Source of the DNA: a virus
Virus record (IMG/VR): IMGVR_UViG_3300033153_005694
Location: 19,028-83,027 of that record
Reading direction: 5' to 3' (one strand)
Length of the DNA stretch: 64,000 bases
Shown here: one piece after another, positions 1-64,000 of the stretch
Layout of the letters: each line of letters begins with the position of its first letter
Numbering within the stretch: the stretch's first letter is position 1
The notes under the pieces: model-generated
What the model saw: only the letters and a program-made list of their open reading frames with translations
Databases searched by the model: none
Told to the model about the DNA's origin: nothing
Made by a program: the position numbers and the translations under genes

Positions 1-2
1 AA

Positions 3-935
3 GGTTCGCTAGATCCGAGAAATAAAAAGCTAATGTTAGCGGGTAGAAACTTTGAGTATAACGGTACGCCTAACGACTTTTGGCAAGGAAGCTATAACAA
101 TATACCAGGAAGTGCATTTGATCTGTTAGCAGTAATGAATAACGAGATTGAAAGTCAGACAGGTACAAAGAGTTTTAGTGGTGGAATTACAGGTAGCGCA
201 CTAGGTAGTACAGCAACTGGAGCTAGAGGTGCACTAGACGCAACTGCAACTAGACGACTAAACTTGGTTAGAAATATAGCTGAGAATATGCTGAAACCGC
301 TGTTTAGAAAGTGGATGTCGTATAATAATGAGTTTCTAGAGGATGAGGAAGTAATTCGATATACGAATGAAGACTTTGTCGAGATAAGAAGAGATGACCT
401 AGATGGAAGACTAGATATAGATATTAGTATCAGTACAGCAGAAGATAATGCAGCGAAGAGTTCAGAGTTGAGTTTCCTATTGCAGACACTAGGTAATAAC
501 CTTCCAATGGAAATGACTCAGCTGATAATGGGTGAAATAGCTAAATTAAGTAGAATGCCAGATTTAGAGAAAAGTATTAAAGAGTATCAGCCTAAGCCGG
601 ACCCTGCAGCAGAACAAGCTAAGCAGATTGAGATGGAAAGACTGATGTTAGAAAATGAGAAAATTAAAGCAGAGATTGCTGATAGATATGCAAGAGCTGG
701 TGAGAATGAAATTGATAGACAGCTTAAACAAGCTAAAGTAAATAGTGAAATGGCAAAAGCTAGAAAGACTAATAGCGATGCAGATAGAGTAGATTTAGAC
801 TTCGTTGATAGAGATAACGGATTTAGAGAACAGTATGAAGCTAGTGAGAAAGAGAAAGACAGAAAGCACCAGATAATGATGGCAGAGTTCCAGCAAAGAG
901 CTGGTGATACCAATATCGGATTAGTTAGACAATAA
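3..935 (+). CDS. portal protein, C-terminal part (5' end outside window)
   Basis: The reading frame is open to the window edge (first full codon at position 3, reading GSLDPRNKK before the first ATG at 33), so this is the C-terminal part of a longer gene. The segment around GSTATGARGALDATATRRL, followed by a long region rich in charged helix, resembles the C-terminal half of N4/P22-like portal proteins, which form the dodecameric channel at the capsid vertex. The last 100 residues (about 195-300) are strongly charged and predicted coiled coil. It heads the virion gene block, in the place portal has in N4-like phages, just ahead of scaffold and capsid. Family call rests on motif memory and gene order. 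Confidence 0.75.
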   Translation, partial: GSLDPRNKKLMLAGRNFEYNGTPNDFWQGSYNNIPGSAFDLLAVMNNEIESQTGTKSFSGGITGSALGSTATGARGALDATATRRLNLVRNIAENMLKPLFRKWMSYNNEFLEDEEVIRYTNEDFVEIRRDDLDGRLDIDISISTAEDNAAKSSELSFLLQTLGNNLPMEMTQLIMGEIAKLSRMPDLEKSIKEYQPKPDPAAEQAKQIEMERLMLENEKIKAEIADRYARAGENEIDRQLKQAKVNSEMAKARKTNSDADRVDLDFVDRDNGFREQYEASEKEKDRKHQIMMAEFQQRAGDTNIGLVRQ

Positions 936-950
936 AAATAGGAGAAATAG

Positions 951-1277
951 ATGAACCCATACTTAAACGAGAATACAACAATAACAGAGGCAGTAAGTGA
1001 CCAAGAATTAGGTAAACAAGCTAGGATGAGGCAAATAGCTGAGCAAGGATATACAAAAGGTATACAAGACAACAAGCTAGCTAGTCAGGCTGCATATGAG
1101 CAAGGATTGGCTGATCAAGCTAGGAAGCTAGCAGAATTACGACAATTTGAAGGCATGCAAGCAATGACTCCTGAACAACTAGCTGAACAAGAGTATTATA
1201 GAAGACTAGATTCGTTGCCAGGGGGATTTCAAGATCCAATGCCTGACCAAGGACTAGGTGATCACTATGGCAGATAA
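951..1277 (+). CDS. hypothetical small virion-module protein (108 aa)
   Basis: This Gln/Glu/Ala-rich, mainly helical 108-residue protein has no recognised domain. It follows the portal gene by 15 nt with an AGGAGAAATAG ribosome site and overlaps the next gene. Its position between portal and scaffold matches the small uncharacterised head genes of N4-like phages. Function unknown. Confidence 0.7.
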   Translation: MNPYLNENTTITEAVSDQELGKQARMRQIAEQGYTKGIQDNKLASQAAYEQGLADQARKLAELRQFEGMQAMTPEQLAEQEYYRRLDSLPGGFQDPMPDQGLGDHYGR

Positions 1278-1449
1278 ATCAAAGATTAAAATTAAACCTG
1301 AAAATATAGGGAAATTTAATAAGTGGTGTAAAAGTCATGGGCATAAGTCTGTGACTAGGAAGTGTGAAGAAGAAGGATTAGCTAGCAAGAGTGCTGCAGT
1401 TCGGAAGATGAGTCAGTTTTCAAAAAATAGTAGAAAGTGGGGTAACTAG
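1267..1449 (+). CDS. small basic Cys-containing protein (60 aa)
   Basis: The ATG at 1267 (MADKSKIKIK) is preferred over an in-frame GTG at 1258 because AGGTG lies 6 nt upstream of it. The product is small and Lys-rich, with two cysteines (WCKSHGH and RKCEEEG) and a C-terminal Arg/Lys patch, so it may bind nucleic acid. It overlaps the previous gene by 11 nt and abuts the next. No catalytic motif is visible. Confidence 0.7.
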   Translation: MADKSKIKIKPENIGKFNKWCKSHGHKSVTRKCEEEGLASKSAAVRKMSQFSKNSRKWGN

Positions 1450-1677
1450 ATGAATGAGCAAGAAGGACTAGCAGGAATGCAACAAGGACCACAAGTGAAT
1501 GTAGGTATGTTAGAGCAAGTGATACAGATGTTGATGGCAGGAACTACAGAAGCACAGTTGTTGCAGATGGGCGTACCACAAGAAGTGATTGAAGCAGCAA
1601 TAGCAGAGTTGGGTATACAACAACAGCAACAAGTGTCTCAAGATGTGGGTTTAGCTGCTGCACAAGGTCTAGTATAA
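1450..1677 (+). CDS. Gln-rich hypothetical protein (75 aa)
   Basis: A short Gln/Met/Ala-rich protein with an amphipathic helix (about residues 15-50) and a poly-Gln run near residue 57. It begins directly after the stop of the preceding gene, which implies translational coupling. It is the last gene before a promoter-bearing gap. Function unknown. Confidence 0.65.
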   Translation: MNEQEGLAGMQQGPQVNVGMLEQVIQMLMAGTTEAQLLQMGVPQEVIEAAIAELGIQQQQQVSQDVGLAAAQGLV

Positions 1678-1700
1678 GCCAGGTTTAAGAGTAGTAGTGT

Positions 1701-1706
1701 TATAAT
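1701..1706 (+). promoter_or_regulatory. candidate late promoter -10 box (TATAAT)
   Basis: TATAAT lies in the 107-nt gap before the scaffold operon and about 80 nt ahead of its first ATG, with no clear -35. The same hexamer appears in the other virion-module gaps at 5312, 11444 and 13568. N4 late genes are read by host sigma70 RNA polymerase, and Campylobacterota promoters often lack a -35, so this fits. Confidence 0.5.
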
Positions 1707-1784
1707 AACGGTATAGAAAAAGTATGACCAAAGAATAGATGTCTCAAAAAGCTAATTTATAAATCAAAAACTAGGAGGATTCAT

Positions 1785-2117
1785 ATGAGTATGAATAACC
1801 AAATCCAGAATGATGGAATGAATGACGAGCAACTTGTTGAAGTAGAGAACCAGTATTGGGTAGATATGCATATATCGCTTGAGAAATTGAAAAAGAATAA
1901 GGATTTCAAGAAAGTAGTCTTGGAAGGGTACTTTAAGGATAAAGCAATTAATGGTGTTAGCTTACTGGCTACGGACTACGTTAAACAGAATGGGTTAAGA
2001 TCCGATGTGATGGAAAGTTTGATTGCTATTAGTAATCTAGAAGATTACTTTATCACGATTGATAACTTAGGTTCACCAACTCCAATGGACGACGAAGAGT
2101 CTGACGACGAGGAGTAG
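1785..2117 (+). CDS. hypothetical head-module protein with acidic tail (110 aa)
   Basis: The start is supported by a strong AGGAGG site 6-7 nt upstream. The protein is helical and ends in a run of Asp/Glu (last 12 residues), like the acidic scaffold gene that follows 3 nt later. Position and composition suggest a head-assembly or accessory role, but no family is recognised. Confidence 0.7.
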   Translation: MSMNNQIQNDGMNDEQLVEVENQYWVDMHISLEKLKKNKDFKKVVLEGYFKDKAINGVSLLATDYVKQNGLRSDVMESLIAISNLEDYFITIDNLGSPTPMDDEESDDEE

Positions 2118-2120
2118 TAG

Positions 2121-3326
2121 ATGGATGAACTAACTCAAAATGAAGAAGAGCTATACGATCTAGATGATGAAGCAATGGAGGCAGCGTTTAAGGAAGCGAA
2201 AGCAGAATTAGCCTCTCCAGATACTCAGATAGAAGAAGATAACCAAGAAGTAGAAGAAGTAGAAGAAGTTGTTGAAAAAGAGACTATCGAAGATAACGAT
2301 GAAGAAGGAATAGAAGAAGATCTGGAACACCCCGACGAGGACTCCGATGATAACAGTGATGAAAATGAAGTGAAAAAAGAGCCTGATGAGGATTCAGAAG
2401 ATGAAGAGGGTAAGCTTGACGGAGAGCCTGAAGCAACTGAAGAACAAACCGAAGAAGATAAAAAAGAAGCTAAAGATGAATTACAACCAATAGAGAAATT
2501 ACAGTTTAAGGCCAATGGTCAAGATTTCGAGTTTACAGTAGATGAGATGAAAGAACAGTTTGGAAGAGTATTCGGACAAGCTATGAATTATACTCAGAAG
2601 ATGCAACAAATGAAACCGGATAGGAAGAAATTAGATGCAATACAGCAAGCTGGATTGAGTGACGAAGATGTAAACTTAGCAATTGAACTATTGAAGGGTG
2701 ATAAAGATGCGATTACTTCACTGATAAAGAGAACAGGTATAGATACCCTCGATTTAGACGTAGAGAATAGCAAGGACTATCAACCGCAAGATTATGGTCG
2801 GAATGAGACTGAACTTGCACTGAAAGATATAGAGGATGAGATTAGTCGAGATCCTGAATATAAGATTACACATAACGTGCTTACAAAGCAGTGGGATGAT
2901 AAGTCATGGAATGAAATGGCTAGTGATCCAAGTTTGATTAAGTTGCTGCATGTGGATGTTAAAAGTGGGATGTATGATAAGATTAACCCTATAGCACAGA
3001 AGTTGAAGGTATATGGGAATGGTAGTAAGTCAGACCTAGATTACTATAAAGAAGCTGCTGGGCAATATTTTGCAGAGCAAGATAAAGTACGGGCAGAAGA
3101 GGCTAAGGTAGAAGAGCTAAAGTTAACTAGAGAGCAGGAAGAACAAAAACTTGCTGGTGTTAAAGCTAAACAAGAACAGAGACAAACTACCAAAGCAGCT
3201 GCTGTAAAACGAAAGGCTGCAGCCCCAAGTAAGAGTAAGGCTGGAACAAAGAAAACTATAGATTATCTAGATGAATCAGATGAAGCATTTGAAGAATGGT
3301 ATAGTAAACTGCAAGATTCATTGTAA
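2121..3326 (+). CDS. acidic scaffold-like protein (capsid assembly)
   Basis: A 401-residue protein with an extremely acidic N-terminal third (residues 20-125 mostly Asp/Glu), a central segment (about 128-170, LQFKANGQDFEFTVDEMKEQ) and a long charged coiled-coil C-terminal region ending in a basic Lys/Ala stretch. Composition, length and location directly ahead of the major capsid gene are typical of phage scaffolding proteins. It probably guides procapsid assembly and leaves afterwards. No protease motif is seen. The spurious antisense serine-rich ORF opposite it only mirrors the GAA/GAT repeats. Confidence 0.75.
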   Translation: MDELTQNEEELYDLDDEAMEAAFKEAKAELASPDTQIEEDNQEVEEVEEVVEKETIEDNDEEGIEEDLEHPDEDSDDNSDENEVKKEPDEDSEDEEGKLDGEPEATEEQTEEDKKEAKDELQPIEKLQFKANGQDFEFTVDEMKEQFGRVFGQAMNYTQKMQQMKPDRKKLDAIQQAGLSDEDVNLAIELLKGDKDAITSLIKRTGIDTLDLDVENSKDYQPQDYGRNETELALKDIEDEISRDPEYKITHNVLTKQWDDKSWNEMASDPSLIKLLHVDVKSGMYDKINPIAQKLKVYGNGSKSDLDYYKEAAGQYFAEQDKVRAEEAKVEELKLTREQEEQKLAGVKAKQEQRQTTKAAAVKRKAAAPSKSKAGTKKTIDYLDESDEAFEEWYSKLQDSL

Positions 3327-3358
3327 TCTTGTGGTGGCATAAATTAGGAGAATAAGTT

Positions 3359-4696
3359 ATGGCAACAAACGTATATGGAAATGGTACTAATAGTACTGCT
3401 GGTGTGAATACAATTACGCATTATTACGACAGAGCAGGTATTAGAGCTGCAAATAGAGTAAATGTGTATGGACAATGGGCAGATAAAAAATCTCAGCCTA
3501 CAAAAATGGGTAAGACATTTAAGGTTTCAAAATTCTTACATATGTATGACAGAGCACAAAATGATGGTGACTTTGCAGGTAAAGGTTACTTAACAGCTAG
3601 ATCAGCTGCAGATGTATCAGCTGCTCTAACAGGTGCTACATTATCAGAAGGTGCTGGTGCGGTTAACAAGAAAAGTATCTCTAAAGTAACTGTTGAAGCT
3701 ACATTAGCTAGATATGGCGAAATGATTGACTATACAGATGAAGTAGAGTTGTTCTCAGAAGACTCAATGCAAGTTAAGTATAGAGAAGAACTAGGTGAAT
3801 TGGCTAACTCTAGAGAAGAGGATTTAATTCAATTAGATATGTTAGGTACAGGTACAGTACTGTATTCAGGTACAGCTACGTCTAAAATTGGTGTTGATAC
3901 TAAGATCTCTTACGACCTAGTGAGAAAAGGTGTTAGAAAACTAGTTAGAAACAGAGCTAAGAAAAATACAAGTATTGTTACAGGATCGACTAAAGTAGGT
4001 ACTGCTCCAGTTGCTAAAGCATACTATGGTATTATCGGTGCTGACGTTAAATCTGATTTAGAGTCAATTACTAGAGGTACAGACGGTGCTAAAGAATTTA
4101 CATACCAACCAGCTCATAAATATGCAGGTGCTGCAAGTTTAGCTGAAGGCGAAGTAGGTGCAATGCATGAAGTTAGATTTATCGAAGCTGAAGGTGCTGT
4201 TGTATATAGAGGTGAAGGTTCTGGTGTTATTAGCGATACTCAAGAAACTGCTGCTACAACTATAGTTAGTTCTGCTGTACAAAATACAGGCGCTGCTGCT
4301 ACAACTACTTACACTACTGGGAATGATAATTCTGCTGAGAGATTTGCTGCAATTTTAGCAGCTAGAGGGTCTGTTGTGTACGTTGATGCTTCTGATAGTA
4401 ATAATATCAAAGAAGCTACTGTAATTGGTGATACTGATATTGGTGGAACTGGTTCTGATGTACTTATTAATGAGTACTTTGATGCGTATCCTATTCTTTT
4501 CCCAACTGAAGGTTCATTTGCAACTGTTGGTCTAAAAGGTAAAGGTAAGATTAAATTTAACTCTAAAGCACCAGATGCTGTTGAATTATCTAACCCATAT
4601 GGGACACAAGGTTTCTTCTCATATAACTTCTGGTACGCTGGATTGATTTTACAAGAAGAAAAACTATTAAAAATCTTAGTTGCTGCTTCAGTATAA
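3359..4696 (+). CDS. major capsid protein, N4-gp56 family
   Basis: The 445-residue product has the layout of the N4-gp56 capsid family. An early YYDRAGIRAANRVNVYGQWAD segment (about residues 22-42) is followed by GKTFKVSKF, a SEGAGAVN loop (about 96-104), VTVEATLARYGEMIDYTDEVEL (about 109-130) and the helix around LGELANSREEDLIQLDMLGTGTVLYSG (about 142-170). It would assemble the icosahedral shell. Two Ala/Thr-rich stretches (residues 295-325) may be surface insertions. It follows scaffold by 32 nt with an AGGAG site. Codon use is strongly biased to A/T-ending codons, as expected for a highly expressed gene. Confidence 0.92.
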   Translation: MATNVYGNGTNSTAGVNTITHYYDRAGIRAANRVNVYGQWADKKSQPTKMGKTFKVSKFLHMYDRAQNDGDFAGKGYLTARSAADVSAALTGATLSEGAGAVNKKSISKVTVEATLARYGEMIDYTDEVELFSEDSMQVKYREELGELANSREEDLIQLDMLGTGTVLYSGTATSKIGVDTKISYDLVRKGVRKLVRNRAKKNTSIVTGSTKVGTAPVAKAYYGIIGADVKSDLESITRGTDGAKEFTYQPAHKYAGAASLAEGEVGAMHEVRFIEAEGAVVYRGEGSGVISDTQETAATTIVSSAVQNTGAAATTTYTTGNDNSAERFAAILAARGSVVYVDASDSNNIKEATVIGDTDIGGTGSDVLINEYFDAYPILFPTEGSFATVGLKGKGKIKFNSKAPDAVELSNPYGTQGFFSYNFWYAGLILQEEKLLKILVAASV

Positions 4697-4707
4697 TAAG
4701 ATAAGGT

Positions 4708-4725
4708 GAGGGGGGTGACCCTCTC
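4708..4725 (+). terminator. GC-rich hairpin after the capsid gene
   Basis: GAGGG and CCCTC pair around a 6-nt loop immediately 3' of the capsid stop, which is a conspicuous GC island in AT-rich DNA. No U-run follows. It may be an mRNA-stabilising or partial attenuator hairpin rather than a full intrinsic terminator. Confidence 0.45.
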
Positions 4726-4759
4726 GGCACACTAAACAACCAAATAAGGATTTAGAAAA

Positions 4760-5269
4760 ATGAGTTTACAAGAATTAAAAGTAGAAGCTAAAGAACTAGG
4801 TATTGATTTTAGCGCTAATATTGGAGAGAAGAAACTTCAAGCAAAGATTGATGAGTTTTATGAGTTACAAGAGACTTCAGGTGCTGAGATTGAAGCAGCT
4901 GTAGAAGCAAATGAAGCAGAAAAGGCAAACCAAGAAGAGACTAATGAGAAGCCTGCTGTAACTGGTAAAAAAGGTAAGAGAACACTGCAAGATAGAGCAG
5001 CTCAAGCAAAAAAAGAAGCAACGGCAACTAGAGTTGTTACTATTATTGATAATGATCAGAGGGTTAATAACCAGACTACAACATGTACTATAAATTGTAG
5101 TAATGAGTATTTCGACCTAGGTACAAGGATTACCCCATTAAATGAACCTGTCGAATTAGAACAAGGATTTATTAATTCGTTGAGAGAAGTAAAGATTCCT
5201 CAGCATATTAAAGATCCAGCTACAGGATTGAGTAGAATTACTATGAGAAATAGATATACGATATCGTAG
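4760..5269 (+). CDS. virion-module protein with N-terminal SAP/HeH-like helix pair (169 aa)
   Basis: The first 35 residues (LQELKVEAKELGIDFSANIG, then KLQAKIDEF) look like a HeH/LEM/SAP-type helix-extended-helix, often found on phage structural proteins next to capsid genes. A Glu/Ala/Lys-rich linker (about 36-90) follows, then a compact C-terminal domain with beta character (about 92-169). The place directly after the capsid gene matches N4 gp55. A head-completion or decoration role is possible but inferred only from position. Confidence 0.65.
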   Translation: MSLQELKVEAKELGIDFSANIGEKKLQAKIDEFYELQETSGAEIEAAVEANEAEKANQEETNEKPAVTGKKGKRTLQDRAAQAKKEATATRVVTIIDNDQRVNNQTTTCTINCSNEYFDLGTRITPLNEPVELEQGFINSLREVKIPQHIKDPATGLSRITMRNRYTIS

Positions 5270-5275
5270 TTATAT

Positions 5276-5298
5276 AAACTCTTCTTAAGGAAGAGTTT
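5276..5298 (+). terminator. intrinsic terminator of the capsid operon
   Basis: A perfect 9-bp stem (AAACTCTTC with GAAGAGTTT) and a 5-nt loop are followed by TTTATTAT. It lies 7 nt after a stop codon and immediately before a TATAAT box, so one transcription unit ends here and another begins. Confidence 0.7.
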
Positions 5299-5311
5299 AT
5301 TATGATTATGG

Positions 5312-5317
5312 TATAAT
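5312..5317 (+). promoter_or_regulatory. candidate late promoter -10 box
   Basis: TATAAT sits 14 nt past the terminator stem and 24 nt before the fibre-operon ATG, with an AGGAG ribosome site in between. No convincing -35 is seen. Confidence 0.5.
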
Positions 5318-5340
5318 GAGAAAAATATATAGGAGAAAAT

Positions 5341-5712
5341 ATGAGTTGTAATATTGATAAGTTTGTTTTAACAAAAGGACTAGATAACGATTTTGTATTA
5401 ACAATAAAACAAACAGGTACAACTCTTCCTATGGAAATAGATGAGGTTAATGATACTTTTGCTGCGAAGCTGATTAATCTAGAAACAGAAGCAACTGTAT
5501 TGACTACTGAAATAGTGATTACTGTAAGTGATGCTTTAGGTGGTAAGATTAATCTGCAGTTTACTCAAGCAGATATAGATGCGTTAGATGCTGAACGAGG
5601 AGAAAAGGTAGATCGCTATTACTTGAAGCCTACGTATAAGCTATTGCTAGATTGTAGTACTACAAATAATGGTGACTTTATAGCGAAAATACCTCTGGTA
5701 TATGTGGAATAG
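5341..5712 (+). CDS. small beta-rich fibre/tail-associated protein (123 aa)
   Basis: A 123-residue beta-rich protein with hydrophobic alternation (for example FVLTIKQTG, TTEIVITVSD, KINLQFTQAD) resembling small BppU-like or fibre-attachment domains. It opens the fibre operon, starts 9 nt after an AGGAG and precedes a fibre gene by 4 nt. Family not identified with certainty. Confidence 0.6.
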   Translation: MSCNIDKFVLTKGLDNDFVLTIKQTGTTLPMEIDEVNDTFAAKLINLETEATVLTTEIVITVSDALGGKINLQFTQADIDALDAERGEKVDRYYLKPTYKLLLDCSTTNNGDFIAKIPLVYVE

Positions 5713-5716
5713 CTAG

Positions 5717-7168
5717 ATGAGTGATATCGTAGTTAGTGAGACAGAACTAGAATTAGAAAAGCATGAGATTACAAAACAAGCAGACCTAGATGTCTGTGTG
5801 GTTGATGATGAGACTTTAGAGATAACAGCGGCTAAGAAAGAGTATTCGATTGTTGGAGATGCTCTTTACGCAAGTGTAAGTGCAGAAGATGCTCCTCAAT
5901 GGTTAACTAGTATAATTGACAGTGTTGTTGGGGGTATTGTTAATACTAAGGTTGCTGAGTTAGATGAGGCAATAGCTTCGATTAATCAATCACTAAGTGA
6001 ATTAGCGGTAGCTAAGAATCAATATGCAGAATTGATTAACATAGAAGAAACTATAGATAGTGTAATAACTAGTAAGTTAGAGACGTTAAATGCTACAGTT
6101 GGGACTAATGCTGCTAATATAGTAGATTTAGATGTAACAAAGGCTACACCTACAGAAGCGTTAGCGATTAGTACTGAACATTTAAATTCTGAGATTGATA
6201 GTGGAGAAATAGCTAGTTTAGTTACGGGTTTAGAGACTACAATAGCTACTGGAGATAGTACTAATGCTGCTAGTATAAGTGCTTTGAATAGTACGTATAA
6301 CAATAACTATGCTACGGTAAGTGAGGTACTATCGTCAACTGCGGATGAGTTTGGTGTAGAAGCTAATGCGATAGTAGACCTAGGTGGTACACTAGTTGAT
6401 GATGGTGGAACTATACGGGCTACAGGTGGAGCTATTGATACATTAAAGACAGAAATAGAAGATGGTACGGTAGTATTATCAGATGTAACAGAGTTACAAG
6501 GATACTTAAATGATCCAGATGCTCCATGGCAAGGTGGTAGTTCAACATTGAGTCAGAAGTTAGCTATAACTGAAGATAACGTAGAAGCTAAGTTTGAGTA
6601 TGCTTCGACTGTACGTATGGGAGGATCTAACTATACTAGTGCATTCGGTATGACAAATTCAGCTGGGACTGCTCCAGGAAGTGAATTCTGGATTAATGCA
6701 GATAAGTTTAAGTTTACTAATGATGGTAAGACTGGAAGTAATGCTGCATTTAGTATAGATGCTAGTGGAGCAACTCCTCAGGTGACGTTTAATGGAGTAG
6801 TCAGTTTTACTAATGTAGATGGAGCTCCTACTCATACGAGTGGAAGCAGTAATCCAGTAAGTACATCACAACCAATAGGGTCTACTTATCATCAAACTAC
6901 TGTAGATAGTTTATGGACGTATACAAGTAGCGGTTGGGTAGAAGGTGGGGATCCAGATGCTATTACTGCTGCTGATCTTGGTTCTGGTGGTACTACGGTT
7001 ATTGATGGTGGTAGGATTAGTACAGGTACAATAGATGCAACTAACGTTAATGTTACAAATTTAGATGCTACTGAGTTAACTACGGGTGTAATATATAATG
7101 CTGGCGGAAGTGCCGGAAGCTACACAATGAAAATTGATTTAAATGCAGGTGAGATACATATAAAATGA
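5717..7168 (+). CDS. tail fibre / appendage protein
   Basis: The 483-residue protein has an acidic N-terminus, a helical coiled-coil middle (about 60-260, with repeated AxxIxxL and Asn/Thr turns), then a segment around GSEFWINADKFKFTNDG (about 320-337) and FSIDASGATPQVTFNG. The latter is the pattern seen near the C-terminus of gpJ-type central fibres and related host-specificity proteins. The last 60 residues are Gly/Thr/Asn-rich beta repeats ending in EIHIK. It overlaps the next gene by an ATGA junction, so the two are probably made together. A receptor-binding or fibre-shaft role is likely. Confidence 0.75.
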   Translation: MSDIVVSETELELEKHEITKQADLDVCVVDDETLEITAAKKEYSIVGDALYASVSAEDAPQWLTSIIDSVVGGIVNTKVAELDEAIASINQSLSELAVAKNQYAELINIEETIDSVITSKLETLNATVGTNAANIVDLDVTKATPTEALAISTEHLNSEIDSGEIASLVTGLETTIATGDSTNAASISALNSTYNNNYATVSEVLSSTADEFGVEANAIVDLGGTLVDDGGTIRATGGAIDTLKTEIEDGTVVLSDVTELQGYLNDPDAPWQGGSSTLSQKLAITEDNVEAKFEYASTVRMGGSNYTSAFGMTNSAGTAPGSEFWINADKFKFTNDGKTGSNAAFSIDASGATPQVTFNGVVSFTNVDGAPTHTSGSSNPVSTSQPIGSTYHQTTVDSLWTYTSSGWVEGGDPDAITAADLGSGGTTVIDGGRISTGTIDATNVNVTNLDATELTTGVIYNAGGSAGSYTMKIDLNAGEIHIK

Positions 7169-8304
7169 GTTTATTTATAGGTAAAGATAATTCAAGTGAT
7201 AACATTATGCACATAACTAAAGATGAAACAAGTTTAGCTGGTATGAAGAATGGTTCTATATCTTCAACTATTTTTCATAGTGATTTTGAATACTTAATAC
7301 ACTGTGAGTATGAAGCATTAGACTATCAATTTAAACCAGCTTACGATGTCGATTACAATTCTGGCTACCCTTCCGCCACTATAATAGATTTTGGAGAAGA
7401 ATTTGCAGATAAAGTAGCCGATGGCCATACATTTCTTATAGAAGTAGGTTCTGAAATTTATTTTCAAATAGCAGGAGACTGGAGACTACATGATCAAGTA
7501 GACCTCGAAAGAGAAATATATCCAACTGAATGGTACGCTAGTGTCTCTGATGGGCAGAATAGTAGTAGATCTTTTACACCTACAGATACTAAGAAGTGTG
7601 TATTAATATGGTATACGTCATCTTCTGATACTCAATTTAAAGCTTACGTACTTAACCTTAATACCACTACTGCAGAACTTATATATCCATCATTTACATC
7701 TGATGAAGTAGTTGTAAATTCAAATGAACTTACAGTTAGAGGTATAGATTTACCTAATTTACGGTACGTGTCTACTGAGGTCATAAATGGTGTAGACCTA
7801 GAAAGATCTACGCATAATCTAAATTTACAGTTTATTAACTCTGTACCTAGTTCAGGTAGTATAACATTACAATCTGAAGCAGAAGGAAATACTAAAGTAA
7901 AAAAAGGAACTAAAACTATATTTACTACCGAATTTGGTATTAACAAACTACGTCTTGATGGAGTTGAATACAATAACTTTACTAACTATAGGGTATATGG
8001 TGACCAAACAAGGTTAGCAGAAATTGGTTCAGGTTTAAGCACAGGTGACATTATTTTAGTTGGCTGTACTGAAGAACTGAATGCTGGGCAGGATTATTTA
8101 TATTATCCTGTTTTATTTAAGTACCAAGAAAACTATTCAGTAATGGTTTATAAAGATACTTCTAAAGCTAATTCTGAAAGATATTGGTGGTTTACAACCT
8201 TTAACGGTAAAGTGTACTTAAAAATACAGTTTACCCATACCCTTGGTAGTAATACTTATATAGCATGGCATTCTATTAGAACTGCTGCTTTTAAGTTTAA
8301 ATAA
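7165..8304 (+). CDS. distal fibre / receptor-binding candidate (379 aa)
   Basis: The product begins MSLFIGKDNSSDNIMHITKDE, a short conserved-looking start often seen in fibre-tip proteins that continue from the upstream shaft gene. The rest is beta-rich and aromatic with many Asn, Ser and Thr, and it lacks enzyme motifs. It is coupled by ATGA overlap to the fibre gene. A homing endonuclease gene follows. Receptor-binding function is inferred from position and composition. Confidence 0.6.
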   Translation: MSLFIGKDNSSDNIMHITKDETSLAGMKNGSISSTIFHSDFEYLIHCEYEALDYQFKPAYDVDYNSGYPSATIIDFGEEFADKVADGHTFLIEVGSEIYFQIAGDWRLHDQVDLEREIYPTEWYASVSDGQNSSRSFTPTDTKKCVLIWYTSSSDTQFKAYVLNLNTTTAELIYPSFTSDEVVVNSNELTVRGIDLPNLRYVSTEVINGVDLERSTHNLNLQFINSVPSSGSITLQSEAEGNTKVKKGTKTIFTTEFGINKLRLDGVEYNNFTNYRVYGDQTRLAEIGSGLSTGDIILVGCTEELNAGQDYLYYPVLFKYQENYSVMVYKDTSKANSERYWWFTTFNGKVYLKIQFTHTLGSNTYIAWHSIRTAAFKFK

Positions 8305-8345
8305 TTTAAAGTAATAACCAATAAAATAAAATAAAAGGAAAATAA

Positions 8346-8882
8346 ATGGCAACTATATCAAATGGGTACTTGTATTGGATACACCTTCCAGAACATACAG
8401 ATATAAATACACAAGGGTACGTTGGAATTACTAATAATATACAGGAAAGGTTTCGTATACATAGAAATTCCTATACGGATAATTGTAAGTGTATAAGCAG
8501 AGCCATAAAAAAGTACGGTAATTCTTTAGTATATGACGTAATTTTTACGGGCCCATATGAAGGATGTTTACAGTTAGAGAACTACTTCCGACCAGCTTTA
8601 AATACTGGGTGGAATATAGCGATCGGAGATGGAAAAACAACTTTAGGCCTGAAATGTCATAGTAATTGTATAAAAGCATTAAAGAAAGCAAATTCTAAAA
8701 GTGCGAATATATATAAATATAAGACTAATATTCTTATAGCCGAAAATGTAATAGTGGCAGAATGGGCTAGAAATAATGGTTGTATTAAATCATGCTTATG
8801 TAGAACAGCTAATCAGGCAGAAGGACGTAAGCAGCATAAAGGGTATTATATAAAATACAATAATAATAAGGAAAATAAATGA
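8346..8882 (+). CDS. GIY-YIG homing endonuclease (free-standing)
   Basis: The N-terminal 90 residues carry the GIY-YIG pattern: GYLYWIHL, then GYVGITNN, then ERFRIHR with the catalytic Arg, and a late Glu/Asn (QLENYF). A C-terminal DNA-binding part (about 100-178) includes a NUMOD-like segment with NIYKYKTN and a helix-turn-helix-like EWARNNGCIKSCLCRTANQ. It lies between two structural genes without splitting either and shares an ATGA overlap with the next gene. Its AT-rich codon use and 41-nt upstream gap suggest later insertion. Confidence 0.85.
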   Translation: MATISNGYLYWIHLPEHTDINTQGYVGITNNIQERFRIHRNSYTDNCKCISRAIKKYGNSLVYDVIFTGPYEGCLQLENYFRPALNTGWNIAIGDGKTTLGLKCHSNCIKALKKANSKSANIYKYKTNILIAENVIVAEWARNNGCIKSCLCRTANQAEGRKQHKGYYIKYNNNKENK

Positions 8883-9730
8883 CAATATCAATAACAAGTG
8901 AGTTAGACGTACTAAATAAGTACCAACAATTAATAGATCAATCACTAGGTGGATCTTCAATATATATCAGAACTAAGGAAACTATCCAAGCGCTGTTTGA
9001 CAATGGGGACATTAAAGATGATGATAAAGCTGCGGTGATATCGCAGGTATTGAGTGCATTAAATACTAGTTTAGTAAATACGAGTATGACTACTGCACTG
9101 CAATGGGCTTCAGGTGAAAAAGATATAGCACTTAAGAAGCTGGAATTAGAGAAGACACTAGATATACTAGATAAAGAACTAGCCCTTAAAGCAGCACAAG
9201 CAGATAAGATGGTAAGTGATGACTTGCTAGCTCAAGCAAGCAATTTGAGACAGAATGGTGCTGCAACAGTAATAGACGGTAAAGTAGTTGCGTTAAGTGA
9301 TGAAGGTAAAGTATGGACTGATATGCAGTTAATAGAGCAGAATACTGAGAATGCTATAGCCGAAGAGAGTTTAATTACAGCTAAAGAAACTGAAGTGAAT
9401 GCTGGGATACATAAGATAGTTGCAGATACATATGTAAACTATGGAGTATATAGTGGATATAACATAACTAACACAGGTGTGACAGGTATAACTGATATAA
9501 CACCGGTAGGATATGATACATTGAGTGACCTACAAGCTGTGATAGCTAAAGAGCAAGCTAAAGGATATGCATATAATGCTTGGAGTAACGCGGCAAGTGG
9601 GCTAGGTAGCACAATTGGTGTAGCATTAACGAGTGAGACAGACATCTTTACAGGTGATGGTGAAGGGTTATTGGCTAGTTGGAAGACTACAGTTGATAAC
9701 CTAAGAGATGTAACAGCTCCTACATTTTAA
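8879..9730 (+). CDS. virion protein, helical (283 aa)
   Basis: The N-terminal 170 residues are an alpha-helical, Ala/Leu/Lys-rich segment with coiled-coil character. The C-terminal part is Gly/Thr-rich (YGVYSGYNITNTGVTG). It belongs to the run of internal/tail genes between fibres and the virion polymerase, the region of N4 gp51-gp54. No domain is recognised. It starts on the ATG overlapping the endonuclease stop. Confidence 0.6.
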   Translation: MTISITSELDVLNKYQQLIDQSLGGSSIYIRTKETIQALFDNGDIKDDDKAAVISQVLSALNTSLVNTSMTTALQWASGEKDIALKKLELEKTLDILDKELALKAAQADKMVSDDLLAQASNLRQNGAATVIDGKVVALSDEGKVWTDMQLIEQNTENAIAEESLITAKETEVNAGIHKIVADTYVNYGVYSGYNITNTGVTGITDITPVGYDTLSDLQAVIAKEQAKGYAYNAWSNAASGLGSTIGVALTSETDIFTGDGEGLLASWKTTVDNLRDVTAPTF

Positions 9731-9738
9731 AGAGTAAT

Positions 9739-11442
9739 GTGAAGAAGCCACAGATAGACATATACCCTACGCAAGTGCAGGACCACTTGAATGAGGTAGG
9801 GTTTAAAAATAAATTCTTAAGGTATTGGGGACATGATGGCAGTATACTAACCGAAAAGCATTACTACTACCCTAATATAAGCGAAAATGATAAAAAGCTA
9901 TTTAAGTTATTAGGTGTATATAAAGATTTAAAAGCTGCGCAAGGGCAGATGGAGGGAATAGATAAAGCTTGGATGTACTTAAATCCAAGTAAAGAAGGGG
10001 TAGTAGATTTAACCGAAGAAACACTAGTACAAGAGCTTGACTTCGATATTAATAGTGGGACATATACTTTAAATATTACCTATAGTCCAACTCTAAAGAG
10101 AGTAGGTAATAATGCATACTACGGAAAAATGTATGTAGATACAGAAGATACTTTAGGGCTATTTAGTGAAGTTTATAAGAATCCTGATGGAACAATTAAT
10201 GTTGATACTCTTGGGAATTATATAACGGCTAATTATGACGAAGTACTTAGTTCGTGTGTTGTAGAAGGTACTGAGCAGATAGATGATGAGACTGATGATA
10301 CTGAGGCTGAGCTAATAAACTTAGTCACTATGTTTGTGTTAGGTGGGTCTGATGCATTTGTAGCTACTATAGAGGATATAAGCTATACTACAGTAAGTAA
10401 AACGTATGCATCAACTAGGTTATCTGCAGATGGAGATACCCAAGAAAAAATAGTGTACCCTTATTTAGAGCAAGCATTAAGTTTAGAGATTAATATAGAA
10501 AATATAGGTATAGTCACTGATACTGATCCCTTAGTAGCTAAAATTATAGAGTACAAGGATAAGCAACAAACAATAAAAGATGCTGCCGCGGCTGATAAAG
10601 CTACTAATGGGCTATTGGGAGATATTTTATATAAGCAAAACCTAGTTAATAATAGTTTATGGACTGATAGTAGGCTTAATGTAGCTGCTTTTAGTAGTAA
10701 TACCCTCAAGACTAAAGACTTAATTAAATTGGTAACTACTTCGCTAGATTCTGGTTATCGGAAGAAGAAGACAAAATGGTGGAAGAAAGTACTTACAATG
10801 ATAGTATTTGTTTTAGTAATGGTTTATACTCCGTCTCTAGGGAAAGTCTTAGGGCTTCTTACTTCAACTTCAAGTGCAATAGCAGTAGCAGCAACCGGTG
10901 TAACGCTTGCTACATTAGCAGTAAGTCTTCTTAGTGTCGGAATGTCTGCATGGGGTGATGAAGCTGGGGCAACTTTTGCTGGAAAGTTTGCCAAAAATGT
11001 TAGTGTATTAAGTACCTTTCTAGGAGTAACTGCTATGATATCAAGTATGGCTAATAATGTGCTTCAATATGGAGTGAAAGGAGTAATACAAACTGCTTTT
11101 AAAAAGTATACAACCGATTTAAGCCTTACCCAAGGATTAAAAATGGTTACTATGGTCGCTAATGCTTGGATGAAAAAAGACTTAAAAAAAGATATAAATA
11201 AGATGCAAGCGCTTGAAGCCCAAAATGCTGAGTATGCTAGGGCTGAGGAAGAGAATAATACAAGACATTTGGCGATGTTGTTTGCTAAAGGATATGCAGA
11301 TGTACTAAATAAGGACTGTAACGATGATCAGTATGACTATCCGTATGAGGATTGGGGTACAAATATGCATATAGGGAATATACAGCGAACAAGTTGGCGA
11401 TGGGAAAGAACCGGAGCTAAAGATGGTTTAAGGATAACTTAG
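9739..11442 (+). CDS. membrane-segment virion protein, probable ejection protein (567 aa)
   Basis: It starts on GTG 8 nt after the preceding stop. Residues about 1-350 are soluble mixed alpha/beta. Residues about 352-445 contain three or four hydrophobic stretches (for example VLTMIVFVLVMVYTPSLG) preceded by a Lys/Trp-rich patch, followed by a charged helix and an aromatic tail. A large phage virion protein with internal transmembrane segments next to the injected polymerase suggests an ejection protein that forms or anchors the DNA conduit in the host envelope. This is inference from topology and order, not family recognition. Confidence 0.6.
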   Translation: MKKPQIDIYPTQVQDHLNEVGFKNKFLRYWGHDGSILTEKHYYYPNISENDKKLFKLLGVYKDLKAAQGQMEGIDKAWMYLNPSKEGVVDLTEETLVQELDFDINSGTYTLNITYSPTLKRVGNNAYYGKMYVDTEDTLGLFSEVYKNPDGTINVDTLGNYITANYDEVLSSCVVEGTEQIDDETDDTEAELINLVTMFVLGGSDAFVATIEDISYTTVSKTYASTRLSADGDTQEKIVYPYLEQALSLEINIENIGIVTDTDPLVAKIIEYKDKQQTIKDAAAADKATNGLLGDILYKQNLVNNSLWTDSRLNVAAFSSNTLKTKDLIKLVTTSLDSGYRKKKTKWWKKVLTMIVFVLVMVYTPSLGKVLGLLTSTSSAIAVAATGVTLATLAVSLLSVGMSAWGDEAGATFAGKFAKNVSVLSTFLGVTAMISSMANNVLQYGVKGVIQTAFKKYTTDLSLTQGLKMVTMVANAWMKKDLKKDINKMQALEAQNAEYARAEEENNTRHLAMLFAKGYADVLNKDCNDDQYDYPYEDWGTNMHIGNIQRTSWRWERTGAKDGLRIT

Positions 11443-11443
11443 T

Positions 11444-11449
11444 TATAAT
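11444..11449 (+). promoter_or_regulatory. candidate late promoter -10 box
   Basis: TATAAT overlaps the 3' end region of the preceding gene's stop and lies 30 nt before the next ATG, which has its own AGGAG site. It is similar in setting to the TATAAT boxes at 1701, 5312 and 13568. Confidence 0.4.
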
Positions 11450-11479
11450 AAGTAAAAGTAGAATAAATAGGAGAATAAG

Positions 11480-11893
11480 ATGGAATGTGGTTTAAATAAT
11501 CAAGGTCAATTTGTATGTGAAGGTTTAGGTGCGAGTGCATATGGAGCAACTATTAACAGTCCAATAGTGTCTGATAATAGCTCAATAGTACCTAAAGGTG
11601 ATATTGGGAATGTAGGTCCTACACAAGTTACGGCGGATATCATGAAAGATTATATTCCTGGTGTAAGTGGAGGTGGTTGGTTTACGCAGAATAAAGGTAT
11701 GATAGACGCAGGATTAGGATTAGGGCAACTAGGACTAGGTTATCTAGGATATCAAAGCCAGAAGAAACAAATAGCAAGTAATATAGCGGATGCTGAACAG
11801 CGAAGAAGATTGAATGAAGAAGCTGCACAAAACAAAAGAAATATACAAGCTAAAGCACAGAGTGTCTTTGGCGGTACGCCGTATACTGCATAA
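11480..11893 (+). CDS. small internal virion protein candidate (137 aa)
   Basis: The middle holds a Gly/Leu-rich hydrophobic stretch (AGLGLGQLGLGYLGYQS, about residues 76-92) followed by a charged coiled coil rich in Arg, Gln and Ala. This layout, a short membrane-active helix plus coiled coil, is common among small ejection proteins. It has a clear AGGAG site and is followed closely by the next coiled-coil protein. Confidence 0.6.
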   Translation: MECGLNNQGQFVCEGLGASAYGATINSPIVSDNSSIVPKGDIGNVGPTQVTADIMKDYIPGVSGGGWFTQNKGMIDAGLGLGQLGLGYLGYQSQKKQIASNIADAEQRRRLNEEAAQNKRNIQAKAQSVFGGTPYTA

Positions 11894-11902
11894 AGGTAAA
11901 AT

Positions 11903-13519
11903 ATGACTAAATATGCAAAGTATGGTAATATTTCAGTAACAGACCCAACTAAGGGTATGCAAGCTGCAGTAGGCAGTATAATGGATAGAAGGCTAAAAGA
12001 AGATATACTAGCTAAAGAGGAAGCTCGACGAGCAGTGGAAGCTGAAAGAGCTGAAAGAGGCTTACAGCTAAGAGAAGCAGCAGCAGAACGAGAAGCAGGT
12101 AAATATAAAACTGCACTAGCTGAGAAAAAAGCTTTGCAGGAGTACGTAACAGGATATACGCCGTATGGCGAGGAAGCAGGTGGTCGAAAAGGTATGGAGC
12201 TAGTAGATAAGGCTGTGCTGGGTAAGATTGAAGAGATGGATAGACCATTGACTTACGAAGAAGCAGCAGATGTACAAACGTTTTACGAGAAACAAGTACC
12301 CTGGAAAGAAGAAGCATTAAGTAGTGTTTCAAAGAATTTGTTAGCAAGAGGAGTTGATCCAAAGACAGCGTTAGTAACAGCGGCAACTTTGACAGAAGGA
12401 TTAAAAAGTAAAGAAGAGGCAAGAAAAGAAGAAGTTGCAACTACGAAATTACTGAACGAGAGAGCAGATAAAGCAGCGAAAGTTGAAAGAGAAATTGCAA
12501 GGTTGATGAAGACTGCTGCAGGAAAAGGTAAAGCAGGAAGAAAAGGCAATGGAACAACGGCTCTGGATATATCAAGTTTGGTTGAAAAACAAGATCTTGG
12601 GTGGTATGATACAGATAAAGCACAAACTGCTGTAGATGAAGCGTTAGAAATCGCAGATGCTAAGTCAGTGAAGAAAGCAATTGGGTATGGAATTACACAT
12701 GGGTACTTTGCGAAAGGCTTTGATCCAGTTAAGTTTCGAGCAGCAGTAAATATGTTTGAAGAAAAAGGGGTTGAAGGCACTACTGGGACACCAAGCCTAG
12801 GAACACTAGATAAATTTAGACCAAGAAGCTTTCAGCCTGAACCTATTAAAGATATGACAGCTGAAGAAAAACTAGCTGAGGCTAGAAAAGAAGTAAGGTG
12901 GCTAGGTGAAGAAGAAAAAGCAAAACCGGCTGCAAAAGTACCTGCAAAACTAGCTCCTCCAGCTAAAGAAGTAGACGAGAAAAAAACTGCAGAAGTTAAA
13001 GTAGGTGATGTATCAGATGCTAGTAAGGCATTTGAAAAGTATAAAGGACCTAGTTTGTTTGGTAAAGATACTCAAGCATTGACAATACCTGCAAAATGGG
13101 GTACTAGAAAAATGCCGGTACAGACAGAAACAGAAAGACTACAAGTTGAGAAAGCACTAGGTGATGCTCCTATAGAAGATGTATCATTAGCGTTAGTGCC
13201 TGCTGGTGCCGGAGCAAAAGTTGCAGGAAAAGCAGTAACTAGTGCTACTGGTAAAGCGTTCGGTAAGATACTAGATAAACTTACAGGTACGTTACGTGGT
13301 GGCACTTTTACGACAAAAGCTGCTAGTGGTAGAGTACTAAGTGGTGGTAGTGCTAGCGCTGCTAAGAAAGCATTTAATAAACAACTAACTGATGAGATTG
13401 CTGTAATGGCAAGTAAGGCTAGATTGGATGTTGGTGATGTTAGTAGACTAGAAGCTATTGCTAAACGAATACCTGCTCTTAAAAAAGATATAGATATGCT
13501 CATAAATACAATGAAGTAA
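11903..13519 (+). CDS. coiled-coil internal virion protein (538 aa)
   Basis: The protein is Lys/Glu/Ala-rich with long heptad-like helices at about 28-75, 150-210 and 310-350, a Lys/Pro/Ala-rich hinge (about 338-370), and a Gly/Ala-rich segment (about 430-450). It lies directly upstream of the virion RNA polymerase, in the position of N4 gp51/gp52, and is probably co-packaged or ejected. No enzymatic motif was found. The long antisense ORFs on its opposite strand are compositional shadows. Confidence 0.65.
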   Translation: MTKYAKYGNISVTDPTKGMQAAVGSIMDRRLKEDILAKEEARRAVEAERAERGLQLREAAAEREAGKYKTALAEKKALQEYVTGYTPYGEEAGGRKGMELVDKAVLGKIEEMDRPLTYEEAADVQTFYEKQVPWKEEALSSVSKNLLARGVDPKTALVTAATLTEGLKSKEEARKEEVATTKLLNERADKAAKVEREIARLMKTAAGKGKAGRKGNGTTALDISSLVEKQDLGWYDTDKAQTAVDEALEIADAKSVKKAIGYGITHGYFAKGFDPVKFRAAVNMFEEKGVEGTTGTPSLGTLDKFRPRSFQPEPIKDMTAEEKLAEARKEVRWLGEEEKAKPAAKVPAKLAPPAKEVDEKKTAEVKVGDVSDASKAFEKYKGPSLFGKDTQALTIPAKWGTRKMPVQTETERLQVEKALGDAPIEDVSLALVPAGAGAKVAGKAVTSATGKAFGKILDKLTGTLRGGTFTTKAASGRVLSGGSASAAKKAFNKQLTDEIAVMASKARLDVGDVSRLEAIAKRIPALKKDIDMLINTMK

Positions 13520-13567
13520 CTAGGAATATAGTCTAAGTAAATAAACAAACTTTAAGTGTATATTGGC

Positions 13568-13573
13568 TATAAT
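13568..13573 (+). promoter_or_regulatory. candidate late promoter of the virion RNA polymerase gene
   Basis: TATAAT sits 29 nt before the ATG, inside an imperfect inverted repeat: TTTAAG and TGTATA on one side, TATACG and CTTAAG on the other. The arrangement could mark an operator. No -35 is obvious. Confidence 0.5.
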
Positions 13574-13601
13574 AGAGGAAATATACGCTTAAGGAATACA
13601 A

Positions 13602-16600
13602 ATGCCTATTGAAATTGAATACTCTTCACTACTAAAAGGTGAAGTACCCGCTACAAGCAAAATAGAATCACTACAAAAACGTAAATACGATAAGCTAGAA
13701 CGACTAGCACCTGAAGCTGCAAATATACAAACTGCAGAACAACTACAACAATCACTATCAGATATCGCAGATCAGCAAATATATACAAGACCAGATGGAA
13801 GTAAATACCAAATAGACTACATGATCGACCCTGTAACAGGATTAAGTCAAGGCCAACAAGAAGTAGACTACACAAAAATAAGTAGATATGGTACACCAGA
13901 TACTAGAAATCTGTACATCGATACTTCACCAGAAGGTGCTTACAAGCTAGGATTAGCTAGAAGTGATAAAGGCTTTATGGGTAGGTATACTCCAGGAGAA
14001 GACTACGGATGGGCACCAGGACCAAAAGGAGTAACTCCAGAAAATGGTGCATTGATGGATATAGAATTGCCACATGATGTAGCTACTCAGTTTGAATATG
14101 ACGTACATACTAATGTAGGACAAATACGAAGTAGGGCTGCTGGACCAAGTATTGCGGAAATTACGGCTGCTAGACCAGAATTTGGTAGTGGGGTAAGCGA
14201 ATATACTAAACCAACAGCTCCAATGTGGAATATAGGATATGTAGCTCCAGAAGGACAACTTCCAGAAGATACATATATGCCAAAGAAATTACGAGAAGTA
14301 GAAAAGAAGAAGACATTTAAAGACTACCTTACAGAAGAAGAAGCTAGGAGCGGAGAAAGAGCAGCAGGCGGAGAAGAATTGGTAAGTGGACTAACAAAGT
14401 CACTAGGTACTGCCTTTACAAAAGAACTAGCGGTAGATACAGCTGATTGGATAGGGGATGCTACAGGATTCTGGGACATAGGCTCAGAAGACGAAAAAAC
14501 TAAAATGGTAAATGAGTGGTTTAACTACGATCCAAGGAATTTAGAAGAAGCACATAAAAAAGTAAGTGTGTTGAATAACAAGATATGGGATGAAGCTAAA
14601 AAAGGAAATATAGCTTGGAAAGAACTAGGCGAGGCTATAGTAACTGCTGTAAAAGAGCCAGAATTACTAGGAAGTTCACTAGGTACAATAGCAGCATGGG
14701 TAGTACCAGGAGCATGGTTGACTAAAGGTAAAAAGTTTGCCGATGCTGCAGGTATGGCAGGTAAAGCTAGCCATGCATTAAAAGCACAAAGTGGACAAAT
14801 AACAGCTGCGATAGGAAATGTAAATGACCAGTATGAAGAATTCGTAAAGAATAACAATGATGTAGAGTTACAAGGTATAGAAAAAGCGGAATGGTTTGCA
14901 ACTAGATTTGGGGTACAGATGTTGAATCAGAACCTAGATGCGATTACAGCTACAAGTATAATAAAGTCACCAGCAATGTTTAACGCTGCAAAGCAGTCGA
15001 TAGCAGGATTGACAGAGAAGCAATTTGGCAAGTTTTTAGCGGGTGTGGGAAAAGTAGTAGGTACCACTGTAGTGAATATGCCGAAAGAAGCAGTTCAAGA
15101 GTATACTCAAAGAATGATGGAATTGACAAATGAAAGATTTGGAGCAGAGAAGTTTAAAGACTTAGATACGTTCGGTAAGTTCTTGCTAGATGAAGGTGTA
15201 ATGAAAGAGGGAACACTAGATGCATTGATGGGAGCTGCAGGAGCGGTACAGTTTCAGGCAATAGGTGCAGTACCACAAGCGTTAAGAGGCGCAAAAGAAG
15301 TAGTAGCAGATGCGGTAGGCGGTGAAGTAGATCCAGATGTACAACGAATGCCTACAGGCGTAGCTGGTAGACGAAGAGTATTCAACTCAGATGAAGCGAT
15401 GGATTATGTCGAGAATGAGAAGAGTAGAGATGTGTTTACAAAGTCTATAACAGACTACACAGTGGATCTGTACTTCCTTCCAGAGGAACAAGCAAGTAGC
15501 CAGTATGCAGGAATAAAAGATGTAAAAGAAAGAAATAAGCGAATACTAGATGACACAGTAGAAAAGATAGCGAAAGTAAACGGACTAGAAACAAATGCTG
15601 AAAAAGAGTATATATACCAACAAGTTGCAGATAAGCTGAAAAAAGAGTTTGTCAAGGCTTCAGAAAAAGGTGATGGAAAAGTAGAAGAGAAAGATGAGTT
15701 CTACAGTGGGCTACTGACAGCGAGTGATGATAACAAGTATGTGCGAAGAGAAGTAGACGATGCATATAGAGAAGAATTGCTTAGTAATATGGTTGAGTTT
15801 AAAAAAGAACTAGATAGAAGAGGCGTAGAAGTAAAGGATATAGAGCTAAATCCAGAAGAGCAGAAGAAAGTGTTGAAAGTACTAGATAGAATGAAAAGAC
15901 TAGGTTCTGAGGAACTAGAAGACGAAGCTCGAATAATAGCGGAAGCACTAAAGCTAGCTGAAGCACAAGATAAGAAAACTGTAGCAGATGTAAGACGAGA
16001 GATTGAAGTAACTGGATTCTTGAAAGGCGGAAAGAACTACAAAGGTTTAAAAGACCATACGGTAGATATTGAAGGTGATATCGTAAGCGGTAAAGATAGT
16101 GTAGCAAATGTTGAAATGTTGCAAAAATTTGCAGAGTCAAGAGGGGCAAATGAAGTACAACTGTTTTACACAGATGCTAAAGGTAATAGAGTACAGAGAA
16201 ATCCGGTAACGATACACAGATTTATACAAGACCGACAAGAAGATACACAAAAAATAGCGGATACAGTAAATAAATTGCTGGCTGTTGAAAATATATCACC
16301 GAAGATAAAAGAGCAATTAGAAACAGTACAGAAAACAGTAAATGATAATCTGCAAGAAGTTGAAAAGCTATCAAAGATAGACGATAAAGAACTAGTTGAA
16401 ACGCTAATAGAGATGCCACAGAATATAGCAAGTAAAGGACTGGTAAAGATACCAAAAGCTAAGGTTAAAGCTGAAGAAGTAGTAGCTGAAGAGATGCCGG
16501 TAGATGAGTATGCAGATATAGATGTAACAGAGACGGTAATAGAATTACCAGTGGAAGAAATAGTAGTTGAGAAACCTAAAGTTAAACCGGTAAAAGTAGC

Positions 16601-19600
16601 TAAAGAAAAAATTGAAGAAGTAAAAGTAGAGCCTAAAAAAGAAGTAAAGATTGAAGAGAAGAAAGTTGAGCCTAAAGTTAAGAGAGAACTAGATATTCCA
16701 ACAGTTTACGAAGCGATAGTGAAAACTAAAAGTGCATATAAAGATGAAATAGAAGCACAGATAAGAGAACAACTAGATGGTACAGATAAAAAGTTACCGG
16801 TATGGGAACTTTATAGAAGTGAAGGTATACCAGGATCTACACCAAAGAAGATAGAACAGCTGATAAATGAGATTGTAGCAAGTGAACCGAGATATATAGA
16901 AGAAGTAGATGCATATATAGAGGGTAAAGAAGAGTATTACAAAGCTGCAAAAGATGATGGAACAGATACGATAAGAGCAAATATAAAAGCACTAGAGTAC
17001 TACGAAACTAGATTAGATGGTGAAATACAAAAGAAAGTTACAAAAGTAAAACAAAAAGAACAACAAAAACTAAAAACAAAGGTTAAAGAAAAAGTAGCTG
17101 CAGGAGTCGACTCGTTGCGAGTAAGAATAATGGATAAACTGAATAAAGTGAAAGAACTGTTTAGACCAAATACAGATAAGCAACGAAGTGTAGCAAGTCA
17201 GCTAGCAGCTGGGATAACAGAAGCTAGATTGATGGAGATGATGCCTGCAGTGATTCGAAAAGCAGGAGATAAAGGTAAAGATAAAGTACGACAAGCGGTG
17301 GTAACATTACAAAGATTTACAAAAGAAAAAAGTAGTACACCATTACCTAGTCAAACGCTAGCCGCGTTGAAGAATAAAATAAAAGTAGAAAAAGGTGATA
17401 ACTACATATTGGACGAATGGTTCAGCAAGCTTACAGAGAAGCAAGATAAAGAAGTAGAGAAATGGTTCAGAGTTGCTGTGAATGTGTCTGCAGTGATTGG
17501 AATGGGTAAGATGCTGGATGCTAGAAAGCTAAGTAGCAGTGAACTAGATGACTATGTGACAGGAGCATTCGGTGTATATGAAGGTACAGATGTACATAGT
17601 GAGTTGAAGAAGAAAGTGAAGAAAGGTGAGATAGTACCGATATCAACATATAGAAAAGAATTAGGTCAAAGATTGCTTAAAGAACTAGAATTGAAGTTTG
17701 ATATTGCAGAATTAACAGGGCAAGATAAACAAGATGTGACAATGGCAATAGGTCAACTAGTGATGGAAAGAATGAAGCGAGTTGCAAAAGCTGAGAGTCG
17801 GTATGGAGTAGAAGGTAAACAAGTAGGAATAAGCACAGAAGCTGGAACAGTAGAAGTAGCAGATAGTATCGATAACCCAAAAGGCGATAAGATCATCAGA
17901 ACTGTGTTAGAGTTTAAACTGTCAAGTGAAGCAGAAAGAGAACTAGATGTAGCAGCGAGTGTGCTAGAGTATGCTGGAACACAAGATCACGGAAATATAA
18001 AAGATGTGCCTACAGAGTACAAGTATGATAAGAAGATACGGAACAGTGAGATAACTATGCCGCGAGAAGCTGTGAAGTACTTGAATAAACAGAATAAAAA
18101 ATCATGGAAGTTCAACAAAGATTGGCAAGAGCTGTATAAAACTGTAGAGGAACGAGCAAAGAAAGAAGGCAGAACAGTAAACGAGTTGATGTACGAGTTA
18201 ATGCTAGATAATGAGCAAGAATTGATAGCGAATACACCAGCGATGGAAATAGAAAGTGTGATGGCTAAACTAGAAGCTGATAAGCTAGATGTAGACAGAA
18301 TGTTGATGGCATACGACATAGCAGGTGAAGGTGAGTTCTACCTAGATTGGGATTTCACGATAAGCGGAAGATATATGATAAGTAACAGAATGTTGAATCC
18401 ACAGAATAGTAAGATAAGTAGGTTTATCGTAGATATGCAAGGCCAAAGAAGTGTGCTAGAGAAAATAGATGGGAAGTATGATGAAGATGCGCTGCATATG
18501 ATAAAAGTAGCAGCAGCACAAGCATTGGGTATTGGAGTAGATAAAACGGTAGATGAAAAGGCAATTGAAGAACTAGGTAAGAATTGGTTTGTGATAGCTA
18601 AAGATGGCAAAGTAACGTATGCAGATAACAGAAATGCAAGAATACTAAAGAAAGCTGCAGAACTGCAAGAAGTGAATGCGATAGCTGCAATGAAGTTGTT
18701 GAATCAAACAGGTGTGATGCATACAGATGAGAAGATGCACGTGTACCAGATGTTGAAGGCGTTAAGAGAACTAGATAAAGGCAGCGATAAGACAGAGCAT
18801 AACCTAGCATTAGAGATGGATGGAATTACGAATGGTATGATGTTGACATTGCTAGATATGGGTTGGAATGAGTGGATTCAAAGTATGCTGGAAAAAGGTG
18901 GAATATATGACGTAGATAGCGAGTACGAGAACCATGGACAGTTTAAAGTTGCAGGTGGACAAGATATCTACGAAGTACCAGTGGACATGTTGAAGAAAAA
19001 ACTAGAATTAGGTGATGAAGAAACTGCAGAGTTGATTGAGCAAGCTGGATGGAGGAACTTTTTGAAGCCACTAGTGATGGTATTCATGTACGGCGCTGGG
19101 ATAAATAATATTCGAAGAAAAGCGGCTGAAGAGTTGGCGATGTTGCATGTGAAGAATGCAAAAGATGTAGGTAAGATTAAAGGATTGATGGCAGAAGCTG
19201 TAGGGTATATGAACTCGAGTAGAGAGACCACAAAGTATACGTCAGCTGCTAAAGTAGAATTTAAACAGTATAAAAACGGAGTGATGCGAAGTATACCAGA
19301 CGGAAAAGTAAAAGATGTGTATTTAAGCCCATACCAGATGTATATATTGAGTACGTACTTAGATGAAGCTGTGATAGGGAATTACATAGAAAATAGCTTT
19401 GAGACAGAGTTTAAACCAGTGGTAGAGTATAGACAAACGCTAAAAACAGTTGAGACAATGAACTACTGGGTGTTTAAACAGCAGTTAGAGAAGAAGTTGA
19501 AAGGTAAGAATGTTGCAGAGTTGACGGCTGAACAGTTAGAAGAAGTGTTGATGGAAATGATAGATGAAAATACGTTCTATGGAGCAAATGACGCGAATAA

Positions 19601-20342
19601 TGGAGTGCAAGATTACACAAAGATGGGAGATACACATGCGAATAACAAGGTACATGTAGCCGGGTTTGGAGGATATGCAACGAATATTGACGTACGACGA
19701 AAAGAAGTGAATAGTGCGGTTAAGGATTTCATCAGCAATATTGGTGCAGTAGGTGTAACAGCTATACATAACAAAGATGGTAGAGCAATGAATGAAGGAC
19801 ATATCAAAGATGTGTTGAATATCTTCGATGCACTGATGATGGGTACAGATGTAGAAGTGAATGGGGAGCAATCTGTAGCGATGAATAAATCGATGGTAGA
19901 TGTGAGTAGACAGCACGATATATTCGGAAAAGCTGTAGAAAAGTTAGTAGGAAATCTAGATAAAGTTAGCTTCGAAGAGATGAGTGAAGCTGATGTAGAG
20001 TCGCTACAAGATGACTTAAAAAGAGCATACGGGATTACAGGTGATGAAGATCTAGATAACATGACAGCGAAAGTGATGGAGATTATCGAGAAGGTAAGAG
20101 AAGATAGAAAGACACTAGGTAAAACTAGATTAAAAGTAAATCACTACTACGTGAGTGACAAAATGGGTCAGTATAAAGAAGAGCAAGCTGGAGAAACTAC
20201 GGGTATAGTAGAAGAACTAGGTGTACTAGAAGATAAGATGAATGAGATGTTTACAGCAGAAGTAAAAGTAGATGAAGCTGCTGTTAAGCCGGAAGATGGT
20301 ATAATAGCGAATATAGCAAATAATATCGAGGAATGTGTATGA
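13602..20342 (+). CDS. virion RNA polymerase (N4 gp50-like), injected single-subunit polymerase
   Basis: This 2246-residue protein carries the T7/N4-type polymerase motifs in order and with correct spacing: TxxGR as TISGR at 1586-1590, motif A with Asp1740 in EMDGITNG, motif B with Arg1818, Lys1822 and Tyr1830 (R-x3-K-x7-YG), and motif C His2056-x2-Asp2059-Gly. In N4 this enzyme is packaged, injected and transcribes early genes from hairpin promoters on single-stranded DNA. The first 1100 residues are a helical virion domain with a Lys/Glu/Val-rich repeat region (about 960-1025). N4 vRNAP is about 3500 residues. Here the chain stops about 190 residues past motif C, and the missing length is in the overlapping next gene. 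Confidence 0.93.
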   Translation: MPIEIEYSSLLKGEVPATSKIESLQKRKYDKLERLAPEAANIQTAEQLQQSLSDIADQQIYTRPDGSKYQIDYMIDPVTGLSQGQQEVDYTKISRYGTPDTRNLYIDTSPEGAYKLGLARSDKGFMGRYTPGEDYGWAPGPKGVTPENGALMDIELPHDVATQFEYDVHTNVGQIRSRAAGPSIAEITAARPEFGSGVSEYTKPTAPMWNIGYVAPEGQLPEDTYMPKKLREVEKKKTFKDYLTEEEARSGERAAGGEELVSGLTKSLGTAFTKELAVDTADWIGDATGFWDIGSEDEKTKMVNEWFNYDPRNLEEAHKKVSVLNNKIWDEAKKGNIAWKELGEAIVTAVKEPELLGSSLGTIAAWVVPGAWLTKGKKFADAAGMAGKASHALKAQSGQITAAIGNVNDQYEEFVKNNNDVELQGIEKAEWFATRFGVQMLNQNLDAITATSIIKSPAMFNAAKQSIAGLTEKQFGKFLAGVGKVVGTTVVNMPKEAVQEYTQRMMELTNERFGAEKFKDLDTFGKFLLDEGVMKEGTLDALMGAAGAVQFQAIGAVPQALRGAKEVVADAVGGEVDPDVQRMPTGVAGRRRVFNSDEAMDYVENEKSRDVFTKSITDYTVDLYFLPEEQASSQYAGIKDVKERNKRILDDTVEKIAKVNGLETNAEKEYIYQQVADKLKKEFVKASEKGDGKVEEKDEFYSGLLTASDDNKYVRREVDDAYREELLSNMVEFKKELDRRGVEVKDIELNPEEQKKVLKVLDRMKRLGSEELEDEARIIAEALKLAEAQDKKTVADVRREIEVTGFLKGGKNYKGLKDHTVDIEGDIVSGKDSVANVEMLQKFAESRGANEVQLFYTDAKGNRVQRNPVTIHRFIQDRQEDTQKIADTVNKLLAVENISPKIKEQLETVQKTVNDNLQEVEKLSKIDDKELVETLIEMPQNIASKGLVKIPKAKVKAEEVVAEEMPVDEYADIDVTETVIELPVEEIVVEKPKVKPVKVAKEKIEEVKVEPKKEVKIEEKKVEPKVKRELDIPTVYEAIVKTKSAYKDEIEAQIREQLDGTDKKLPVWELYRSEGIPGSTPKKIEQLINEIVASEPRYIEEVDAYIEGKEEYYKAAKDDGTDTIRANIKALEYYETRLDGEIQKKVTKVKQKEQQKLKTKVKEKVAAGVDSLRVRIMDKLNKVKELFRPNTDKQRSVASQLAAGITEARLMEMMPAVIRKAGDKGKDKVRQAVVTLQRFTKEKSSTPLPSQTLAALKNKIKVEKGDNYILDEWFSKLTEKQDKEVEKWFRVAVNVSAVIGMGKMLDARKLSSSELDDYVTGAFGVYEGTDVHSELKKKVKKGEIVPISTYRKELGQRLLKELELKFDIAELTGQDKQDVTMAIGQLVMERMKRVAKAESRYGVEGKQVGISTEAGTVEVADSIDNPKGDKIIRTVLEFKLSSEAERELDVAASVLEYAGTQDHGNIKDVPTEYKYDKKIRNSEITMPREAVKYLNKQNKKSWKFNKDWQELYKTVEERAKKEGRTVNELMYELMLDNEQELIANTPAMEIESVMAKLEADKLDVDRMLMAYDIAGEGEFYLDWDFTISGRYMISNRMLNPQNSKISRFIVDMQGQRSVLEKIDGKYDEDALHMIKVAAAQALGIGVDKTVDEKAIEELGKNWFVIAKDGKVTYADNRNARILKKAAELQEVNAIAAMKLLNQTGVMHTDEKMHVYQMLKALRELDKGSDKTEHNLALEMDGITNGMMLTLLDMGWNEWIQSMLEKGGIYDVDSEYENHGQFKVAGGQDIYEVPVDMLKKKLELGDEETAELIEQAGWRNFLKPLVMVFMYGAGINNIRRKAAEELAMLHVKNAKDVGKIKGLMAEAVGYMNSSRETTKYTSAAKVEFKQYKNGVMRSIPDGKVKDVYLSPYQMYILSTYLDEAVIGNYIENSFETEFKPVVEYRQTLKTVETMNYWVFKQQLEKKLKGKNVAELTAEQLEEVLMEMIDENTFYGANDANNGVQDYTKMGDTHANNKVHVAGFGGYATNIDVRRKEVNSAVKDFISNIGAVGVTAIHNKDGRAMNEGHIKDVLNIFDALMMGTDVEVNGEQSVAMNKSMVDVSRQHDIFGKAVEKLVGNLDKVSFEEMSEADVESLQDDLKRAYGITGDEDLDNMTAKVMEIIEKVREDRKTLGKTRLKVNHYYVSDKMGQYKEEQAGETTGIVEELGVLEDKMNEMFTAEVKVDEAAVKPEDGIIANIANNIEECV

Positions 20343-23300
20343 GTTGTAAATCAGAAAATATAGCAAAGAATGTAGATGAGTATGGAATCGGTGATGTCCA
20401 CGAAGCTGCGAAGTATGTAAATGACAATAGACGCAGAAATGCGTCGATAGCAAGAGCAAGTAAAACGGGGAAGTATGCTGATCCAGAGAAAAGAGTAGAC
20501 TTTAAGATTGATAAAGATAAAGGGCTAGTTGGAAAATGGTTAGGACGAGAAAGCGTAGATGGATACAGCTTTGAAGAAAGTGTGAAGATTGAAAATGTTG
20601 AAAGACTAGATGCTGAGCATGTACGGCTGAATGGCGAGATTACAATAAACCTAGATAAGAATATGACAAATGATGGTATGTATATAACAGAGATATATGG
20701 TAGTGAAGCAGATGTAACAGAAGATGAGGATACGGTAAGTATACGAGACTTCACAGGAACACTTGAAGAAAACCTAGATGAAGTGTTCAACGCAGTGACA
20801 GAAGAAGATGGCGAGATGTTAAGCGATGACCACCATGACCACCTGGTGGGTGTGCTGGAGATGTACCAAGATAAGATGAAAGAAACTGGTAAAGAAGTAA
20901 AACTAGATGGACAACTGCTAGAAGAAATAACACTTACCGGAAAGAATACGAGAGGACACGCAAATCCAGAAGATGGTAAGTTTGCGATAATTAAGGGTAA
21001 TAAGAAGTACGTAACAGCTACAGAAATACTAGCACATGAATTACAGCATGTATTGATAAGTAAGGCGATAGCTAAGAACCCAAAGATTAAAAGAGATATA
21101 CGGCAGTTAAGAGAATTGATGAAGGAAAAACTAGATTACAAGATATTCCTAGACGGTATAGAAAATGTAACACAAGAAGATATCGACTACGCTAAAGAGA
21201 CATATAGGTATGCACTTGATAATACGAGGGCACCAGAAGATGAGTTCCTAGCATTTGCAACAACAAATGAGAAGATGATTAAAGCGCTTAAAGAACAGAA
21301 AGATATAAAAATAAACCTGTTTAAAGAGTTAAGTAAAAAGGAACTAGCAAAAGTAGGTAAGATGCGAAAGTTGCTAGAGCGGATAATCAAAGCGATAAAT
21401 AAAGCATACTCATCGATAAAAGTAGAGGGTAAAGATACACATGAATTGGCTGTAGACTTGATGGCAAAAGCATTAGAAGTGGCTGCAAATGAAGGTAAAC
21501 AACAAGATAAAGGTGTATTTGGCAAGATAAATAACTTACTGGCTAAAGGCGATGCGCAAATAAGAAAGTTTACGGATAGCATAGAGCAAGAAGAGATGAC
21601 ATTGGCTGACCATATTCGAAGAAGAGATAAAAAAGGACTAGATAAAGCCATTGACAGCATGTGGCGAATAAGAGGGTTGAATAAAGCTAGAAGTTTCGTA
21701 TTACAACACAACATATTCAGTAGTTTGACACGGAATAGCAAGAATGAAGATGTAGGGAAGTTCTACGACATGTTTAGACAGAGTAAGAAGTTAGTAGATA
21801 GTACAGTAACGCATTTAAAGAGTGTGACATTCGATACGCTGTTGACTGAGTATAAACTAGATGAAATGGATGTTAGACTACGAAGAGCTACTAAAAGAAT
21901 ACTGATAGATGCAGATACAATGGCAATAGGAACGCTAGATGAGGTTGAGGAGTACTTGAAGGATAACAAGAAACTAGATCAGGATATCATCGCAGAGAGT
22001 GTGGGATTGAAAGATGAGACAGTATTGGCAGCAAAAGAGCTAGGTGCGATGATAGTGGATAATAGCGCGTATACGCACAATGGGTACACAAATGCAAAGC
22101 AAATAGCAAGGTTGCTAGAAGGTAAGGAAGATGAGCAAACAGTACAGAAGATAGATAAATTAGCCAGTATGATGGCACTGTATGTGAGTTCGGATATTGA
22201 TAAGGCACTAACAGTAAAGGCACTAGTTGAGAATAGGACTGGGATTGAGGCTGCTATAAATCTGCATTTGAAGCATGAAGAAAGGTTGCTAGAGAAAGCG
22301 TATGCTGGAATGAAAGAGTACGCTACAAAGGGTGCTAAGCAAGAACATTACAAGGGAAATAAAAAATACTACCTAGTGGATGAAAAAGAGATGAAAGATC
22401 TAGTGAAGGCTGGACTGCAGAATGTAGGAAAGCATAACGAGTTGAGTAGGATACTAGGTGAAGATAGATATATAGTAATCGGTGATAGTATAGATACGAC
22501 ATATACAGAAGGTTTGATGAGTGTTGTACAGCTGAAGAATGAAGGCGAAAGTTTAAGACGGATATTGCTTGAAACTGGAAAGTATACGAATGAAGAAATT
22601 GAAGAAGTGATTGATAGAGAAGCTGGAAGTAAAAGAGTAGGAGTGGGGACATTTCTGGTACCCGAAAGAAGTGGGACCGGTGAGATATACGACTATAGAC
22701 TGCGAATGACACAAGAGCATAAAGAGAAGTATCTAGATCTAGATAATGATCTGGTTCACACAGTAAGCCATACAGTGGCGAACCTGACACATAAAGAAGA
22801 AGCGATGGTGAGTAATAGAACATCGGTTAAGTATTTGAACAGCTTTTACGAGAAACATGGTAAGGATGACGAGTTTACGTTTATCGCAGTAAATAAAGAT
22901 TCGACTGGTAGATTTAAAGAGTATTGGGATTTGATACCCGCGTATTTGAAGAGAGATATTGAAGGAAGTAGTAAAGATAAGACACTGTACATCGAAGAAA
23001 GTATGTTGGTAGACTACTTTGGATATAAAGATGTGAGTATGAAAGATATGCCGTGGGTAAAAGATAGTAGAAAACGGCAAATGCTTGCAGTTAAGTTAGA
23101 AAGAACAGCGCAAGAACTAGTTCAGAGATGGAAAAAAGTTGTGGTAACAATGACTGGAACTACGATAAAAGGAAATATGGGCTCGAATATGTTAGTGACA
23201 ATGCAGCATATAGGAATGGATCCCGTGTTTAAAAGTATGTGGGAAGAATTGAGTCAATATCAAGAAGATGTGAAGAAAAAGACACAATTAGAGGTAAGAA

Positions 23301-24052
23301 GAGATGCTGGTGAAAAGATACCAGAGTATAAGATAAAAAGTTTAGAAGCAAGCATAAAAGCTAGTGCTGTGTATAGCTTGATGGAAGATGGACAATATAC
23401 AGCATTGCTGGAAGATATCGATACAAGCCTGTTCGATGAGAAAGGACCACTAGCTGAAAAGATTGATAAATTGCTTGACAAGATTAAGAAAGAGGATAAG
23501 AGAGCTGGAGTAAAAGAAGTGATGGAAGAGCTGTATTTGACGAATGATTCGAGAGCTCAACAGCAGTTGATAAAATTGACACTATACCCGGATATGTTGA
23601 ATAGAGTGATGATTTACAATGACGCGATGGAGAAGTTAGAGAACAGTAAAAAGGAAGTAATAGAAAAGTTTGGGGGAGATAAGACGAAGTGGGAGAAGCA
23701 TAAAGCAAAAGTAACGAGAGAAACGATGCGATATGTAGATGGGCTATTTGTCAATTACGCATACTTAGATAATAAGTATATAAAGTATGCGAATGATATG
23801 GGATTTGTAGCGTTTACAAAATTCTTCTTCAGAACTATACCTGCGATGCTTAAGATGGCAGCTAAGAAACCATTAACGATGTTCATGACAGAAAGTATGC
23901 AGAAAGTTATAGGAGTGGATCCTGAGACACCTATGGATCAAATGTATAATCCGATAGATACAATGCTAAGGAAGTTGATGATATGGGATGAACCCGTGAA
24001 TATGATGGATACGTTGCTGATGCCAGCAATTACAAGACCGCTAGAAGTTTAG
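20339..24052 (+). CDS. large virion protein with HExxH metallopeptidase motif; C-terminal partner of the virion RNA polymerase
   Basis: The ATG at 20339 forms an ATGA overlap with the polymerase stop, so it is preferred over the in-frame ATG at 20333. The 1237-residue protein has a zinc-peptidase signature, HELQH at residues 233-237 (TATEILAHELQHVLI), and a later PEDEFLAFATT segment (about 300) that could supply the third ligand. This is the arrangement of metallopeptidase domains in polyvalent virion proteins. The remainder is long charged helix. Polymerase plus this protein total about 3480 residues, close to the single N4 vRNAP chain, so it probably stands for the C-terminal packaging/ejection domain as a separate subunit. 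Confidence 0.75.
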   Translation: MSCKSENIAKNVDEYGIGDVHEAAKYVNDNRRRNASIARASKTGKYADPEKRVDFKIDKDKGLVGKWLGRESVDGYSFEESVKIENVERLDAEHVRLNGEITINLDKNMTNDGMYITEIYGSEADVTEDEDTVSIRDFTGTLEENLDEVFNAVTEEDGEMLSDDHHDHLVGVLEMYQDKMKETGKEVKLDGQLLEEITLTGKNTRGHANPEDGKFAIIKGNKKYVTATEILAHELQHVLISKAIAKNPKIKRDIRQLRELMKEKLDYKIFLDGIENVTQEDIDYAKETYRYALDNTRAPEDEFLAFATTNEKMIKALKEQKDIKINLFKELSKKELAKVGKMRKLLERIIKAINKAYSSIKVEGKDTHELAVDLMAKALEVAANEGKQQDKGVFGKINNLLAKGDAQIRKFTDSIEQEEMTLADHIRRRDKKGLDKAIDSMWRIRGLNKARSFVLQHNIFSSLTRNSKNEDVGKFYDMFRQSKKLVDSTVTHLKSVTFDTLLTEYKLDEMDVRLRRATKRILIDADTMAIGTLDEVEEYLKDNKKLDQDIIAESVGLKDETVLAAKELGAMIVDNSAYTHNGYTNAKQIARLLEGKEDEQTVQKIDKLASMMALYVSSDIDKALTVKALVENRTGIEAAINLHLKHEERLLEKAYAGMKEYATKGAKQEHYKGNKKYYLVDEKEMKDLVKAGLQNVGKHNELSRILGEDRYIVIGDSIDTTYTEGLMSVVQLKNEGESLRRILLETGKYTNEEIEEVIDREAGSKRVGVGTFLVPERSGTGEIYDYRLRMTQEHKEKYLDLDNDLVHTVSHTVANLTHKEEAMVSNRTSVKYLNSFYEKHGKDDEFTFIAVNKDSTGRFKEYWDLIPAYLKRDIEGSSKDKTLYIEESMLVDYFGYKDVSMKDMPWVKDSRKRQMLAVKLERTAQELVQRWKKVVVTMTGTTIKGNMGSNMLVTMQHIGMDPVFKSMWEELSQYQEDVKKKTQLEVRRDAGEKIPEYKIKSLEASIKASAVYSLMEDGQYTALLEDIDTSLFDEKGPLAEKIDKLLDKIKKEDKRAGVKEVMEELYLTNDSRAQQQLIKLTLYPDMLNRVMIYNDAMEKLENSKKEVIEKFGGDKTKWEKHKAKVTRETMRYVDGLFVNYAYLDNKYIKYANDMGFVAFTKFFFRTIPAMLKMAAKKPLTMFMTESMQKVIGVDPETPMDQMYNPIDTMLRKLMIWDEPVNMMDTLLMPAITRPLEV

Positions 24053-24060
24053 CCGGTCTT
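24034..24060. terminator. bidirectional hairpin at the convergent gene boundary
   Basis: AAGACCG(CTA) pairs with (TAG)C CGGTCTT around a 6-nt loop with one bulged C, and it spans the stop codon of the last plus-strand gene. It lies just past the end of the leftward operon as well. There is no strong U-run on either side, so its termination strength is uncertain. Confidence 0.5.
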
Positions 24061-24105
24061 CAAAGTGTTCAAAAGCAAGTAAGATGAGAATGAATAGAAA
24101 AAATG

Positions 24106-24276
24106 CTAACCATTCCATGATCTGCCTTTGAATTTGAAAAATTGCTGTATGCCTTTGAAAAGGAATATAACACCAATAGCTAAGAAAACTAGGTAGAAGA
24201 AGTAAGCTCCAATAACTAAGCTAAGCATGATTGCTAGAATGGCTATAGTGTAGAGTAGTGATTTAAGACTTAGCAT
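24106..24276 (-). CDS. small membrane protein (56 aa), holin-like candidate
   Basis: A 56-residue protein with one long or two short hydrophobic helices (residues 7-42, IAILAIMLSLVIGAYFFYLV and FLAIGVIFLF) and a basic C-terminus. It overlaps the upstream membrane gene by 14 nt. Two adjacent tiny membrane proteins at the end of an operon resemble holin/antiholin pairs, but the lysozyme gene is far away (53.1 kb), so the role is a guess. Confidence 0.6.
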   Translation of the reverse strand: MLSLKSLLYTIAILAIMLSLVIGAYFFYLVFLAIGVIFLFKGIQQFFKFKGRSWNG

Positions 24277-24493
24277 GTGAAAACCTTACGGGGTTGATAA
24301 GCAGGTATAAAGAAACTAGAGCTGAACCGATTGTACCAATGATTAGCGTAGCTGTGCTAGCGCTAAAGATTAAAGCTACAAGAACTAAAAGAGAAGCATC
24401 TAAAGCAGCGTCTAATGGGCGGTTGTGCTGAAATTTCCACAATACGACGAGAATATTAAAAGATAGGGCAATACCCATTAGCATGTATATCAC
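24263..24493 (-). CDS. two-helix membrane protein (76 aa)
   Basis: Hydrophobic helices at about residues 4-19 and 30-66 are separated by a polar loop. The last residues are basic (RFSHAKS). It follows the MazG-like gene by 2 nt and overlaps the next membrane gene. Function unknown. Confidence 0.6.
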   Translation of the reverse strand: MIYMLMGIALSFNILVVLWKFQHNRPLDAALDASLLVLVALIFSASTATLIIGTIGSALVSLYLLINPVRFSHAKS

Positions 24494-24495
24494 GA

Positions 24496-24951
24496 TTACT
24501 CCTTTGAAGCTCTTTCATCGAGGATTGCTTGAAGCCTAGGTTCTGGGTTAGGGAAGTTAGCAGGCTTGATAAGCTTGCCATATGAGTCCTTGGGACAACC
24601 TAGTTTAACTTGATTTGCATCCATAACGACGTTAAGGGCAGCAGTGATTTGCTGTGGTGTAAGATCTAGTTTAGTCATAGAACCAATAGCGAAAACTACT
24701 GCATCGCAAGCTTTGTCGAGTCTATCAACATCAGACAGTACTGTCTTTTGTCCATAACACTCATTGATTATTCCTCTACTAATTTCTCTAGCAGATGGAG
24801 CACATCTAAGATTTGAAGCTATATCTTCAAGAAAAAACCCTTCAAGAGCTTCCTCGATTTGAAATGAGGACTCAAGAAAGTCATCGTAACCTGCAGAAAC
24901 TAGGTCTGCTGCATGGTTGAATTGATGGATACGCTTGATCGGGTTAAGCAT
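24496..24951 (-). CDS. MazG / phosphoribosyl-ATP pyrophosphohydrolase-like protein
   Basis: A 151-residue all-helical protein with the phage MazG-like arrangement: an early acidic helix (LEGFFLEDIASN), a central DRLDKACDAVVFAIGSM helix with conserved acidic residues, a DANQVKLG segment, and the tail KDSYGKLIKPANFPNPEPRL. Related phage proteins hydrolyse (d)NTPs or alarmones to monophosphates. It sits with ThyX, NrdD and NrdG in a nucleotide-metabolism block and overlaps the upstream gene by 8 nt. Confidence 0.72.
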   Translation of the reverse strand: MLNPIKRIHQFNHAADLVSAGYDDFLESSFQIEEALEGFFLEDIASNLRCAPSAREISRGIINECYGQKTVLSDVDRLDKACDAVVFAIGSMTKLDLTPQQITAALNVVMDANQVKLGCPKDSYGKLIKPANFPNPEPRLQAILDERASKE

Positions 24952-25204
24952 TGTATTTGCCTAAAATGCTGTCTAAAAGAATAATTGCTTTAGCCTCATC
25001 TAGTGAAGGTATAGATCTGTGTCTAAGGTGTAGTTCTAGTCTACTAGTGATGACTTGTTCGATAAGAGATAAAGTAGATTCTGGTTGTATAGGCTCGTCT
25101 GGTAAGCATACTTCAGTAGGTGTTTCGTCGATATCAAGAGTATTAAGATCTAGTTTCTCAAGCTCTTCAAGAATATCGAAAATTGTGGTTTGTCGTTGTA
25201 TCAT
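24944..25204 (-). CDS. hypothetical protein (86 aa)
   Basis: The start at MIQRQTTIFDILEELEKLD (25204) is chosen because an AAAGGCA site lies just upstream and longer versions would run into thyX. The product is acidic and helical with no recognised motif. It overlaps the MazG-like gene by 8 nt, so it is in the same operon. The 94 nt between it and thyX hold nothing I recognise. Confidence 0.6.
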   Translation of the reverse strand: MIQRQTTIFDILEELEKLDLNTLDIDETPTEVCLPDEPIQPESTLSLIEQVITSRLELHLRHRSIPSLDEAKAIILLDSILGKYNA

Positions 25205-25298
25205 AGGTTGCCTTTGTAGGTTGCGGATTTGGTACGTGTTCAACTGCTTACCGAAGGCAGTGGTGGGGGCGATACTCCACATAACGCGACAAGTACGG

Positions 25299-25623
25299 TT
25301 AAGATAAATGTTCTTCGAAAAGGTATTGGTGATCACTAGGCAATGAGTCGAATATAGCTTGCGCTAAATCGCGAATTTCCCAAAGTGCTGCTTTCGAAGA
25401 ACGGAGGGCTAAGAAGTTTTGGAGTGAACGTGCGTTGATAGTCCACATTAGCTCGGTTTTGTAGGCCTCACATAGGTTATATTTACTAATATCACCAGCT
25501 GTTCCTGATTTTACGTTTTGTCTCATTAGTTCAAGAGAAATAATAGATTGATAATCTGTTAAATCATGGCCTGTAAGTACTAAGTATTTACTCGCTCGTT
25601 CAACAGTTTTTGCTGATATAGGT
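25299..25623 (-). CDS. thyX: thymidylate synthase ThyX, 3' exon
   Basis: The frame from ISAKTVERASKYLV through ELMWTINARSLQNFLALRSS and HQYLFEEHLS is the C-terminal half of a Campylobacterota-type ThyX, the FAD-dependent enzyme that methylates dUMP. It includes the conserved NARSLQNFL region. It has no start codon before a Met at 25526, well inside the conserved part, so alone it would be truncated. Joined to the 5' exon after position 26286 it gives ...EEPF-IPISAKTVERA, matching the FLPL...LERA stretch of Helicobacter-type ThyX in length and pattern. Confidence 0.82.
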
Positions 25624-26285
25624 CCGAACTGTCCCTGTAATTCACGTATTATAATATTTCCTTATATCGTTTCTTTGCATTGTAATAAGCTGTTCGTGAA
25701 TATCCAAATGAGGTATACGCTTCAGCAACTTTAGCTCCTGTAGCTATTAAGGCTACTACGTCTTTATATTGTTTTGCCGATATTGCTATTTTGTCTTTAC
25801 CAGCATTTTCTTGGTTAGTAATAAAAACACAGTTATCTGGTGTGTAGTTTAGGTTAGCTTTTGAACGATCAATAGTTAGGTTGTCAGTATAACCACTAGA
25901 TAGTGCCCAAGTTTTAAAGACTAGATAATCATCCCATTCGTCACAGATAGTGATACCTCTGCCGCCATATAACGGATACTTAGGGTCATTAGGATTATTA
26001 CATCTAGCTCTCATATTAGTCCAAGTTCGGTATAATCTAGTATATCTATCACCATGTATTGTTACTTTCGCTGTTTGGGATTCTCTAGCACATGATGGGC
26101 ATTGCTCTTGAACTTTTCCTTGGTGTTTCATCCGTTCAATAAGCTTACTGCATGTAGGGCATTTAAACTCTGCCCACATATAGCCTCTTTTACCACTATT
26201 TCTAACTTCCAACTCTCGTATTAATTCCATAATACTCCTTTATATTTGTATACTGTTATTTTAACATAATACAGCTTAAAAAGAG
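25624..26285 (-). other. intervening sequence in thyX (predicted intron with HNH ORF)
   Basis: The 662-nt insert is bounded by T at the end of the 5' exon and G at its own last base, the group I rule. Removing it restores a continuous ThyX frame. It contains the HNH ORF, a hairpin at 26247-26273 (TGTTA-TTT-TAACA inside TGTAT/ATACA on the plus strand) and only about 80 nt outside the ORF. That is short for a group I core unless the core overlaps the ORF. Splicing is inferred from the protein reading. Confidence 0.6.
25649..26230 (-). CDS. HNH homing endonuclease inside thyX
   Basis: The 193-residue protein begins with a Cys4 zinc module (CPTCSK and CPSCAR), then the HNH-like region RLYRTWTNMRARCNNPNDPKY, a YGGRGITICDEW segment, TIDRSKANLNYTPDNCVFIT with the Asp-Asn pair, and a C-terminal helix-turn-helix-like segment (VAEAYTSFGYSRTAYYNAKKR). 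It has its own AAGGAG site. It fits mobile-intron endonucleases of phages and shares its central segment with the HNH gene at 32895. Confidence 0.88.
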   Translation of the reverse strand: MELIRELEVRNSGKRGYMWAEFKCPTCSKLIERMKHQGKVQEQCPSCARESQTAKVTIHGDRYTRLYRTWTNMRARCNNPNDPKYPLYGGRGITICDEWDDYLVFKTWALSSGYTDNLTIDRSKANLNYTPDNCVFITNQENAGKDKIAISAKQYKDVVALIATGAKVAEAYTSFGYSRTAYYNAKKRYKEIL

Positions 26286-26602
26286 ATAAAAGGTTCTTCA
26301 TTTTTAAGTTCTTTAGAAGTAGTATATCTAGTAGACTTTACAGAGGGACTTGCCATACGGTGGCGAGCTAGTTCTTGAAGTAAAGCTCGAGATACACCTT
26401 TGATCTCAAAATTGTAGGATAAGTGTTCGAGAGTTGAAGAGTGCTTGAATTTGTTGCCGACTCTGTGGATAAGATCTCGGTCGTTAGGGCCGATATTATC
26501 GTCAGTATTGCAAGTGTCGGATTTGCCTTCAGAGGCCCAACACTTGCGGATGGCTTTAGCTGCGATTGGGAGAGGTGTGTGATGGTGTAAAGTAACTTCC
26601 AT
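26286..26602 (-). CDS. thyX: thymidylate synthase ThyX, 5' exon
   Basis: The frame MEVTLHHHTPLPIAAKAIRKCW, DRDLIHRVGNKFKHSSTLEHLSYNFEIKG and then ARHRMASPSVKSTRYT holds the ThyX signature (RHRxxS, with the His/Glu FAD-binding helix). It is strikingly like the Helicobacter-type enzyme. Read without splicing it ends at 26276, six residues after EEPF. It overlaps a 42-residue upstream gene by a TGATG junction. It supplies dTMP without tetrahydrofolate oxidation, paired here with NrdD. Confidence 0.88.
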
Positions 26603-26730
26603 CAGCCTCTCCTCAAAATGTCTTCGAGTTTGATGATGATTCTCTCGAGGAACTTGTAGTCTTCAGCTGTTTGGCAGTATTGAAGTTCAAGTCTGAGGGT
26701 TTCAAGATAGTGTTTTAAGCATGCTTTCAT
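26602..26730 (-). CDS. hypothetical helical microprotein (42 aa)
   Basis: MKACLKHYLETLRLELQYCQ continues through FLERIIIKLEDILRRG, a single amphipathic charged helix with two Cys. It is joined by ATGA overlap to the PhoH stop and by TGATG to the thyX start, so translational coupling supports it as a real gene. Function unknown. Confidence 0.6.
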   Translation of the reverse strand: MKACLKHYLETLRLELQYCQTAEDYKFLERIIIKLEDILRRG

Positions 26731-28106
26731 AGCGGTTCCTTGCTGTAGATTTTTTCGGCCCATTCAGCGATAGGTGAACGTACGATTTTGGTTAACGGTA
26801 CAACGTGTAGACGAATGATGTCTTGCGGTTTAGTGGCCTGATTTAAGAGGACAGATAAGCCGTTGTTATATTTGGTAATGTATGCGTTATCGATTTGTCG
26901 ATTAGAACCGATGATGATGATCTTGCAGTTCTTGCCGAATCTAGTTAGCATCTTCTGGAGTGATGCTTGAGATTGGTTTTGGACTTCGTCGATGATTGCA
27001 ATAGTATTGTTGAATGTTCTGCCACGCATACCAAGACCTGTCATGGCTTGAATATTGTAGTATTCCTGTAATTCCTCGACTTTGGCTGAGACGAATTGCT
27101 CGAACTCTTGGCCTTTGAGCTTTGACTTCTTATGACGTTCACGTATGATGAAGTCCAAAGTGTCGTAGAGAGGATGCAGGTAAACTAGGTTTTTGTCGTC
27201 GGCAGAACCTGGTAAGAATCCAATCTGTTCGATATCTTCGACATCGTCGATAGATGCTCGAATGTATGTGATGGACTCGTACGAGTTGTTTTGTCGAACA
27301 AGTTTCATAGCGTTGGAAATTGCAGTTGCCGTTTTGCCGGTACCTGCAGGAGCTTCAGCTAAAACTAGAGTAGTAGTTAAGTCTTGAATTGCTGCCGATA
27401 AGAACATCTGGCCCGAGTTAATGGGGTTGAGGTCTTGTGCGCGTAAATCTGACTCTTGCTTTTTACCGATAACGTCGATGAGGAAATTGGGCTTGATGGT
27501 AGCAAGCTTCTCATAACCTAGTGATTCACAAGTGAATCGGTAGTTGAAGTTTTCAGGCTTGTGGTCTGGATTGACTGAGTATATGTTAGAATTTGACAGT
27601 AGTCCGAATTGTTCGGGTGTTACTTCGATAGAACGTATAAAGTCAGGATCAGTATCGTCGACAAGTTTGATGTCGGATACTTGTAGGCCAAGAGATTGCG
27701 CTCTAATACCACACATAACGTCGTTGGTGTAGAAAACTGTGTCGTGAAGCTTTGCATAGATTTTCGCTATATGGATAATCTTACGATCGTTGATGATGCT
27801 GTGATGGGCGCTAGAGTAGTCTGGATATTCAGAACATGCTACGATATGTATGGTAATGTTGTCTACTACTCTGCGAGTAACAGTGTAGTCACCTGTAGTA
27901 GAGGAACCTAGATGAGTTGCTCTAGTTAATAAGCGACCAAATGCACGAGCTTGATAGCCAAGAGATCCTGATTCGGATTTCTTGCCGTCTAGTTCATCGA
28001 GGACTGTCTCCGGAAGTACTATAGTGGTATCCGAAGATTTGCCGAGAGTTAAAAGGTTGGTATGATCTAGGAGTAGGATGTTGGTGTCTAAGATTTTATA
28101 GATCAT
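26727..28106 (-). CDS. phoH: PhoH-like ATPase with N-terminal PIN domain
   Basis: Residues 1-130 form a PIN-type RNase domain (DTNILLLDH with the first Asp, LDELD, later DYSSAHHSIINDRKIIHIAK). Residues about 210-459 are the PhoH ATPase with Walker A APAGTGKTATA and Walker B NTIAIIDEVQN, then IIIIGSNRQID. PIN-PhoH proteins (PhoH2 type) are RNA-unwinding nucleases and are frequent in phages. The start codon lies one base pair inside the ClpP-like stop (ATGA-type junction). Confidence 0.9.
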   Translation of the reverse strand: MIYKILDTNILLLDHTNLLTLGKSSDTTIVLPETVLDELDGKKSESGSLGYQARAFGRLLTRATHLGSSTTGDYTVTRRVVDNITIHIVACSEYPDYSSAHHSIINDRKIIHIAKIYAKLHDTVFYTNDVMCGIRAQSLGLQVSDIKLVDDTDPDFIRSIEVTPEQFGLLSNSNIYSVNPDHKPENFNYRFTCESLGYEKLATIKPNFLIDVIGKKQESDLRAQDLNPINSGQMFLSAAIQDLTTTLVLAEAPAGTGKTATAISNAMKLVRQNNSYESITYIRASIDDVEDIEQIGFLPGSADDKNLVYLHPLYDTLDFIIRERHKKSKLKGQEFEQFVSAKVEELQEYYNIQAMTGLGMRGRTFNNTIAIIDEVQNQSQASLQKMLTRFGKNCKIIIIGSNRQIDNAYITKYNNGLSVLLNQATKPQDIIRLHVVPLTKIVRSPIAEWAEKIYSKEPL

Positions 28107-28717
28107 TACGAATTCCTCTTAAGTTTATCCTTCTTCGGTGCTTTAGTAGAAGTTGCCTTCTGGTGGTAAGTACCCTTGAATCTAGATAAGACTTCGTCTT
28201 TACCCATCCACATGTCTTTACCGTCGATTACCTCCTGCATTTCATCGCCTGATAAGAAACCTAGATAGATGTCTCTGAATGCTTCAGAAAGAGATGCATC
28301 TACGAATTCTTGACGAGCTTTCATCTCGTGGCCTTTACCCATCATACCACCACTGTAGTTGTGGATCATGAAAGATGTGTGGTTAGCTACGACTAAGTCG
28401 TCACAGGCTAAAGCAATAACAGTTCCAGCTGATGCAACTGTACCAGATAGGTGAGCTACTGTATTGGCTTGAGATGATTTGATAGCACTGATTATCATAA
28501 AGGCTGAATCGATAATACCACCTGGTGTGTTTAAATGGATATGAAATGTTTCGGCTTTAGATGCGTTCTTTAGTAGGTAGCAAAGCTCGTTGTACATTGA
28601 TGGCTCTTCGATGCCGTCTGTTAGGTAGACTTCGGTGATGTTCTTGTTGACTAAGATTGGAACGTCTAGATCCCAAATTCTAGTTACTTCTTTCGGTAAT
28701 GCGAAATCGATATTCAT
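28106..28717 (-). CDS. ClpP-like serine protease
   Basis: The 203-residue protein has the ClpP crotonase-like fold: HLNTPGGIIDSAFMI, the nucleophile in GTVASAGTVIA (Ser of ASAG, about residue 100), and the catalytic His in SFMIHNYSGG (about residue 125). A basic C-terminal tail (KAPKKDKLKRNS) is unusual. Phage ClpP homologues act as prohead proteases or as regulatory proteases. Here it is far from the capsid genes and next to PhoH, so a role in early or middle infection is likelier. Confidence 0.88.
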   Translation of the reverse strand: MNIDFALPKEVTRIWDLDVPILVNKNITEVYLTDGIEEPSMYNELCYLLKNASKAETFHIHLNTPGGIIDSAFMIISAIKSSQANTVAHLSGTVASAGTVIALACDDLVVANHTSFMIHNYSGGMMGKGHEMKARQEFVDASLSEAFRDIYLGFLSGDEMQEVIDGKDMWMGKDEVLSRFKGTYHQKATSTKAPKKDKLKRNS

Positions 28718-28827
28718 ATATTATCCTTGTATTTGGTGGTTATATAAAACCAGAATGATTGTAAGAGGAAATTTCCCCATACACCTGTAGCGATAAGAAT
28801 TTCGAAGTATGAAACACTAAGTTCCAT
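28714..28827 (-). CDS. single-helix membrane microprotein (37 aa)
   Basis: The short protein has a hydrophobic helix across residues 8-28 and overlaps both neighbours: TAATG with the upstream gene and ATATGA with the ClpP-like gene. Dense coupling supports expression. No family known. Confidence 0.55.
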   Translation of the reverse strand: MELSVSYFEILIATGVWGNFLLQSFWFYITTKYKDNI

Positions 28828-29408
28828 TATGTATTTTTACCATTAAGTATATCTACAACTAGTTGGGAGTAGCCAGCGATATCTCGCCATGAATCATCGT
28901 AGTATGGATCACCATTAGCAATACGAGCTAGCTTATGACAAATCATTGTAAGAGCTTCTTGCATATATGGCTCCATATCATCATAATCAGAGTTACTTTT
29001 AATAACCGATAGCAGCGTTTGAGATATACGCGCGTGATCTGAAAATGCTCCGTAGCGACTACCTCGTTCAGTTAAAGTGTCTGCAATAGATACGTTAGTA
29101 GATTCACCGGCATCATTAGTTAGTTCTGGCATATCTGGATGGCCTATTGGAGAAAAGTTGTGATTACTAGGATTATCTACGCCGTAGCCGCACTCAAGAC
29201 AATTGCCCGCAGAATCTACAGAATGGTCTTTATCACCATCATTACATATAGGACAAATTTCAACTGAATAATCAGACTTGCTAATATTAGATTCAGCTAA
29301 AGCTTGTTCGACTGTAGGTTTAGGTCGTTCCATATCTGCAGCATAGCCAACAGTTACAAATGAGTTACTACGATTTATTTCGTTTAGAATTGCTTCTGGA
29401 CTGCTCAT
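28827..29408 (-). CDS. zinc-ribbon protein with phage MazG-like / DUF6378-type C-terminal domain
   Basis: An N-terminal low-complexity part carries a Cys4 ribbon (CPICNDG and CLECGYG, about residues 52-74). Residues about 108-193 read TLTERGSRYGAFSDHARIS, then MQEALTMICHKLARIANGDPYYDDSWRDIAGYSQL, which matches a widespread phage domain related to nucleotide pyrophosphohydrolases. It lies between NrdG and the PhoH/ClpP block, so a role in dNTP handling is plausible. Confidence 0.7.
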   Translation of the reverse strand: MSSPEAILNEINRSNSFVTVGYAADMERPKPTVEQALAESNISKSDYSVEICPICNDGDKDHSVDSAGNCLECGYGVDNPSNHNFSPIGHPDMPELTNDAGESTNVSIADTLTERGSRYGAFSDHARISQTLLSVIKSNSDYDDMEPYMQEALTMICHKLARIANGDPYYDDSWRDIAGYSQLVVDILNGKNT

Positions 29409-29836
29409 TTAGATTCCTTTGTAAACGTAATTATACGTTGGTTGGTAGTAGGAGTACCTATACCACCTAATTCTGCTATATACCTGCCTACTTTAATATA
29501 GTGTAGGGGTGGTAGTAGAGATGGAGGGACTTCTTCATAGTCTAAGCCCGTATATAAGGCTAGTTTGAGGTTGTTAGATTGTACTACTTCGAATAGTTCA
29601 AGTAACTCACCTGGATTCCACTCTCCTCCGTAGAAGAGTACACAAGATATGTGTTTGTTCTTCGATATGAGAGCTTGTAAGATCTCTGGAGTGAGCTGGG
29701 AACCAAAGGTTGGATTAAATGTTTCAGATGAGTGACAGCCTTTACAACCTAATTGGCAGCCACTGATTGAGAGAGCTAGTGCAATCTCATCAGGGACTTC
29801 TTGAAGAACTATTTGTGGATAACTATAGTAAAGCAT
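29405..29836 (-). CDS. nrdG: anaerobic ribonucleotide reductase activating protein (radical SAM)
   Basis: The 143-residue protein has the radical SAM cluster motif CQLGCKGCH (CxxxCxxC, about residues 27-34) followed by GGEWNP, the second SAM-binding motif. Length and layout match NrdG, which uses S-adenosylmethionine to install the glycyl radical on NrdD. It is separated from nrdD by two small genes in the same operon. It implies reduction of ribonucleotides without oxygen. Confidence 0.92.
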   Translation of the reverse strand: MLYYSYPQIVLQEVPDEIALALSISGCQLGCKGCHSSETFNPTFGSQLTPEILQALISKNKHISCVLFYGGEWNPGELLELFEVVQSNNLKLALYTGLDYEEVPPSLLPPLHYIKVGRYIAELGGIGTPTTNQRIITFTKESK

Positions 29837-30239
29837 TACTAGCTTTCTCCGCTATAAAGCCTTCAACTACTGCGTATAAATACAAGCCTCTAATGGAGAT
29901 TTTTAGAAGGCCGCTACCGCGATCTGCTAGGTATAGTTCTCTCCCTAGTATTTCTTCAATCCTAGTAAAAGTACTTATGAATTCTTTGAAGTTATTGTAG
30001 ACATGTACAATATTATAGATGCCATACTGAGCCACTGGGTCTACCCCTATTTCGTCCATATCTTGAGCATATAGTAATTGCCCATCTGTTATAAAAACAT
30101 AAGGACAGTCTGTGTGCCTAAATACGTAGTTAGTAGGGTTATCATGGAATATCTCTTTAACTAAGCTTTTATCTAATTCTTTTTGAGTTATGGGATCAGT
30201 AAGGTAGATTTGTGTTCTGTCTGTCACTAAATTATCCAT
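29823..30239 (-). CDS. hypothetical protein (138 aa) between nrdG and nrdD
   Basis: The protein is of mixed alpha/beta composition with several Tyr/Asp-rich stretches and a KISIRGLYLYAVVEGF beta-hairpin-like C-terminus. No motif recognised. It overlaps nrdG by 14 nt, so it is co-translated in the reductase operon. Confidence 0.6.
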   Translation of the reverse strand: MDNLVTDRTQIYLTDPITQKELDKSLVKEIFHDNPTNYVFRHTDCPYVFITDGQLLYAQDMDEIGVDPVAQYGIYNIVHVYNNFKEFISTFTRIEEILGRELYLADRGSGLLKISIRGLYLYAVVEGFIAEKASNALL

Positions 30240-30242
30240 ATT

Positions 30243-30437
30243 TTACTTTCCTTTCAGCACGTAAAGTGTACTAAGCCTATGTTTACAGAACCTATCAAAG
30301 TCAGTTATAGCAGATGTTAGGTTTGTATATCTAGCTTTTGATAGTGGCCATATAGAGATACAGAAAAAGTAATGTCTTTTCTCTGTATCATATATAATTG
30401 CGGGTTGTTTATGGTATCTAGCAGATACTTTAAACAT
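30243..30437 (-). CDS. hypothetical basic protein (64 aa)
   Basis: Small, Tyr/Arg/Lys-rich, with HYFFCISIWPL in the middle. It starts 1 nt after the nrdD stop and ends 3 nt before the next gene. No function can be assigned. Confidence 0.55.
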   Translation of the reverse strand: MFKVSARYHKQPAIIYDTEKRHYFFCISIWPLSKARYTNLTSAITDFDRFCKHRLSTLYVLKGK

Positions 30438-30438
30438 A

Positions 30439-32223
30439 TTAACTACTTACGTTATAATGCCTAAGATCAGCTTCTTTCTGACGTTCAGAACTAAAGCTAG
30501 ATACTTTCTTAAGGTACCCAATTACTCTAGTAGCATGATCCACATTTCCTGATCCACAGTTCTCACAGTTGTAACGAGTTTGTTTGTCAATATGTCCACA
30601 ATCTCGGCAAATTGTAATCTTAATATTGAAACAGAAATACTCACAACCTTCTTGAACACTTACATCAATAAGTTTCTTAAAGCCTTCTTTAGAAGCATAA
30701 CCTTCTAAATTACAGTGGTAAGCGGATCCACCATCGAGGAATTGACTAGTGTCATTACCGTGAAGTGCGAATTTGTCTAAGACTGAGATATCGTTATCTT
30801 CTACCTTGTAAAGGTAAGAATTGTAACATTCTCTAGGTACTACGTAACCATCGGCCTTATCCCATTTAGAGAACTTAACGCCTAGATTTTCAGCTGGTAC
30901 AAATTCAGTATTGAATTTGACGTTGTATTTCTTAGCATTGACTTTGTTTAAGTCACTGATCTCTTTAAGTAGGGTTGATGTCCATTGCTTATATTCGTCG
31001 TTATTGTCGATAGTCATACCTAGATACTCTGCTGCTTCTAGTACACCATTAACTCCAATAGTTAGATATTGCTTATCAGTAGTAATGTAGTTATTGGTAT
31101 ATACTGGTAACATACCTGCATCGATGTAATCATCGAATAGGTCTTTGAAAGCTAGTTGGTACTTGTGAATTTTCTCAACTTGTTCAGTCATAGATCTACC
31201 GTCTTGGATTAGTCGATTAACGTTAATTGTGATAACGTTCATAGATCCTGTCGCAACTCCGCCTGCTCCTAACGAGTAAGAGAAATCGTTGATACCATCA
31301 GAGATGTCGTTCTTTAGTCTACAGCATGAGCTGAGGGCATGAGCATTTTCGCTAGAGAATGAGAAGAATGCGTTACCCTCTGCATATTCGTTAGCAATAA
31401 AGTCTAGGTATTCAGCGTCTACGTAAGAGTTTCCATCTGTTAGTGCAGCTGAGGTAACTACTGGGAATGTAAGTAATGCTTTAGTTCGTTCTTTATTGAA
31501 CCATTGCATAAAGTATCTTTGTAGTTTATCTAGTGATTCATATCCAGGCTTATCACCGTCTGGGAACGAGAAGTTACCGAACATAGCGTCAAAGTATGGT
31601 TTATCGTAGATTGAGATGTTCCAGAATACTGATTGGAAACCTCTGGCTGCTGCTGGCTGGTTTAGGGCATATACAACGTGTTGTAGTTGGTTTGCAATGA
31701 TGTCTGTGTGAGTATTTAAGTAATCATCACCATAGTCTTTACGAGCGAAGTAGTCGAAGTACATTAACCATTCAACTGTTGCTACTGCCCCAGCAAATTG
31801 TGAACTGATTGCAAAAACTAGGTTTACGAATGTACCACAGAAACTAGATAGATGTTTAGGTGGTTCTGAGTCTCCTCCGAAACCTTTAAGACCGTCTAAT
31901 AAGAATGGGTACATTGATATAGATACGCAATAAGGTGCTAACGATGTTTCGTCGTGTGTGTAGATTTCATGTGCCTCTAGTTGTCTGTTGTATTCAGCTG
32001 CTAGATCTGCATCGAATCGCTTTGTGATGTAGTCCATGATTAATGAACGGTTAACTTGGATGTTGATATCCTTGTGGATTTCAGCTCCCATAGTAGCGAT
32101 GTTTTTGCTTGATACGTTTGCATTAGCATCCAGCTTAGATCCATCTGCAGCGTTTTGAGCATGAATATAGTTGTTTATAAAGGCTTTCTTTGCCTCGATT
32201 TGTGTGTCGGTTAGTCTAACCAT
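30439..32223 (-). CDS. nrdD: anaerobic ribonucleoside-triphosphate reductase (class III)
   Basis: The 594-residue enzyme ends with the class III hallmarks: a Cys4 zinc site (CRDCGH and CENCGS, about residues 544-563) and the glycyl radical motif RVIGYL (about 571-576). Upstream, CCRLKND and the barrel segments are consistent with the catalytic fold. It reduces NTPs to dNTPs with formate or thiol as reductant after activation by NrdG. No ATP-cone is visible at the N-terminus, so allosteric control may be reduced. Its leader holds a TATAAT box and a 14-bp palindrome. Confidence 0.94.
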   Translation of the reverse strand: MVRLTDTQIEAKKAFINNYIHAQNAADGSKLDANANVSSKNIATMGAEIHKDINIQVNRSLIMDYITKRFDADLAAEYNRQLEAHEIYTHDETSLAPYCVSISMYPFLLDGLKGFGGDSEPPKHLSSFCGTFVNLVFAISSQFAGAVATVEWLMYFDYFARKDYGDDYLNTHTDIIANQLQHVVYALNQPAAARGFQSVFWNISIYDKPYFDAMFGNFSFPDGDKPGYESLDKLQRYFMQWFNKERTKALLTFPVVTSAALTDGNSYVDAEYLDFIANEYAEGNAFFSFSSENAHALSSCCRLKNDISDGINDFSYSLGAGGVATGSMNVITINVNRLIQDGRSMTEQVEKIHKYQLAFKDLFDDYIDAGMLPVYTNNYITTDKQYLTIGVNGVLEAAEYLGMTIDNNDEYKQWTSTLLKEISDLNKVNAKKYNVKFNTEFVPAENLGVKFSKWDKADGYVVPRECYNSYLYKVEDNDISVLDKFALHGNDTSQFLDGGSAYHCNLEGYASKEGFKKLIDVSVQEGCEYFCFNIKITICRDCGHIDKQTRYNCENCGSGNVDHATRVIGYLKKVSSFSSERQKEADLRHYNVSS

Positions 32224-32244
32224 AGTGTGTCCTTTTGTGTATGA

Positions 32245-32296
32245 ATTATAGCTCTTTTTTCAAGAGAGCGAACCTAAAGTATATCTAAATTTAGAT
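32245..32296 (-). promoter_or_regulatory. nrdD promoter with palindromic operator candidate
   Basis: On the minus strand TATAAT (32245-32250) lies 22 nt ahead of the nrdD ATG, preceded by GCTCT...AGAGC. A perfect 14-bp palindrome ATCTAAATTTAGAT occupies 32283-32296, about 35-45 nt upstream of the box. It could bind a repressor or activator. It does not match the NrdR box as I know it. Confidence 0.5.
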
Positions 32297-32340
32297 TAAA
32301 GATAGGTTAAGTGGTAAGACTTATCTAGTAATTTTGACCA

Positions 32341-32499
32341 TTAAGTTCTCCAAGCTAGGTAAATAAGAGGTAAAGCTGCTATAGTTGGTATGATAGAGCC
32401 TGTAATTAGTCCTATAGTAAATAGTGGCATTGCAGTGCAGTCATAGAAGCTGTATTTTTTCGTAGAAAAATATGTGTCTAATTTGTGGATAAATTTTAT
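32341..32499 (-). CDS. small membrane protein (52 aa) with probable AUA start
   Basis: The frame reads (M)KFIHKLDTYFSTKKYSFYD, then AMPLFTIGLITGSIIPTIAA, then LPLIYLAWRT: a basic N-terminus followed by one or two hydrophobic helices. There is no ATG, GTG or TTG at the proper place. An ATA codon lies 5 nt after a strong AAAGGAG site and overlaps the TAA of the RusA-like gene (CCATAA). The only in-frame ATG (residue 24) has no ribosome site. Confidence 0.5.
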   Translation of the reverse strand: MKFIHKLDTYFSTKKYSFYDCTAMPLFTIGLITGSIIPTIAALPLIYLAWRT

Positions 32500-32898
32500 G
32501 GAATCTCCTTTGTAGGGATTAGAGTAACTTCACATCTAGGATTGACTTTGTCTTGGGAAATCACTTTCCAAGTTGTACCTAGATGAAACTTAGTGTTGTC
32601 TTGTTCTACTATGTTGTGCTCTTGTAAAGCATCGAGTACGAATTTTTCCACCATGGAAGCGATATTTGAACCGTCGCAAGATGGGTTTTTGTAATACAGA
32701 TGAATTTCAAGAGTGTATGAGCTGGAAATAACATTACCGGTTAGTTGCTGTTTAACAAGCTCGTGGTAATGGGTTTTGACTTCATTCTTCTCATGGTAGT
32801 GAGAATTACCGGTACCAATTCATACCAACTAAGAACGTTTTATCGTCTTTAGTCTTGTAGGTTTTGGTGTAATAGATAGGGAGTATTAAATTACTCAT
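32496..32898 (-). pseudogene. RusA-like Holliday junction resolvase with +1 frameshift
   Basis: Two frames join into one RusA-type protein. The first reads MSNLILPIYYTKTYKTKDD to VGMNWYR and meets TAA at 32806-32808. Skipping one T at 32808 continues as NSHYHEKNEVKTHYHELV, then IHLYYKNPSCDGSNIASM with the Asp/Asn/Lys/Asp pattern VEKFVLDALQE and HLGTTWKV. RusA cuts four-way junctions, which helps resolve replication intermediates before packaging. The site CGG TAA T could be a programmed +1 shift, a mutation or an assembly error. It has a strong GGAGGAG site and an ATGA overlap with the HNH gene. Confidence 0.7.
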
Positions 32899-33404
32899 GA
32901 AGAGGGCTCCTCCTTTATAGATTGTATAGGTATGTTGAGATTATGCTCAAGTATATAACTATTTCTGACAAGTAAGGCGGTATATTCTGTATTATAATAG
33001 CCAAGGTGTGTTTCTCTACCTTTACTAATAGATAGGAATACTGCCCATTTACCATTTCGTTTATAAAAACGTATACCTTTATAGTTACCTATTTGCTTAC
33101 TTGAAGGTACTTTCCTGTTTAGTGAATTATCCCTAGGAGTAACAAACCTACAATTAGAAGGCTCATAGTTACCATCGGAGTCTTTACGATCGATTTGCAA
33201 GTTTTCCTGGTGTCCATTAGCCAATGCCCAACTTTTAAAAATTGGGTAGTCTTCCCATTCAGTACATACAGAGATGCCTTTATGCTTATAGTACTGTGCA
33301 GAATCTACACAGTCATACTTACATCTAGCTCTCATGTTATACCATAGGAGATATAGCTTTGTTTTATTTCCCTTGTTAGCATCGTTATGTATACGTTTAC
33401 CCAT
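32895..33404 (-). CDS. HNH endonuclease with AP2-like C-terminal DNA-binding domain
   Basis: Residues 1-95 hold the HNH-like segment (YLLWYNMRARCKYDCVDSAQ, GISVCTEW, LQIDRKDSDGNYEPSNCRFVT). Residues about 110-155 hold an AP2-type domain (YKGIRFYKRNGKWAVFLSIS, HLGYYNTEYTAL). Such proteins are free-standing homing endonucleases. It has its own TATAAT box and does not split a recognisable gene, but it lies right before the broken rusA. Confidence 0.88.
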   Translation of the reverse strand: MGKRIHNDANKGNKTKLYLLWYNMRARCKYDCVDSAQYYKHKGISVCTEWEDYPIFKSWALANGHQENLQIDRKDSDGNYEPSNCRFVTPRDNSLNRKVPSSKQIGNYKGIRFYKRNGKWAVFLSISKGRETHLGYYNTEYTALLVRNSYILEHNLNIPIQSIKEEPSS

Positions 33405-33433
33405 AGTAATCCCTTATCATATTAATATATGTA

Positions 33434-33439
33434 ATTATA
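33434..33439 (-). promoter_or_regulatory. candidate promoter of the HNH gene
   Basis: TATAAT on the minus strand lies about 30 nt upstream of the HNH ATG, in an AT-rich 75-nt gap after the HU gene. Homing endonuclease genes in phages commonly carry their own promoter. Confidence 0.4.
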
Positions 33440-33479
33440 TACCAATTCAACTTAGATATTACTTAAGTAGATAGGGAGA

Positions 33480-33773
33480 TTAAGCACCGGCTATCTTCAG
33501 CTTAAGTGCCGCTGATGGTTTAAATTTGATAACTTGCTTAGCTGGAGTGCTGTATGTTGTGCCTGTTGAGGGTGATATACCAGACTGTGCAGCTTGAGTT
33601 GCAGGTTTAAAACCACCGAATGCTTGACCTAGATATACTTCGCTGCCTTCAGAAATGTGGTTTGAAATAACTGTTAAAAGTTCGTCCAGTACTTCAGTAG
33701 CTGCTGCTTTTGAACCTAGTCTGTTGTGGTTTGCTAGTGTGTCAATGATGTCTAATTTTGAGATTTGTGCCAT
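33480..33773 (-). CDS. HU/IHF-family DNA-bending protein
   Basis: The 97-residue protein shows the HU fold: N-terminal helices (ISKLDIIDTLANHNRL, AATEVLDELLTVISNHI) and the beta-arm region GSEVYLGQAFGGFKPATQ, then SPSTGTTYSTPAKQVIKFKPSAALK. It would compact or bend phage DNA as a dimer. The leader (33774-33892) has a strong AGGAGG site and two hairpins. Confidence 0.93.
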   Translation of the reverse strand: MAQISKLDIIDTLANHNRLGSKAAATEVLDELLTVISNHISEGSEVYLGQAFGGFKPATQAAQSGISPSTGTTYSTPAKQVIKFKPSAALKLKIAGA

Positions 33774-33850
33774 AATGGCCTCCTGTAGTATTAAAATGGT
33801 GGGCTTACACCAAGAACGACCGCGATACGCAATCTTCTCGGAATTAAACT

Positions 33851-33889
33851 TGCAGTGTGTGCTGCAGAGGTATCCGCTTGGCTGCCAAG
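33851..33889 (-). promoter_or_regulatory. paired hairpins upstream of HU (possible virion-polymerase-type promoter)
   Basis: On the minus strand a perfect 5-bp stem with 3-nt loop, CTTGG-CAG-CCAAG (33877-33889), is followed by CGGATACC. A second perfect stem lies downstream (TGCAG, 6-nt loop, CTGCA at 33851-33866). N4 virion RNA polymerase promoters are 5-bp, 3-nt-loop hairpins with a central purine just upstream of the start. The resemblance is structural only, and a processing or attenuation role is possible. Confidence 0.4.
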
Positions 33890-33892
33890 GGG

Positions 33893-34150
33893 CTAGATAA
33901 AATATTCTGGGTAGCGCTCTTTGTATATAGGATCTATATATGTAGGACTATCTTCAGTAAAATAGTATTTTATAGCTGCAGATTTATAATCTTCTAAAGA
34001 ATTTACAGAGTAGTTTGATAAAAGAATAAAAGCTATAAGTGATTTACAGTCTTTCTCAAAAGTACTTAAAATAAAAGCAAAACCTTGGGCTGTGTAGTCT
34101 GTAGGACATCCTTGTGTTAATAAGGATAGAAGTAACGTTGTAGAATTCAT
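33893..34150 (-). CDS. hypothetical protein (85 aa) with C-terminal YPEYFI tag
   Basis: A small helical protein that begins MNSTTLLLSLLTQGCP and ends KERYPEYFI. The body has no recognised motif. It lies 8 nt after the GP88-like gene and ends just before the HU hairpins. Confidence 0.65.
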   Translation of the reverse strand: MNSTTLLLSLLTQGCPTDYTAQGFAFILSTFEKDCKSLIAFILLSNYSVNSLEDYKSAAIKYYFTEDSPTYIDPIYKERYPEYFI

Positions 34151-34158
34151 AGTAGTTT

Positions 34159-34725
34159 CTAGTGTTTAACAAAATTAATACCATTATATTGAGCTAGTTT
34201 AGTCATACAGTATCTGCAAGATGTTCCACATTCGACGTTTGAGCCTGCGGTGACTGGACAAGTGAATATAGAAGGATCTAGGTTTTCCACTTTGTCGTAG
34301 TTTAGTGAGCCGTGCATTAGTGAGTCGATGATGATTACATTTGGCATGCTCATTAAAGATGAAAAGTTGAAGTCACGTAAGCGTTTAGTAAAGGTATAGA
34401 ATATGAAATTTGGGAGTAAACGGGCAATAGTGGACCACTTGTCGACGTAGGCTTGAGAGTGAAATTCGCCTGACTCGTGTATACGAACTGTATGGCAAGG
34501 TCTGCGGTAGGATTTGAGTTCAGAGACTACGAGTTCAACGAATTCGTCAGTTTTGGAGATGTCTAAGCGAGCTTGACGATAAGGGACTACGGTTTTTGGA
34601 AAACGCTTTTGAGCTTTCAAAGCATAGCAACCTGGACATGTACGACCACATACAGACTTGTCAACGAGAATGTTGAAGATGTATTGGTCTTTAAGTTTGC
34701 TGTTTTGGAATTTGAATAGTTTCAT
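34159..34725 (-). CDS. GP88-like Fe-S / radical-SAM-type phage protein
   Basis: The 188-residue protein has CGRTCPGCYALKAQKRFP (CxxxCxxC, about residues 26-33), RIHESGEFHSQAYVDKW (about 100-116), FIFYTFTKRLRDFNF and a C-terminal Cys cluster (FTCPVT, CGTSCRYCM). This is the pattern of the gene-product-88 family of phages and mobile elements, which is predicted to be radical-SAM-like. The substrate is unknown. It overlaps the upstream tagged gene by ATGA. Confidence 0.78.
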   Translation of the reverse strand: MKLFKFQNSKLKDQYIFNILVDKSVCGRTCPGCYALKAQKRFPKTVVPYRQARLDISKTDEFVELVVSELKSYRRPCHTVRIHESGEFHSQAYVDKWSTIARLLPNFIFYTFTKRLRDFNFSSLMSMPNVIIIDSLMHGSLNYDKVENLDPSIFTCPVTAGSNVECGTSCRYCMTKLAQYNGINFVKH

Positions 34726-34967
34726 ATAAACATCTCCGGATGATACTCTTTATAGTTGTGGTATTTGTGGGATTCCTCAGCATAACCTGTAGTAGCGAAA
34801 AATTGCTTAAGATAAGTTTCAGTACCGATTTTGGATTTGGAAATAGGTAGGATATTGCCATAATCTGAGATGACTAGGTAAGTTTTGTCGGTTTCGTCGA
34901 TTACTGTAAGGTTGCCGGATTTACGTCCGTCTTTGGTATAAATAATGTCGTTAATTTTGAATTTCAT
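34722..34967 (-). CDS. hypothetical SH3-like protein (81 aa) with C-terminal HPEMFI tag
   Basis: Beta-rich: MKFKINDIIYTKDGRKSGNL and TYLVISDYGNILPI suggest a small KOW/SH3-like barrel. It then passes through a helical stretch to YKEYHPEMFI. ATGA overlaps link it to both neighbours. Confidence 0.65.
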   Translation of the reverse strand: MKFKINDIIYTKDGRKSGNLTVIDETDKTYLVISDYGNILPISKSKIGTETYLKQFFATTGYAEESHKYHNYKEYHPEMFI

Positions 34968-35164
34968 ATAAGTAACTCCGGGAATTTGTTAGTGGTATCA
35001 GATGCTAGTACGTCTTGCTCTGCTGTAATCTGCTATAAGTAGTATCTAAAAATATCTAGATTACTGGTTTGGTAAGAAGTATAGCCTGCTGTGTTGGATT
35101 GAGTACCTATGGTATAGGTAATTGAATCATCGACGTTTAGCGGGACTCCAAATAAACCTGTCAT
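34964..35164 (-). pseudogene. tagged small ORF interrupted by an in-frame amber codon
   Basis: The ATG overlaps the DNA polymerase stop (ATGA). The frame reads MTGLFGVPLNVDDSITYTIG to FRYYL, meets TAG at 35033-35035, and continues in the same frame QITAEQDVLAS to NKFPELLI and a TGA that overlaps the next ATG. Intact junctions at both ends suggest one 66-residue gene broken by a single CAG-to-TAG-like change, or an amber read-through. TAG ends many other genes here, so the codon is not generally reassigned. Confidence 0.5.
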
Positions 35165-36981
35165 GGTATGTCCTTCAAGGCTTGGGTGATGTGGGCTAAT
35201 GAAGCGTCGTTAGGCAATTCAACTAGATTAGCCCAGTTTGGACCAATATCTAGATTTGCAGCATTGTGGACTATTTGATCAGGCATAAAATCTTTAGTCA
35301 TCACTGGAATGAGATTGTCGTTAAGCCACTTGATGATTTGTGGATCATTACGGACTTCAAAATAGATGCTATCGTAGATAGTTGAAGTAACGATGATGTC
35401 GTCTTGCAAGTTTGCATCGTCGATGAGTTGGTGCATCTTGTTGATGGTTAAAGCTGTAAGGATTGACCAGAATTGGCAAGTTGCATTATTGAGAGTACGA
35501 ATATCACGATCTGGAGAATCTGACTTAATATAGAAACCAAGACCTAGATGTATTTGGCCGTGTTGTCGTGCTGTAGGTAAAACGTAGTTCTCTCGATATT
35601 CGGTGATACCTGGATATAGGGTATTGTGGTAGTTGTTAAAGATTGCTTCGGCTGCTGGTAGTGAAATTTTGAGCGATGATGCAACTTTCGGTGGAAATGC
35701 ACCATAAGATAAACCAAATGTAGCACCTTTACCTTTTTGTCGGATTGCATCGAGAGATTTGTTTGAGTGTCGCAGTTTGTCGAAGGCTTTAACGTCGATG
35801 ACTGTATCGCCGGTTATCGGCATTTGTGCTGCAACTTCATCAGGGAAATAACCGTAAGCGTTTAAGCAGTGGCCATCTAGTCCTTCAAGGAATACATTGC
35901 ATTTGTTAGTGTCACGGGATAGTGAAGCAATGACTCGGTCTTCCAAAGCTGAGTAATCGGCTGTAGCGATGATGAAGCCTGGAGGTGCTGTAAAGCATTG
36001 CTTGATGGGTTTGGCAAATATCGAGCCTGTTGAAGGCATATTTAGCATGTTTGGATTGGATGATGTATAGCGACCTGACTTAGCGCCTAAAAGTTTATAG
36101 GAGCCGTATAGGCGGTCGTTTACGGTGTAGCGATAAAATGCTTCGATGAAGTTGTTACGGACTATAGCGGCAAAGGAATGATCGATAAAGCACTGTGTGA
36201 AGTGCTTGATATCGGGATCACTGGTTTCGGAATTAACCCGTTCGACTTGATCACGATTCCAAGAAGGTAAACCTGTGTCTTTGGAAGTAGCTTCGGACTT
36301 GATACCTAGCATGTTGAAAAGTTCGGTCTTTTGCTTCGGAGAAGCAGGATTGAACTGTGGAATATCAACGGGTGGACTAGCTATCTTCTCGAGATATTTC
36401 GAATTATAAATGTCGGCTTTGTGCTGCGATAAAAGTTCGATGGCTTTAATAGCAATAGAATGGGTGGGGGATAATTCACCTTTAAGAAATCGCTGTAAAA
36501 GAGGACGATTGAGTGAAAAAGTCTTGACAAGCTTGGCTGGCCATTTAGCGATACCGGTTGGTAGAAGTTCACTAGGTTGTGTAATACCTTGCTGTATAGC
36601 GAAGATGTGCATGAAATATGAACGATGGTTCATATCGTTGAATTTGAATGGCTTGATAAAGTCGGATGGTTGTTTAAGCTTGGATTGTTGGTCTGTGATG
36701 TAATCTTTGATTTTAGATTTGTGGGTCTTTGCAATGTAGCGCTGGATGATGGGGTTAGACGCTAGCTCTTCCGCGACTTTGGCTAACTGTGCATCGAGAA
36801 CAGTCTCGAGTTGTTCGACTCTGTCGAGATCGATGTGGAGACCATTTCCCATAAGCCTTACACTATCTCGGATAAGATGTTTAGCGGTGGTTTGGTAGAA
36901 TTCATCGATTGATGGAGATACAGTGCGAGGTTCAGGAGCTGGGAGTAAACTCCAAGGTGAATAGTGAGCTGAGGTGGTCAT
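35161..36981 (-). CDS. family A DNA polymerase, polymerase domain
   Basis: The 606-residue protein carries the family A motifs: motif A IIATADYSALEDRVIASL, motif B DAIRQKGKGATFGLSYGA (Arg, Lys and Tyr-Gly), and motif C as STIYDSIYFEV. There the usual HDE is YDS: the catalytic Asp is kept and the flanking residues are changed. Residues before about 250 lack the DEDD exonuclease motifs, which are found in the separate gene at 37708. N4 gp39 combines both in one chain. It replicates the phage genome with primase, helicase and SSB. Confidence 0.92.
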   Translation of the reverse strand: MTTSAHYSPWSLLPAPEPRTVSPSIDEFYQTTAKHLIRDSVRLMGNGLHIDLDRVEQLETVLDAQLAKVAEELASNPIIQRYIAKTHKSKIKDYITDQQSKLKQPSDFIKPFKFNDMNHRSYFMHIFAIQQGITQPSELLPTGIAKWPAKLVKTFSLNRPLLQRFLKGELSPTHSIAIKAIELLSQHKADIYNSKYLEKIASPPVDIPQFNPASPKQKTELFNMLGIKSEATSKDTGLPSWNRDQVERVNSETSDPDIKHFTQCFIDHSFAAIVRNNFIEAFYRYTVNDRLYGSYKLLGAKSGRYTSSNPNMLNMPSTGSIFAKPIKQCFTAPPGFIIATADYSALEDRVIASLSRDTNKCNVFLEGLDGHCLNAYGYFPDEVAAQMPITGDTVIDVKAFDKLRHSNKSLDAIRQKGKGATFGLSYGAFPPKVASSLKISLPAAEAIFNNYHNTLYPGITEYRENYVLPTARQHGQIHLGLGFYIKSDSPDRDIRTLNNATCQFWSILTALTINKMHQLIDDANLQDDIIVTSTIYDSIYFEVRNDPQIIKWLNDNLIPVMTKDFMPDQIVHNAANLDIGPNWANLVELPNDASLAHITQALKDIP

Positions 36982-36989
36982 AGGATTCC

Positions 36990-37277
36990 TTAGATAAAAT
37001 ATTCAGGGTATTGATTGGGGTTTTGGAGAACAAAGATAGGAAGGGCTGAATTAAAAATTTGCTTATGTCTAGTTGATGGCCATCTGCCTTTAGAGTCTGG
37101 GCCTTGATGAGTAGCAGGATATTTGTAGTAAAATAAAGGTTTACGACCATCCCAGCAAGTATCTAAGCGAGTATCGTAGGTCTCTAGTACATGCTTTTTA
37201 TCCAGCGGTATTTGGGTATATAGCCAATCTAGGTCTTCGAGACTAGTGATCTGGATGGTGTATTTGTTGATATCCAT
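36990..37277 (-). CDS. hypothetical protein (95 aa) with C-terminal YPEYFI tag
   Basis: MDINKYTIQITSLEDLDWLY opens a small aromatic protein with a Lys/Arg-rich middle (HQGPDSKGRWPSTRHKQIF) and the end NPNQYPEYFI. Stop codon and next ribosome site are merged (TAAGGA), with 8 nt before the polymerase start. Confidence 0.65.
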   Translation of the reverse strand: MDINKYTIQITSLEDLDWLYTQIPLDKKHVLETYDTRLDTCWDGRKPLFYYKYPATHQGPDSKGRWPSTRHKQIFNSALPIFVLQNPNQYPEYFI

Positions 37278-37279
37278 AA

Positions 37280-37564
37280 CTAGATGAATAATTCAGGCCA
37301 TTCGGTGCTGTTATAGGCTAATTGCTCGTTAATGACTACATACTCATAAGGATTACAGGCCAAACGTTTAGGTTCAGGTCTAGAGTGAGTTTGCGGATCA
37401 CGCATATACCAACCCTCAACCCATGGGTCTCTGATAAGAACGTAGATGTTCTCCTTTGTGACTTTGTCTACAGTTGTAATAGTGTCGTTATAGCGTGAGC
37501 CGTAGCCTTTAACTAGGATAGTATCGCCTATTTTGATTGGACGGCCTAAGATGTCTTGAAGCAT
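37280..37564 (-). CDS. SH3-like small protein (94 aa) with C-terminal WPELFI tag
   Basis: The start MLQDILGRPIKIGDTILVKG and the following TITTVDKVTKENIYVLI look like a small KOW/SH3-type barrel. The aromatic second half ends STEWPELFI. It lies between the two parts of the replicative polymerase. Confidence 0.65.
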   Translation of the reverse strand: MLQDILGRPIKIGDTILVKGYGSRYNDTITTVDKVTKENIYVLIRDPWVEGWYMRDPQTHSRPEPKRLACNPYEYVVINEQLAYNSTEWPELFI

Positions 37565-37573
37565 AGAGAGTCC

Positions 37574-37711
37574 TTAAATAAAAAATTCGGGGTATTGGTC
37601 TTTGAAATCGTTGAGAGTTGAAAGTGTAAACTTGTGGTCGGATAAGTAATCGTTGAGGTATAGCGATGTACTAGTAATCGACGTATTTGATGGTTGTAAA
37701 AGGTATACTAA
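37574..37711 (-). CDS. tagged small ORF without a standard start codon
   Basis: The open frame ends LNDFKDQYPEFFI and a TAA merged with the next ribosome site. Upstream there is no ATG, GTG or TTG. The only candidate that meets the exonuclease stop is TTA at 37709-37711 (TTAG overlap), giving VYLLQPSNTSITSTSLYLND. It may be a decayed gene or use a non-standard start. Confidence 0.4.
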   Translation of the reverse strand, partial: LVYLLQPSNTSITSTSLYLNDYLSDHKFTLSTLNDFKDQYPEFFI

Positions 37712-38397
37712 GTTTGCGATATATCGTCTTGAGATGTAGAGTTAGCATTGGATTCCTTTACGTAAGTATTGATTGAATCGAATAGTTTGTAAGTTGCACA
37801 AGCATCAATTGCTGCATAGTGGTGAACGTGTTCATCGTAAATGGTAGATAAGTCAAAGTTATCGGCGGATATCGCCCAATTTCCATACCACTTTCCAGCT
37901 AGCTCTTTGAGGCCAGTGTTAGCTTTCCAAGTCTCGACATGGTTGAGAATGGTTTTAGCGTAGATTTGCGTGTCTTCGTAGCTGATTGGCATCTTGCCTG
38001 TATGGTAATAAATATGCTTGAAATCGTAGGAAGCATTGTGCCATATTTGCTGCTTTTTGGTGGTAACCAAGAAGTTAAGAATTAAGTTGGTAATTCGAGG
38101 ATTATCGAGAATGAATACATAAGCCTCAGAATCGCTAATTGCAATACTACAATGGGTTAAAACAACATGAGATGGGTGGTCGAGAGCTGTAGCTCGAAGT
38201 TTAGATTCGAGTTCGATACGTCTACGTTTCGGTGGATTAGTATCTAGTTCAGCTTGCATTGAGGCTAGATCTGCTGGAGTATAGCGAATAGCGGTTTCGA
38301 AATCAGCTGCGAATAAGGCAGGTAATGAGCGAAGCCATTGATTTGCGGTATAAGCAGATTTGGTAGATTGGTAGGTGACTTTGATTGATTGCTGCAT
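37708..38397 (-). CDS. 3'-5' exonuclease (DEDD family), proofreading domain as a separate gene
   Basis: The 229-residue protein has Exo I ADFETAIRY (Asp-x-Glu), Exo II HNASYDFKHI, and Exo III HYAAIDACATY (Tyr-x3-Asp), so it is a DnaQ/Pol-I-type exonuclease of the DEDDy class. A 60-residue insertion rich in Arg follows Exo I. It is probably the proofreading partner of the polymerase encoded 0.7 kb downstream. Together they total about 835 residues, near the single-chain N4 polymerase. Confidence 0.88.
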   Translation of the reverse strand: MQQSIKVTYQSTKSAYTANQWLRSLPALFAADFETAIRYTPADLASMQAELDTNPPKRRRIELESKLRATALDHPSHVVLTHCSIAISDSEAYVFILDNPRITNLILNFLVTTKKQQIWHNASYDFKHIYYHTGKMPISYEDTQIYAKTILNHVETWKANTGLKELAGKWYGNWAISADNFDLSTIYDEHVHHYAAIDACATYKLFDSINTYVKESNANSTSQDDISQT

Positions 38398-38405
38398 GAC
38401 GAGTC

Positions 38406-38591
38406 CTAGATAAGCAATTCGGGATATTGCTCTTGAAGTTGAGGTAAAATAATAGTTGGAATATCACTAGACAACTCAGTACAGATTTGCCCAATTGAGC
38501 AATCTCCACAATTGCTGCCGCTATAGTATATAATGTTGTTTTGTATATAAGTATCAGGATGGGATAATAAAGTAACATATTTGTCTAACAT
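38406..38591 (-). CDS. hypothetical protein (61 aa) with C-terminal YPELLI tag
   Basis: A short Cys-containing protein (GSNCGDCSIGQICTEL) ending LQEQYPELLI, 8 nt from the exonuclease start. The Cys spacing could hold a metal. No family known. Confidence 0.6.
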   Translation of the reverse strand: MLDKYVTLLSHPDTYIQNNIIYYSGSNCGDCSIGQICTELSSDIPTIILPQLQEQYPELLI

Positions 38592-38599
38592 AGGTGCTC

Positions 38600-40015
38600 C
38601 TATAGGTGAGTTGCGTTATAAAGCTCTTTCGAAGTTCTAGTAACTGCTACATAGTATAAGTTTAAAGATTCGCGCTCTTGAGGTGAGAGTTGGGATAATG
38701 GTAAGCCATGTTTGATTGATTTGATAGAATCTGCGGTAGATTCATTAAGGTCATTAGCGATAGTTACTTCATCGAATTCAGCACCTTTGCAAGAATGTAC
38801 AGTTGCAAGTGTGTAAGCTTGGGATGATTGCTCGTGTTTGCGAGCTTCAGCATAAGAATCGAGAATTACAGATTTGCCGTGTCGTTGAAGAAGACGGATG
38901 GCTTGAACTAGTTGTATATCGTCTTTGTAGAGAGACGCTAGGTATACTATGGGTGATTTGTAAGTGTCTTTAAGTAGCTGGTCTTCATACCAGTCATCGA
39001 TATCTGCTTGAATGAACTTGTAGCCAGGATCAGTGATGAAACCTTGATATTTGAGACTGCATAGCATTAAAGGTAGCTTGAAGATATCTTTAGCCTTGCG
39101 GACTAGGCCGTAAGGGATGTTAAGCTGGTTAAGCTCGATCATCTTATGGATAAGTGCAGAGTTAGTACGCGTTAAGTAAGCTCTAGTTGAGATTGTTGGG
39201 TCGACTAAAGGTACACCTTTGAAAGACATAGAAGAATCTAGGTAAGATTGGCAGAAATGCTCGATTTTAGTAGCGATTGTGTTAGGAACTCTGAAAGATT
39301 GTGACATCTGGAATAAAGTGCCTTCGTCTTTGAGAACTTCAAAGCAGTTGATTGTGTAGTTGAATGTGTAGATGTTTTGGAATGGGTCACCTACTGCAAT
39401 TTTGCGAGGTGATGGTAGGAGTTTGAAAATTTCAAGAGTAACCTCGTTAAGGTCACCGGCCTCATCCAGCATAATGAAGTCAAAGTTGTCGTAAGCTACC
39501 TCGCCTTTGTGAAGTAAAATGTGAAACAGTTTGAGGTAAAAGTCGTGAGTACAATCGATCTTGCCAGAATGCATAAGACCTAGGTATTTAGTTGCGATCT
39601 TGGTGTATAAAGGTGGAAGCTGGTATTCATCAGCATATTCGGTGTATGTTAGGAATTTAGATAAGCAGAATGCTTTGATACTATTGATGATTTCCCATTT
39701 AGTTTCGTACTTGATTTTCTCAGTAATAGTTTTATAGTTGAAAAAGCCTACAGAAAGTTTAAGAGGGATAACTGTAGCACGGTAAGCCATTGAGTGAGTT
39801 GTCATACAGTGAGTTGAAGATGGGAATTTCCTCTTCGAGTCGTTAGCTACGGATGTATTGTAGGCTAGATAAAGACCATTGGTATGTGGAATTGCTTTAG
39901 CGATAGCTGTAAGCATGGTAGTTTTGCCAGATCCGGCTATTGATGAGATAAGGGTTAGGCCTTCAGTAGCTTGAATATAGTCGAGGATAGGCTGTTGTTC
40001 AGGAGTTAGCTGCAT
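38600..40015 (-). CDS. SF1 (UvrD/Dda-like) DNA helicase
   Basis: The 471-residue protein shows Walker A SSIAGSGKTTML (about 24-35), motif II IMLDEAGDLNE, motif III AVGDPFQNIYTFNY, motif V ATVHSCKGAEFDEV and motif VI YVAVTRTSKELYNA. This is a complete superfamily 1 helicase and corresponds to N4 gp37. It would unwind DNA for replication. Confidence 0.92.
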   Translation of the reverse strand: MQLTPEQQPILDYIQATEGLTLISSIAGSGKTTMLTAIAKAIPHTNGLYLAYNTSVANDSKRKFPSSTHCMTTHSMAYRATVIPLKLSVGFFNYKTITEKIKYETKWEIINSIKAFCLSKFLTYTEYADEYQLPPLYTKIATKYLGLMHSGKIDCTHDFYLKLFHILLHKGEVAYDNFDFIMLDEAGDLNEVTLEIFKLLPSPRKIAVGDPFQNIYTFNYTINCFEVLKDEGTLFQMSQSFRVPNTIATKIEHFCQSYLDSSMSFKGVPLVDPTISTRAYLTRTNSALIHKMIELNQLNIPYGLVRKAKDIFKLPLMLCSLKYQGFITDPGYKFIQADIDDWYEDQLLKDTYKSPIVYLASLYKDDIQLVQAIRLLQRHGKSVILDSYAEARKHEQSSQAYTLATVHSCKGAEFDEVTIANDLNESTADSIKSIKHGLPLSQLSPQERESLNLYYVAVTRTSKELYNATHL

Positions 40016-40023
40016 GTAGGTCC

Positions 40024-40272
40024 TTAAATAAAGTATTCGGGATGAGATTGTAGAGTGAAGCGGTCAACTTCGATGATACCGTACTTTTTATGATGTTTAA
40101 CAAAAGTATCAACACTTGTAAAAGTACCTGTAAGTGGGCTTGTAAGAGGCCTAGATAATGCTGTTGATTTATCTACACACCAATTAGTCCATGTTCCGGT
40201 GACAGGATCAGTAACATAGTAACGAGTAGAATCTGAAGGAGTAAGATCCGCTATAGTCATAAGTAATCGCAT
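40024..40272 (-). CDS. hypothetical protein (82 aa) with C-terminal HPEYFI tag
   Basis: The beta-rich body (YYVTDPVTGTWTNWCVD, SPLTGTFTSVDTFVKHHKKYG) ends TLQSHPEYFI. The gap to the helicase gene is 8 nt with a merged TAAGGAC site. Alternative Met starts exist within the first five residues. Confidence 0.62.
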   Translation of the reverse strand: MRLLMTIADLTPSDSTRYYVTDPVTGTWTNWCVDKSTALSRPLTSPLTGTFTSVDTFVKHHKKYGIIEVDRFTLQSHPEYFI

Positions 40273-40280
40273 ATAAGTCC

Positions 40281-40595
40281 TTAAAGAAGAAGTTCAGGAT
40301 ATTCCTGTTGTAAGTTGAGATCGCAAAGTGGGCGTTTATTAATGTTGAAATCTGCTGTTAAGACTTCACAAATAGTATTTAGTTGTGCGGGTGTCCCATA
40401 TACTTCGAGTATGTTACGTGATTTAATGATTATATTAGAAGGACTAATGCATGCGTCGTTGTAAATTGAAAGACGACCTTGTGTCTTTAAGTGATTTCGA
40501 TGCTCTTCTAAACACTGTTTAGCCATAAACTTGTGGTAGTAAGAATGCCAGAAGATGATAAAATTTCGGGAAGTATACTTCCAAGATAAAGACAT
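40281..40595 (-). CDS. hypothetical basic protein (104 aa) with C-terminal YPELLL tag
   Basis: The product is Lys/His/Arg-rich with an aromatic N-terminus (MSLSWKYTSRNFIIFWHSYY) and ends LNLQQEYPELLL. No domain known. Next start is 8 nt away. Confidence 0.62.
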   Translation of the reverse strand: MSLSWKYTSRNFIIFWHSYYHKFMAKQCLEEHRNHLKTQGRLSIYNDACISPSNIIIKSRNILEVYGTPAQLNTICEVLTADFNINKRPLCDLNLQQEYPELLL

Positions 40596-40597
40596 AA

Positions 40598-41044
40598 TTA
40601 AAGGAAAAGTTCAGGATACTCTTCTGCGATAAAAGAAGTATCAGGAATTTTAGTAAGGGTATTACGGATATTAGCTAGGTTATCAAGTAGTTGCTGTTTG
40701 ATAGTATTTGTTCTAGACTTGATAGCTAGATTTTTAGCAGCTAAGGCGATGATTGGTGATGTGAAAAGAGAGCAAGAATAATAGTTTACGTTTTTCACGT
40801 CGATATTAGAGTGTATTGTTTTTATTCTCCAACCATTCTTGCCTAAAAGAGTTGCACTAGTTGATTTTTCGACGATTTTGTCGTCCTTAATGGTAAATAG
40901 TTTGCCGGTAGGAGCAAAACTAAATTGCTTATCTCCCCAACTAGTGGTTTTTTCTTTGACTGTAACCTCGTAAGTTCGTAAAGATTTGCCTTGTATATTG
41001 CCGGTTTGTGTAACAGATGTTGGTTCAATTAAATATGCTATCAT
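40598..41044 (-). CDS. hypothetical protein (148 aa) with C-terminal YPELFL tag
   Basis: It contains TLLGKNGWRIKTIHSNIDVKNV and a helical C-terminal half rich in Lys, Asn and Ile, then SFIAEEYPELFL. It is one of the longer tagged proteins. No motif recognised. Confidence 0.62.
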   Translation of the reverse strand: MIAYLIEPTSVTQTGNIQGKSLRTYEVTVKEKTTSWGDKQFSFAPTGKLFTIKDDKIVEKSTSATLLGKNGWRIKTIHSNIDVKNVNYYSCSLFTSPIIALAAKNLAIKSRTNTIKQQLLDNLANIRNTLTKIPDTSFIAEEYPELFL

Positions 41045-41053
41045 AAGAGTCCT

Positions 41054-41260
41054 TTAGATTTGAAGTTCAGAGTGTTGCCTGAATAAAATGTCGAGAAGTT
41101 GACCTAGAGTGTCGGCTTCGAAAGTATGTTGGTCGATGGTAATTCCACTTTGAAAGTCGTGGACAGACTTCCAAACGCTATCGATAGTATTGCTTGCAGT
41201 TACCCAATTTTCGGGGTCTGTTAAGGTTTTAGTAGCTATAGAGCTGATAGAAGTTGCCAT
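41054..41260 (-). CDS. hypothetical protein (68 aa) with divergent HSELQI tag
   Basis: MATSISSIATKTLTDPENWV runs to LLDILFRQHSELQI. The end keeps the xE(L)xI pattern but has Ser for Pro and Gln for Phe/Leu, a degenerate form of the tag. The 9-nt gap to the next gene is kept. Confidence 0.6.
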   Translation of the reverse strand: MATSISSIATKTLTDPENWVTASNTIDSVWKSVHDFQSGITIDQHTFEADTLGQLLDILFRQHSELQI

Positions 41261-41320
41261 ATGGGTCCTTTGGGTAAATAGAAGAGAGCCTCCAAGATAA
41301 AATCTGGAAGCTCGATCTAG

Positions 41321-41740
41321 TTACGAGATGTTAAATAAATTTCGAGAAATCTCACCGTTATCGATATGATAGGTAATTGACTTTATGGTACCAGGAGAAC
41401 GTCGGTATCCATGAGCGTATGCCCAATCATTGAGAGGTGCTAAGTTTCGATGCGATTCAGCTTTGCATAAACGTGTATCGACTACTGCGTCTTTGTGGGT
41501 GTGTCCAAAGTGTGCAAATCGGTGTTTAGTGGAGCTGAATATAGTTTGGCAGTCATGAGCCATGACTTCACCTGCATGTGCCATCTTCATACCATCACCG
41601 TGGGCAAATTGTAGGAGAGTAGTGCCGTGTTGGTGGTATTTGATGTTTGTAGGTGTGTCATCGACTATAACTCTAGGATTGTCCTTAAAGGCCATACGAA
41701 TGACCTCACGAACAGCTACTCCAGATGATACGTCGTGATT
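41321..41740 (-). CDS. metallophosphoesterase, 3' exon
   Basis: The exon begins NHDVSSGVAVREVIRMAF and contains LLQFAHGDGMKM and FAHFGHTHKDAV, the C-terminal metal-binding motifs (HGD, GHTH) of calcineurin-like phosphoesterases. Its first residues NHD complete the GNHD motif begun by the 5' exon. A TTG at 41741-41743 makes it look like a separate ORF, but that TTG belongs to the intron end. Confidence 0.85.
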   Translation of the reverse strand, partial: NHDVSSGVAVREVIRMAFKDNPRVIVDDTPTNIKYHQHGTTLLQFAHGDGMKMAHAGEVMAHDCQTIFSSTKHRFAHFGHTHKDAVVDTRLCKAESHRNLAPLNDWAYAHGYRRSPGTIKSITYHIDNGEISRNLFNIS

Positions 41741-42602
41741 CAAGTTTGTTATCGTTAGGCTTTTTATCCTAACTTCTATTAGTTTGTTTTGCTAACCATA
41801 CTATAAGAGAATGATTATGTTTAGAATTATTACAAGTTGGGCAAGCTATAGTAAAATTATCTATCGTATGTGCTCCGCCTTTTGATAAAGGTTCTATATG
41901 GTCTAATTGATAATTATTTCTACAAGACTTCATACAGTATGAACATAATTTAGGTTGTTCTAATAACCATTGAGTAGTTTCAGCAAAAGTAGCAGCATTT
42001 TCATGCTGTACAGTTTCTCTACGTTTATGTCTAGAAGCTCTTTGCCATGCTTTAACTTTTTCAGGATTATTAGCTTTCATACGTTTATAGTTAGCTTTTA
42101 CTCTAGCTTTGCCTTCTGGTGTATTTCGTTGCTTATGTAAAGTTTCGTTTATTCTACGTTTATGTAGTATTCTACGTTCTTTTTCTTTACGAGCACGTTG
42201 TTCTTTTACACCAGGTTTAGATTCTCTTATAGCTTTAATAGCTTTAATACAATCTTTACATTCATTGCGGTAAGTATTACTATCTTTTCGATAGTAAAAC
42301 TCAATTAATTCTTTAGTTTGGTTACATTTAGTACAAGTTTTCATGAATTTATTATATCATGATTACCATTAAATATAGCTTAAATTTCTAATAGTTCGGC
42401 ATATTTTTTTACCTTCAACTTAATGGTCAGGTATCGAGGACTCTTGGAAGTATTATAGTCTACTAAGTAGTATCAACTTCTATGCTCTGCGCCTGACTAA
42501 GTTTTTACACTTAGCCTTCGGACTCGAGTAGGCATTTCAGTCGTTCTCGCTTAATTCCTCGATAATTATAAGGTACATTTCTGTACCAAACGGCAATTAC
42601 TT
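41741..42602 (-). other. group I intron interrupting the metallophosphoesterase
   Basis: The 862-nt element lies between exon bases GGT and AATCACGAC, with exon-terminal U and intron-terminal G. A P1 helix forms: exon CGGU pairs with intron GCCG, giving the U-G pair at the splice site, with loop AAGUAAUU. The 250 nt ahead of the ORF hold GGTACA/TGTACC, CTAAGT/ACTTAG and a long-range TCGAGGA/TCCTCGA pair, as expected of a ribozyme core. It encodes an HNH endonuclease. Confidence 0.85.
41769..42344 (-). CDS. intron-encoded HNH endonuclease
   Basis: The 191-residue protein opens with a zinc module (CTKCNQ, CKDC), a long basic helix (about 45-110), then the HNH domain: LCSYCMKSC, NNYQLDHIEPLSKGGAH with the Asp-His, NFTIACPTCNNSKHNHS. 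It would cut the intronless allele to spread the intron. A TATAAT box lies 7 nt before the ATG, so a leaderless or near-leaderless message is possible. Confidence 0.9.
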   Translation of the reverse strand: MKTCTKCNQTKELIEFYYRKDSNTYRNECKDCIKAIKAIRESKPGVKEQRARKEKERRILHKRRINETLHKQRNTPEGKARVKANYKRMKANNPEKVKAWQRASRHKRRETVQHENAATFAETTQWLLEQPKLCSYCMKSCRNNYQLDHIEPLSKGGAHTIDNFTIACPTCNNSKHNHSLIVWLAKQTNRS

Positions 42603-43328
42603 ACCGGCTATGTTGTAGAAGTGTACGATTTCGTGTTTCTCAAGTGCCTTGTTAACTGCGTATATTAGGCCTTCGTAGGCTGCTCGTAGAATTTTGGGAT
42701 ACCTAGAGTCAACTGATAAAATATTACCAGACTTTGGAGTCATATTCTTGAAGTCGTCGACTTCCATTAAATCTCCGAGATCTACTACGATACCAACTTT
42801 AGAGTTTGGAGAACAGTTAAATAGGTAGTCGTATGCAGATTGCAGAGATTTGGAAGCTTTTTCAACATTCCAATCAGCCTCAGATTCTTCGTGCCACATA
42901 AGGGCTCCGAAGTGCACATCATTGGAGATGTAAACAGTGGCTAGATCTGAATCTAGCTCTTCCTCAGTAGGAGAACTGTGTTGAGGAAGAGTAGGGATAG
43001 ATTTGACCATGTCTGAGATTGTAGAACTGAACGCATCAAGAAATTGTTGTTTGTCGACATCTGTCTTGACCCATTGTTGCTTGACTTTGCCATCAGGTCC
43101 GTAAAGTGTAGATGATCTCTTGAGAATCTCATCATATGAAACAGAGTTTCCACTATCTAGTGGAAGTACTCCTTTTCGTCGTAGTGTAGCAATATGTTGC
43201 TTGATGCGGCTAGGACTGGTTTGCTGTGAGTCGGGTTTCAGTTTTTTGAGCTGCTTTGAGATTTTCTTGGTATTAAAATCACATTCATAACAGATATCAG
43301 CGAATACGTCAGATTTAATATATGACAT
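42603..43328 (-). CDS. metallophosphoesterase with N-terminal HTH-like region, 5' exon
   Basis: Residues 1-60 look like a basic helix-turn-helix region (CEDFNTKKISKQLKKL type, ending RKGVLPLDSG). Residues about 140-242 carry the phosphoesterase motifs ISNDVHFGALMW (DxH) and VVDLGDLMEVD (GD), and the exon ends FYNIAG. With the 3' exon the AGNHD motif is restored. Phages carry HTH-phosphoesterase proteins whose role may be nuclease or nucleotide hydrolysis. Translation of unspliced RNA would stop one codon later (AAG TAA). Confidence 0.85.
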
Positions 43329-43382
43329 TGGTATCCTTTCGCGCTAGATTAGGGGCTTACAGTCGGAAGAAATGCCCAAGAA

Positions 43383-43493
43383 CTAGAGGGAATATTCAGG
43401 ATACTGATCGAAGATTTGCTCAAATTTGATAGCTAAAGATTGGCGAGCATCACTATGGTTTAGGAATATGTCGATATAAGTGTTATCCGCCGT
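43383..43493 (-). CDS. tagged small ORF, possible ACG start
   Basis: The frame reads ADNTYIDIFLNHSDARQSLA to EQIFDQYPEYSL. No ATG, GTG or TTG is available, but an ACG lies 9 nt after a good AAGGAC site. The tag is slightly divergent (SL for FI). It may be a decayed member of the tagged set. Nothing else is recognisable between 43494 and 43633. Confidence 0.4.
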   Translation of the reverse strand, partial: TADNTYIDIFLNHSDARQSLAIKFEQIFDQYPEYSL

Positions 43494-43633
43494 AGAAAAA
43501 TAGTCCTTACCCTAAGAGTAACTAACATATCGGCTAAAAGGTATAAGTGAGACCACCAGATAATGAGTAAGATTGTCGAGCGAGTTCAGATGGTTTGAAG
43601 ATTGAATCGAGGTTGGCTTATAGATGTTTCACA

Positions 43634-43864
43634 TTAATCCCAGTCTACAGGGGATAGTTCGGGCTCTTTGTTGGGTTTCTTCCGAAGTGTGTGAATCTGC
43701 TTTAGAAGCTTAGTTTGAAAAGTTAGTAGAAGTTTATATTCGGTAGAGTTTTGGCGATATAAGTCTTGAGTGGATTTCGCTATTTTCCAAGCTTCGGCAA
43801 GTTGAGACGGGGAAGCATCGAAGTTGAAAGCGGTAATTTGAGATTGAAGTTCGTCAAGCGTCAT
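43634..43864 (-). CDS. hypothetical helical protein (76 aa)
   Basis: Two helices (MTLDELQSQITAF; SPSQLAEAWKIAKSTQDLY through LLKQIHTLRKK) precede a Pro/Glu tail ending SPVDWD. It lies downstream of the SSB-like gene behind a UUCG hairpin and has an AAGGACC ribosome site. Function unknown. Confidence 0.65.
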   Translation of the reverse strand: MTLDELQSQITAFNFDASPSQLAEAWKIAKSTQDLYRQNSTEYKLLLTFQTKLLKQIHTLRKKPNKEPELSPVDWD

Positions 43865-43885
43865 ATTGGTCCTTTGCGGTATGAT

Positions 43886-43901
43886 AGAGGCTTCGGCCTC
43901 T
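43886..43901 (-). promoter_or_regulatory. perfect 6-bp tetraloop hairpin between ssb-like gene and next gene
   Basis: AGAGGC-(4 nt)-GCCTCT with UUCG or CGAA loop depending on strand, followed on the minus strand by ATCATACC and the ribosome site of the next gene. It might be a terminator, an RNA-stability element or a hairpin promoter like the one at 33877. The absence of a U-run argues against a classic terminator. Confidence 0.45.
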
Positions 43902-44056
43902 GGTTATTTGGTAAGTCTTCTAAATGTTATGGAAACTAATGTAAAGATTAATCAGTAGCTGAATGCTGCTTTCCAAGTGAATGTAAAGGCAAAAGCCCAA
44001 CAAATAAGCTAGTATAAACCACTAAATATCCCGAAGGATAATAGTAGTTGCTGTAT

Positions 44057-44746
44057 TTATTGCTTGAATAAGCTTCCGCTTGATGATGGCTTAGCAGCAG
44101 TTTTAGGTGTTGGTTTGCTAGATACTGATTTGTCCGATTTCTTCGCTTCATACCAAGCCTCGATATCTGCAGGAGTTAAGTCATTTTTGTAAGTTATATT
44201 GCTAGCATACTTCTCTTGCTCAAGAGCTAGTCTCTTACCAGCTTCAGTCTCATTGATGATTTCTTCGGCAGATGCTCCGGCTTCGTTGAAGAATGATTTG
44301 ATAACCATTTTCTTAGTGATTTGTCCAGCGTTTTTACCTTGGGCAGGTATGTAGTATTCCTCTTGTAGTCTGATCTTGATTGGTATATCAGAGAATTGTT
44401 GGATTACAGAGAACTCTTGTAGCTTTTTGTCTTTGCCAACTGCGTGCTCTTCAGGTTCGATCTCGAAGTCGTCGCCATCTGTCATACCTGCTACAATAGC
44501 AAGTTTGTTGATAAGCTTAGCACCGATCTCGTTAGTGTTGCCGTCCGTGTTAGTTACGTATGGTCCATAGATTGTTTGGTCATTACCGTTATAATCTAGG
44601 TTGAAGTTAACAGACTCTGCGCCTTTTGCTGATACATCTACTGATGCGAACTTGATAGTTACGTCATAGATACCAGATTTGCTGATGTAAGAACCTCCGT
44701 TAGATTCTTTGATAGCCTCTGGGTTTGATGTTACTTTAAATTTCAT
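44057..44746 (-). CDS. single-stranded DNA-binding protein candidate (N4 gp45-like position)
   Basis: The 229-residue protein has a beta-rich first 150 residues (KSGIYDVTIKFASVDVSAKG, SVNFNLDYNGNDQTIYG, IKIRLQEEYYIPAQGKNAG). A linker rich in Lys, Ser, Pro and Thr follows, then a short end SGSLFKQ, the shape of a phage SSB with a flexible tail. It is encoded beside a RecA/Sak4-like ATPase and the PD-(D/E)XK nuclease, a usual recombination set. In N4 the SSB also activates host RNA polymerase at late promoters. Identification is by layout rather than a diagnostic motif. Confidence 0.55.
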   Translation of the reverse strand: MKFKVTSNPEAIKESNGGSYISKSGIYDVTIKFASVDVSAKGAESVNFNLDYNGNDQTIYGPYVTNTDGNTNEIGAKLINKLAIVAGMTDGDDFEIEPEEHAVGKDKKLQEFSVIQQFSDIPIKIRLQEEYYIPAQGKNAGQITKKMVIKSFFNEAGASAEEIINETEAGKRLALEQEKYASNITYKNDLTPADIEAWYEAKKSDKSVSSKPTPKTAAKPSSSGSLFKQ

Positions 44747-44817
44747 ATTGTGTCCTTGTTATTTGGTTTAAATTGTAGTTTAGGCTCTGTCTCGGAGATA
44801 TTGTTTAAGGTTATTGG

Positions 44818-44919
44818 TTAAATTTCTACAAATTGTGGGCGTTTGCCATCTTTAGATGCTGAATGATTACCGAATATTTCTAAAGATTTTTTAATTTTAC
44901 ATTTTGTACATTTTTTCAT
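44818..44919 (-). pseudogene. relic of an HNH homing endonuclease N-terminus
   Basis: A 33-codon frame reads MKKCTKCKIKKSLEIFGNHS and ends early. Its start and CxxC module closely resemble the first residues of the intron endonuclease at 42344 (MKTCTKC). The upstream sequence GATATAATAAA is the same in both. It looks like a truncated copy of a similar homing gene. The rest of the gap 44747-44977 shows nothing else. Confidence 0.5.
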
Positions 44920-44977
44920 ACTTTATTATATCAAAATAGTCTTTAAAATAAGACTAAAAGACTATCATGGTCGAAAG

Positions 44978-45244
44978 TTAAATGAAGTATTCGGGATATT
45001 TGTCGCAGATTTCGCCTTTAAGTTGCTCAGGAGTAGCACTAGTTAATCCACCTGATTCGACGATCTTTCGAAACTTTTGCACAGTTTTGTAGTCAGGTAA
45101 GGTAAGCGTTTCGATTTTGCCGATAAACTTCTCGTATTTACAAAAAACTGGGTAGTCTTTCGCTGTGAGGAAAGCTACTTTTCGGTTGATGTGGTCAACT
45201 AGAAAGTAGTTGTTTGAAGCTGCGTTTCGGAATAAGAGTATCAT
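44978..45244 (-). CDS. hypothetical protein (88 aa) with C-terminal YPEYFI tag
   Basis: MILLFRNAASNNYFLVDHIN and KVAFLTAKDYPVFCKYEKFI form a beta-rich body, then a helix leads to GEICDKYPEYFI. The gene follows the ATPase gene by 2 nt. Confidence 0.65.
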   Translation of the reverse strand: MILLFRNAASNNYFLVDHINRKVAFLTAKDYPVFCKYEKFIGKIETLTLPDYKTVQKFRKIVESGGLTSATPEQLKGEICDKYPEYFI

Positions 45245-45246
45245 GG

Positions 45247-45909
45247 CTAGATAACATATTCATCGGCTACTTGTTGTTCAGATGCTAAAGTTTCGATGTA
45301 CTCTTGTAAGTTAAAGTCAGAAACTGGTAAGCTGTCTGGATCGTCTTCTCTAAGAGTTCTAGCAGGGAATTTAGTTGATCTGAAATGTAGAATACGTTTG
45401 TTGCCTTTAGTCTCGATGAATAAGGCTTGATCAGTTTCAGCTAGGAATCCACCTCTTTTAGCAAAGTCACCTTTACCGACCAAATTGTATTTGGCTGTGT
45501 CTTGGTCCCACAATGCGTGAGAGATAAGAACGACATTCATGTCAGATGCGATTAGTGTGTTTTGGATGTAGGCTGTGAATTCAGTAATATCGTTGTTCAG
45601 CTCGCTGTAGATTTTGAAGCCTGTATGCTTATGGTTATTATAAGCTAGTATAGTATCAAAGATTTTCGAAACAGAATCGAATACTATCGTTTTCGGGTAT
45701 GTGTCGAATTTCTCCTTGTAGGTTACGATTTTACTAGTGATTAATTCGATAAGCTCATTGATTGAGTCAAAGTTGTCGACCATTACATGTGGAACTTTAA
45801 AAGGGTATTTCTTGCCGTCGTGTGAAATAACTAAAGCATCCTTTAAGTCTTTCGTTAGTGTTGTTTTACCGCTGTTTGATTCCGCGGCTAAAAGTATCTT
45901 TATGGACAT
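45247..45909 (-). CDS. RecA/Sak4-like P-loop ATPase (N4 gp42-like)
   Basis: The 220-residue protein has Walker A LLAAESNSGKTTLTKDL (about 5-21), Walker B TIVFDSVSKIFD (about 73-84), and a sensor-like VVLISHALWDQD. This is the compact RecA core of Sak4-type single-strand annealing ATPases and of N4-like replication ATPases. It probably loads on SSB-coated DNA. Its C-terminus ADEYVI only weakly recalls the tag. A Shine-Dalgarno AGGAGG precedes the start. Confidence 0.8.
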   Translation of the reverse strand: MSIKILLAAESNSGKTTLTKDLKDALVISHDGKKYPFKVPHVMVDNFDSINELIELITSKIVTYKEKFDTYPKTIVFDSVSKIFDTILAYNNHKHTGFKIYSELNNDITEFTAYIQNTLIASDMNVVLISHALWDQDTAKYNLVGKGDFAKRGGFLAETDQALFIETKGNKRILHFRSTKFPARTLREDDPDSLPVSDFNLQEYIETLASEQQVADEYVI

Positions 45910-45924
45910 ATGTCCTCCTTGTAG

Positions 45925-46119
45925 TTAGTTTAAAAATTCTGGGTAGTATTCAGTGCTAATCGTAGATTTATCATCTATAATTAACGATAAGTATTCGTCA
46001 CGAGTGATTAAAGGGCCTTTTATTAGAGTGTCCATAAATTGGTGGTATTTGCGGACATTATGGGTACAACCAGTAAGTTCAAAAGCTAAGAAAATAGTGG
46101 GGAATTTAGTGGGTATCAT
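45925..46119 (-). CDS. hypothetical protein (64 aa) with YPEFLN-type tag
   Basis: MIPTKFPTIFLAFELTGCTH leads to SLIIDDKSTISTEYYPEFLN. The tag ends in Asn rather than Ile. The gap to the next gene is 15 nt and contains its AGGAGG site. Confidence 0.6.
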   Translation of the reverse strand: MIPTKFPTIFLAFELTGCTHNVRKYHQFMDTLIKGPLITRDEYLSLIIDDKSTISTEYYPEFLN

Positions 46120-46128
46120 AATAAGCCT

Positions 46129-46479
46129 TTAAATAAAGAGTTCGGGGTTACGTTTAGCGATATCGTCGAGTTGGGTGATATCAACTTTAGGATAAACTAG
46201 TTCTCCTTGTCCGCCAGCAGTTTTGCCATTACAGTAATAAGCTACCCAATTATCGTCATAGTTTTCGCCATCACCATAGACTTCGAAGACTACATTGGGG
46301 TACTGTTTAGAGATAGTTACCATGTCCTTCTCAGAGTCATACCACTTAACATTTCTCTCGTTTATAACACCAAATACATAATTTGTAGTCTTCTCAAAAA
46401 AAGATTGAAATTCCTCAGAATCTAAAAGTGATTTGTCGCCTGCAACGATATTGATATTATGGTATGTATAGTAACCCAT
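46129..46479 (-). CDS. hypothetical protein (116 aa) with C-terminal NPELFI tag
   Basis: The ATG at 46479 (MGYYTYHNINI) is chosen because AAGGAG lies directly upstream and longer versions would overlap the nuclease gene deeply. The body is acidic and aromatic (VFEVYGDGENYDDNWVAYYC) and ends with a helix and AKRNPELFI. It resembles small phage proteins of unknown role. Confidence 0.65.
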   Translation of the reverse strand: MGYYTYHNINIVAGDKSLLDSEEFQSFFEKTTNYVFGVINERNVKWYDSEKDMVTISKQYPNVVFEVYGDGENYDDNWVAYYCNGKTAGGQGELVYPKVDITQLDDIAKRNPELFI

Positions 46480-46481
46480 AA

Positions 46482-47270
46482 CTACTCCTTGAAAAGTTGT
46501 GGTTTGGCTGGTTGCTTTAATCGTAGATCTTGGGCTAGTAAGTAGCGAAGTTCTGGGTGTTGGTTCCAAGCATCTGCGGATTCAGCGATAAGTTGAAGTT
46601 GGCTGTCGATTTTGTCGTAGTCTTCAGAAGTGAAAGGTTCACGAAAGTTGAAAGTACGAACTGGCAGAGTTTTGGTCGGTTTGGTTACGTATTGTAGCTC
46701 GATGTAAGATATATTGATACCTTGCTGTCTGAGGATCCAAGCGTAAGTATGTAGCTGAAGTCGATAAGCATAGGTAAAACCTGATGGTTTCTTCCCTGCT
46801 GTCTTGTAGTCCCTAAGAACTAGATCATTCCCAAGCTTAACGATAGCGTCGTAAGTACCAGCTGCGTAGATGCCGGGTAAAACTGGATGGTGAATGAACT
46901 GTTCGATGGAATGGAACCGTGTGCCGATGATTGAGTCGGTGATGATTGCGTTAGACATATCTCGCCAATGAGTTTCGATCTCGGCTCTGTCGAAGTCGAT
47001 GGTTTGTGAGTCAAGGTAGTCGGAAACAAGTTGGTCAGGATTTGCAGGTCTGAGGCCTAAACCTGCTTGCTCTGCAAAGTAGTGAACGATTGTACCTAGT
47101 AGAGAGGCTGTAGAGCCTTCGAAGCCAGGTTCGTTGAGGAAATTAACTCCCCACCATTGCCGAGTGTTGGAAAAGAAATCGGCGATAGAAGAAGGTGAAA
47201 GTCGCGTATAGTCGGCTGAGCCATTGTGAGCAGTTAAAACGTCTGCACCTGAATAATATGAATTGATCAT
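46482..47270 (-). CDS. PD-(D/E)XK nuclease (Cas4/RecB-like)
   Basis: The 262-residue protein has the early His helix LLGTIVHYFAEQAG (about 58-71), the core GTYDAIVKLGNDLVLRDYKTAGK (Asp, then DYK, about 146-168), and YRLQLHTYAWIL (QxxxY motif). This is the RecB-type nuclease arrangement, without visible Cys ligands of a Fe-S cluster. It likely degrades or processes DNA in recombination with the nearby ATPase and SSB. Confidence 0.88.
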   Translation of the reverse strand: MINSYYSGADVLTAHNGSADYTRLSPSSIADFFSNTRQWWGVNFLNEPGFEGSTASLLGTIVHYFAEQAGLGLRPANPDQLVSDYLDSQTIDFDRAEIETHWRDMSNAIITDSIIGTRFHSIEQFIHHPVLPGIYAAGTYDAIVKLGNDLVLRDYKTAGKKPSGFTYAYRLQLHTYAWILRQQGINISYIELQYVTKPTKTLPVRTFNFREPFTSEDYDKIDSQLQLIAESADAWNQHPELRYLLAQDLRLKQPAKPQLFKE

Positions 47271-47278
47271 GGAGGTCC

Positions 47279-47530
47279 TTAAATTAAAAGTTCTGGGTAT
47301 TGGATTCGTAGTTTGTCAAGGTCTAAAGGCAGATCTTTAATATGGGGATAAATTAAAGTTTTGTAGTTGTTTGCAAAACCGCCATCTAAAGCAGATAAAA
47401 TATCACACCTTGCTGGGCATATGCTACATTGGGAAGTACAGCTATCTCTGTAGATATGTTGCTTCCAATCAAAAATATGTTCGGTTATACGAGCTTGAAT
47501 AAAAGTAGTGATAATCTGTGAGGTATTCAT
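47279..47530 (-). CDS. Cys-cluster small protein (83 aa) with C-terminal YPELLI tag
   Basis: The middle has SCTSQCSICPARCDILSA, four Cys spaced C-x3-C-x2-C-x3-C, which could bind zinc or an Fe-S cluster. The end reads DKLRIQYPELLI. A similar Cys pattern occurs in the tagged ORF at 55969. Confidence 0.65.
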   Translation of the reverse strand: MNTSQIITTFIQARITEHIFDWKQHIYRDSCTSQCSICPARCDILSALDGGFANNYKTLIYPHIKDLPLDLDKLRIQYPELLI

Positions 47531-47538
47531 AGCAGTCC

Positions 47539-47889
47539 TTAAATAAAATATTCTGGATAGTCGTCTCGAATGTCATCGATAGCTGCATAAATGCCAAGAA
47601 AAGTTCGTGGAGCTTTGGAAGACCAAGATGATTCGTCAGTAAGTGATCTAGTTTCGGAACTAGTTTCGGTGATGTGTTCGGTAATCAGGATGGTGTCAAC
47701 TAGGTAAAGGTGATAAATACCGTCAGGTAGTGGTGGGACTATTAGTAAAGGAAGGATATCAGCTTCACTAGATGAATCCAGTAGTTTGCAAATCTTCAAG
47801 TAATTAAAGGACTTTGGAGTGATGGTTCGTGATCCTGTAGATAATTGGAGAGTTACGGAGTCATCCGTCATCTTGATGTGCGGTATCAT
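47539..47889 (-). CDS. hypothetical protein (116 aa) with C-terminal YPEYFI tag
   Basis: The start at 47889 is favoured by GGAG 7 nt upstream although it overlaps the rIIA-like gene by 29 nt. A Met at 47871 is an alternative. Beta strands (VTLQLSTGSRTITPKSF, PDGIYHLYLVDTILITE) precede YAAIDDIRDDYPEYFI. Confidence 0.62.
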   Translation of the reverse strand: MIPHIKMTDDSVTLQLSTGSRTITPKSFNYLKICKLLDSSSEADILPLLIVPPLPDGIYHLYLVDTILITEHITETSSETRSLTDESSWSSKAPRTFLGIYAAIDDIRDDYPEYFI

Positions 47890-49834
47890 AGAAATGCTCC
47901 AATTGAAGATATTTGTTGTAGTCTTTGAGTTTAAATCCGTAAGCCTGTCGCATTTTGAGTAAAATTGAATATTTATCCATTAAAGTTTTATAGTCTACTG
48001 AACTATCGTAGATAATAGGAGTGATATTAAAAACTTGCTGGGCTATGGTAAGTTTTGAATAGTGGGTAAATTGGTGCTTATCACGTGCTGCTTTGTAAGC
48101 CTTACAATCTGCGATGTATGTAAGAAAGTCTTGTGGTATATCGATAGCTGTAATATAAGATGATATATTGTCTTGTAAGATATTGGAAGTAGCTGCGTAA
48201 AATTGCTGTTTGTCGAGAGCTTGCTGAATAGCGGGTATGGCTAAGGTGAAAGCATTTGATGCTTTAACTGCAGGCTGGTATTTCTTCGGAACTCCGACTA
48301 ATGGCGGTTTATCACCAGTGATTAAGTTGTAGGCTTCATAGATTGCAGCGTAGTTATCAACATCTGGTGTGGTACCAGAAGCGGGTATATACCAGTAAGA
48401 GTCAGCGTTAGCTAGCTCAGATTGAAAAAGTCCACCGTGGTATGCTAGAGATACATAGATACCAGCATCTCGAGAATTGGTAGATTTGGTAACTTCGACT
48501 TCGTAACCGGATGTGAAGACATAGTCGACACCTAGATCATCTAGTAGTTGCTTAGCTTCGGCAGTAAACTCATCGAGATCTTGGGATTTGTCTTCGCGAA
48601 CTAGTAAAAGAACTTTTTTGGAAATTGAATCGTGATATAATCTAGCAGCCTCTAAAAAGCGTGATTTAGTGTCGGTTATAATAAAAGCGTAATCGGTAAG
48701 AGAATTAGCGTTTACGGTATTTGACTTTAGATTACGTGCTGATTTGTACCACGAATTGAGTTCACGAAAGTTGACGTTGCCGACTACTCCTTTGATACAA
48801 AAATACTTATCGAACATTTTTTGTCGAACTAAACAAGCTGTATCTGGATAGCTGTAAGTTTGTCTGATTTTCCACGGCATAGTGCCGATTGCTGTGTAAA
48901 AAGTTTGTAGACGAAGGTATGGTGTAGATTGTTTCATGATAGAGTCTGTAATAATTTGCTTAAACTCGTTAGTGATTAGCTCGAATTTGGTATTGATAGT
49001 TTTAATAGTAGCTTGATCTAGTGATAGAGATTCACGGCCAGGGTTAATAGCGGCTGAACCTGTAGGTATTTTTAAAACTAGTTGTTCAAGGTTAAAAGTA
49101 TTGATAGAAGCATCTCTAGGTATCTTGTAGACTACGTTGCTCATTAGAATGTAGTTGTTGTAAGACTCTAAAGAGGTATCTATAAACCAGTCATCGCTTT
49201 TAACGGTGATGTTGGTAGCTAGATCTAGTTCGATATTGAATGTGGGCTTGACTTCAAAGTATTTGTAGATTTTTATGGCTTTAGTTCGGAATGTTTGAAG
49301 ATCTTGAGGTTCGACAGGTAGTGAGAGTTTAAGGCCGTTAGATTCTGTAGTAGGTTGTTCAGCGAGTTGGACGGCTATAGGTACCCCATCTTGGATAGAG
49401 ATGAGGTATGAATAGTAGATGCCGTTGTGGTAGGATTCGACTGTGAAAGATTGCGAGTATGCAAGGCCTGCAAGTCTTCCCAGACCAAACTGACCGTTAA
49501 ATTTGTTGGAATTACGTTTGGTAGAGGCACCAACTACGGTAAATAAACCAACAATGTCATCTTTGTGTAAGCCTATACCATAGTCTCTGACAATAAAAGT
49601 AGGATTTTCAATAGTAGGTATATGAACATCGAATTTAATCTCTAAATCAGCTGCGATACAAGCATCTAGGGCATTTGTGCTCCATTCTCGAATACTAGCA
49701 GACATAGTGTCAGAGTATATCTTTTTGGTAAGTACGCTGTAAAGTGCGCTGTCTGCTTGGATAGAGAAATTAGTAGTTGAACCTACCGCAGAAGAGGATG
49801 TGATATTAGAATCAAGATTTGAAACAATGGCCAT
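47861..49834 (-). CDS. rIIA-like GHKL ATPase
   Basis: The 657-residue protein has the GHKL/HSP90-type ATP site: IREWSTNALDACIAA (N-box Glu/Asn), FIVRDYGIGLHKDD (G1, DxGxG), and GASTKRNSNKFNGQFGLGRL (G2 lid). Phage rIIA proteins have this N-terminal fold and influence lysis timing or exclusion. N4-like phages carry an rIIA-like gene too. The C-terminal 350 residues are unassigned. It has an AGGAGC site and an AT-rich leader. Confidence 0.85.
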   Translation of the reverse strand: MAIVSNLDSNITSSSAVGSTTNFSIQADSALYSVLTKKIYSDTMSASIREWSTNALDACIAADLEIKFDVHIPTIENPTFIVRDYGIGLHKDDIVGLFTVVGASTKRNSNKFNGQFGLGRLAGLAYSQSFTVESYHNGIYYSYLISIQDGVPIAVQLAEQPTTESNGLKLSLPVEPQDLQTFRTKAIKIYKYFEVKPTFNIELDLATNITVKSDDWFIDTSLESYNNYILMSNVVYKIPRDASINTFNLEQLVLKIPTGSAAINPGRESLSLDQATIKTINTKFELITNEFKQIITDSIMKQSTPYLRLQTFYTAIGTMPWKIRQTYSYPDTACLVRQKMFDKYFCIKGVVGNVNFRELNSWYKSARNLKSNTVNANSLTDYAFIITDTKSRFLEAARLYHDSISKKVLLLVREDKSQDLDEFTAEAKQLLDDLGVDYVFTSGYEVEVTKSTNSRDAGIYVSLAYHGGLFQSELANADSYWYIPASGTTPDVDNYAAIYEAYNLITGDKPPLVGVPKKYQPAVKASNAFTLAIPAIQQALDKQQFYAATSNILQDNISSYITAIDIPQDFLTYIADCKAYKAARDKHQFTHYSKLTIAQQVFNITPIIYDSSVDYKTLMDKYSILLKMRQAYGFKLKDYNKYLQLEHFYDTAHQDDG

Positions 49835-50002
49835 AGTTAAGCTCCTATTAAGTTTGGATTAGTAGAATATATATATGAAAAAATATACAAGAAAAGATTG
49901 CATAACTGCAATTGAAAAATAAGAATTTGGAAAAAATAAACTAGAATCTAATAGACTTTAACGATTAGGTGTATAGTGAAAAGTGAGAACATAGTAGGCG
50001 CC
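49835..50002 (-). promoter_or_regulatory. AT-rich leader of the rIIA-like gene
   Basis: This 168-nt gap is very AT-rich with TA repeats (ATATATATA) and has only two 14-codon frames. It breaks an otherwise packed operon and probably carries a promoter for rIIA, although no single -10 stands out. Confidence 0.35.
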
Positions 50003-50095
50003 TTAAATAAGTAGTTCTGGATGGCGTATCTCTGAATTAAATAACTCTATTTCATACCCTATAGTAAGAGCTTGCTTAAGTTGGTCAATAGTCAT
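50003..50095 (-). CDS. 30-residue tagged microprotein
   Basis: The frame has an ATG behind AAGGACATTT and codes for a helix (MTIDQLKQALTIGYEIELFN) that runs directly into SEIRHPELLI and TAA. It is hardly more than a short helix plus the shared tag, and its ribosome site is as good as its neighbours'. The upstream gene stop is 13 nt away. Confidence 0.6.
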   Translation of the reverse strand: MTIDQLKQALTIGYEIELFNSEIRHPELLI

Positions 50096-50108
50096 AAATG
50101 TCCTTAGA

Positions 50109-52379
50109 CTAGTAGAGCCTTACAGCTTGGTCTTTCAGCTTATTAATACGATCATCTGGCATTGCTCCCATATCTATAGCCCAAGCATCGTTGACATCGT
50201 CGATAAGTGTATGGACTTGTTCAATGGTAGCGCCAAGAAGTTTGGCATGTTGAACCATACGGTATATGTTACGAGAACCAGTACCAGGTGCTGCGTTGAA
50301 TGCGTAAGAGAACGTTTCAAGTTCGTCAGCTAGTTGGGCTTTAGATTGAGCAGGTGATAGAGGTTTGTCAGATTGATGCATAGTGGTACGCTCTTTAGCA
50401 GCCATTACAAAGTTACGGACTTCGAGAGGTGACGCGTCTATTACAGATAATACTGGACGGTTTGCATAGCTGAAGAAGATTTGAGATCGTGGTAATGGGT
50501 CTACTTGTAAAGCTAGATCATGAGCGACTATGGCTGTGAAGTGTTTCCAAGTTATGTTGTCGAGTTCAATAGGTGAGTCTAGTTCGATAAGAACACGGAA
50601 TTTGTACTCATTAGATGGATCGCTAGATAAAGCGATATGGTGGTTAAGGTCACCTAGCATGAAATGAGCCTCGGATGCTGATAAAGATGATTCGTCTACA
50701 TCGTAGACTAGCCATTTGGTACCACCGATGATGTTGTCTTTACCACGTACTCCGTTACGGAATTTAAATGGTGAATATGCGAAATCTTTGGTAAGTAGTT
50801 GACCTAAGTCTAAAAATGTAGTTTCAGCTACTTCAAAGCCATAGGCTGTGGTTACAGAGATATTGTGTTTAGCAGATCTAACGCGATCAGAATCGCCGCT
50901 AGTAATAGCATTATTGAGTTCGTCAGTATTGATTGGCTTAAATGAGATGCCCAGAACGTCAGTTTTGATAATAGGTTCATATTGAATTGCTCCTCCCTCG
51001 TTGATTACACTGTAGATACCGTCGGTATCATAACCAGCACATAAAGTTACAAGTTCTTGTAGTTTGGTTTTGGATGTAGATGTAGTAAAGCCTTGCTTTT
51101 TGATGTCGTGGACATTAATGATTGCTTTACCGTCAGCTTTGACTTCTGTTCGTAGGTAGTCTGCGAAACGTTCGTGGTCAGACTTAGATAAATCGTGTTC
51201 GAAAAGTTTCATATCTTCGGACAGTAGTTCGCTGAATCTGATGGCATCTATGTAGTGGTGTTGTTCGATGGTATTTGATTTATCGAAGATTGCAAATGCT
51301 CCAGCTAGTTTGATAGCTTTCCACTGAAGATGTCGTCTGATTAAGACGGATGTGGAATCTTGGTTTGGCATAATGTCAGCTAGGTCTGCATTGTAACGTT
51401 TGTATCGTCTGAATAGAAGTTTGGCTTCTGGAGATACTGCGATGTCTTGGCCTTTGGAAGATATGCCGAAGCTAGCTACAGACTTGATGTGTTCAGACAT
51501 TGCTATACGAGCTTGTTTAGCTTCGATCTCTAGATTGTCTTCGTAAGTGTCGGATTTCTCGAGTGTAGAGAATACAGGTTCAGGAATTCGTTCTGGAGTA
51601 TAGCAGAACCAAGATCTACGAGCTAGTTTAGACATGAAAGCGATATCGAACTTTTTCCTCGTGGTTGGGTCGTAAAGGATGTGGCCTGGTGAGCCTACAA
51701 ATAAGGCTGAAATTGGCTGGCCTTTGATGGCTCTAGTTCGGAATTCGATTCCGGCTGTGTAAATTGCCTCTTTGTCACCTGTATCGTAGACTTCGGATAG
51801 CAGTTTAATGTTGGCTTCCATATTGGGATTGTAAGCTAGTTCGTCTGAGAATTCACCTGAGTAAATAAAACCTGATGAGATACCTAGGTCTCCAATGTCT
51901 GTTAGGTGGACTGTAAGGCCCTTTTCAGTAGTAGGAGTGATATCGATAGGTGGAATGGGTTTAAGATACTGTTTGTAAGTATCGAACTCTGTGGCTTGAT
52001 CTTCGCCTGCGGCTTCAGCAGCTTTGATAGCTTCGTCAGTTACAAGTTGTTTACGGTGAGATTCGATCATTGCGAAACCATCTGCGAAACATTTACGAGC
52101 AGCTTTAACAGATGAATCTTTACCACCACCTGAACCGGTAACGATAAATGAGATTGCATTGATTGGGACTGAAGTGTCATCCCATAACATAATGTTACGC
52201 CTGAATTGTGAGGCAAAGTTTGTAAGTTGAGCTACAGCGATAGTTGCTTTCATTCGGTCATTAACAGTAGTAAAGACTATAGCATTTACGATACGTTGGA
52301 TGTGTGAGTTGAGGCCTGGAGTTAAAGCATCATATTGGTCAAGTACTTCTTTGTTTAAATCTAGCATACTGGGGTTCAT
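50109..52379 (-). CDS. DNA primase (N4 gp43-like)
   Basis: The 756-residue protein has a P-loop-like FIVTGSGGGKDSS (about 75-87), a DUF3987-like helicase-type middle (FIYSGEFSDELAY, FVGSPGHILYD), and a primase-polymerase-like C-terminal part with WLVYDVDESSLS (DxD), HHIALSSDPSNEYKFRVLIEL and FFSYANRPVLSV. Length and order match the N4 gp43 primase. It would lay RNA/DNA primers for the family A polymerase. Confidence 0.8.
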   Translation of the reverse strand: MNPSMLDLNKEVLDQYDALTPGLNSHIQRIVNAIVFTTVNDRMKATIAVAQLTNFASQFRRNIMLWDDTSVPINAISFIVTGSGGGKDSSVKAARKCFADGFAMIESHRKQLVTDEAIKAAEAAGEDQATEFDTYKQYLKPIPPIDITPTTEKGLTVHLTDIGDLGISSGFIYSGEFSDELAYNPNMEANIKLLSEVYDTGDKEAIYTAGIEFRTRAIKGQPISALFVGSPGHILYDPTTRKKFDIAFMSKLARRSWFCYTPERIPEPVFSTLEKSDTYEDNLEIEAKQARIAMSEHIKSVASFGISSKGQDIAVSPEAKLLFRRYKRYNADLADIMPNQDSTSVLIRRHLQWKAIKLAGAFAIFDKSNTIEQHHYIDAIRFSELLSEDMKLFEHDLSKSDHERFADYLRTEVKADGKAIINVHDIKKQGFTTSTSKTKLQELVTLCAGYDTDGIYSVINEGGAIQYEPIIKTDVLGISFKPINTDELNNAITSGDSDRVRSAKHNISVTTAYGFEVAETTFLDLGQLLTKDFAYSPFKFRNGVRGKDNIIGGTKWLVYDVDESSLSASEAHFMLGDLNHHIALSSDPSNEYKFRVLIELDSPIELDNITWKHFTAIVAHDLALQVDPLPRSQIFFSYANRPVLSVIDASPLEVRNFVMAAKERTTMHQSDKPLSPAQSKAQLADELETFSYAFNAAPGTGSRNIYRMVQHAKLLGATIEQVHTLIDDVNDAWAIDMGAMPDDRINKLKDQAVRLY

Positions 52380-52462
52380 TGGGTTCCTTTAAATAGAAAT
52401 TCTGGGTGGGTATTAGCAAGTTTTGGAAAATAATAGTCTTGTACGTTGTTAGTTAAGTCTAA
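52376..52462 (-). CDS. tagged small ORF without a standard start codon
   Basis: The frame DLTNNVQDYYFPKLAN, then THPEFLFKGTQ, ends at a TGA that overlaps the primase ATG. The tag is internal by four residues because the expected stop TAA reads TTT AAA. A TTA at 52460-52462 follows AAGGACC by 4 nt; no ATG, GTG or TTG exists. Probably a degenerating member of the tagged set. Confidence 0.35.
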   Translation of the reverse strand, partial: LDLTNNVQDYYFPKLANTHPEFLFKGTQ

Positions 52463-52793
52463 CGGGGTCCTTCGTGCAGGTTACTAAGTGTGTCAAAGAC
52501 TCTACAATTTCGAGTTTAATCTCTTTTGCAGTTGGTAAGTTAGGTATGTATCTAATAGTGATTTTGATAGGTATGTGGAATAGCACTTCGGCTGAGGCTA
52601 TTGCTGTCTCCGTTATACTTTTCTATAAGTTCTAAAGTAGTTCCGGTTGGAAAGATTAAAGCTATAGTTAATTGGTTTATTGTGGGGCATTAAAATTATA
52701 AGAGCCAGGGTCATATCGCCCTTTTTGATATTTGTATTTTACTTTGTAGTCTATTATACAATTAGGAATTAAAATATATCCTGTTATTGTCAT
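52449..52793 (-). pseudogene. frameshifted small gene
   Basis: An ATG behind AAAGGACACTT opens MTITGYILIPNCIIDYKVKY to FNAPQ and TAA (52677-52679). Coding-like sequence continues in another frame (NQLTIALIFPTGTTLELIEK) and then returns to the first frame (TETAIASAEVLFHIPIKITI to DPVRLN). Two compensating shifts about 100 nt apart would give one 110-residue protein. It could instead be three tiny overlapping ORFs. Confidence 0.4.
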
Positions 52794-52802
52794 AAGTGTC
52801 CT

Positions 52803-53054
52803 TTATAGTTTGAACTTGACTAAGTCCTCTTGTTTGATCATTGTGTTATTGTATGTGAGGTAGCCATCTGCTAAGTCAAGGTTGTCCATTAGTTGATTAA
52901 GCCATTGTTTTATTAGTGGTATTTCCTGTGGGTTTAGAGGTTGTATAAACATAGGATGTACTTTGTAAGTAATATTAAGATATTCGATCTTATCATTGAT
53001 AGGTTCTCCTATATTAACACGTTGTCCATTGATTTTGATAATTAATTCATTCAT
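52803..53054 (-). CDS. hypothetical protein (83 aa)
   Basis: MNELIIKINGQRVNIGEPIN begins a beta-helix mix with EIPLIKQWLNQLMDNLDLAD and ends LVKFKL. It overlaps a 29-residue membrane peptide gene by 8 nt. No function known. Confidence 0.62.
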   Translation of the reverse strand: MNELIIKINGQRVNIGEPINDKIEYLNITYKVHPMFIQPLNPQEIPLIKQWLNQLMDNLDLADGYLTYNNTMIKQEDLVKFKL

Positions 53055-53136
53055 TATAGTCGTCTTGTATTTCTAATATTGTGACTAGGATTATAATATT
53101 GATTGCAAAAAAGATTGCTAAGGCTATAGGTGTCAT
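53047..53136 (-). CDS. 29-residue membrane peptide next to lysozyme
   Basis: MTPIALAIFFAINIIILVTI followed by LEIQDDYNE is a single transmembrane helix with an acidic tail. It joins the lysozyme stop by ATGA overlap and the next gene by an 8-nt overlap. A holin, spanin fragment or lysozyme regulator is possible from context. Confidence 0.55.
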   Translation of the reverse strand: MTPIALAIFFAINIIILVTILEIQDDYNE

Positions 53137-53591
53137 TTGTAATTCCTCATAAGGTTGAATAAGTATTTTGATCTTGTTTTAGTTTGTTTGAACCAAAGAG
53201 AGTTTTTCATTTCTAAAGCTGCTTTCGTCCAATTATGCCTGCTGAGTTGATAATGCATTTTACGGAATTTATGGAATCCGTTGATGCCTACATTATAAGT
53301 CATATCTAGTATGACTGTTTTAGGGATGTAAGGTAAATGTGCATACCAAGGATAGATCTCATCTAGGCTTTTATCTATGATTGTTAGCCTGGAATGTAAG
53401 AGGTAAGTTGCTTCTGCTTTTGTAATATAGGAGAGGTTAGTACCCCAGCCTATTGAATAAGTATGGGTGTCTTTGTAGACATGAGTACTGTAACCCTCAT
53501 GCTTTTTGATAAGTTCTACTGATAGTTCAGTTGGAGCTGCTTTTGCATAGATAGCTAATAGGATTAAAAGAGTATAGATAGCTGTTCGCAT
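53133..53591 (-). CDS. secreted GH24 lysozyme (endolysin)
   Basis: The 152-residue protein has a cleavable signal peptide (hydrophobic residues 4-16, then AKAAPTE) and a T4-type catalytic core: Glu in KKHEGYSTHVYKD, Asp nine residues later, and YSIGWGTN where T4 has the catalytic Thr, so here Ser. MTYNVGINGF is the typical later helix. It cuts peptidoglycan. A signal peptide implies export by the host Sec system, with holin only timing release. Confidence 0.88.
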   Translation of the reverse strand: MRTAIYTLLILLAIYAKAAPTELSVELIKKHEGYSTHVYKDTHTYSIGWGTNLSYITKAEATYLLHSRLTIIDKSLDEIYPWYAHLPYIPKTVILDMTYNVGINGFHKFRKMHYQLSRHNWTKAALEMKNSLWFKQTKTRSKYLFNLMRNYK

Positions 53592-53599
53592 AATAGTCC

Positions 53600-54466
53600 T
53601 TAGATTAAGTGTTCGGGGTAAGTATCGATAACAACTTGCGGTATTTCGATAGTTGGGTATGGAGGATAAGTATGTCGACCTGCTATAGCTACTATAGAAT
53701 TAATATGGTTATCCCATTGTTTTTTGGTGTTTTGTCCACGAGTTGCTGTGTATAGTTGCAGTTCGGGAGAGAAGTGGGGTAATGGCAGGATTTTGGTATG
53801 TGATTTGATGAGAAAATCATAGATTTTTAAGCGTTGATTAGCAGGTAACTGGTCAATGGCTTTGATGATGTATGGAACGTAAAACATATTAACGCTCATA
53901 AATGTGCGGATTTGAAAACCGACTGTAGATTTTACCTTTTTTTCGTAGTAATGAGGTATTCTTTCATCCCAACGATATACAAGTTTGTTTAATGCTGTTT
54001 GAAATTTGGTGAAATCTAGTGTTTGTTTCTTTTGGTAAATGTATTTAGTAAGTCGGCTAAGAGTATTTGATTGAAATTTGTCTAGTTCGAAATATAGGTC
54101 ATCGTGAAATGTTGGGTGTTGGTATAGAGTGCCCTCTGGTAGCATTGCTTGACGAGATTTGTTTAAGTCAAAATCTGCAAGGATTTGTTCGGGAGTACCA
54201 AATTGGTTGACGATGAGTTGGATGTCGTAGTGGTCAATGATTGGAGCTTTAGAAGGTATAACACCTGAGCTATTTTTGTAAGTATGGGCGTTGCTAGTGG
54301 TATAATCAGCTTCGCCGAACTGTTTGATTACAGTACTTGCGGTATGCTGGTCAATAAAATAGATGTCGATGTCTTTGGCTTTATCGAGTAAAGAACCGCC
54401 AGCTATAAACCAGCCAGATGGTGGAAGTAACTGTTTGAGTTTGTTGAAGTGCTCAGGTTTGATCAT
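53600..54466 (-). CDS. nucleotidyltransferase-fold protein with C-terminal YPEHLI tag
   Basis: The 288-residue protein shows the nucleotidyltransferase signature WFIAGGSLLDKAKDIDIYFID (GG/S and DxD, about residues 18-38) and a third acidic residue around IIDHYDIQLIV (about 77-87). This is the fold of CCA-adding and minor nucleotidyltransferases. The substrate is unknown. It is the largest protein with the shared tag (VVIDTYPEHLI). Confidence 0.75.
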   Translation of the reverse strand: MIKPEHFNKLKQLLPPSGWFIAGGSLLDKAKDIDIYFIDQHTASTVIKQFGEADYTTSNAHTYKNSSGVIPSKAPIIDHYDIQLIVNQFGTPEQILADFDLNKSRQAMLPEGTLYQHPTFHDDLYFELDKFQSNTLSRLTKYIYQKKQTLDFTKFQTALNKLVYRWDERIPHYYEKKVKSTVGFQIRTFMSVNMFYVPYIIKAIDQLPANQRLKIYDFLIKSHTKILPLPHFSPELQLYTATRGQNTKKQWDNHINSIVAIAGRHTYPPYPTIEIPQVVIDTYPEHLI

Positions 54467-54720
54467 AGGAATAACTCCGGATAGGTGTCAAGAAGCTCTT
54501 GCTGGCTTGTAAAGCTGTAAAGAAGAGTAAAATTTTTACCAAGAGCTTGCTCAATAGGCTTGCCAGTATTACTATTTTGATTAAAGTGTGAAGGACCAGA
54601 AAAATCGTAAGCTAAAGTGTTTGTTATGGTACTACAACGGGTACTAGATGCATAATCAGGAGTACGAACCAATATAAAAGAATTAGGTGTATTTTTAACT
54701 TGAATTAAATGATATTGCAT
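54463..54720 (-). CDS. hypothetical protein (85 aa) with C-terminal YPELFL tag
   Basis: The protein starts MQYHLIQVKNTPNSFILVRT, beta-rich, and ends QQELLDTYPELFL. The stop overlaps the nucleotidyltransferase ATG (ATGA). Confidence 0.62.
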   Translation of the reverse strand: MQYHLIQVKNTPNSFILVRTPDYASSTRCSTITNTLAYDFSGPSHFNQNSNTGKPIEQALGKNFTLLYSFTSQQELLDTYPELFL

Positions 54721-54751
54721 AAAGGCTCCTAAAAGGGTAATTTAAAATAAC

Positions 54752-55048
54752 TTACTCGATCTTAGTAACTATTTTCTTGAATAGCTTTTTATTGTTTAGA
54801 TCTTTGTCGAAGTTTGATAGCTTCATATAGTTGTCAAAGTTGTCATCTTTTTTCGATTTTAAGAAAGCAGCTAAGATTTCGATGTCTGTACCATATAAGT
54901 ATGCTAATAGTGGTAAAGCGTCTTCAGAAGATTCTGATTTAATGTATTTAGTAAATAAGTTGTTGGCAAGTTCTGTCTTTTGAATAGCTTCCTGGTTTGC
55001 GATAAGCTTATTGATATGATTACCAATTTTCTCAGGGTTTTTAACCAA
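54752..55048 (-). CDS. hypothetical helical protein (98 aa)
   Basis: A Lys/Asn/Asp-rich helical protein starting MVKNPEKIGNHINKLIANQE and ending KIVTKIE. It overlaps the AAA ATPase gene by 8 nt, so it may be its small partner. There is no tag. Confidence 0.62.
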   Translation of the reverse strand: MVKNPEKIGNHINKLIANQEAIQKTELANNLFTKYIKSESSEDALPLLAYLYGTDIEILAAFLKSKKDDNFDNYMKLSNFDKDLNNKKLFKKIVTKIE

Positions 55049-55943
55049 TACAACCTTTAAAGATTTGGAATTGAACTACGTCTGGGATCTTGTCGATTTT
55101 GTCTACGAATGACGCAAGTTTAGTCCAAGATCTAGGTGTTGCCCCAACTCCGCCATCTGCAGGTGTCCAATGGATTCTGTCTGGATGTTCAGCGATGAAA
55201 TCTCTAACGATTGAGTTGACGTTAGCTGTTCTAGCCCAATCTAGCCATGCAGTTGCATCTGCTTCCACAGTACAGTGGGTAAACCTGTCTAGAAGTGCTG
55301 GATCGAAGGTGTTAACCGTGTAGTCTTGATCTGCAGGATTGATGGCTGCGACTACAAATGTAGGTTTACCATCAACTATTGGTAGTAAGTGTGAGTGTAA
55401 ACGTTTGTCAAGAACTAATTGAAGGCTGGCATTTAGAATGTCAACTGGTGCTCTGTTGAATTCGTCTAAAAAGATTACAGATCTTTTGGCTTTGCTGTAA
55501 GTGATAAGGTCTTGAGTGATTAAATGTAGCATGTCATTGATCTCGCCTGTAAATTCGCAATATAGGGCATTTAGAGATGCTCTATCGATAGATGAACTAG
55601 TGTCTATTCTGTCGATTACAAATGATTTGATTTCGTCAGATGCGAAGCTTAAGTCATCGAAGTTGACTGATGGTGGGAATGCAGCATTTATAACCCTATT
55701 GTACCAGTCTGCTCCTGCCCATACAGTAGTTATCTGACCACCAACTTCAGCAGTTCTAGGCATACCCATTAAATCGGATACGTCCATAAGAGATAAGATT
55801 AAAGTTTCACAATGTAAGTCTTGCTCTGTAGCGAATTGTTTAACTATGTCTGATTTTCCAAGACCATGTAGGCCAGTTATTAGTGGTGCAGCATCTACGA
55901 TGTGGCATGCTTCTACGAAGCTTTTTGTCTCATTTATTGTCAT
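55041..55943 (-). CDS. MoxR-type AAA ATPase (N4 gp24-like)
   Basis: The 300-residue protein has Walker A TGLHGLGKSDIVKQF, Walker B SVIFLDEFNRAP, and a sensor-like FVVAAINPADQDYTV followed by DPALLDRFTHC, the MoxR/RavA arrangement. MoxR ATPases act with VWA partners as chaperone-like remodelling machines. N4 has the same neighbouring pair (gp24/gp25). The partner is at 56234. Confidence 0.9.
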   Translation of the reverse strand: MTINETKSFVEACHIVDAAPLITGLHGLGKSDIVKQFATEQDLHCETLILSLMDVSDLMGMPRTAEVGGQITTVWAGADWYNRVINAAFPPSVNFDDLSFASDEIKSFVIDRIDTSSSIDRASLNALYCEFTGEINDMLHLITQDLITYSKAKRSVIFLDEFNRAPVDILNASLQLVLDKRLHSHLLPIVDGKPTFVVAAINPADQDYTVNTFDPALLDRFTHCTVEADATAWLDWARTANVNSIVRDFIAEHPDRIHWTPADGGVGATPRSWTKLASFVDKIDKIPDVVQFQIFKGCIG

Positions 55944-55968
55944 TTGGTGTTCCTTTTGTTGTTGTGTA

Positions 55969-56231
55969 CTATATTAGCAATTCTGGGTTTGATTGTTTAA
56001 GGTGTTCGGCTAAAGTTTGTGTTAAGTTTTCACCGTTGTTACAGCTAGGTTGAAGTTTGCAGGCTTGGCAAGGGATTCCTTGGCATATGGCATAGATTGA
56101 GCCTTTGTCACGATCTAGTTCAATTTGGTAACAGAATGGGTCGATGTCTGTTTTCTTGAATTTTTTGCGAGATTTCTTGTCATCTTTATAGACGATGTAT
56201 AAGGGAAATCGCCGATTTGTGAAGTAATCAT
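55969..56231 (-). CDS. Cys-rich tagged ORF lacking an in-frame start
   Basis: The frame DYFTNRRFPLYIVYKDDKKS, then FCYQIELDRDKGSIYAICQG, IPCQACKLQPSC and HLKQSNPELLI is clearly protein-like. The ATG at 56229-56231 next to the VWA stop is one base out of frame with it. A one-base indel, a shift event or a TTA start would connect them. The cluster C-x4-C-x2-C-x5-C may bind a metal. Confidence 0.45.
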
Positions 56232-56233
56232 AG

Positions 56234-57436
56234 TTATTCTTTAAGCTGGAATGCTGTCATTTTGCCTTTGTTCATTGAGTCCATGATTTGGCCATTGGCT
56301 TCGATTAACCAGATAATTCGCTTGTTAAGTTTAGCGAATACTTCGACGTCTGAGGTGTCAAGGTAACCGTCTGTAGTAATTACTATAGCGTTGTAGTCAA
56401 GTCTATACTCTTTGGCTTTGTTGATTGCTGGAGATAAGTAAGTACCACCTGCTGCTTTACGTTCAACGATTTTGGTGTTTTTCTTCAGTTCTTCGGGTTT
56501 GCTAGGTTGTGTGCTGATTTGAATAAGTTTGACTGCAGATTGAGTTACGTCACAAATATGTCGAACTTCGCCCCATAAGTGTAGAAGAGCGTCGTCAGAT
56601 ACTGAACCTGATACGTCGGATACGATGAGTAGGTCAAATATACGGTCTTTAGTTCGACCTTTGAGCCATTCGAAGTCTGGTAGTCGTCTGTCAGGTCTCA
56701 TCGTAGTTTTGCGAGAACCTACACGTTTGTTGCCTACTATGTTTCGAAGGACTTTACGCCAATCTAGTTCACGTTTGTGGGTGAATAGGTCAAGCCAATT
56801 GCTGATTGCGTTAGGTATAGTACCACGAGATTTCTGGGTGCTAGAGATTGACTTTTCGATCATGTTTTTGGTAATGTCATCTTGTAGTTCTGGATCACCT
56901 TGAGACTCATCCCATTTAGAATGTGCTCCACCTGGAGTTCCTGAGCCTTGGTTTTGTTGGTCTTTGGGTGGTAATTGGTCTTTGTCGAGGTATTCGTAGT
57001 ATTGTTCAGCAGACTTGTTGTTTGGTGTTTTCTTCTTTGAAGGAAAGTTATCAGGATAAATACAGCCGTTTGGTAGATGTGTACGATCGATAGCTTGATT
57101 GATTGCACAGTCTGTTGCGTAGTTGAAAGCCTGGGGATCTCTGTCTTGCCGTCTGTAGATGTGGCCATTTAAGATGTGTAGCATTTCGTGTTTAAGAATA
57201 CCTAGTCGTTGAACAAGTGGGAATTTGTTGAATTCGTCAGGGTTGATAAATAGGTTGTAGTGATCTAGATAAAAATTGACACTGGCAGGTGCGGGTAAAG
57301 ATTTGTCATATTGGACTTTACATTGAGCAATCATGTGAGTGTAGAATAGGTAAGTTTGGGAATATTGAGATTGGATAGCTATCATATTACTGATAGCTTC
57401 TTCAAATCCATATTTGTCAGCTGGAGTGATTTGCAT
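56234..57436 (-). CDS. VWA protein with N-terminal metallopeptidase-like domain (N4 gp25-like)
   Basis: The 400-residue protein has KHEMLHILNGHIYRR (HExxH, about residues 77-92) typical of DUF2201-type metallopeptidase domains. A flexible Gln/Gly/Pro-rich linker (about 150-185) follows, then a VWA domain with MIDAS LIVSDVSGSVSDD (DxSxS) and VITTDGYLD. It pairs with the MoxR ATPase. The machine might remodel or cleave a host or phage complex. Confidence 0.88.
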   Translation of the reverse strand: MQITPADKYGFEEAISNMIAIQSQYSQTYLFYTHMIAQCKVQYDKSLPAPASVNFYLDHYNLFINPDEFNKFPLVQRLGILKHEMLHILNGHIYRRQDRDPQAFNYATDCAINQAIDRTHLPNGCIYPDNFPSKKKTPNNKSAEQYYEYLDKDQLPPKDQQNQGSGTPGGAHSKWDESQGDPELQDDITKNMIEKSISSTQKSRGTIPNAISNWLDLFTHKRELDWRKVLRNIVGNKRVGSRKTTMRPDRRLPDFEWLKGRTKDRIFDLLIVSDVSGSVSDDALLHLWGEVRHICDVTQSAVKLIQISTQPSKPEELKKNTKIVERKAAGGTYLSPAINKAKEYRLDYNAIVITTDGYLDTSDVEVFAKLNKRIIWLIEANGQIMDSMNKGKMTAFQLKE

Positions 57437-57437
57437 G

Positions 57438-58091
57438 TTAGTCCTTTAAAGTAGTGGGTAGTGTTCCAATGAATGGTTCACAGTAGTAGTATCTACCATG
57501 AGGTTTAGTAAGATATTTATGTGTATGATTATCCATTTTCATAAGTTGTAATAATTGTGGTTGATCTTCTGATGAATGCCAAAACCAACACCATTCGTTT
57601 GGTTGTGGTTGCCAGGGTTTAATATCTGATATAAGGATTATGCCTTTTAAATTATTACCTTTTAATGTGACTGTATCATGTCCTATAGGAGCGCTAATTA
57701 CTTGTTTTATAATTCTGGGATTTTTACATGTAGTAATCTCAACCCAATCACCAACTTTGAATTGTGGTTCGTCGGGTTTGATTCTACAGTAACTTGGTAC
57801 ATAGTTTAACATGTCAATATTATTTGAATTTTTCCATTCAGGATAAGATTGTTTATTAACATTTACTTGAATAGTTTTACCTTCAGCTAATGCTTTACGC
57901 AATTCAACATATTCGTCGTTGATGATGTAAGTACAATCTTCGATAGTTCCAGCAAAGAATGTTGAAGGTTCGTCATAATCAATAGTAAGCCATTGTGGTA
58001 TAGTATCATCAGGATAATAACCTAATAGTTTTCCGCCATTAAGCCAGTGTTCGAATTCAAGTTTGTATTTATTGATTATGTCTTTATTCAT
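57438..58091 (-). CDS. hypothetical protein with KOW/SH3-like segment (217 aa)
   Basis: The N-terminal part (LEFEHWLNGGKLLGYYPDDT, DYDEPSTFFAGTIEDCTYI) resembles small phage host-takeover or accessory proteins. A central FKVGDWVEITTC segment and NEWCWFWHSSEDQP look like SH3-type repeats. It ends LPTTLKD, 1 nt before the VWA ATG. Function unknown. Confidence 0.6.
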   Translation of the reverse strand: MNKDIINKYKLEFEHWLNGGKLLGYYPDDTIPQWLTIDYDEPSTFFAGTIEDCTYIINDEYVELRKALAEGKTIQVNVNKQSYPEWKNSNNIDMLNYVPSYCRIKPDEPQFKVGDWVEITTCKNPRIIKQVISAPIGHDTVTLKGNNLKGIILISDIKPWQPQPNEWCWFWHSSEDQPQLLQLMKMDNHTHKYLTKPHGRYYYCEPFIGTLPTTLKD

Positions 58092-58100
58092 GGTTGTCCT

Positions 58101-58331
58101 TTAAATTAATAGTTCTGGATAGTTTGTAGAGTTGAATTTGCGATAATCTTTGATTGTTGTAATTAACATATGGCCTTCTTCTTGTAGCTTTTCGATATTT
58201 ACAGTAGAGTTGTAACAAAGTGTTGTGGCAGTAATCTCATTTAATGTACACCAAGTGGAATTGGCTGTTTTAGAACATACCCAATAAGGTTTTTGTGGAT
58301 TGTTTTTAATATTACAAAGTATATAGTACAT
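58101..58331 (-). CDS. hypothetical protein (76 aa) with C-terminal YPELLI tag
   Basis: MYYILCNIKNNPQKPYWVCS opens a beta-rich protein with three Cys and the end KFNSTNYPELLI. Its gap to the next gene is 9 nt. Confidence 0.62.
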   Translation of the reverse strand: MYYILCNIKNNPQKPYWVCSKTANSTWCTLNEITATTLCYNSTVNIEKLQEEGHMLITTIKDYRKFNSTNYPELLI

Positions 58332-58339
58332 AAAAATCC

Positions 58340-58762
58340 TTAGATAAGTAATTCTGGTTTGTGTCGGCGTAAATAGTCTACGACTTCACTAGGTAAATCT
58401 TGCGGAGTAAAATCTTGTATGTGGGAATCTACAGACTCTGAATAATAGCCGTTAGATGAGTCATGCCATTTGATGTCTACATAGCCTTTGATAGTGGCTA
58501 GAGTGTAGAATGTCCAAGTTTCGGATTCACCATAGTTGGTATCGGCATGGTACACTTTTTTGTCAACACGAAGTAGTGGATTGTAGAGTAGATTATCAAG
58601 ATTACCGACTATATCGTCAATAACAACTTCCTCGCAGCAATCTTGGTCATGTCGTATAGTGACTACTTTGCCGTTAGCTAGATAAAACTTGATGTTATCA
58701 TCTAGGTCTTCGCTACGTGTAAGTTTGATATAGATAGGTATCTGGTTTTTAAGGTTTTGCAT
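58340..58762 (-). CDS. hypothetical protein (140 aa) with C-terminal KPELLI tag
   Basis: Acidic, with a Cys pair in DQDCCEEVVIDDIVG and an aromatic GESETWTFYTLATIKGYVD segment. It ends VVDYLRRHKPELLI, where Lys takes the Tyr position. Confidence 0.62.
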   Translation of the reverse strand: MQNLKNQIPIYIKLTRSEDLDDNIKFYLANGKVVTIRHDQDCCEEVVIDDIVGNLDNLLYNPLLRVDKKVYHADTNYGESETWTFYTLATIKGYVDIKWHDSSNGYYSESVDSHIQDFTPQDLPSEVVDYLRRHKPELLI

Positions 58763-58769
58763 AGTAGTC

Positions 58770-59039
58770 CTAGATAAATAATTCAGGGTTAGAAGTTTTG
58801 TAAAGCTCTGGATGGTTGTGGATAATAGCTAAAAGTAAATCTGTAAGATCGTAGCTACGTTTAATGTCACTATAGTAAGAATCTTTAGCGAATTTGGTAA
58901 TAGAGTATTTGTTATCGAGTAATCGAAATAGATATTCATGGTCGTCTAAATCACTAGGTTTTACAAGTTGGTGAAATGTGTAATCGATGGATATACCTAG
59001 CTGTTGCTGGGCATTGTCCATGAGTTGTTGAGGTGTCAT
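58770..59039 (-). CDS. hypothetical protein (89 aa) with C-terminal NPELFI tag
   Basis: MTPQQLMDNAQQQLGISIDY begins it and LLAIIHNHPELYKTSNPELFI ends it, so a second tag-like HPEL lies 12 residues before the true end. It starts on the stop of the upstream gene (TAATG overlap). Confidence 0.62.
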   Translation of the reverse strand: MTPQQLMDNAQQQLGISIDYTFHQLVKPSDLDDHEYLFRLLDNKYSITKFAKDSYYSDIKRSYDLTDLLLAIIHNHPELYKTSNPELFI

Positions 59040-59530
59040 TATATTGGCAATCTGCCTAGTAATCTAGTTGCTGTGTGTGAGATTTGAGTAGTGCCCATTT
59101 TTCTCCATTTAGATTTGTAAGATGATTGGCCGTTAATTAAGTCAACTGCAGATTCCTCTTTGTTAGTTGACTCGTGTAGCATCTGTTTAGCTTGCTTTTT
59201 AATAGTGTTTGCGGCTAAAACATGGAAGTTTGTGTAGTAAGCTGAAGATTTGATGTATAAGCCTCTGAACGCTAGAATCCTGTTAAGTTGAGTGTAAGCT
59301 GAAACTCGTCTAAGACCTAGTTCCATTGGATTGGTAGCAGTTGCTAAGCCGGGTACTAACCAAGCTAGATTAGAATCAAGCCATGCTGCAGTAAAGTCTG
59401 CACCTTGCTGAAATGTAGATTTGTTAGCTGAGATGAAATCGTTGATTGTAGTTACTTTAGCTTCCATTCTTTGAAGTCTTGTATTGTATCTTGTTTGAGC
59501 TTTGCTGTGGATTAGTTTTGTCTTTGTCAT
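59039..59530 (-). CDS. hypothetical helical basic protein (163 aa)
   Basis: The product is Lys/Arg/Gln/Ala-rich, mainly helical (TKTKLIHSKAQTRYNTRLQR; ANTIKKQAKQMLHE). No motif recognised. It has a GGAGAA site and is the first gene after the hairpin-rich gap. Confidence 0.62.
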   Translation of the reverse strand: MTKTKLIHSKAQTRYNTRLQRMEAKVTTINDFISANKSTFQQGADFTAAWLDSNLAWLVPGLATATNPMELGLRRVSAYTQLNRILAFRGLYIKSSAYYTNFHVLAANTIKKQAKQMLHESTNKEESAVDLINGQSSYKSKWRKMGTTQISHTATRLLGRLPI

Positions 59531-59863
59531 AATGTTCTCCTATGAATTCGGTGGTTGTGTATAACACGACTAGTAGTACTTACAGAGACAAGTAAAAGGT
59601 ATTAAAAAACTTGCCTCTGTAAATACTAATAAATATCTAGTTACTTCTTACTAAGCTTTTGCTGCTCATTTGCTTCACTAGATAAATTTGTTGGTGTTAT
59701 CCTTTGATATTTGGTATGGGGATAACTCTGTCTATGGTTGTAATTAGGTCTGATTGTAGATCCATTACGTCAAATATAGATTTGTAGGCTTTAGGGTTTC
59801 ACCCAAAGCTTACCCTTTTTTTCGTGGTTAGTAACTAAGGTGAGACATCTTTGATGTGAGAAC
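59531..59863 (-). promoter_or_regulatory. non-coding leader with two inverted repeats
   Basis: A 12-bp interrupted repeat (TACAGAG-CAAGT / ACTTG-CTCTGTA, 59581-59621) lies 50-90 nt upstream of the gene at 59530. A hairpin with 9 paired bases and a 3-nt loop is at 59788-59809, with a T-run on the plus strand at 59816-59822. Only a few 10-25-codon frames exist, without good ribosome sites. Confidence 0.5.
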
Positions 59864-59989
59864 CTAGGTCAAGGGTGTCTTTAGCTTTTCGTCGGGATAG
59901 TACTCGTCCTGTATGTTTGTAAGTTTCTTGGTTATTTTGTTTTTCTTTTTGATGAATGCTAAAATGTTTATTAATTTGTTCTTTACCAT
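59864..59989 (-). CDS. possible basic microprotein (41 aa)
   Basis: MVKNKLINILAFIKKKNKIT continues as KKLTNIQDEYYPDEKLKTPLT. It is Lys-rich with a hydrophobic start. The ribosome site is weak (AAAGAA), so reality is uncertain. Confidence 0.35.
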   Translation of the reverse strand: MVKNKLINILAFIKKKNKITKKLTNIQDEYYPDEKLKTPLT

Positions 59990-60036
59990 TATCTATTCTT
60001 TATTTGATTAAGTGTAATATACATTAAAGAACACTC

Positions 60037-60058
60037 ACACCTTAAGGAAGAAAGGTGT
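60037..60058. repeat. hairpin ACACCTT / AAGGTGT
   Basis: A perfect 7-bp stem with an 8-nt loop lies between two tiny genes, one of the set of inverted repeats in 59.5-60.5 kb. Strand and function unclear. Confidence 0.45.
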
Positions 60059-60083
60059 AGGAGATGAGTATCTAATTACATAG

Positions 60084-60206
60084 TTATACTGGTACTACTA
60101 AAGCTGTTAGTATTTCGTTTTCTGGTGTTGTGTCTTTAAGAACTTCGGTATATATCTTTGAAGGTTTGTCTGTTGCTTTGATTCGTGCTGGGTAATTAGC
60201 TCTCAT
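60084..60206 (-). CDS. hypothetical microprotein (40 aa)
   Basis: MRANYPARIKATDKPSKIYT continues to NEILTALVVPV. Its ATG overlaps the stop of the upstream membrane gene (TAATG), supporting coupled translation. Function unknown. Confidence 0.5.
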   Translation of the reverse strand: MRANYPARIKATDKPSKIYTEVLKDTTPENEILTALVVPV

Positions 60207-60343
60207 TACCAATCTTTCCAAGCTATTAATGCCGTTACAGGTATAATGATATACCAATAAGCTAGAGCAGCTAGATTATGTCCTGCAACTCCGACTGATC
60301 CGCCTAACCAAAATGCCCAAGCATACTTTTTTATAAAATTCAT
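60206..60343 (-). CDS. small membrane protein (45 aa)
   Basis: MNFIKKYAWAFWLGGSVGVA, then GHNLAALAYWYIIIPVTALI: a basic start and two hydrophobic stretches. AAAGGAATCAC precedes the ATG, a good ribosome site. It is the first gene after a hairpin cluster. Confidence 0.58.
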   Translation of the reverse strand: MNFIKKYAWAFWLGGSVGVAGHNLAALAYWYIIIPVTALIAWKDW

Positions 60344-60575
60344 GTGATTCCTTTGTTAAATACTTACTAGAATCCAAGTTGCTTTTGCAATACGGTTGGA
60401 TTCCATAAATATTTATTGTTTTACAACTACTTCCTCTAGTTGTCAAGTAACTGTGGTTTTGTTAGAACAGGTTACCCTGTTGGCACTTATGTTCTGGTTT
60501 GTTTACAATATAGATGAGCCCGAAGCTGGCAGATTAGTGTACATGTAGTAACTAAGAGCTGTCTGAGCGAATAAA
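60344..60575 (-). promoter_or_regulatory. hairpin cluster in non-coding DNA
   Basis: Three strong hairpins follow one another: 60370-60403 (GAATCCAA / TTGGATTC with inner TTGC/GCAA), 60423-60443 (ACAACTA / TAGTTGT, perfect) and 60466-60481 (AACAGG / CCTGTT, perfect). No frame over 30 codons with a ribosome site is present. A structured RNA, promoter array or replication element is possible. Confidence 0.5.
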
Positions 60576-61322
60576 TTAGCTAGCCTTTGTCACTGAAATT
60601 GGTACTTGTGTTGCTACTTCTTTGTGAAGTTTGTAAGTAAGAACTTTACAGCCCCATAACCTAGTGTTTGCTTGTACTTCGGTGATGATTTGGTCTAAAG
60701 AGTCGGCTGTTGCTGTTGCTATTTCAGAACCGTTTTTACTGTAAACTATGACGATAAGTTTAGATCTGTTTTCATAGTCTGTAGTTGGTATTGCTGCACC
60801 GAAAGCTGCTATTAAAATATCTTGTAAAGAAGATGTGTGTGCTGAGTTCATAGTTGGTTCCTTTGGCTCTGTATGAGCTATAGTTGATGTGTAAGTAACA
60901 GCGTCAATAGAATCGTCGTGATTAGTAGTAGGTTTACATAATACTCGAACTGAGGTATGTGGGGGTGTAATATACAGATTAGTTTTTATACGTGTTCCTA
61001 TATGTGTATTACCAGGAGTATCTTCACATTTGCCTATAGTTCCGATAGGGGTTTTGTAGCCAGAAGCTACGGTATACTCAGAAGTGAATATAACTTTATC
61101 ACCTTTGATGGCTTCAGATCCTGGTTTAGTTTTGACTAATTTAAAATGTTTAGTAAATCTATATCCTGAATCATCAATTAATGTTAATTTTTCTGAGTTA
61201 TTAATTGATTTAATAATAGATAATGTACCTATAGCAAGATTTGCTCCAGGTTGAGTAGATATTCGTTCAACTATATCTCCTGGTTTGGCTTGGTCGATGG
61301 GTAGGTATTCGTAGTTATTCAT
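60576..61322 (-). CDS. hypothetical protein with two SH3-like repeats (248 aa)
   Basis: The first half has LPIDQAKPGDIVERISTQPG and SEAIKGDKVIFTSEYTVASG, two KOW-like strands pairs. After an internal Met (MNSAHTSSLQDILIAAFG, about residue 156) a compact domain KLIVIVYSKNGSEIATATAD to LTYKLHKEVATQVP follows, which could also be translated alone from that Met. Function unknown. Confidence 0.6.
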   Translation of the reverse strand: MNNYEYLPIDQAKPGDIVERISTQPGANLAIGTLSIIKSINNSEKLTLIDDSGYRFTKHFKLVKTKPGSEAIKGDKVIFTSEYTVASGYKTPIGTIGKCEDTPGNTHIGTRIKTNLYITPPHTSVRVLCKPTTNHDDSIDAVTYTSTIAHTEPKEPTMNSAHTSSLQDILIAAFGAAIPTTDYENRSKLIVIVYSKNGSEIATATADSLDQIITEVQANTRLWGCKVLTYKLHKEVATQVPISVTKAS

Positions 61323-61500
61323 GTTGCTCCTTTCGTGGATGTGTGTGTTTTTCTAACATATTTTCGAGAAGATAAATGGCTTCTTGGTATGCTTCAGAAG
61401 CTGAAGTGTGTAGTTTAGATTCTTCGAAGTCTCTGAGTGTTTCAAGTTGCTCAATCACAATAAGTATTGGTAGGTGTAGTGGTTTGGCTGCTGTTATCAT
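61315..61500 (-). CDS. hypothetical helical protein (61 aa)
   Basis: MITAAKPLHLPILIVIEQLE, then an acidic helix and ENMLEKHTHPRKEQHE. It overlaps the next gene by 8 nt. No motif. Confidence 0.55.
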   Translation of the reverse strand: MITAAKPLHLPILIVIEQLETLRDFEESKLHTSASEAYQEAIYLLENMLEKHTHPRKEQHE

Positions 61501-61511
61501 ATGATTCCTTG

Positions 61512-61745
61512 CTATTTAAGATATTTGATTACTTTTGCAACTTTGCGAGTGTAGTCTAGATTAGTTATCTGGTTGCCTTGGCTATAAACCCAGTTGGTAC
61601 GCTTACGATCTAGTTTCCAGTATAAGGGTTCAGCTAACACTGTTTTGATTGCCTAGGAATTGTCGGTTACTAGTTCAGAAGTGTAAAAGAATTTATTGAA
61701 ATGTGTTTGTTCAACTTTAAGTCTGCGAAGTAAAGAGCAAGTAGC
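61512..61745 (-). pseudogene. small ORF with in-frame amber codon and possible AUA start
   Basis: A single frame reads CATCSLLRRLKVEQTHFNKF to TDNS, meets TAG at 61653-61655, and continues AIKTVLAEPLYWKLDRKRTN to KVIKYLK. No ATG is in frame. An ATA overlaps the preceding TAA in a TAATA junction, where TAATG would be usual. Either a decayed gene or one with unusual start and read-through. Confidence 0.35.
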
Positions 61746-61750
61746 GCATA

Positions 61751-61939
61751 TTAAATGGTTCTATTTACTATTGGATTGTAGGAAGTTAGAGTATAGCCAA
61801 TGTATTTGTCGTAGCCGTAGGTTACGATTGCATAGTGGTCGAGTATTTCGTCGTACACTTTGTAGTGATGTGTATCTATGGTCTTTTGGTAGACTAGGCC
61901 GTGCTCTTGTAGGAGTTTGATTAAAGTGGTAATCTTCAT
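61751..61939 (-). CDS. hypothetical protein (62 aa)
   Basis: MKITTLIKLLQEHGLVYQKT, then HYAIVTYGYDKYIGYTLTSY: one helix followed by beta strands, Tyr-rich. The ATG overlaps the stop of the sigma-like gene (ATGA type). Function unknown. Confidence 0.6.
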   Translation of the reverse strand: MKITTLIKLLQEHGLVYQKTIDTHHYKVYDEILDHYAIVTYGYDKYIGYTLTSYNPIVNRTI

Positions 61940-62268
61940 GGTAGTTCCTTGAATAGTAGGGTACCGTCGAGGTTTTCGGCTTTGTTTCCTGGATCTTTAC
62001 AGATTTGAAGAAAGTCGTTTCTAAGGTTAATTAGGGTTGAATGAGTACCCATATTTTTGATTTTCTTGAAGCTAATTTTTTCGATGTCGAATACTCGCTG
62101 TTTTGTAACTCCTAGAAATATAGCTATTTCCTCTTGGCTAAATTCAACGTTTGTTAGTTGAAAATAAGCTAGTGTTTTGATAGTAGCATTTAATCGAGAT
62201 ACATTAGTACGTTTGGTATATTCGTTGATGAATTGTAGGATGGTATTGATTGATTCGGGTTGTAGCAT
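61936..62268 (-). CDS. stand-alone sigma-70 region-4-like DNA-binding protein (110 aa)
   Basis: Residues about 53-86 (NVEFSQEEIAIFLGVTKQRVFDIEKISFKKIKN) follow the region 4.2 pattern: a helix, LGVTKQRV as recognition turn and a basic helix after DIEK, as in sigma factors where it contacts the -35 element and the beta flap. The first 50 residues are helical. No region 2 is present, so it may act as a co-sigma, an anti-sigma-like appropriator or a plain HTH regulator. It lies in the right-hand accessory block. Confidence 0.6.
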   Translation of the reverse strand: MLQPESINTILQFINEYTKRTNVSRLNATIKTLAYFQLTNVEFSQEEIAIFLGVTKQRVFDIEKISFKKIKNMGTHSTLINLRNDFLQICKDPGNKAENLDGTLLFKELP

Positions 62269-62270
62269 GG

Positions 62271-63014
62271 TTATTCTCCTGTGAATAGTTTATCTTTTTC
62301 TTCTTTTGTTACTAGTCTCCAATTGCTATTAATTATACTATAACTATTACTTCTAGCATCATATACTTTACTGTTTTCATAGTAATGAACCCAAGCTCCC
62401 ATACCACTGTTTGTAACAATTAAAGCTGAAAAGTTATTAGGATTTTCATACCATTCTTTTTTAATTGGTGTTAAGTTATATTTACCTATATCTTCTTTAG
62501 TATAACAATCTGGTCCAATTTGTGTTGCATTACCATTAACCCATTTAGCACAAAATACATAGCCTAAACTGTTTATTACAATACCAAAGAGCGCATTGTT
62601 TCTCTCACAAAATATTTCGCCTTCGAAATCAGCTGTAAAGCCATAGTCTTTAAAGTTATTTAATCTTGAGGTTTGAAGTTTTTTATTGCTTGATTCATTT
62701 TCCAATTCGAATATAATATTGCTAGAATTCCTATTGTTAATGGTATTGTTAATGCTTCCATCTTCTTCTCCTTTAGTGTATACCCATTTGTTAATTTTTG
62801 TGTTGAAATGGATTTGTTTTTTATGCGTTTCATTATTTGCCGTAAACTCTTTATCTTCATGTACATATAAATAAGAAAAATTAAATTCTGTAATTTCTTC
62901 TAATACTGAAGGTATAGCCTCAAAAGGTTTGCAATCTGATTTAACCAACTCATTATAGTGTAATTGTGTAGCTTCACAATATGTATTAGTGAAGTCTGTT
63001 ATTATGTTGGACAT
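62271..63014 (-). CDS. hypothetical protein (247 aa)
   Basis: Asn/Lys/Glu-rich with INKWVYTKGEEDGSINNTIN and a C-terminal half (FEGEIFCERNNALFGIVINS, VTNSGMGAWVHYYENSKVYD) of beta strands resembling carbohydrate- or peptide-binding folds. No family known. It ends at an AGGAGAA site 2 nt before the sigma-like gene. Confidence 0.6.
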   Translation of the reverse strand: MSNIITDFTNTYCEATQLHYNELVKSDCKPFEAIPSVLEEITEFNFSYLYVHEDKEFTANNETHKKQIHFNTKINKWVYTKGEEDGSINNTINNRNSSNIIFELENESSNKKLQTSRLNNFKDYGFTADFEGEIFCERNNALFGIVINSLGYVFCAKWVNGNATQIGPDCYTKEDIGKYNLTPIKKEWYENPNNFSALIVTNSGMGAWVHYYENSKVYDARSNSYSIINSNWRLVTKEEKDKLFTGE

Positions 63015-63024
63015 TGTTTATCCT

Positions 63025-63432
63025 TTATAATGCTTTAAGTAATATTGGTAAAGCTTTAAGGTATTTAGCTTTTTGTTTGTCGGAGGGATTACAAGACATA
63101 TTATGTAGCATATCTGCTATTTTGATTTTAGTAGCTCTAGACGAACTAGTTAAACTTAATAAATAGTTACTGTAAAGTTGGTTAGGTTTTTTAGTTAATA
63201 AGTATATATCTAATAATACATCACCGCGTACACCTAAGTTTTGTAGCTCGATTCCTGTGATAATAGTATCTTCGATTACATCATGTAGGTATGCTATGAT
63301 TTTTTCTTCTTCTGTATCCATCATATCAGCTACTGCTATTGGATGAGTGTGGTAAGGTGTTGTTTTATCTTTGCGGAATTGTCCTTGGTGAGCTGAGATG
63401 CATAGTTGTTTTGCTTGTTTTACAGTTATCAT
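63025..63432 (-). CDS. HD-domain (p)ppGpp hydrolase-like protein (MESH1/RelA-SpoT type)
   Basis: The 135-residue protein reads LCISAHQGQFRKDKTTPYHT then HPIAVAD (first His), IIAYLHDVIEDT (HD plus ED), and a late ATKIKIADMLHNM (Lys-x-Ala-Asp-x2-HN). This is the compact hydrolase fold of SpoT/MESH1. If active it would remove the stringent-response alarmone during infection. No synthetase part is present. Confidence 0.82.
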   Translation of the reverse strand: MITVKQAKQLCISAHQGQFRKDKTTPYHTHPIAVADMMDTEEEKIIAYLHDVIEDTIITGIELQNLGVRGDVLLDIYLLTKKPNQLYSNYLLSLTSSSRATKIKIADMLHNMSCNPSDKQKAKYLKALPILLKAL

Positions 63433-63662
63433 TATATTACTCCTGCTCTAGTTCGTCGTTTAAGTTCTGCTTTAATTAGGTCTATATTAGCAGATACTTT
63501 GCTTAGCTCTAAGTACAGCTCTTGACAATAATTACTTTCTTCTATACTACATTGATTACAATTATCCCATTGTCGTTTTATGGATTTGCTTTTGTCTTTG
63601 TTGAATAATAGTAGAGTTTCAAGGTCGATTGTTGCTGTTTTCATTAATTCTGTTTCTCTCAT
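63432..63662 (-). CDS. hypothetical Cys-containing protein (76 aa)
   Basis: MRETELMKTATIDLETLLLF starts it, with a Cys segment DNCNQCSIEESNYCQEL in the middle and a coiled coil ending RTRAGVI. A second Met at residue 7 is an alternative start. It overlaps the HD gene by one base (TAATG). Confidence 0.58.
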   Translation of the reverse strand: MRETELMKTATIDLETLLLFNKDKSKSIKRQWDNCNQCSIEESNYCQELYLELSKVSANIDLIKAELKRRTRAGVI

Positions 63663-63665
63663 AGT

Positions 63666-63851
63666 TTAGCCTTTAAATGATTGTAGGTAGCTACTAAAGC
63701 TATAAGAGCATACCAGTAAAATAACTGCAGCTTGTATTGCTATAGATAATATAGCTAGTCCTTGAGGATTGCCAATAATTAAAATAATAGTTAATATTAA
63801 TGGGGAAATAACACTAAATAGTGCTAATAACGTGATGTATAAATGAAGTAT
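63666..63851 (-). CDS. two-helix membrane protein (61 aa) with probable AUA start
   Basis: The frame LHLYITLLALFSVISPLILT, IILIIGNPQG, then AAVILLVCSYSF has two clear hydrophobic helices. It lacks ATG, GTG and TTG near its beginning, but ATA lies 6 nt after AAAGGA, an ideal ribosome-site distance. It ends 3 nt before the next ATG. Confidence 0.5.
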   Translation of the reverse strand: MLHLYITLLALFSVISPLILTIILIIGNPQGLAILSIAIQAAVILLVCSYSFSSYLQSFKG

Positions 63852-63861
63852 AATTGGTCCT

Positions 63862-63996
63862 TTACGTTGTATAGTTGTTATCTAGTTGTAATATATCAGA
63901 ATGAAACATTTTATAAATTCCACATCCTGTAAGAAGGCGGTCTCCATTATATCTCATAGCTTTGTATTTTCGAAGAATTTTAGTTTCTTGTTCCAT
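63862..63996 (-). CDS. hypothetical protein (44 aa, may extend past window)
   Basis: MEQETKILRKYKAMRYNGDR leads to FHSDILQLDNNYTT. The frame stays open to the window edge, so an earlier start outside cannot be excluded. Its TAA is part of the AAAGGA site of the next gene. Confidence 0.5.
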   Translation of the reverse strand: MEQETKILRKYKAMRYNGDRLLTGCGIYKMFHSDILQLDNNYTT

Positions 63997-64000
63997 TGCG

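Follow-up and report, generated by a model that had tools for sequence, protein, structure and literature searches.

The window, i.e. the whole stretch of 64,000 nucleotides analysed from an 83-kb IMG/VR virus record, encodes many small unrelated proteins that share a tag of six residues at the extreme C-terminus, approximately Tyr-Pro-Glu-Tyr/Leu-Phe/Leu-Ile. A sequence-only reading had listed 25 tagged ends, and all 25 minus-strand stop codons are present in the window. The anchored motif [YHNFWK]PE[LYFMH][LFS][IL] matches 22 of these ends, and two are degenerate as described before (HSELQI at 41054 and YPEFLN at 45925). The end at 52376 has to be removed from the list: the frame there finishes with KGTQ and carries HPEFL upstream of its end, suggesting that a frameshift has displaced the tag. 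Of the 22 tags, those at 34964, 37574, 43383 and 55969 close reading frames that offer no usable start. Three of these (34964, 43383 and 55969) have homologues which show that the lacking N-terminus lies close by or in a different frame, and this identifies them as tails of frameshifted genes. Our own gene calling on the 83-kb record yields 18 tagged genes that are intact, every one of them inside the window, against 0.03 expected from amino-acid composition.

All features are located on the minus strand. The first tagged gene (33893..34150, 85 aa) ends in ERYPEYFI. The second (34722..34967, 81 aa, EYHPEMFI) is followed by an untagged gene (34159..34725) that starts inside its stop codon (ATGA overlap), and whose Shine-Dalgarno sequence (ccGGAG) sits within the tag codons. 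The frameshifted gene at 34964..35164 (NKFPELLI) has an N-terminal part (35033-35164) matching G001_88265, which ends in LHPELFI. Further tagged genes are present at 36990..37277 (95 aa, NQYPEYFI) and 37280..37564 (94 aa, TEWPELFI), the latter of a beta-barrel (SH3/Tudor-like) family occurring in many tagged phages; at 37574..37708 the tag DQYPEFFI closes a frame without start codon. Tags follow at 38406..38591 (61 aa, EQYPELLI), 40024..40272 (82 aa, QSHPEYFI), 40281..40595 (104 aa, QEYPELLL) and 40598..41044 (148 aa, EEYPELFL), the last with homologues elsewhere among phages that are likewise tagged. The gene at 41054..41260 possesses the degenerate HSELQI, and 43383..43508 is the tail of a frameshifted gene (DQYPEYSL) matching the end of L041_3887 (KYPEYFI). 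The tagged gene at 44978..45244 (88 aa, DKYPEYFI) is succeeded by the gene with the degenerate YPEFLN (45925..46119), by 46129..46479 (116 aa, KRNPELFI) and by a Cys-cluster gene (47279..47530, 83 aa, IQYPELLI). A tagged gene adjoining rIIA, in an rIIB-like position (47539..47889, 116 aa, DDYPEYFI), has orthologues that retain WPEY(L/C/F/T)(L/I), including those of the tag-poor phages AD45 and G008. Further tagged products are a peptide of 30 aa (50003..50095, IRHPELLI) and a nucleotidyltransferase of 288 aa (53600..54466, DTYPEHLI), whose family carries the tag in seven phages that differ in type; the nucleotidyltransferase gene adjoins a gene of 85 aa (54463..54720, DTYPELFL). The remaining tags belong to a frameshifted Cys-cluster gene (55969..56231, QSNPELLI), matching G004_5016 and G001_1270, and to three genes at 58101..58331 (76 aa, TNYPELLI), 58340..58762 (140 aa, RHKPELLI) and 58770..59039 (89 aa, TSNPELFI), the middle one encoding a DUF7448 protein whose homologues in other phages stop before the tag.

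Two untagged genes within this array encode candidate readers of the tag. The first is a MoxR-type AAA+ ATPase, present in two frames: an N-terminal part (55041..55943) matching AAA_5 (E 6e-8) and AAA_3, and a C-terminal part (54752..55048) recovered by tblastn with G004_5854 and G006_9714. About 38 residues of the homologues remain unaligned between the parts, which may reflect a split gene, a mutation or a sequence error. The second (56234..57436) is a DUF2201 protein with an HExxH domain followed by a VWA domain. Its HExxH residues (H83, E84, H87) are invariant and the window protein matches Pfam DUF2201_N (E 3e-19), by which it is predicted to be a zincin metallopeptidase. The MIDAS (DxSxS, T, D) is complete, with D274, S276, S278, T332 and D356 invariant in 24 sequences, and the structural model of the VWA protein resembles the MIDAS of MDN1 and the VWA domain of NorQD.

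The core replication genes are homologous to those of Alteromonas phage AD45 (DNA polymerase 59% over 99%), and primase, helicase and rIIA families also place the window phage with the N4-like AD45 group; a crAss-like kinship, suggested by a 41-base match, was dropped on account of these genes. None of the structural genes of the window is tagged. The listed core proteins lack the tag as well, as claimed from the sequence, a rule which holds for the window and fails in the relative G006, where a helicase is tagged. No Rfam family was matched and no tmRNA found in the window, and there is no sign of recoded stop codons, all three stops terminating tags.

In 17 phage contigs encoding a particular type of VWA-zincin protein, PE-x-h-h (h, hydrophobic) ends are found on 369 of 3067 genes, with about one expected, several of the pooled genomes having been recruited via VWA, so that their counts are not independent of it; five comparison contigs have none in 554 genes. 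The cultured Vibrio phage phiKT1024 alone possesses 77 tagged genes out of 323. In the 17 phages 241 of 3067 genes carry a strict version of the motif at their very C-terminus, and it occurs internally at 13 of 622,736 positions, an approximately 3,800-fold C-terminal enrichment, and the reversed motif EP does not occur at the C-terminus in the contigs tested. An expected confinement to one phage group was not borne out, as the tag occurs in many large phages of several unrelated types. Tag variants are phage specific, e.g. YPEYYL in G003, endings in FV in G007 and G031, and in FI in G001 and phiKT1024. A scan with a narrow pattern, in which each bacterial or archaeal species was represented by a single genome, detected no chromosomal tag clusters; it returned nine single matches and one multi-tag contig, L041 (4.4 kb, from a Thermoplasmata MAG). 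The genes of L041 match phage G001, and the contig is probably a phage fragment binned in error.

Proline of the tag is encoded by all four codons and tags are closed by all three stop codons, a variety that was recognised from the start and argues for selection on the peptide. The opposite possibility is that the codons provide the next gene with a Shine-Dalgarno sequence or a means of coupling, with the peptide as by-product. Where stop and start overlap with the next gene, tag codons indeed double as ribosome-binding site (GAG in 113/137 tags, CCGGAG in 73/137). However, where the next gene is 5-15 bases away, GAG is used in 9/124 tags and CCGGAG in 2/124 while the peptide is unchanged, and in 67 tags a same-strand neighbour is absent or more than 60 bases off. 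The split in codon usage between overlapping and spaced genes refutes this DNA-level effect as main cause, and its likelihood is close to negligible.

Similarly, the bodies of the tagged proteins are as unrelated as first described: grouping of 403 proteins by sequence gave 332 families, of which 295 have a single member. In a joint alignment of 94 tagged proteins just Met1 and Pro-Glu are common to all, at a mean column identity of 5%. A few families recur, among them 15 barrel proteins and seven nucleotidyltransferases, as would be expected if all tagged proteins formed one diverged paralogous family with a last helix happening to end in the motif. Against this stand the number of families, the different known domains (DUF7448, ProQ-like, AAA, nucleotidyltransferase, UvrD helicase) and the homologues missing the tail, since wherever untagged relatives exist (DUF7448 protein, UvrD-type helicase) the tag is an extra tail. 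Common paralogy is highly improbable and was rejected, the bodies having no detectable homology. It is therefore well supported that the tag is shared by unrelated accessory proteins, most of them small (median 93 aa), and is selected as a peptide.

The genes for the MoxR-type ATPase and the DUF2201 VWA/HExxH protein are the only ones found in all 13 tagged genomes compared; the next best gene is present in 7/13. A tree of the VWA proteins unites all 20 tag-associated entries, together with a single untagged fragment, in one clade (support 97/98); the other 12 untagged entries lie outside it. The tag label changes twice on this tree, vs 10.6 times when shuffled, and 0/500 shuffles are as low. 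Homologous gene pairs are present in N4 (gp24/gp25), VCO139 and Bacillus AR9/PBS1, N4-like and other phage DUF2201 pairs being under about 31% identical to the tag-associated clade. No tags were found within 10 kb of the VWA genes in 17 loci below this identity, nor any tagged genes in the stretches examined of N4, VCO139, the Moorella phage and the distant IMG/VR loci.

Genomes were recruited by different routes. The Vibrio phages phiKT1024 and Va1 were picked solely for a G003-like VWA gene and then found tagged. The close relatives pv27 and phiTY18 carry the system, judging by their VWA gene. Tagged recruits of at least 50 kb obtained by DNA polymerase only (the window record, G006, AD45 and G008) all possess MoxR and VWA, and G009-G012, possibly representing one lineage, lack MoxR, VWA and tags. 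Of recruits selected by the tag DNA pattern only, G001-G004, G038 and G039 (at least 40 kb) carry VWA. ThyX, common to the tagged types, is uninformative as a linked gene, being present also in tagless G010. Tagged genes adjoin the VWA gene: of the genes situated within 6 kb of it, 27/33 are tagged in G003, 12/25 in G002 and 9/20 in phiKT1024. G025, with no detectable MoxR, has 4/334 tags, and its VWA-tree sister G028 with MoxR has 34/338 (p=3e-7). Against the pairing count AD45 and G008, which possess both genes yet only 2-3 tags, as well as G025 and G026, in which VWA goes with few tags and MoxR was not detected. In addition, neither gene was detected in the tagged G037 (at least 15 tags on 82 kb), G005 (47 kb) and G007 (37 kb), which are linear records and possibly fragments.

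From the sequence, either a phage ClpP-like protease or the MoxR/VWA machine had been proposed as partner. Co-occurrence, gene neighbourhood and VWA phylogeny strongly favour the latter. A ClpP-like gene is present in the N4-like tagged phages and weakly similar ones in G002, G003, G020, G031 and phiKT1024, but it occurs equally (34-62% identity) in the four tagless N4-like relatives G009, G010, G011 and G012, and was undetected in G028 with its 34 tags. The protease is thus unlikely to be the sole reader, and a degron for it is a very unlikely explanation of the tag.

The joint occurrence of the tag with one AAA+/VWA-metalloprotease branch suggests an address label read by that machine: the tag is probably a recognition signal for the phage MoxR-type ATPase and its DUF2201 partner. 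Alternatively, a host factor (AAA+ protease, chaperone or polymerase) may recognise the tag for degradation or docking, MoxR/VWA merely travelling along among phages of certain hosts. The phage-specific variants would suit a tag fitted to a single partner in each phage or host; a host factor, however, leaves unexplained that phages unrelated in other respects bear the tag according to the clade of one of their own genes and that tags cluster near the VWA gene, and we consider such a reader rather improbable. Another phage component co-inherited with MoxR/VWA (virion, replication compartment or an unrecognised small protein) is a doubtful reader, too. Several genes flank MoxR/VWA and seven phages have the tagged nucleotidyltransferase in common, but no other gene exceeds 7/13 in distribution, the tagged proteins are mostly small and accessory, and the window structural genes are untagged.

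If MoxR/VWA is the reader, many small accessory proteins would be made carrying (Y/H/F)PE(Y/L)(F/L)(I/L/V), and the complex would capture them by binding the tag directly, the last hydrophobic residues and the free carboxylate engaging it. Tagged proteins, or host proteins held by them, would then be unfolded or cut; the complex may thus remodel or degrade tagged proteins, or use them as plug-in adaptors. Targets of known MoxR/VWA pairs are picked by way of an acidic residue and the MIDAS of the VWA protein, and the target C-terminus may additionally be engaged by the CbbQ ring (PMC4660213, PMC9976466). That the tag Glu completes the MIDAS metal site was considered as a sub-hypothesis and downgraded from a firm claim, because Glu is swapped for Gln 15 times (mostly in G031) and for Asp once, which argues against a strict MIDAS-carboxylate contact. 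As a tentative extension, the tagged proteins may be interchangeable adaptors: every domain would bind a host (or phage) protein of its own, and the tag would plug it into one AAA+/VWA-metalloprotease machine, by which the target is unfolded or destroyed, a logic comparable to that of cullin ligases with many F-box proteins. If true, the virus would possess a hub for targeted degradation served by as many as about 77 adaptors.

In known MoxR AAA+/VWA pairs (CbbQO, NorQD, RavA-ViaA, midasin and p618/p892 of the archaeal virus ATV) the MoxR-type ATPase is likewise adjacent or near to a VWA protein with complete MIDAS. Those pairs have one or few dedicated targets, whereas here dozens of unrelated proteins would bear one C-terminal label, and the phage VWA protein includes an N-terminal HExxH domain. 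The ssrA tag and MuA-type C-degrons are short C-terminal peptides with a hydrophobic end, read by ClpX. The phage tag is alike in form and possibly in being AAA+-read, but differs in sequence (PExhh), in its genome-wide use in a phage and in its candidate reader. Tagging by ssrA/tmRNA itself, with its tmRNA-added LAA end, does not apply, the tag being encoded in each gene and ending in I, L or V. Peroxisomal PTS1, SSB-tail and clamp-binding motifs are cellular signals in which many unrelated proteins are directed to one receptor by a short peptide common to their C-termini; the tag is viral, and the literature searched contains no virus counterpart of PTS1-type sorting signals at such scale, nor a description of a shared phage C-terminal motif or of such a system.

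Most small phage genes are orphans without known function. The label, common to as many as about one third of a phage's genes, would give hundreds of such orphans a shared, testable partner, and cultured phages with the system (Vibrio phiKT1024 and Va1, pv27 and phiTY18 by VWA gene, and Alteromonas AD45 with few tags) make this testable now. The tag points to a short peptide as a new handle for an AAA+ machine, and the widespread phage MoxR/VWA pair, for which we found no assigned function, gains a predicted role.

The C-terminal peptide tag, about (Y/H/F)PE(Y/L)(F/L)(I/L/V), is a real, strong and widespread feature. In the window genome 18 intact genes end with it, against 0.03 expected from composition. 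PE-x-h-h termini close 369 of 3067 genes in 17 phage contigs with a relevant VWA gene (1.03 expected) and none of 554 genes in five comparison contigs. The strict motif is ~3,800 times commoner at the C-terminus than at internal positions, and the contigs checked for the reversed motif (EP) have none.

The window (positions 19028-83027 of a record of 83,027 bases) belongs to a relative of Alteromonas phage AD45 (DNA polymerase identity 59%); the AD45 record itself lists several N4 gp-like proteins. All 25 stop codons listed in the sequence-only reading as ends of tagged genes are present on the minus strand; the anchored peptide stands at 22 of them and two are degenerate, as claimed, while the frame at stop 52376 ends in ...HPEFLFKGTQ, apparently a frameshifted tag. 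Four tags of the window lie in frames without a start codon, three of these being tails of frameshifted genes, judged from homologues. Apparently frameshifted tagged genes, some disrupted near the tag, are located at 34964-35164, 37574, 43383, 52376 and 55969-56231, and may reflect assembly indel errors or gene decay. The MoxR-type AAA+ ATPase (54752-55943) occupies two frames, with ~38 homologue residues unaligned between the parts (a split gene, a mutation or an assembly error). A ThyX-like fragment (26276-26602) has 108 aa versus about 205-288 aa in relatives and would be truncated or split.

The peptide rather than the DNA is conserved, as first proposed: all four Pro codons are in use, and tagged genes end in any of the three stops. 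Where the next gene overlaps the stop, Glu is GAG in 113 of 137 tags (CCGGAG in 73), and the Pro-Glu codons mostly contain GGAG, doubling as the ribosome-binding site of the next gene. Where the next gene begins 5-15 bases downstream, GAG occurs in 9 of 124 tags, with the ribosome-binding site placed after the stop (TAAGGA...) and the peptide unchanged. Codon choice therefore tracks translation needs, and the peptide stays constant.

The bodies proved unrelated, again as proposed, with 332 sequence families (295 singletons) among 403 tagged proteins, most without a Pfam or PHROG match. An alignment of 94 tagged proteins has only Met1 and Pro-Glu invariant, with a mean column identity of 5%. 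In the DUF7448 protein (58340-58762) the tagged stretch is added past the end of homologues from Bacillus, Sinorhizobium and Pseudomonas phages. The UvrD-type helicase of contig G006 carries an extension with the tag; of the four orthologues from the tagless contigs G009-G012, three can be aligned right to their final residue and lack this extension. Judged from such alignments, the tag is a tail added to proteins. The predicted model of the 37280-37564 family is a small barrel with a C-terminal helix and a lower-confidence end at the tag; its PDB matches are weak, Tudor/SH3-type domains among them.

Enrichment is not confined to this phage group, a restriction that the sequence-only reading had named as one mark of support. 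Searches of IMG/VR that used only DNA patterns of the tag reached clearly different phage types: N4/AD45-like contigs (G001, G004, G005, G006) and tagged contigs with few genes in common with these (G002, G003, G007). Tagged genes among all genes of whole contigs number 77/323 in Vibrio phage phiKT1024, 53/193 in G003, 49/161 in G001, 34/338 in G028, 32/359 in G031, 23/73 in G006, 22/68 in G004, 18/105 in G000, 16/167 in G002, 11/296 in G020, 9/125 in G019, 8/58 in G027, 7/59 in G017, 4/334 in G025, 3/117 in AD45, 2/82 in G008, 1/209 in G026, and zero in G009, G010, G011, G012 and G029. The tag has dialects (...YFI in G001 and phiKT1024, ...YYL in G003, ...YFV in G007, G031 and G037), as expected if the tag co-evolved with a single partner in each phage. 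G031 (L184-L195; e.g. 12845, 20273, 37017, 100661) also possesses a repeated gene family ending ...FGKEHFPQYFI, the tag with Gln replacing Glu, and PAE variants (NAEYFV). A 4.4-kb contig binned as Thermoplasmata archaeon (L041, MUGC01000118.1) contains six tagged genes as well as genes with 78% identity to phage G001; it is probably a phage contig placed in the wrong bin. The literature searched yielded no description of such a system of C-terminal tags.

Few genes are common to N4-like and other tagged phages: the MoxR ATPase, the VWA/DUF2201 protein (56234-57436, minus strand), ThyX and a ClpP-like protease; the last two are present in tagless G010 as well. In three phages (L066 about 10400-11900, i.e. 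G004 29436-30779; G001 69471-70833; G019 46479-47867) the ClpP-like gene is broken in two at a shared position, around residue 127, with an ORF inserted between the parts in G004. This resembles an intron carrying a homing endonuclease; no Rfam intron family was found in the G004 stretch. Many public phage entries, among them N4 gp25 (L086) and a Moorella phage (L085), annotate the DUF2201 VWA-metallopeptidase as 'HNH endonuclease', apparently a propagated misannotation.

With every gene of five tagged genomes as query, MoxR and VWA were the only genes found in 13/13 tagged genomes, five of them recruited by VWA and eight otherwise. One of five tagless genomes matched, with distant MoxR/VWA relatives only (the status of G029 was taken from separate searches). 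The VWA gene also served as predictor: the cultured Vibrio phages phiKT1024 and Va1, chosen by it only, are heavily tagged around it. In a VWA-alignment scan, most VWA genes with at least 33% identity have tags no more than 10 kb away, and 17 more divergent ones have none beside them. Loci above 33% without nearby tags are L091, L103 and L104; furthermore, L097 is short, and the almost identical contig L096 has a tag, L101 is the AD45 region, with AD45 tags elsewhere in the genome, and L095 carries QFPEYCI, overlooked by the first pattern. In the VWA tree the 20 tag-associated rows all fall in one supported clade (97/98), joined there by a single untagged fragment of 23 kb; another 12 untagged rows branch elsewhere. 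G025, with VWA and no detectable MoxR, has 4 tags versus 34 in its VWA-tree sister G028, which has MoxR (p=3e-7), a hint that both proteins are needed.

We consider it fairly probable that the MoxR/VWA complex is the tag reader. Confidence is limited because neither gene was detected in tagged contigs G037 (82 kb), G005 (47 kb) and G007 (37 kb), all linear records that may be fragments, and because AD45 and G008 have both genes, yet few tags. In the VWA protein the HExxH zincin motif is invariant and the MIDAS is complete; the protein's model is similar to MIDAS domains, those of midasin and NorD among them. For CbbQO and NorQD, it is the VWA MIDAS that picks out the target, via an acidic residue, and contact of CbbQ with the rubisco C-terminus has been proposed (PMC4660213, PMC9976466). 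By analogy, the VWA/MoxR complex would bind the tag, with its Glu as a possible MIDAS ligand. Gln replaces Glu 15 times, about 13 of them in G031, versus Asp once, so this contact is not relied on. Tagged proteins could be substrates for timed removal or processing, or adaptors delivering other proteins; both outcomes are compatible with the evidence. Because the tagged proteins are small, diverse and clustered, a role as adaptors is an attractive possibility.
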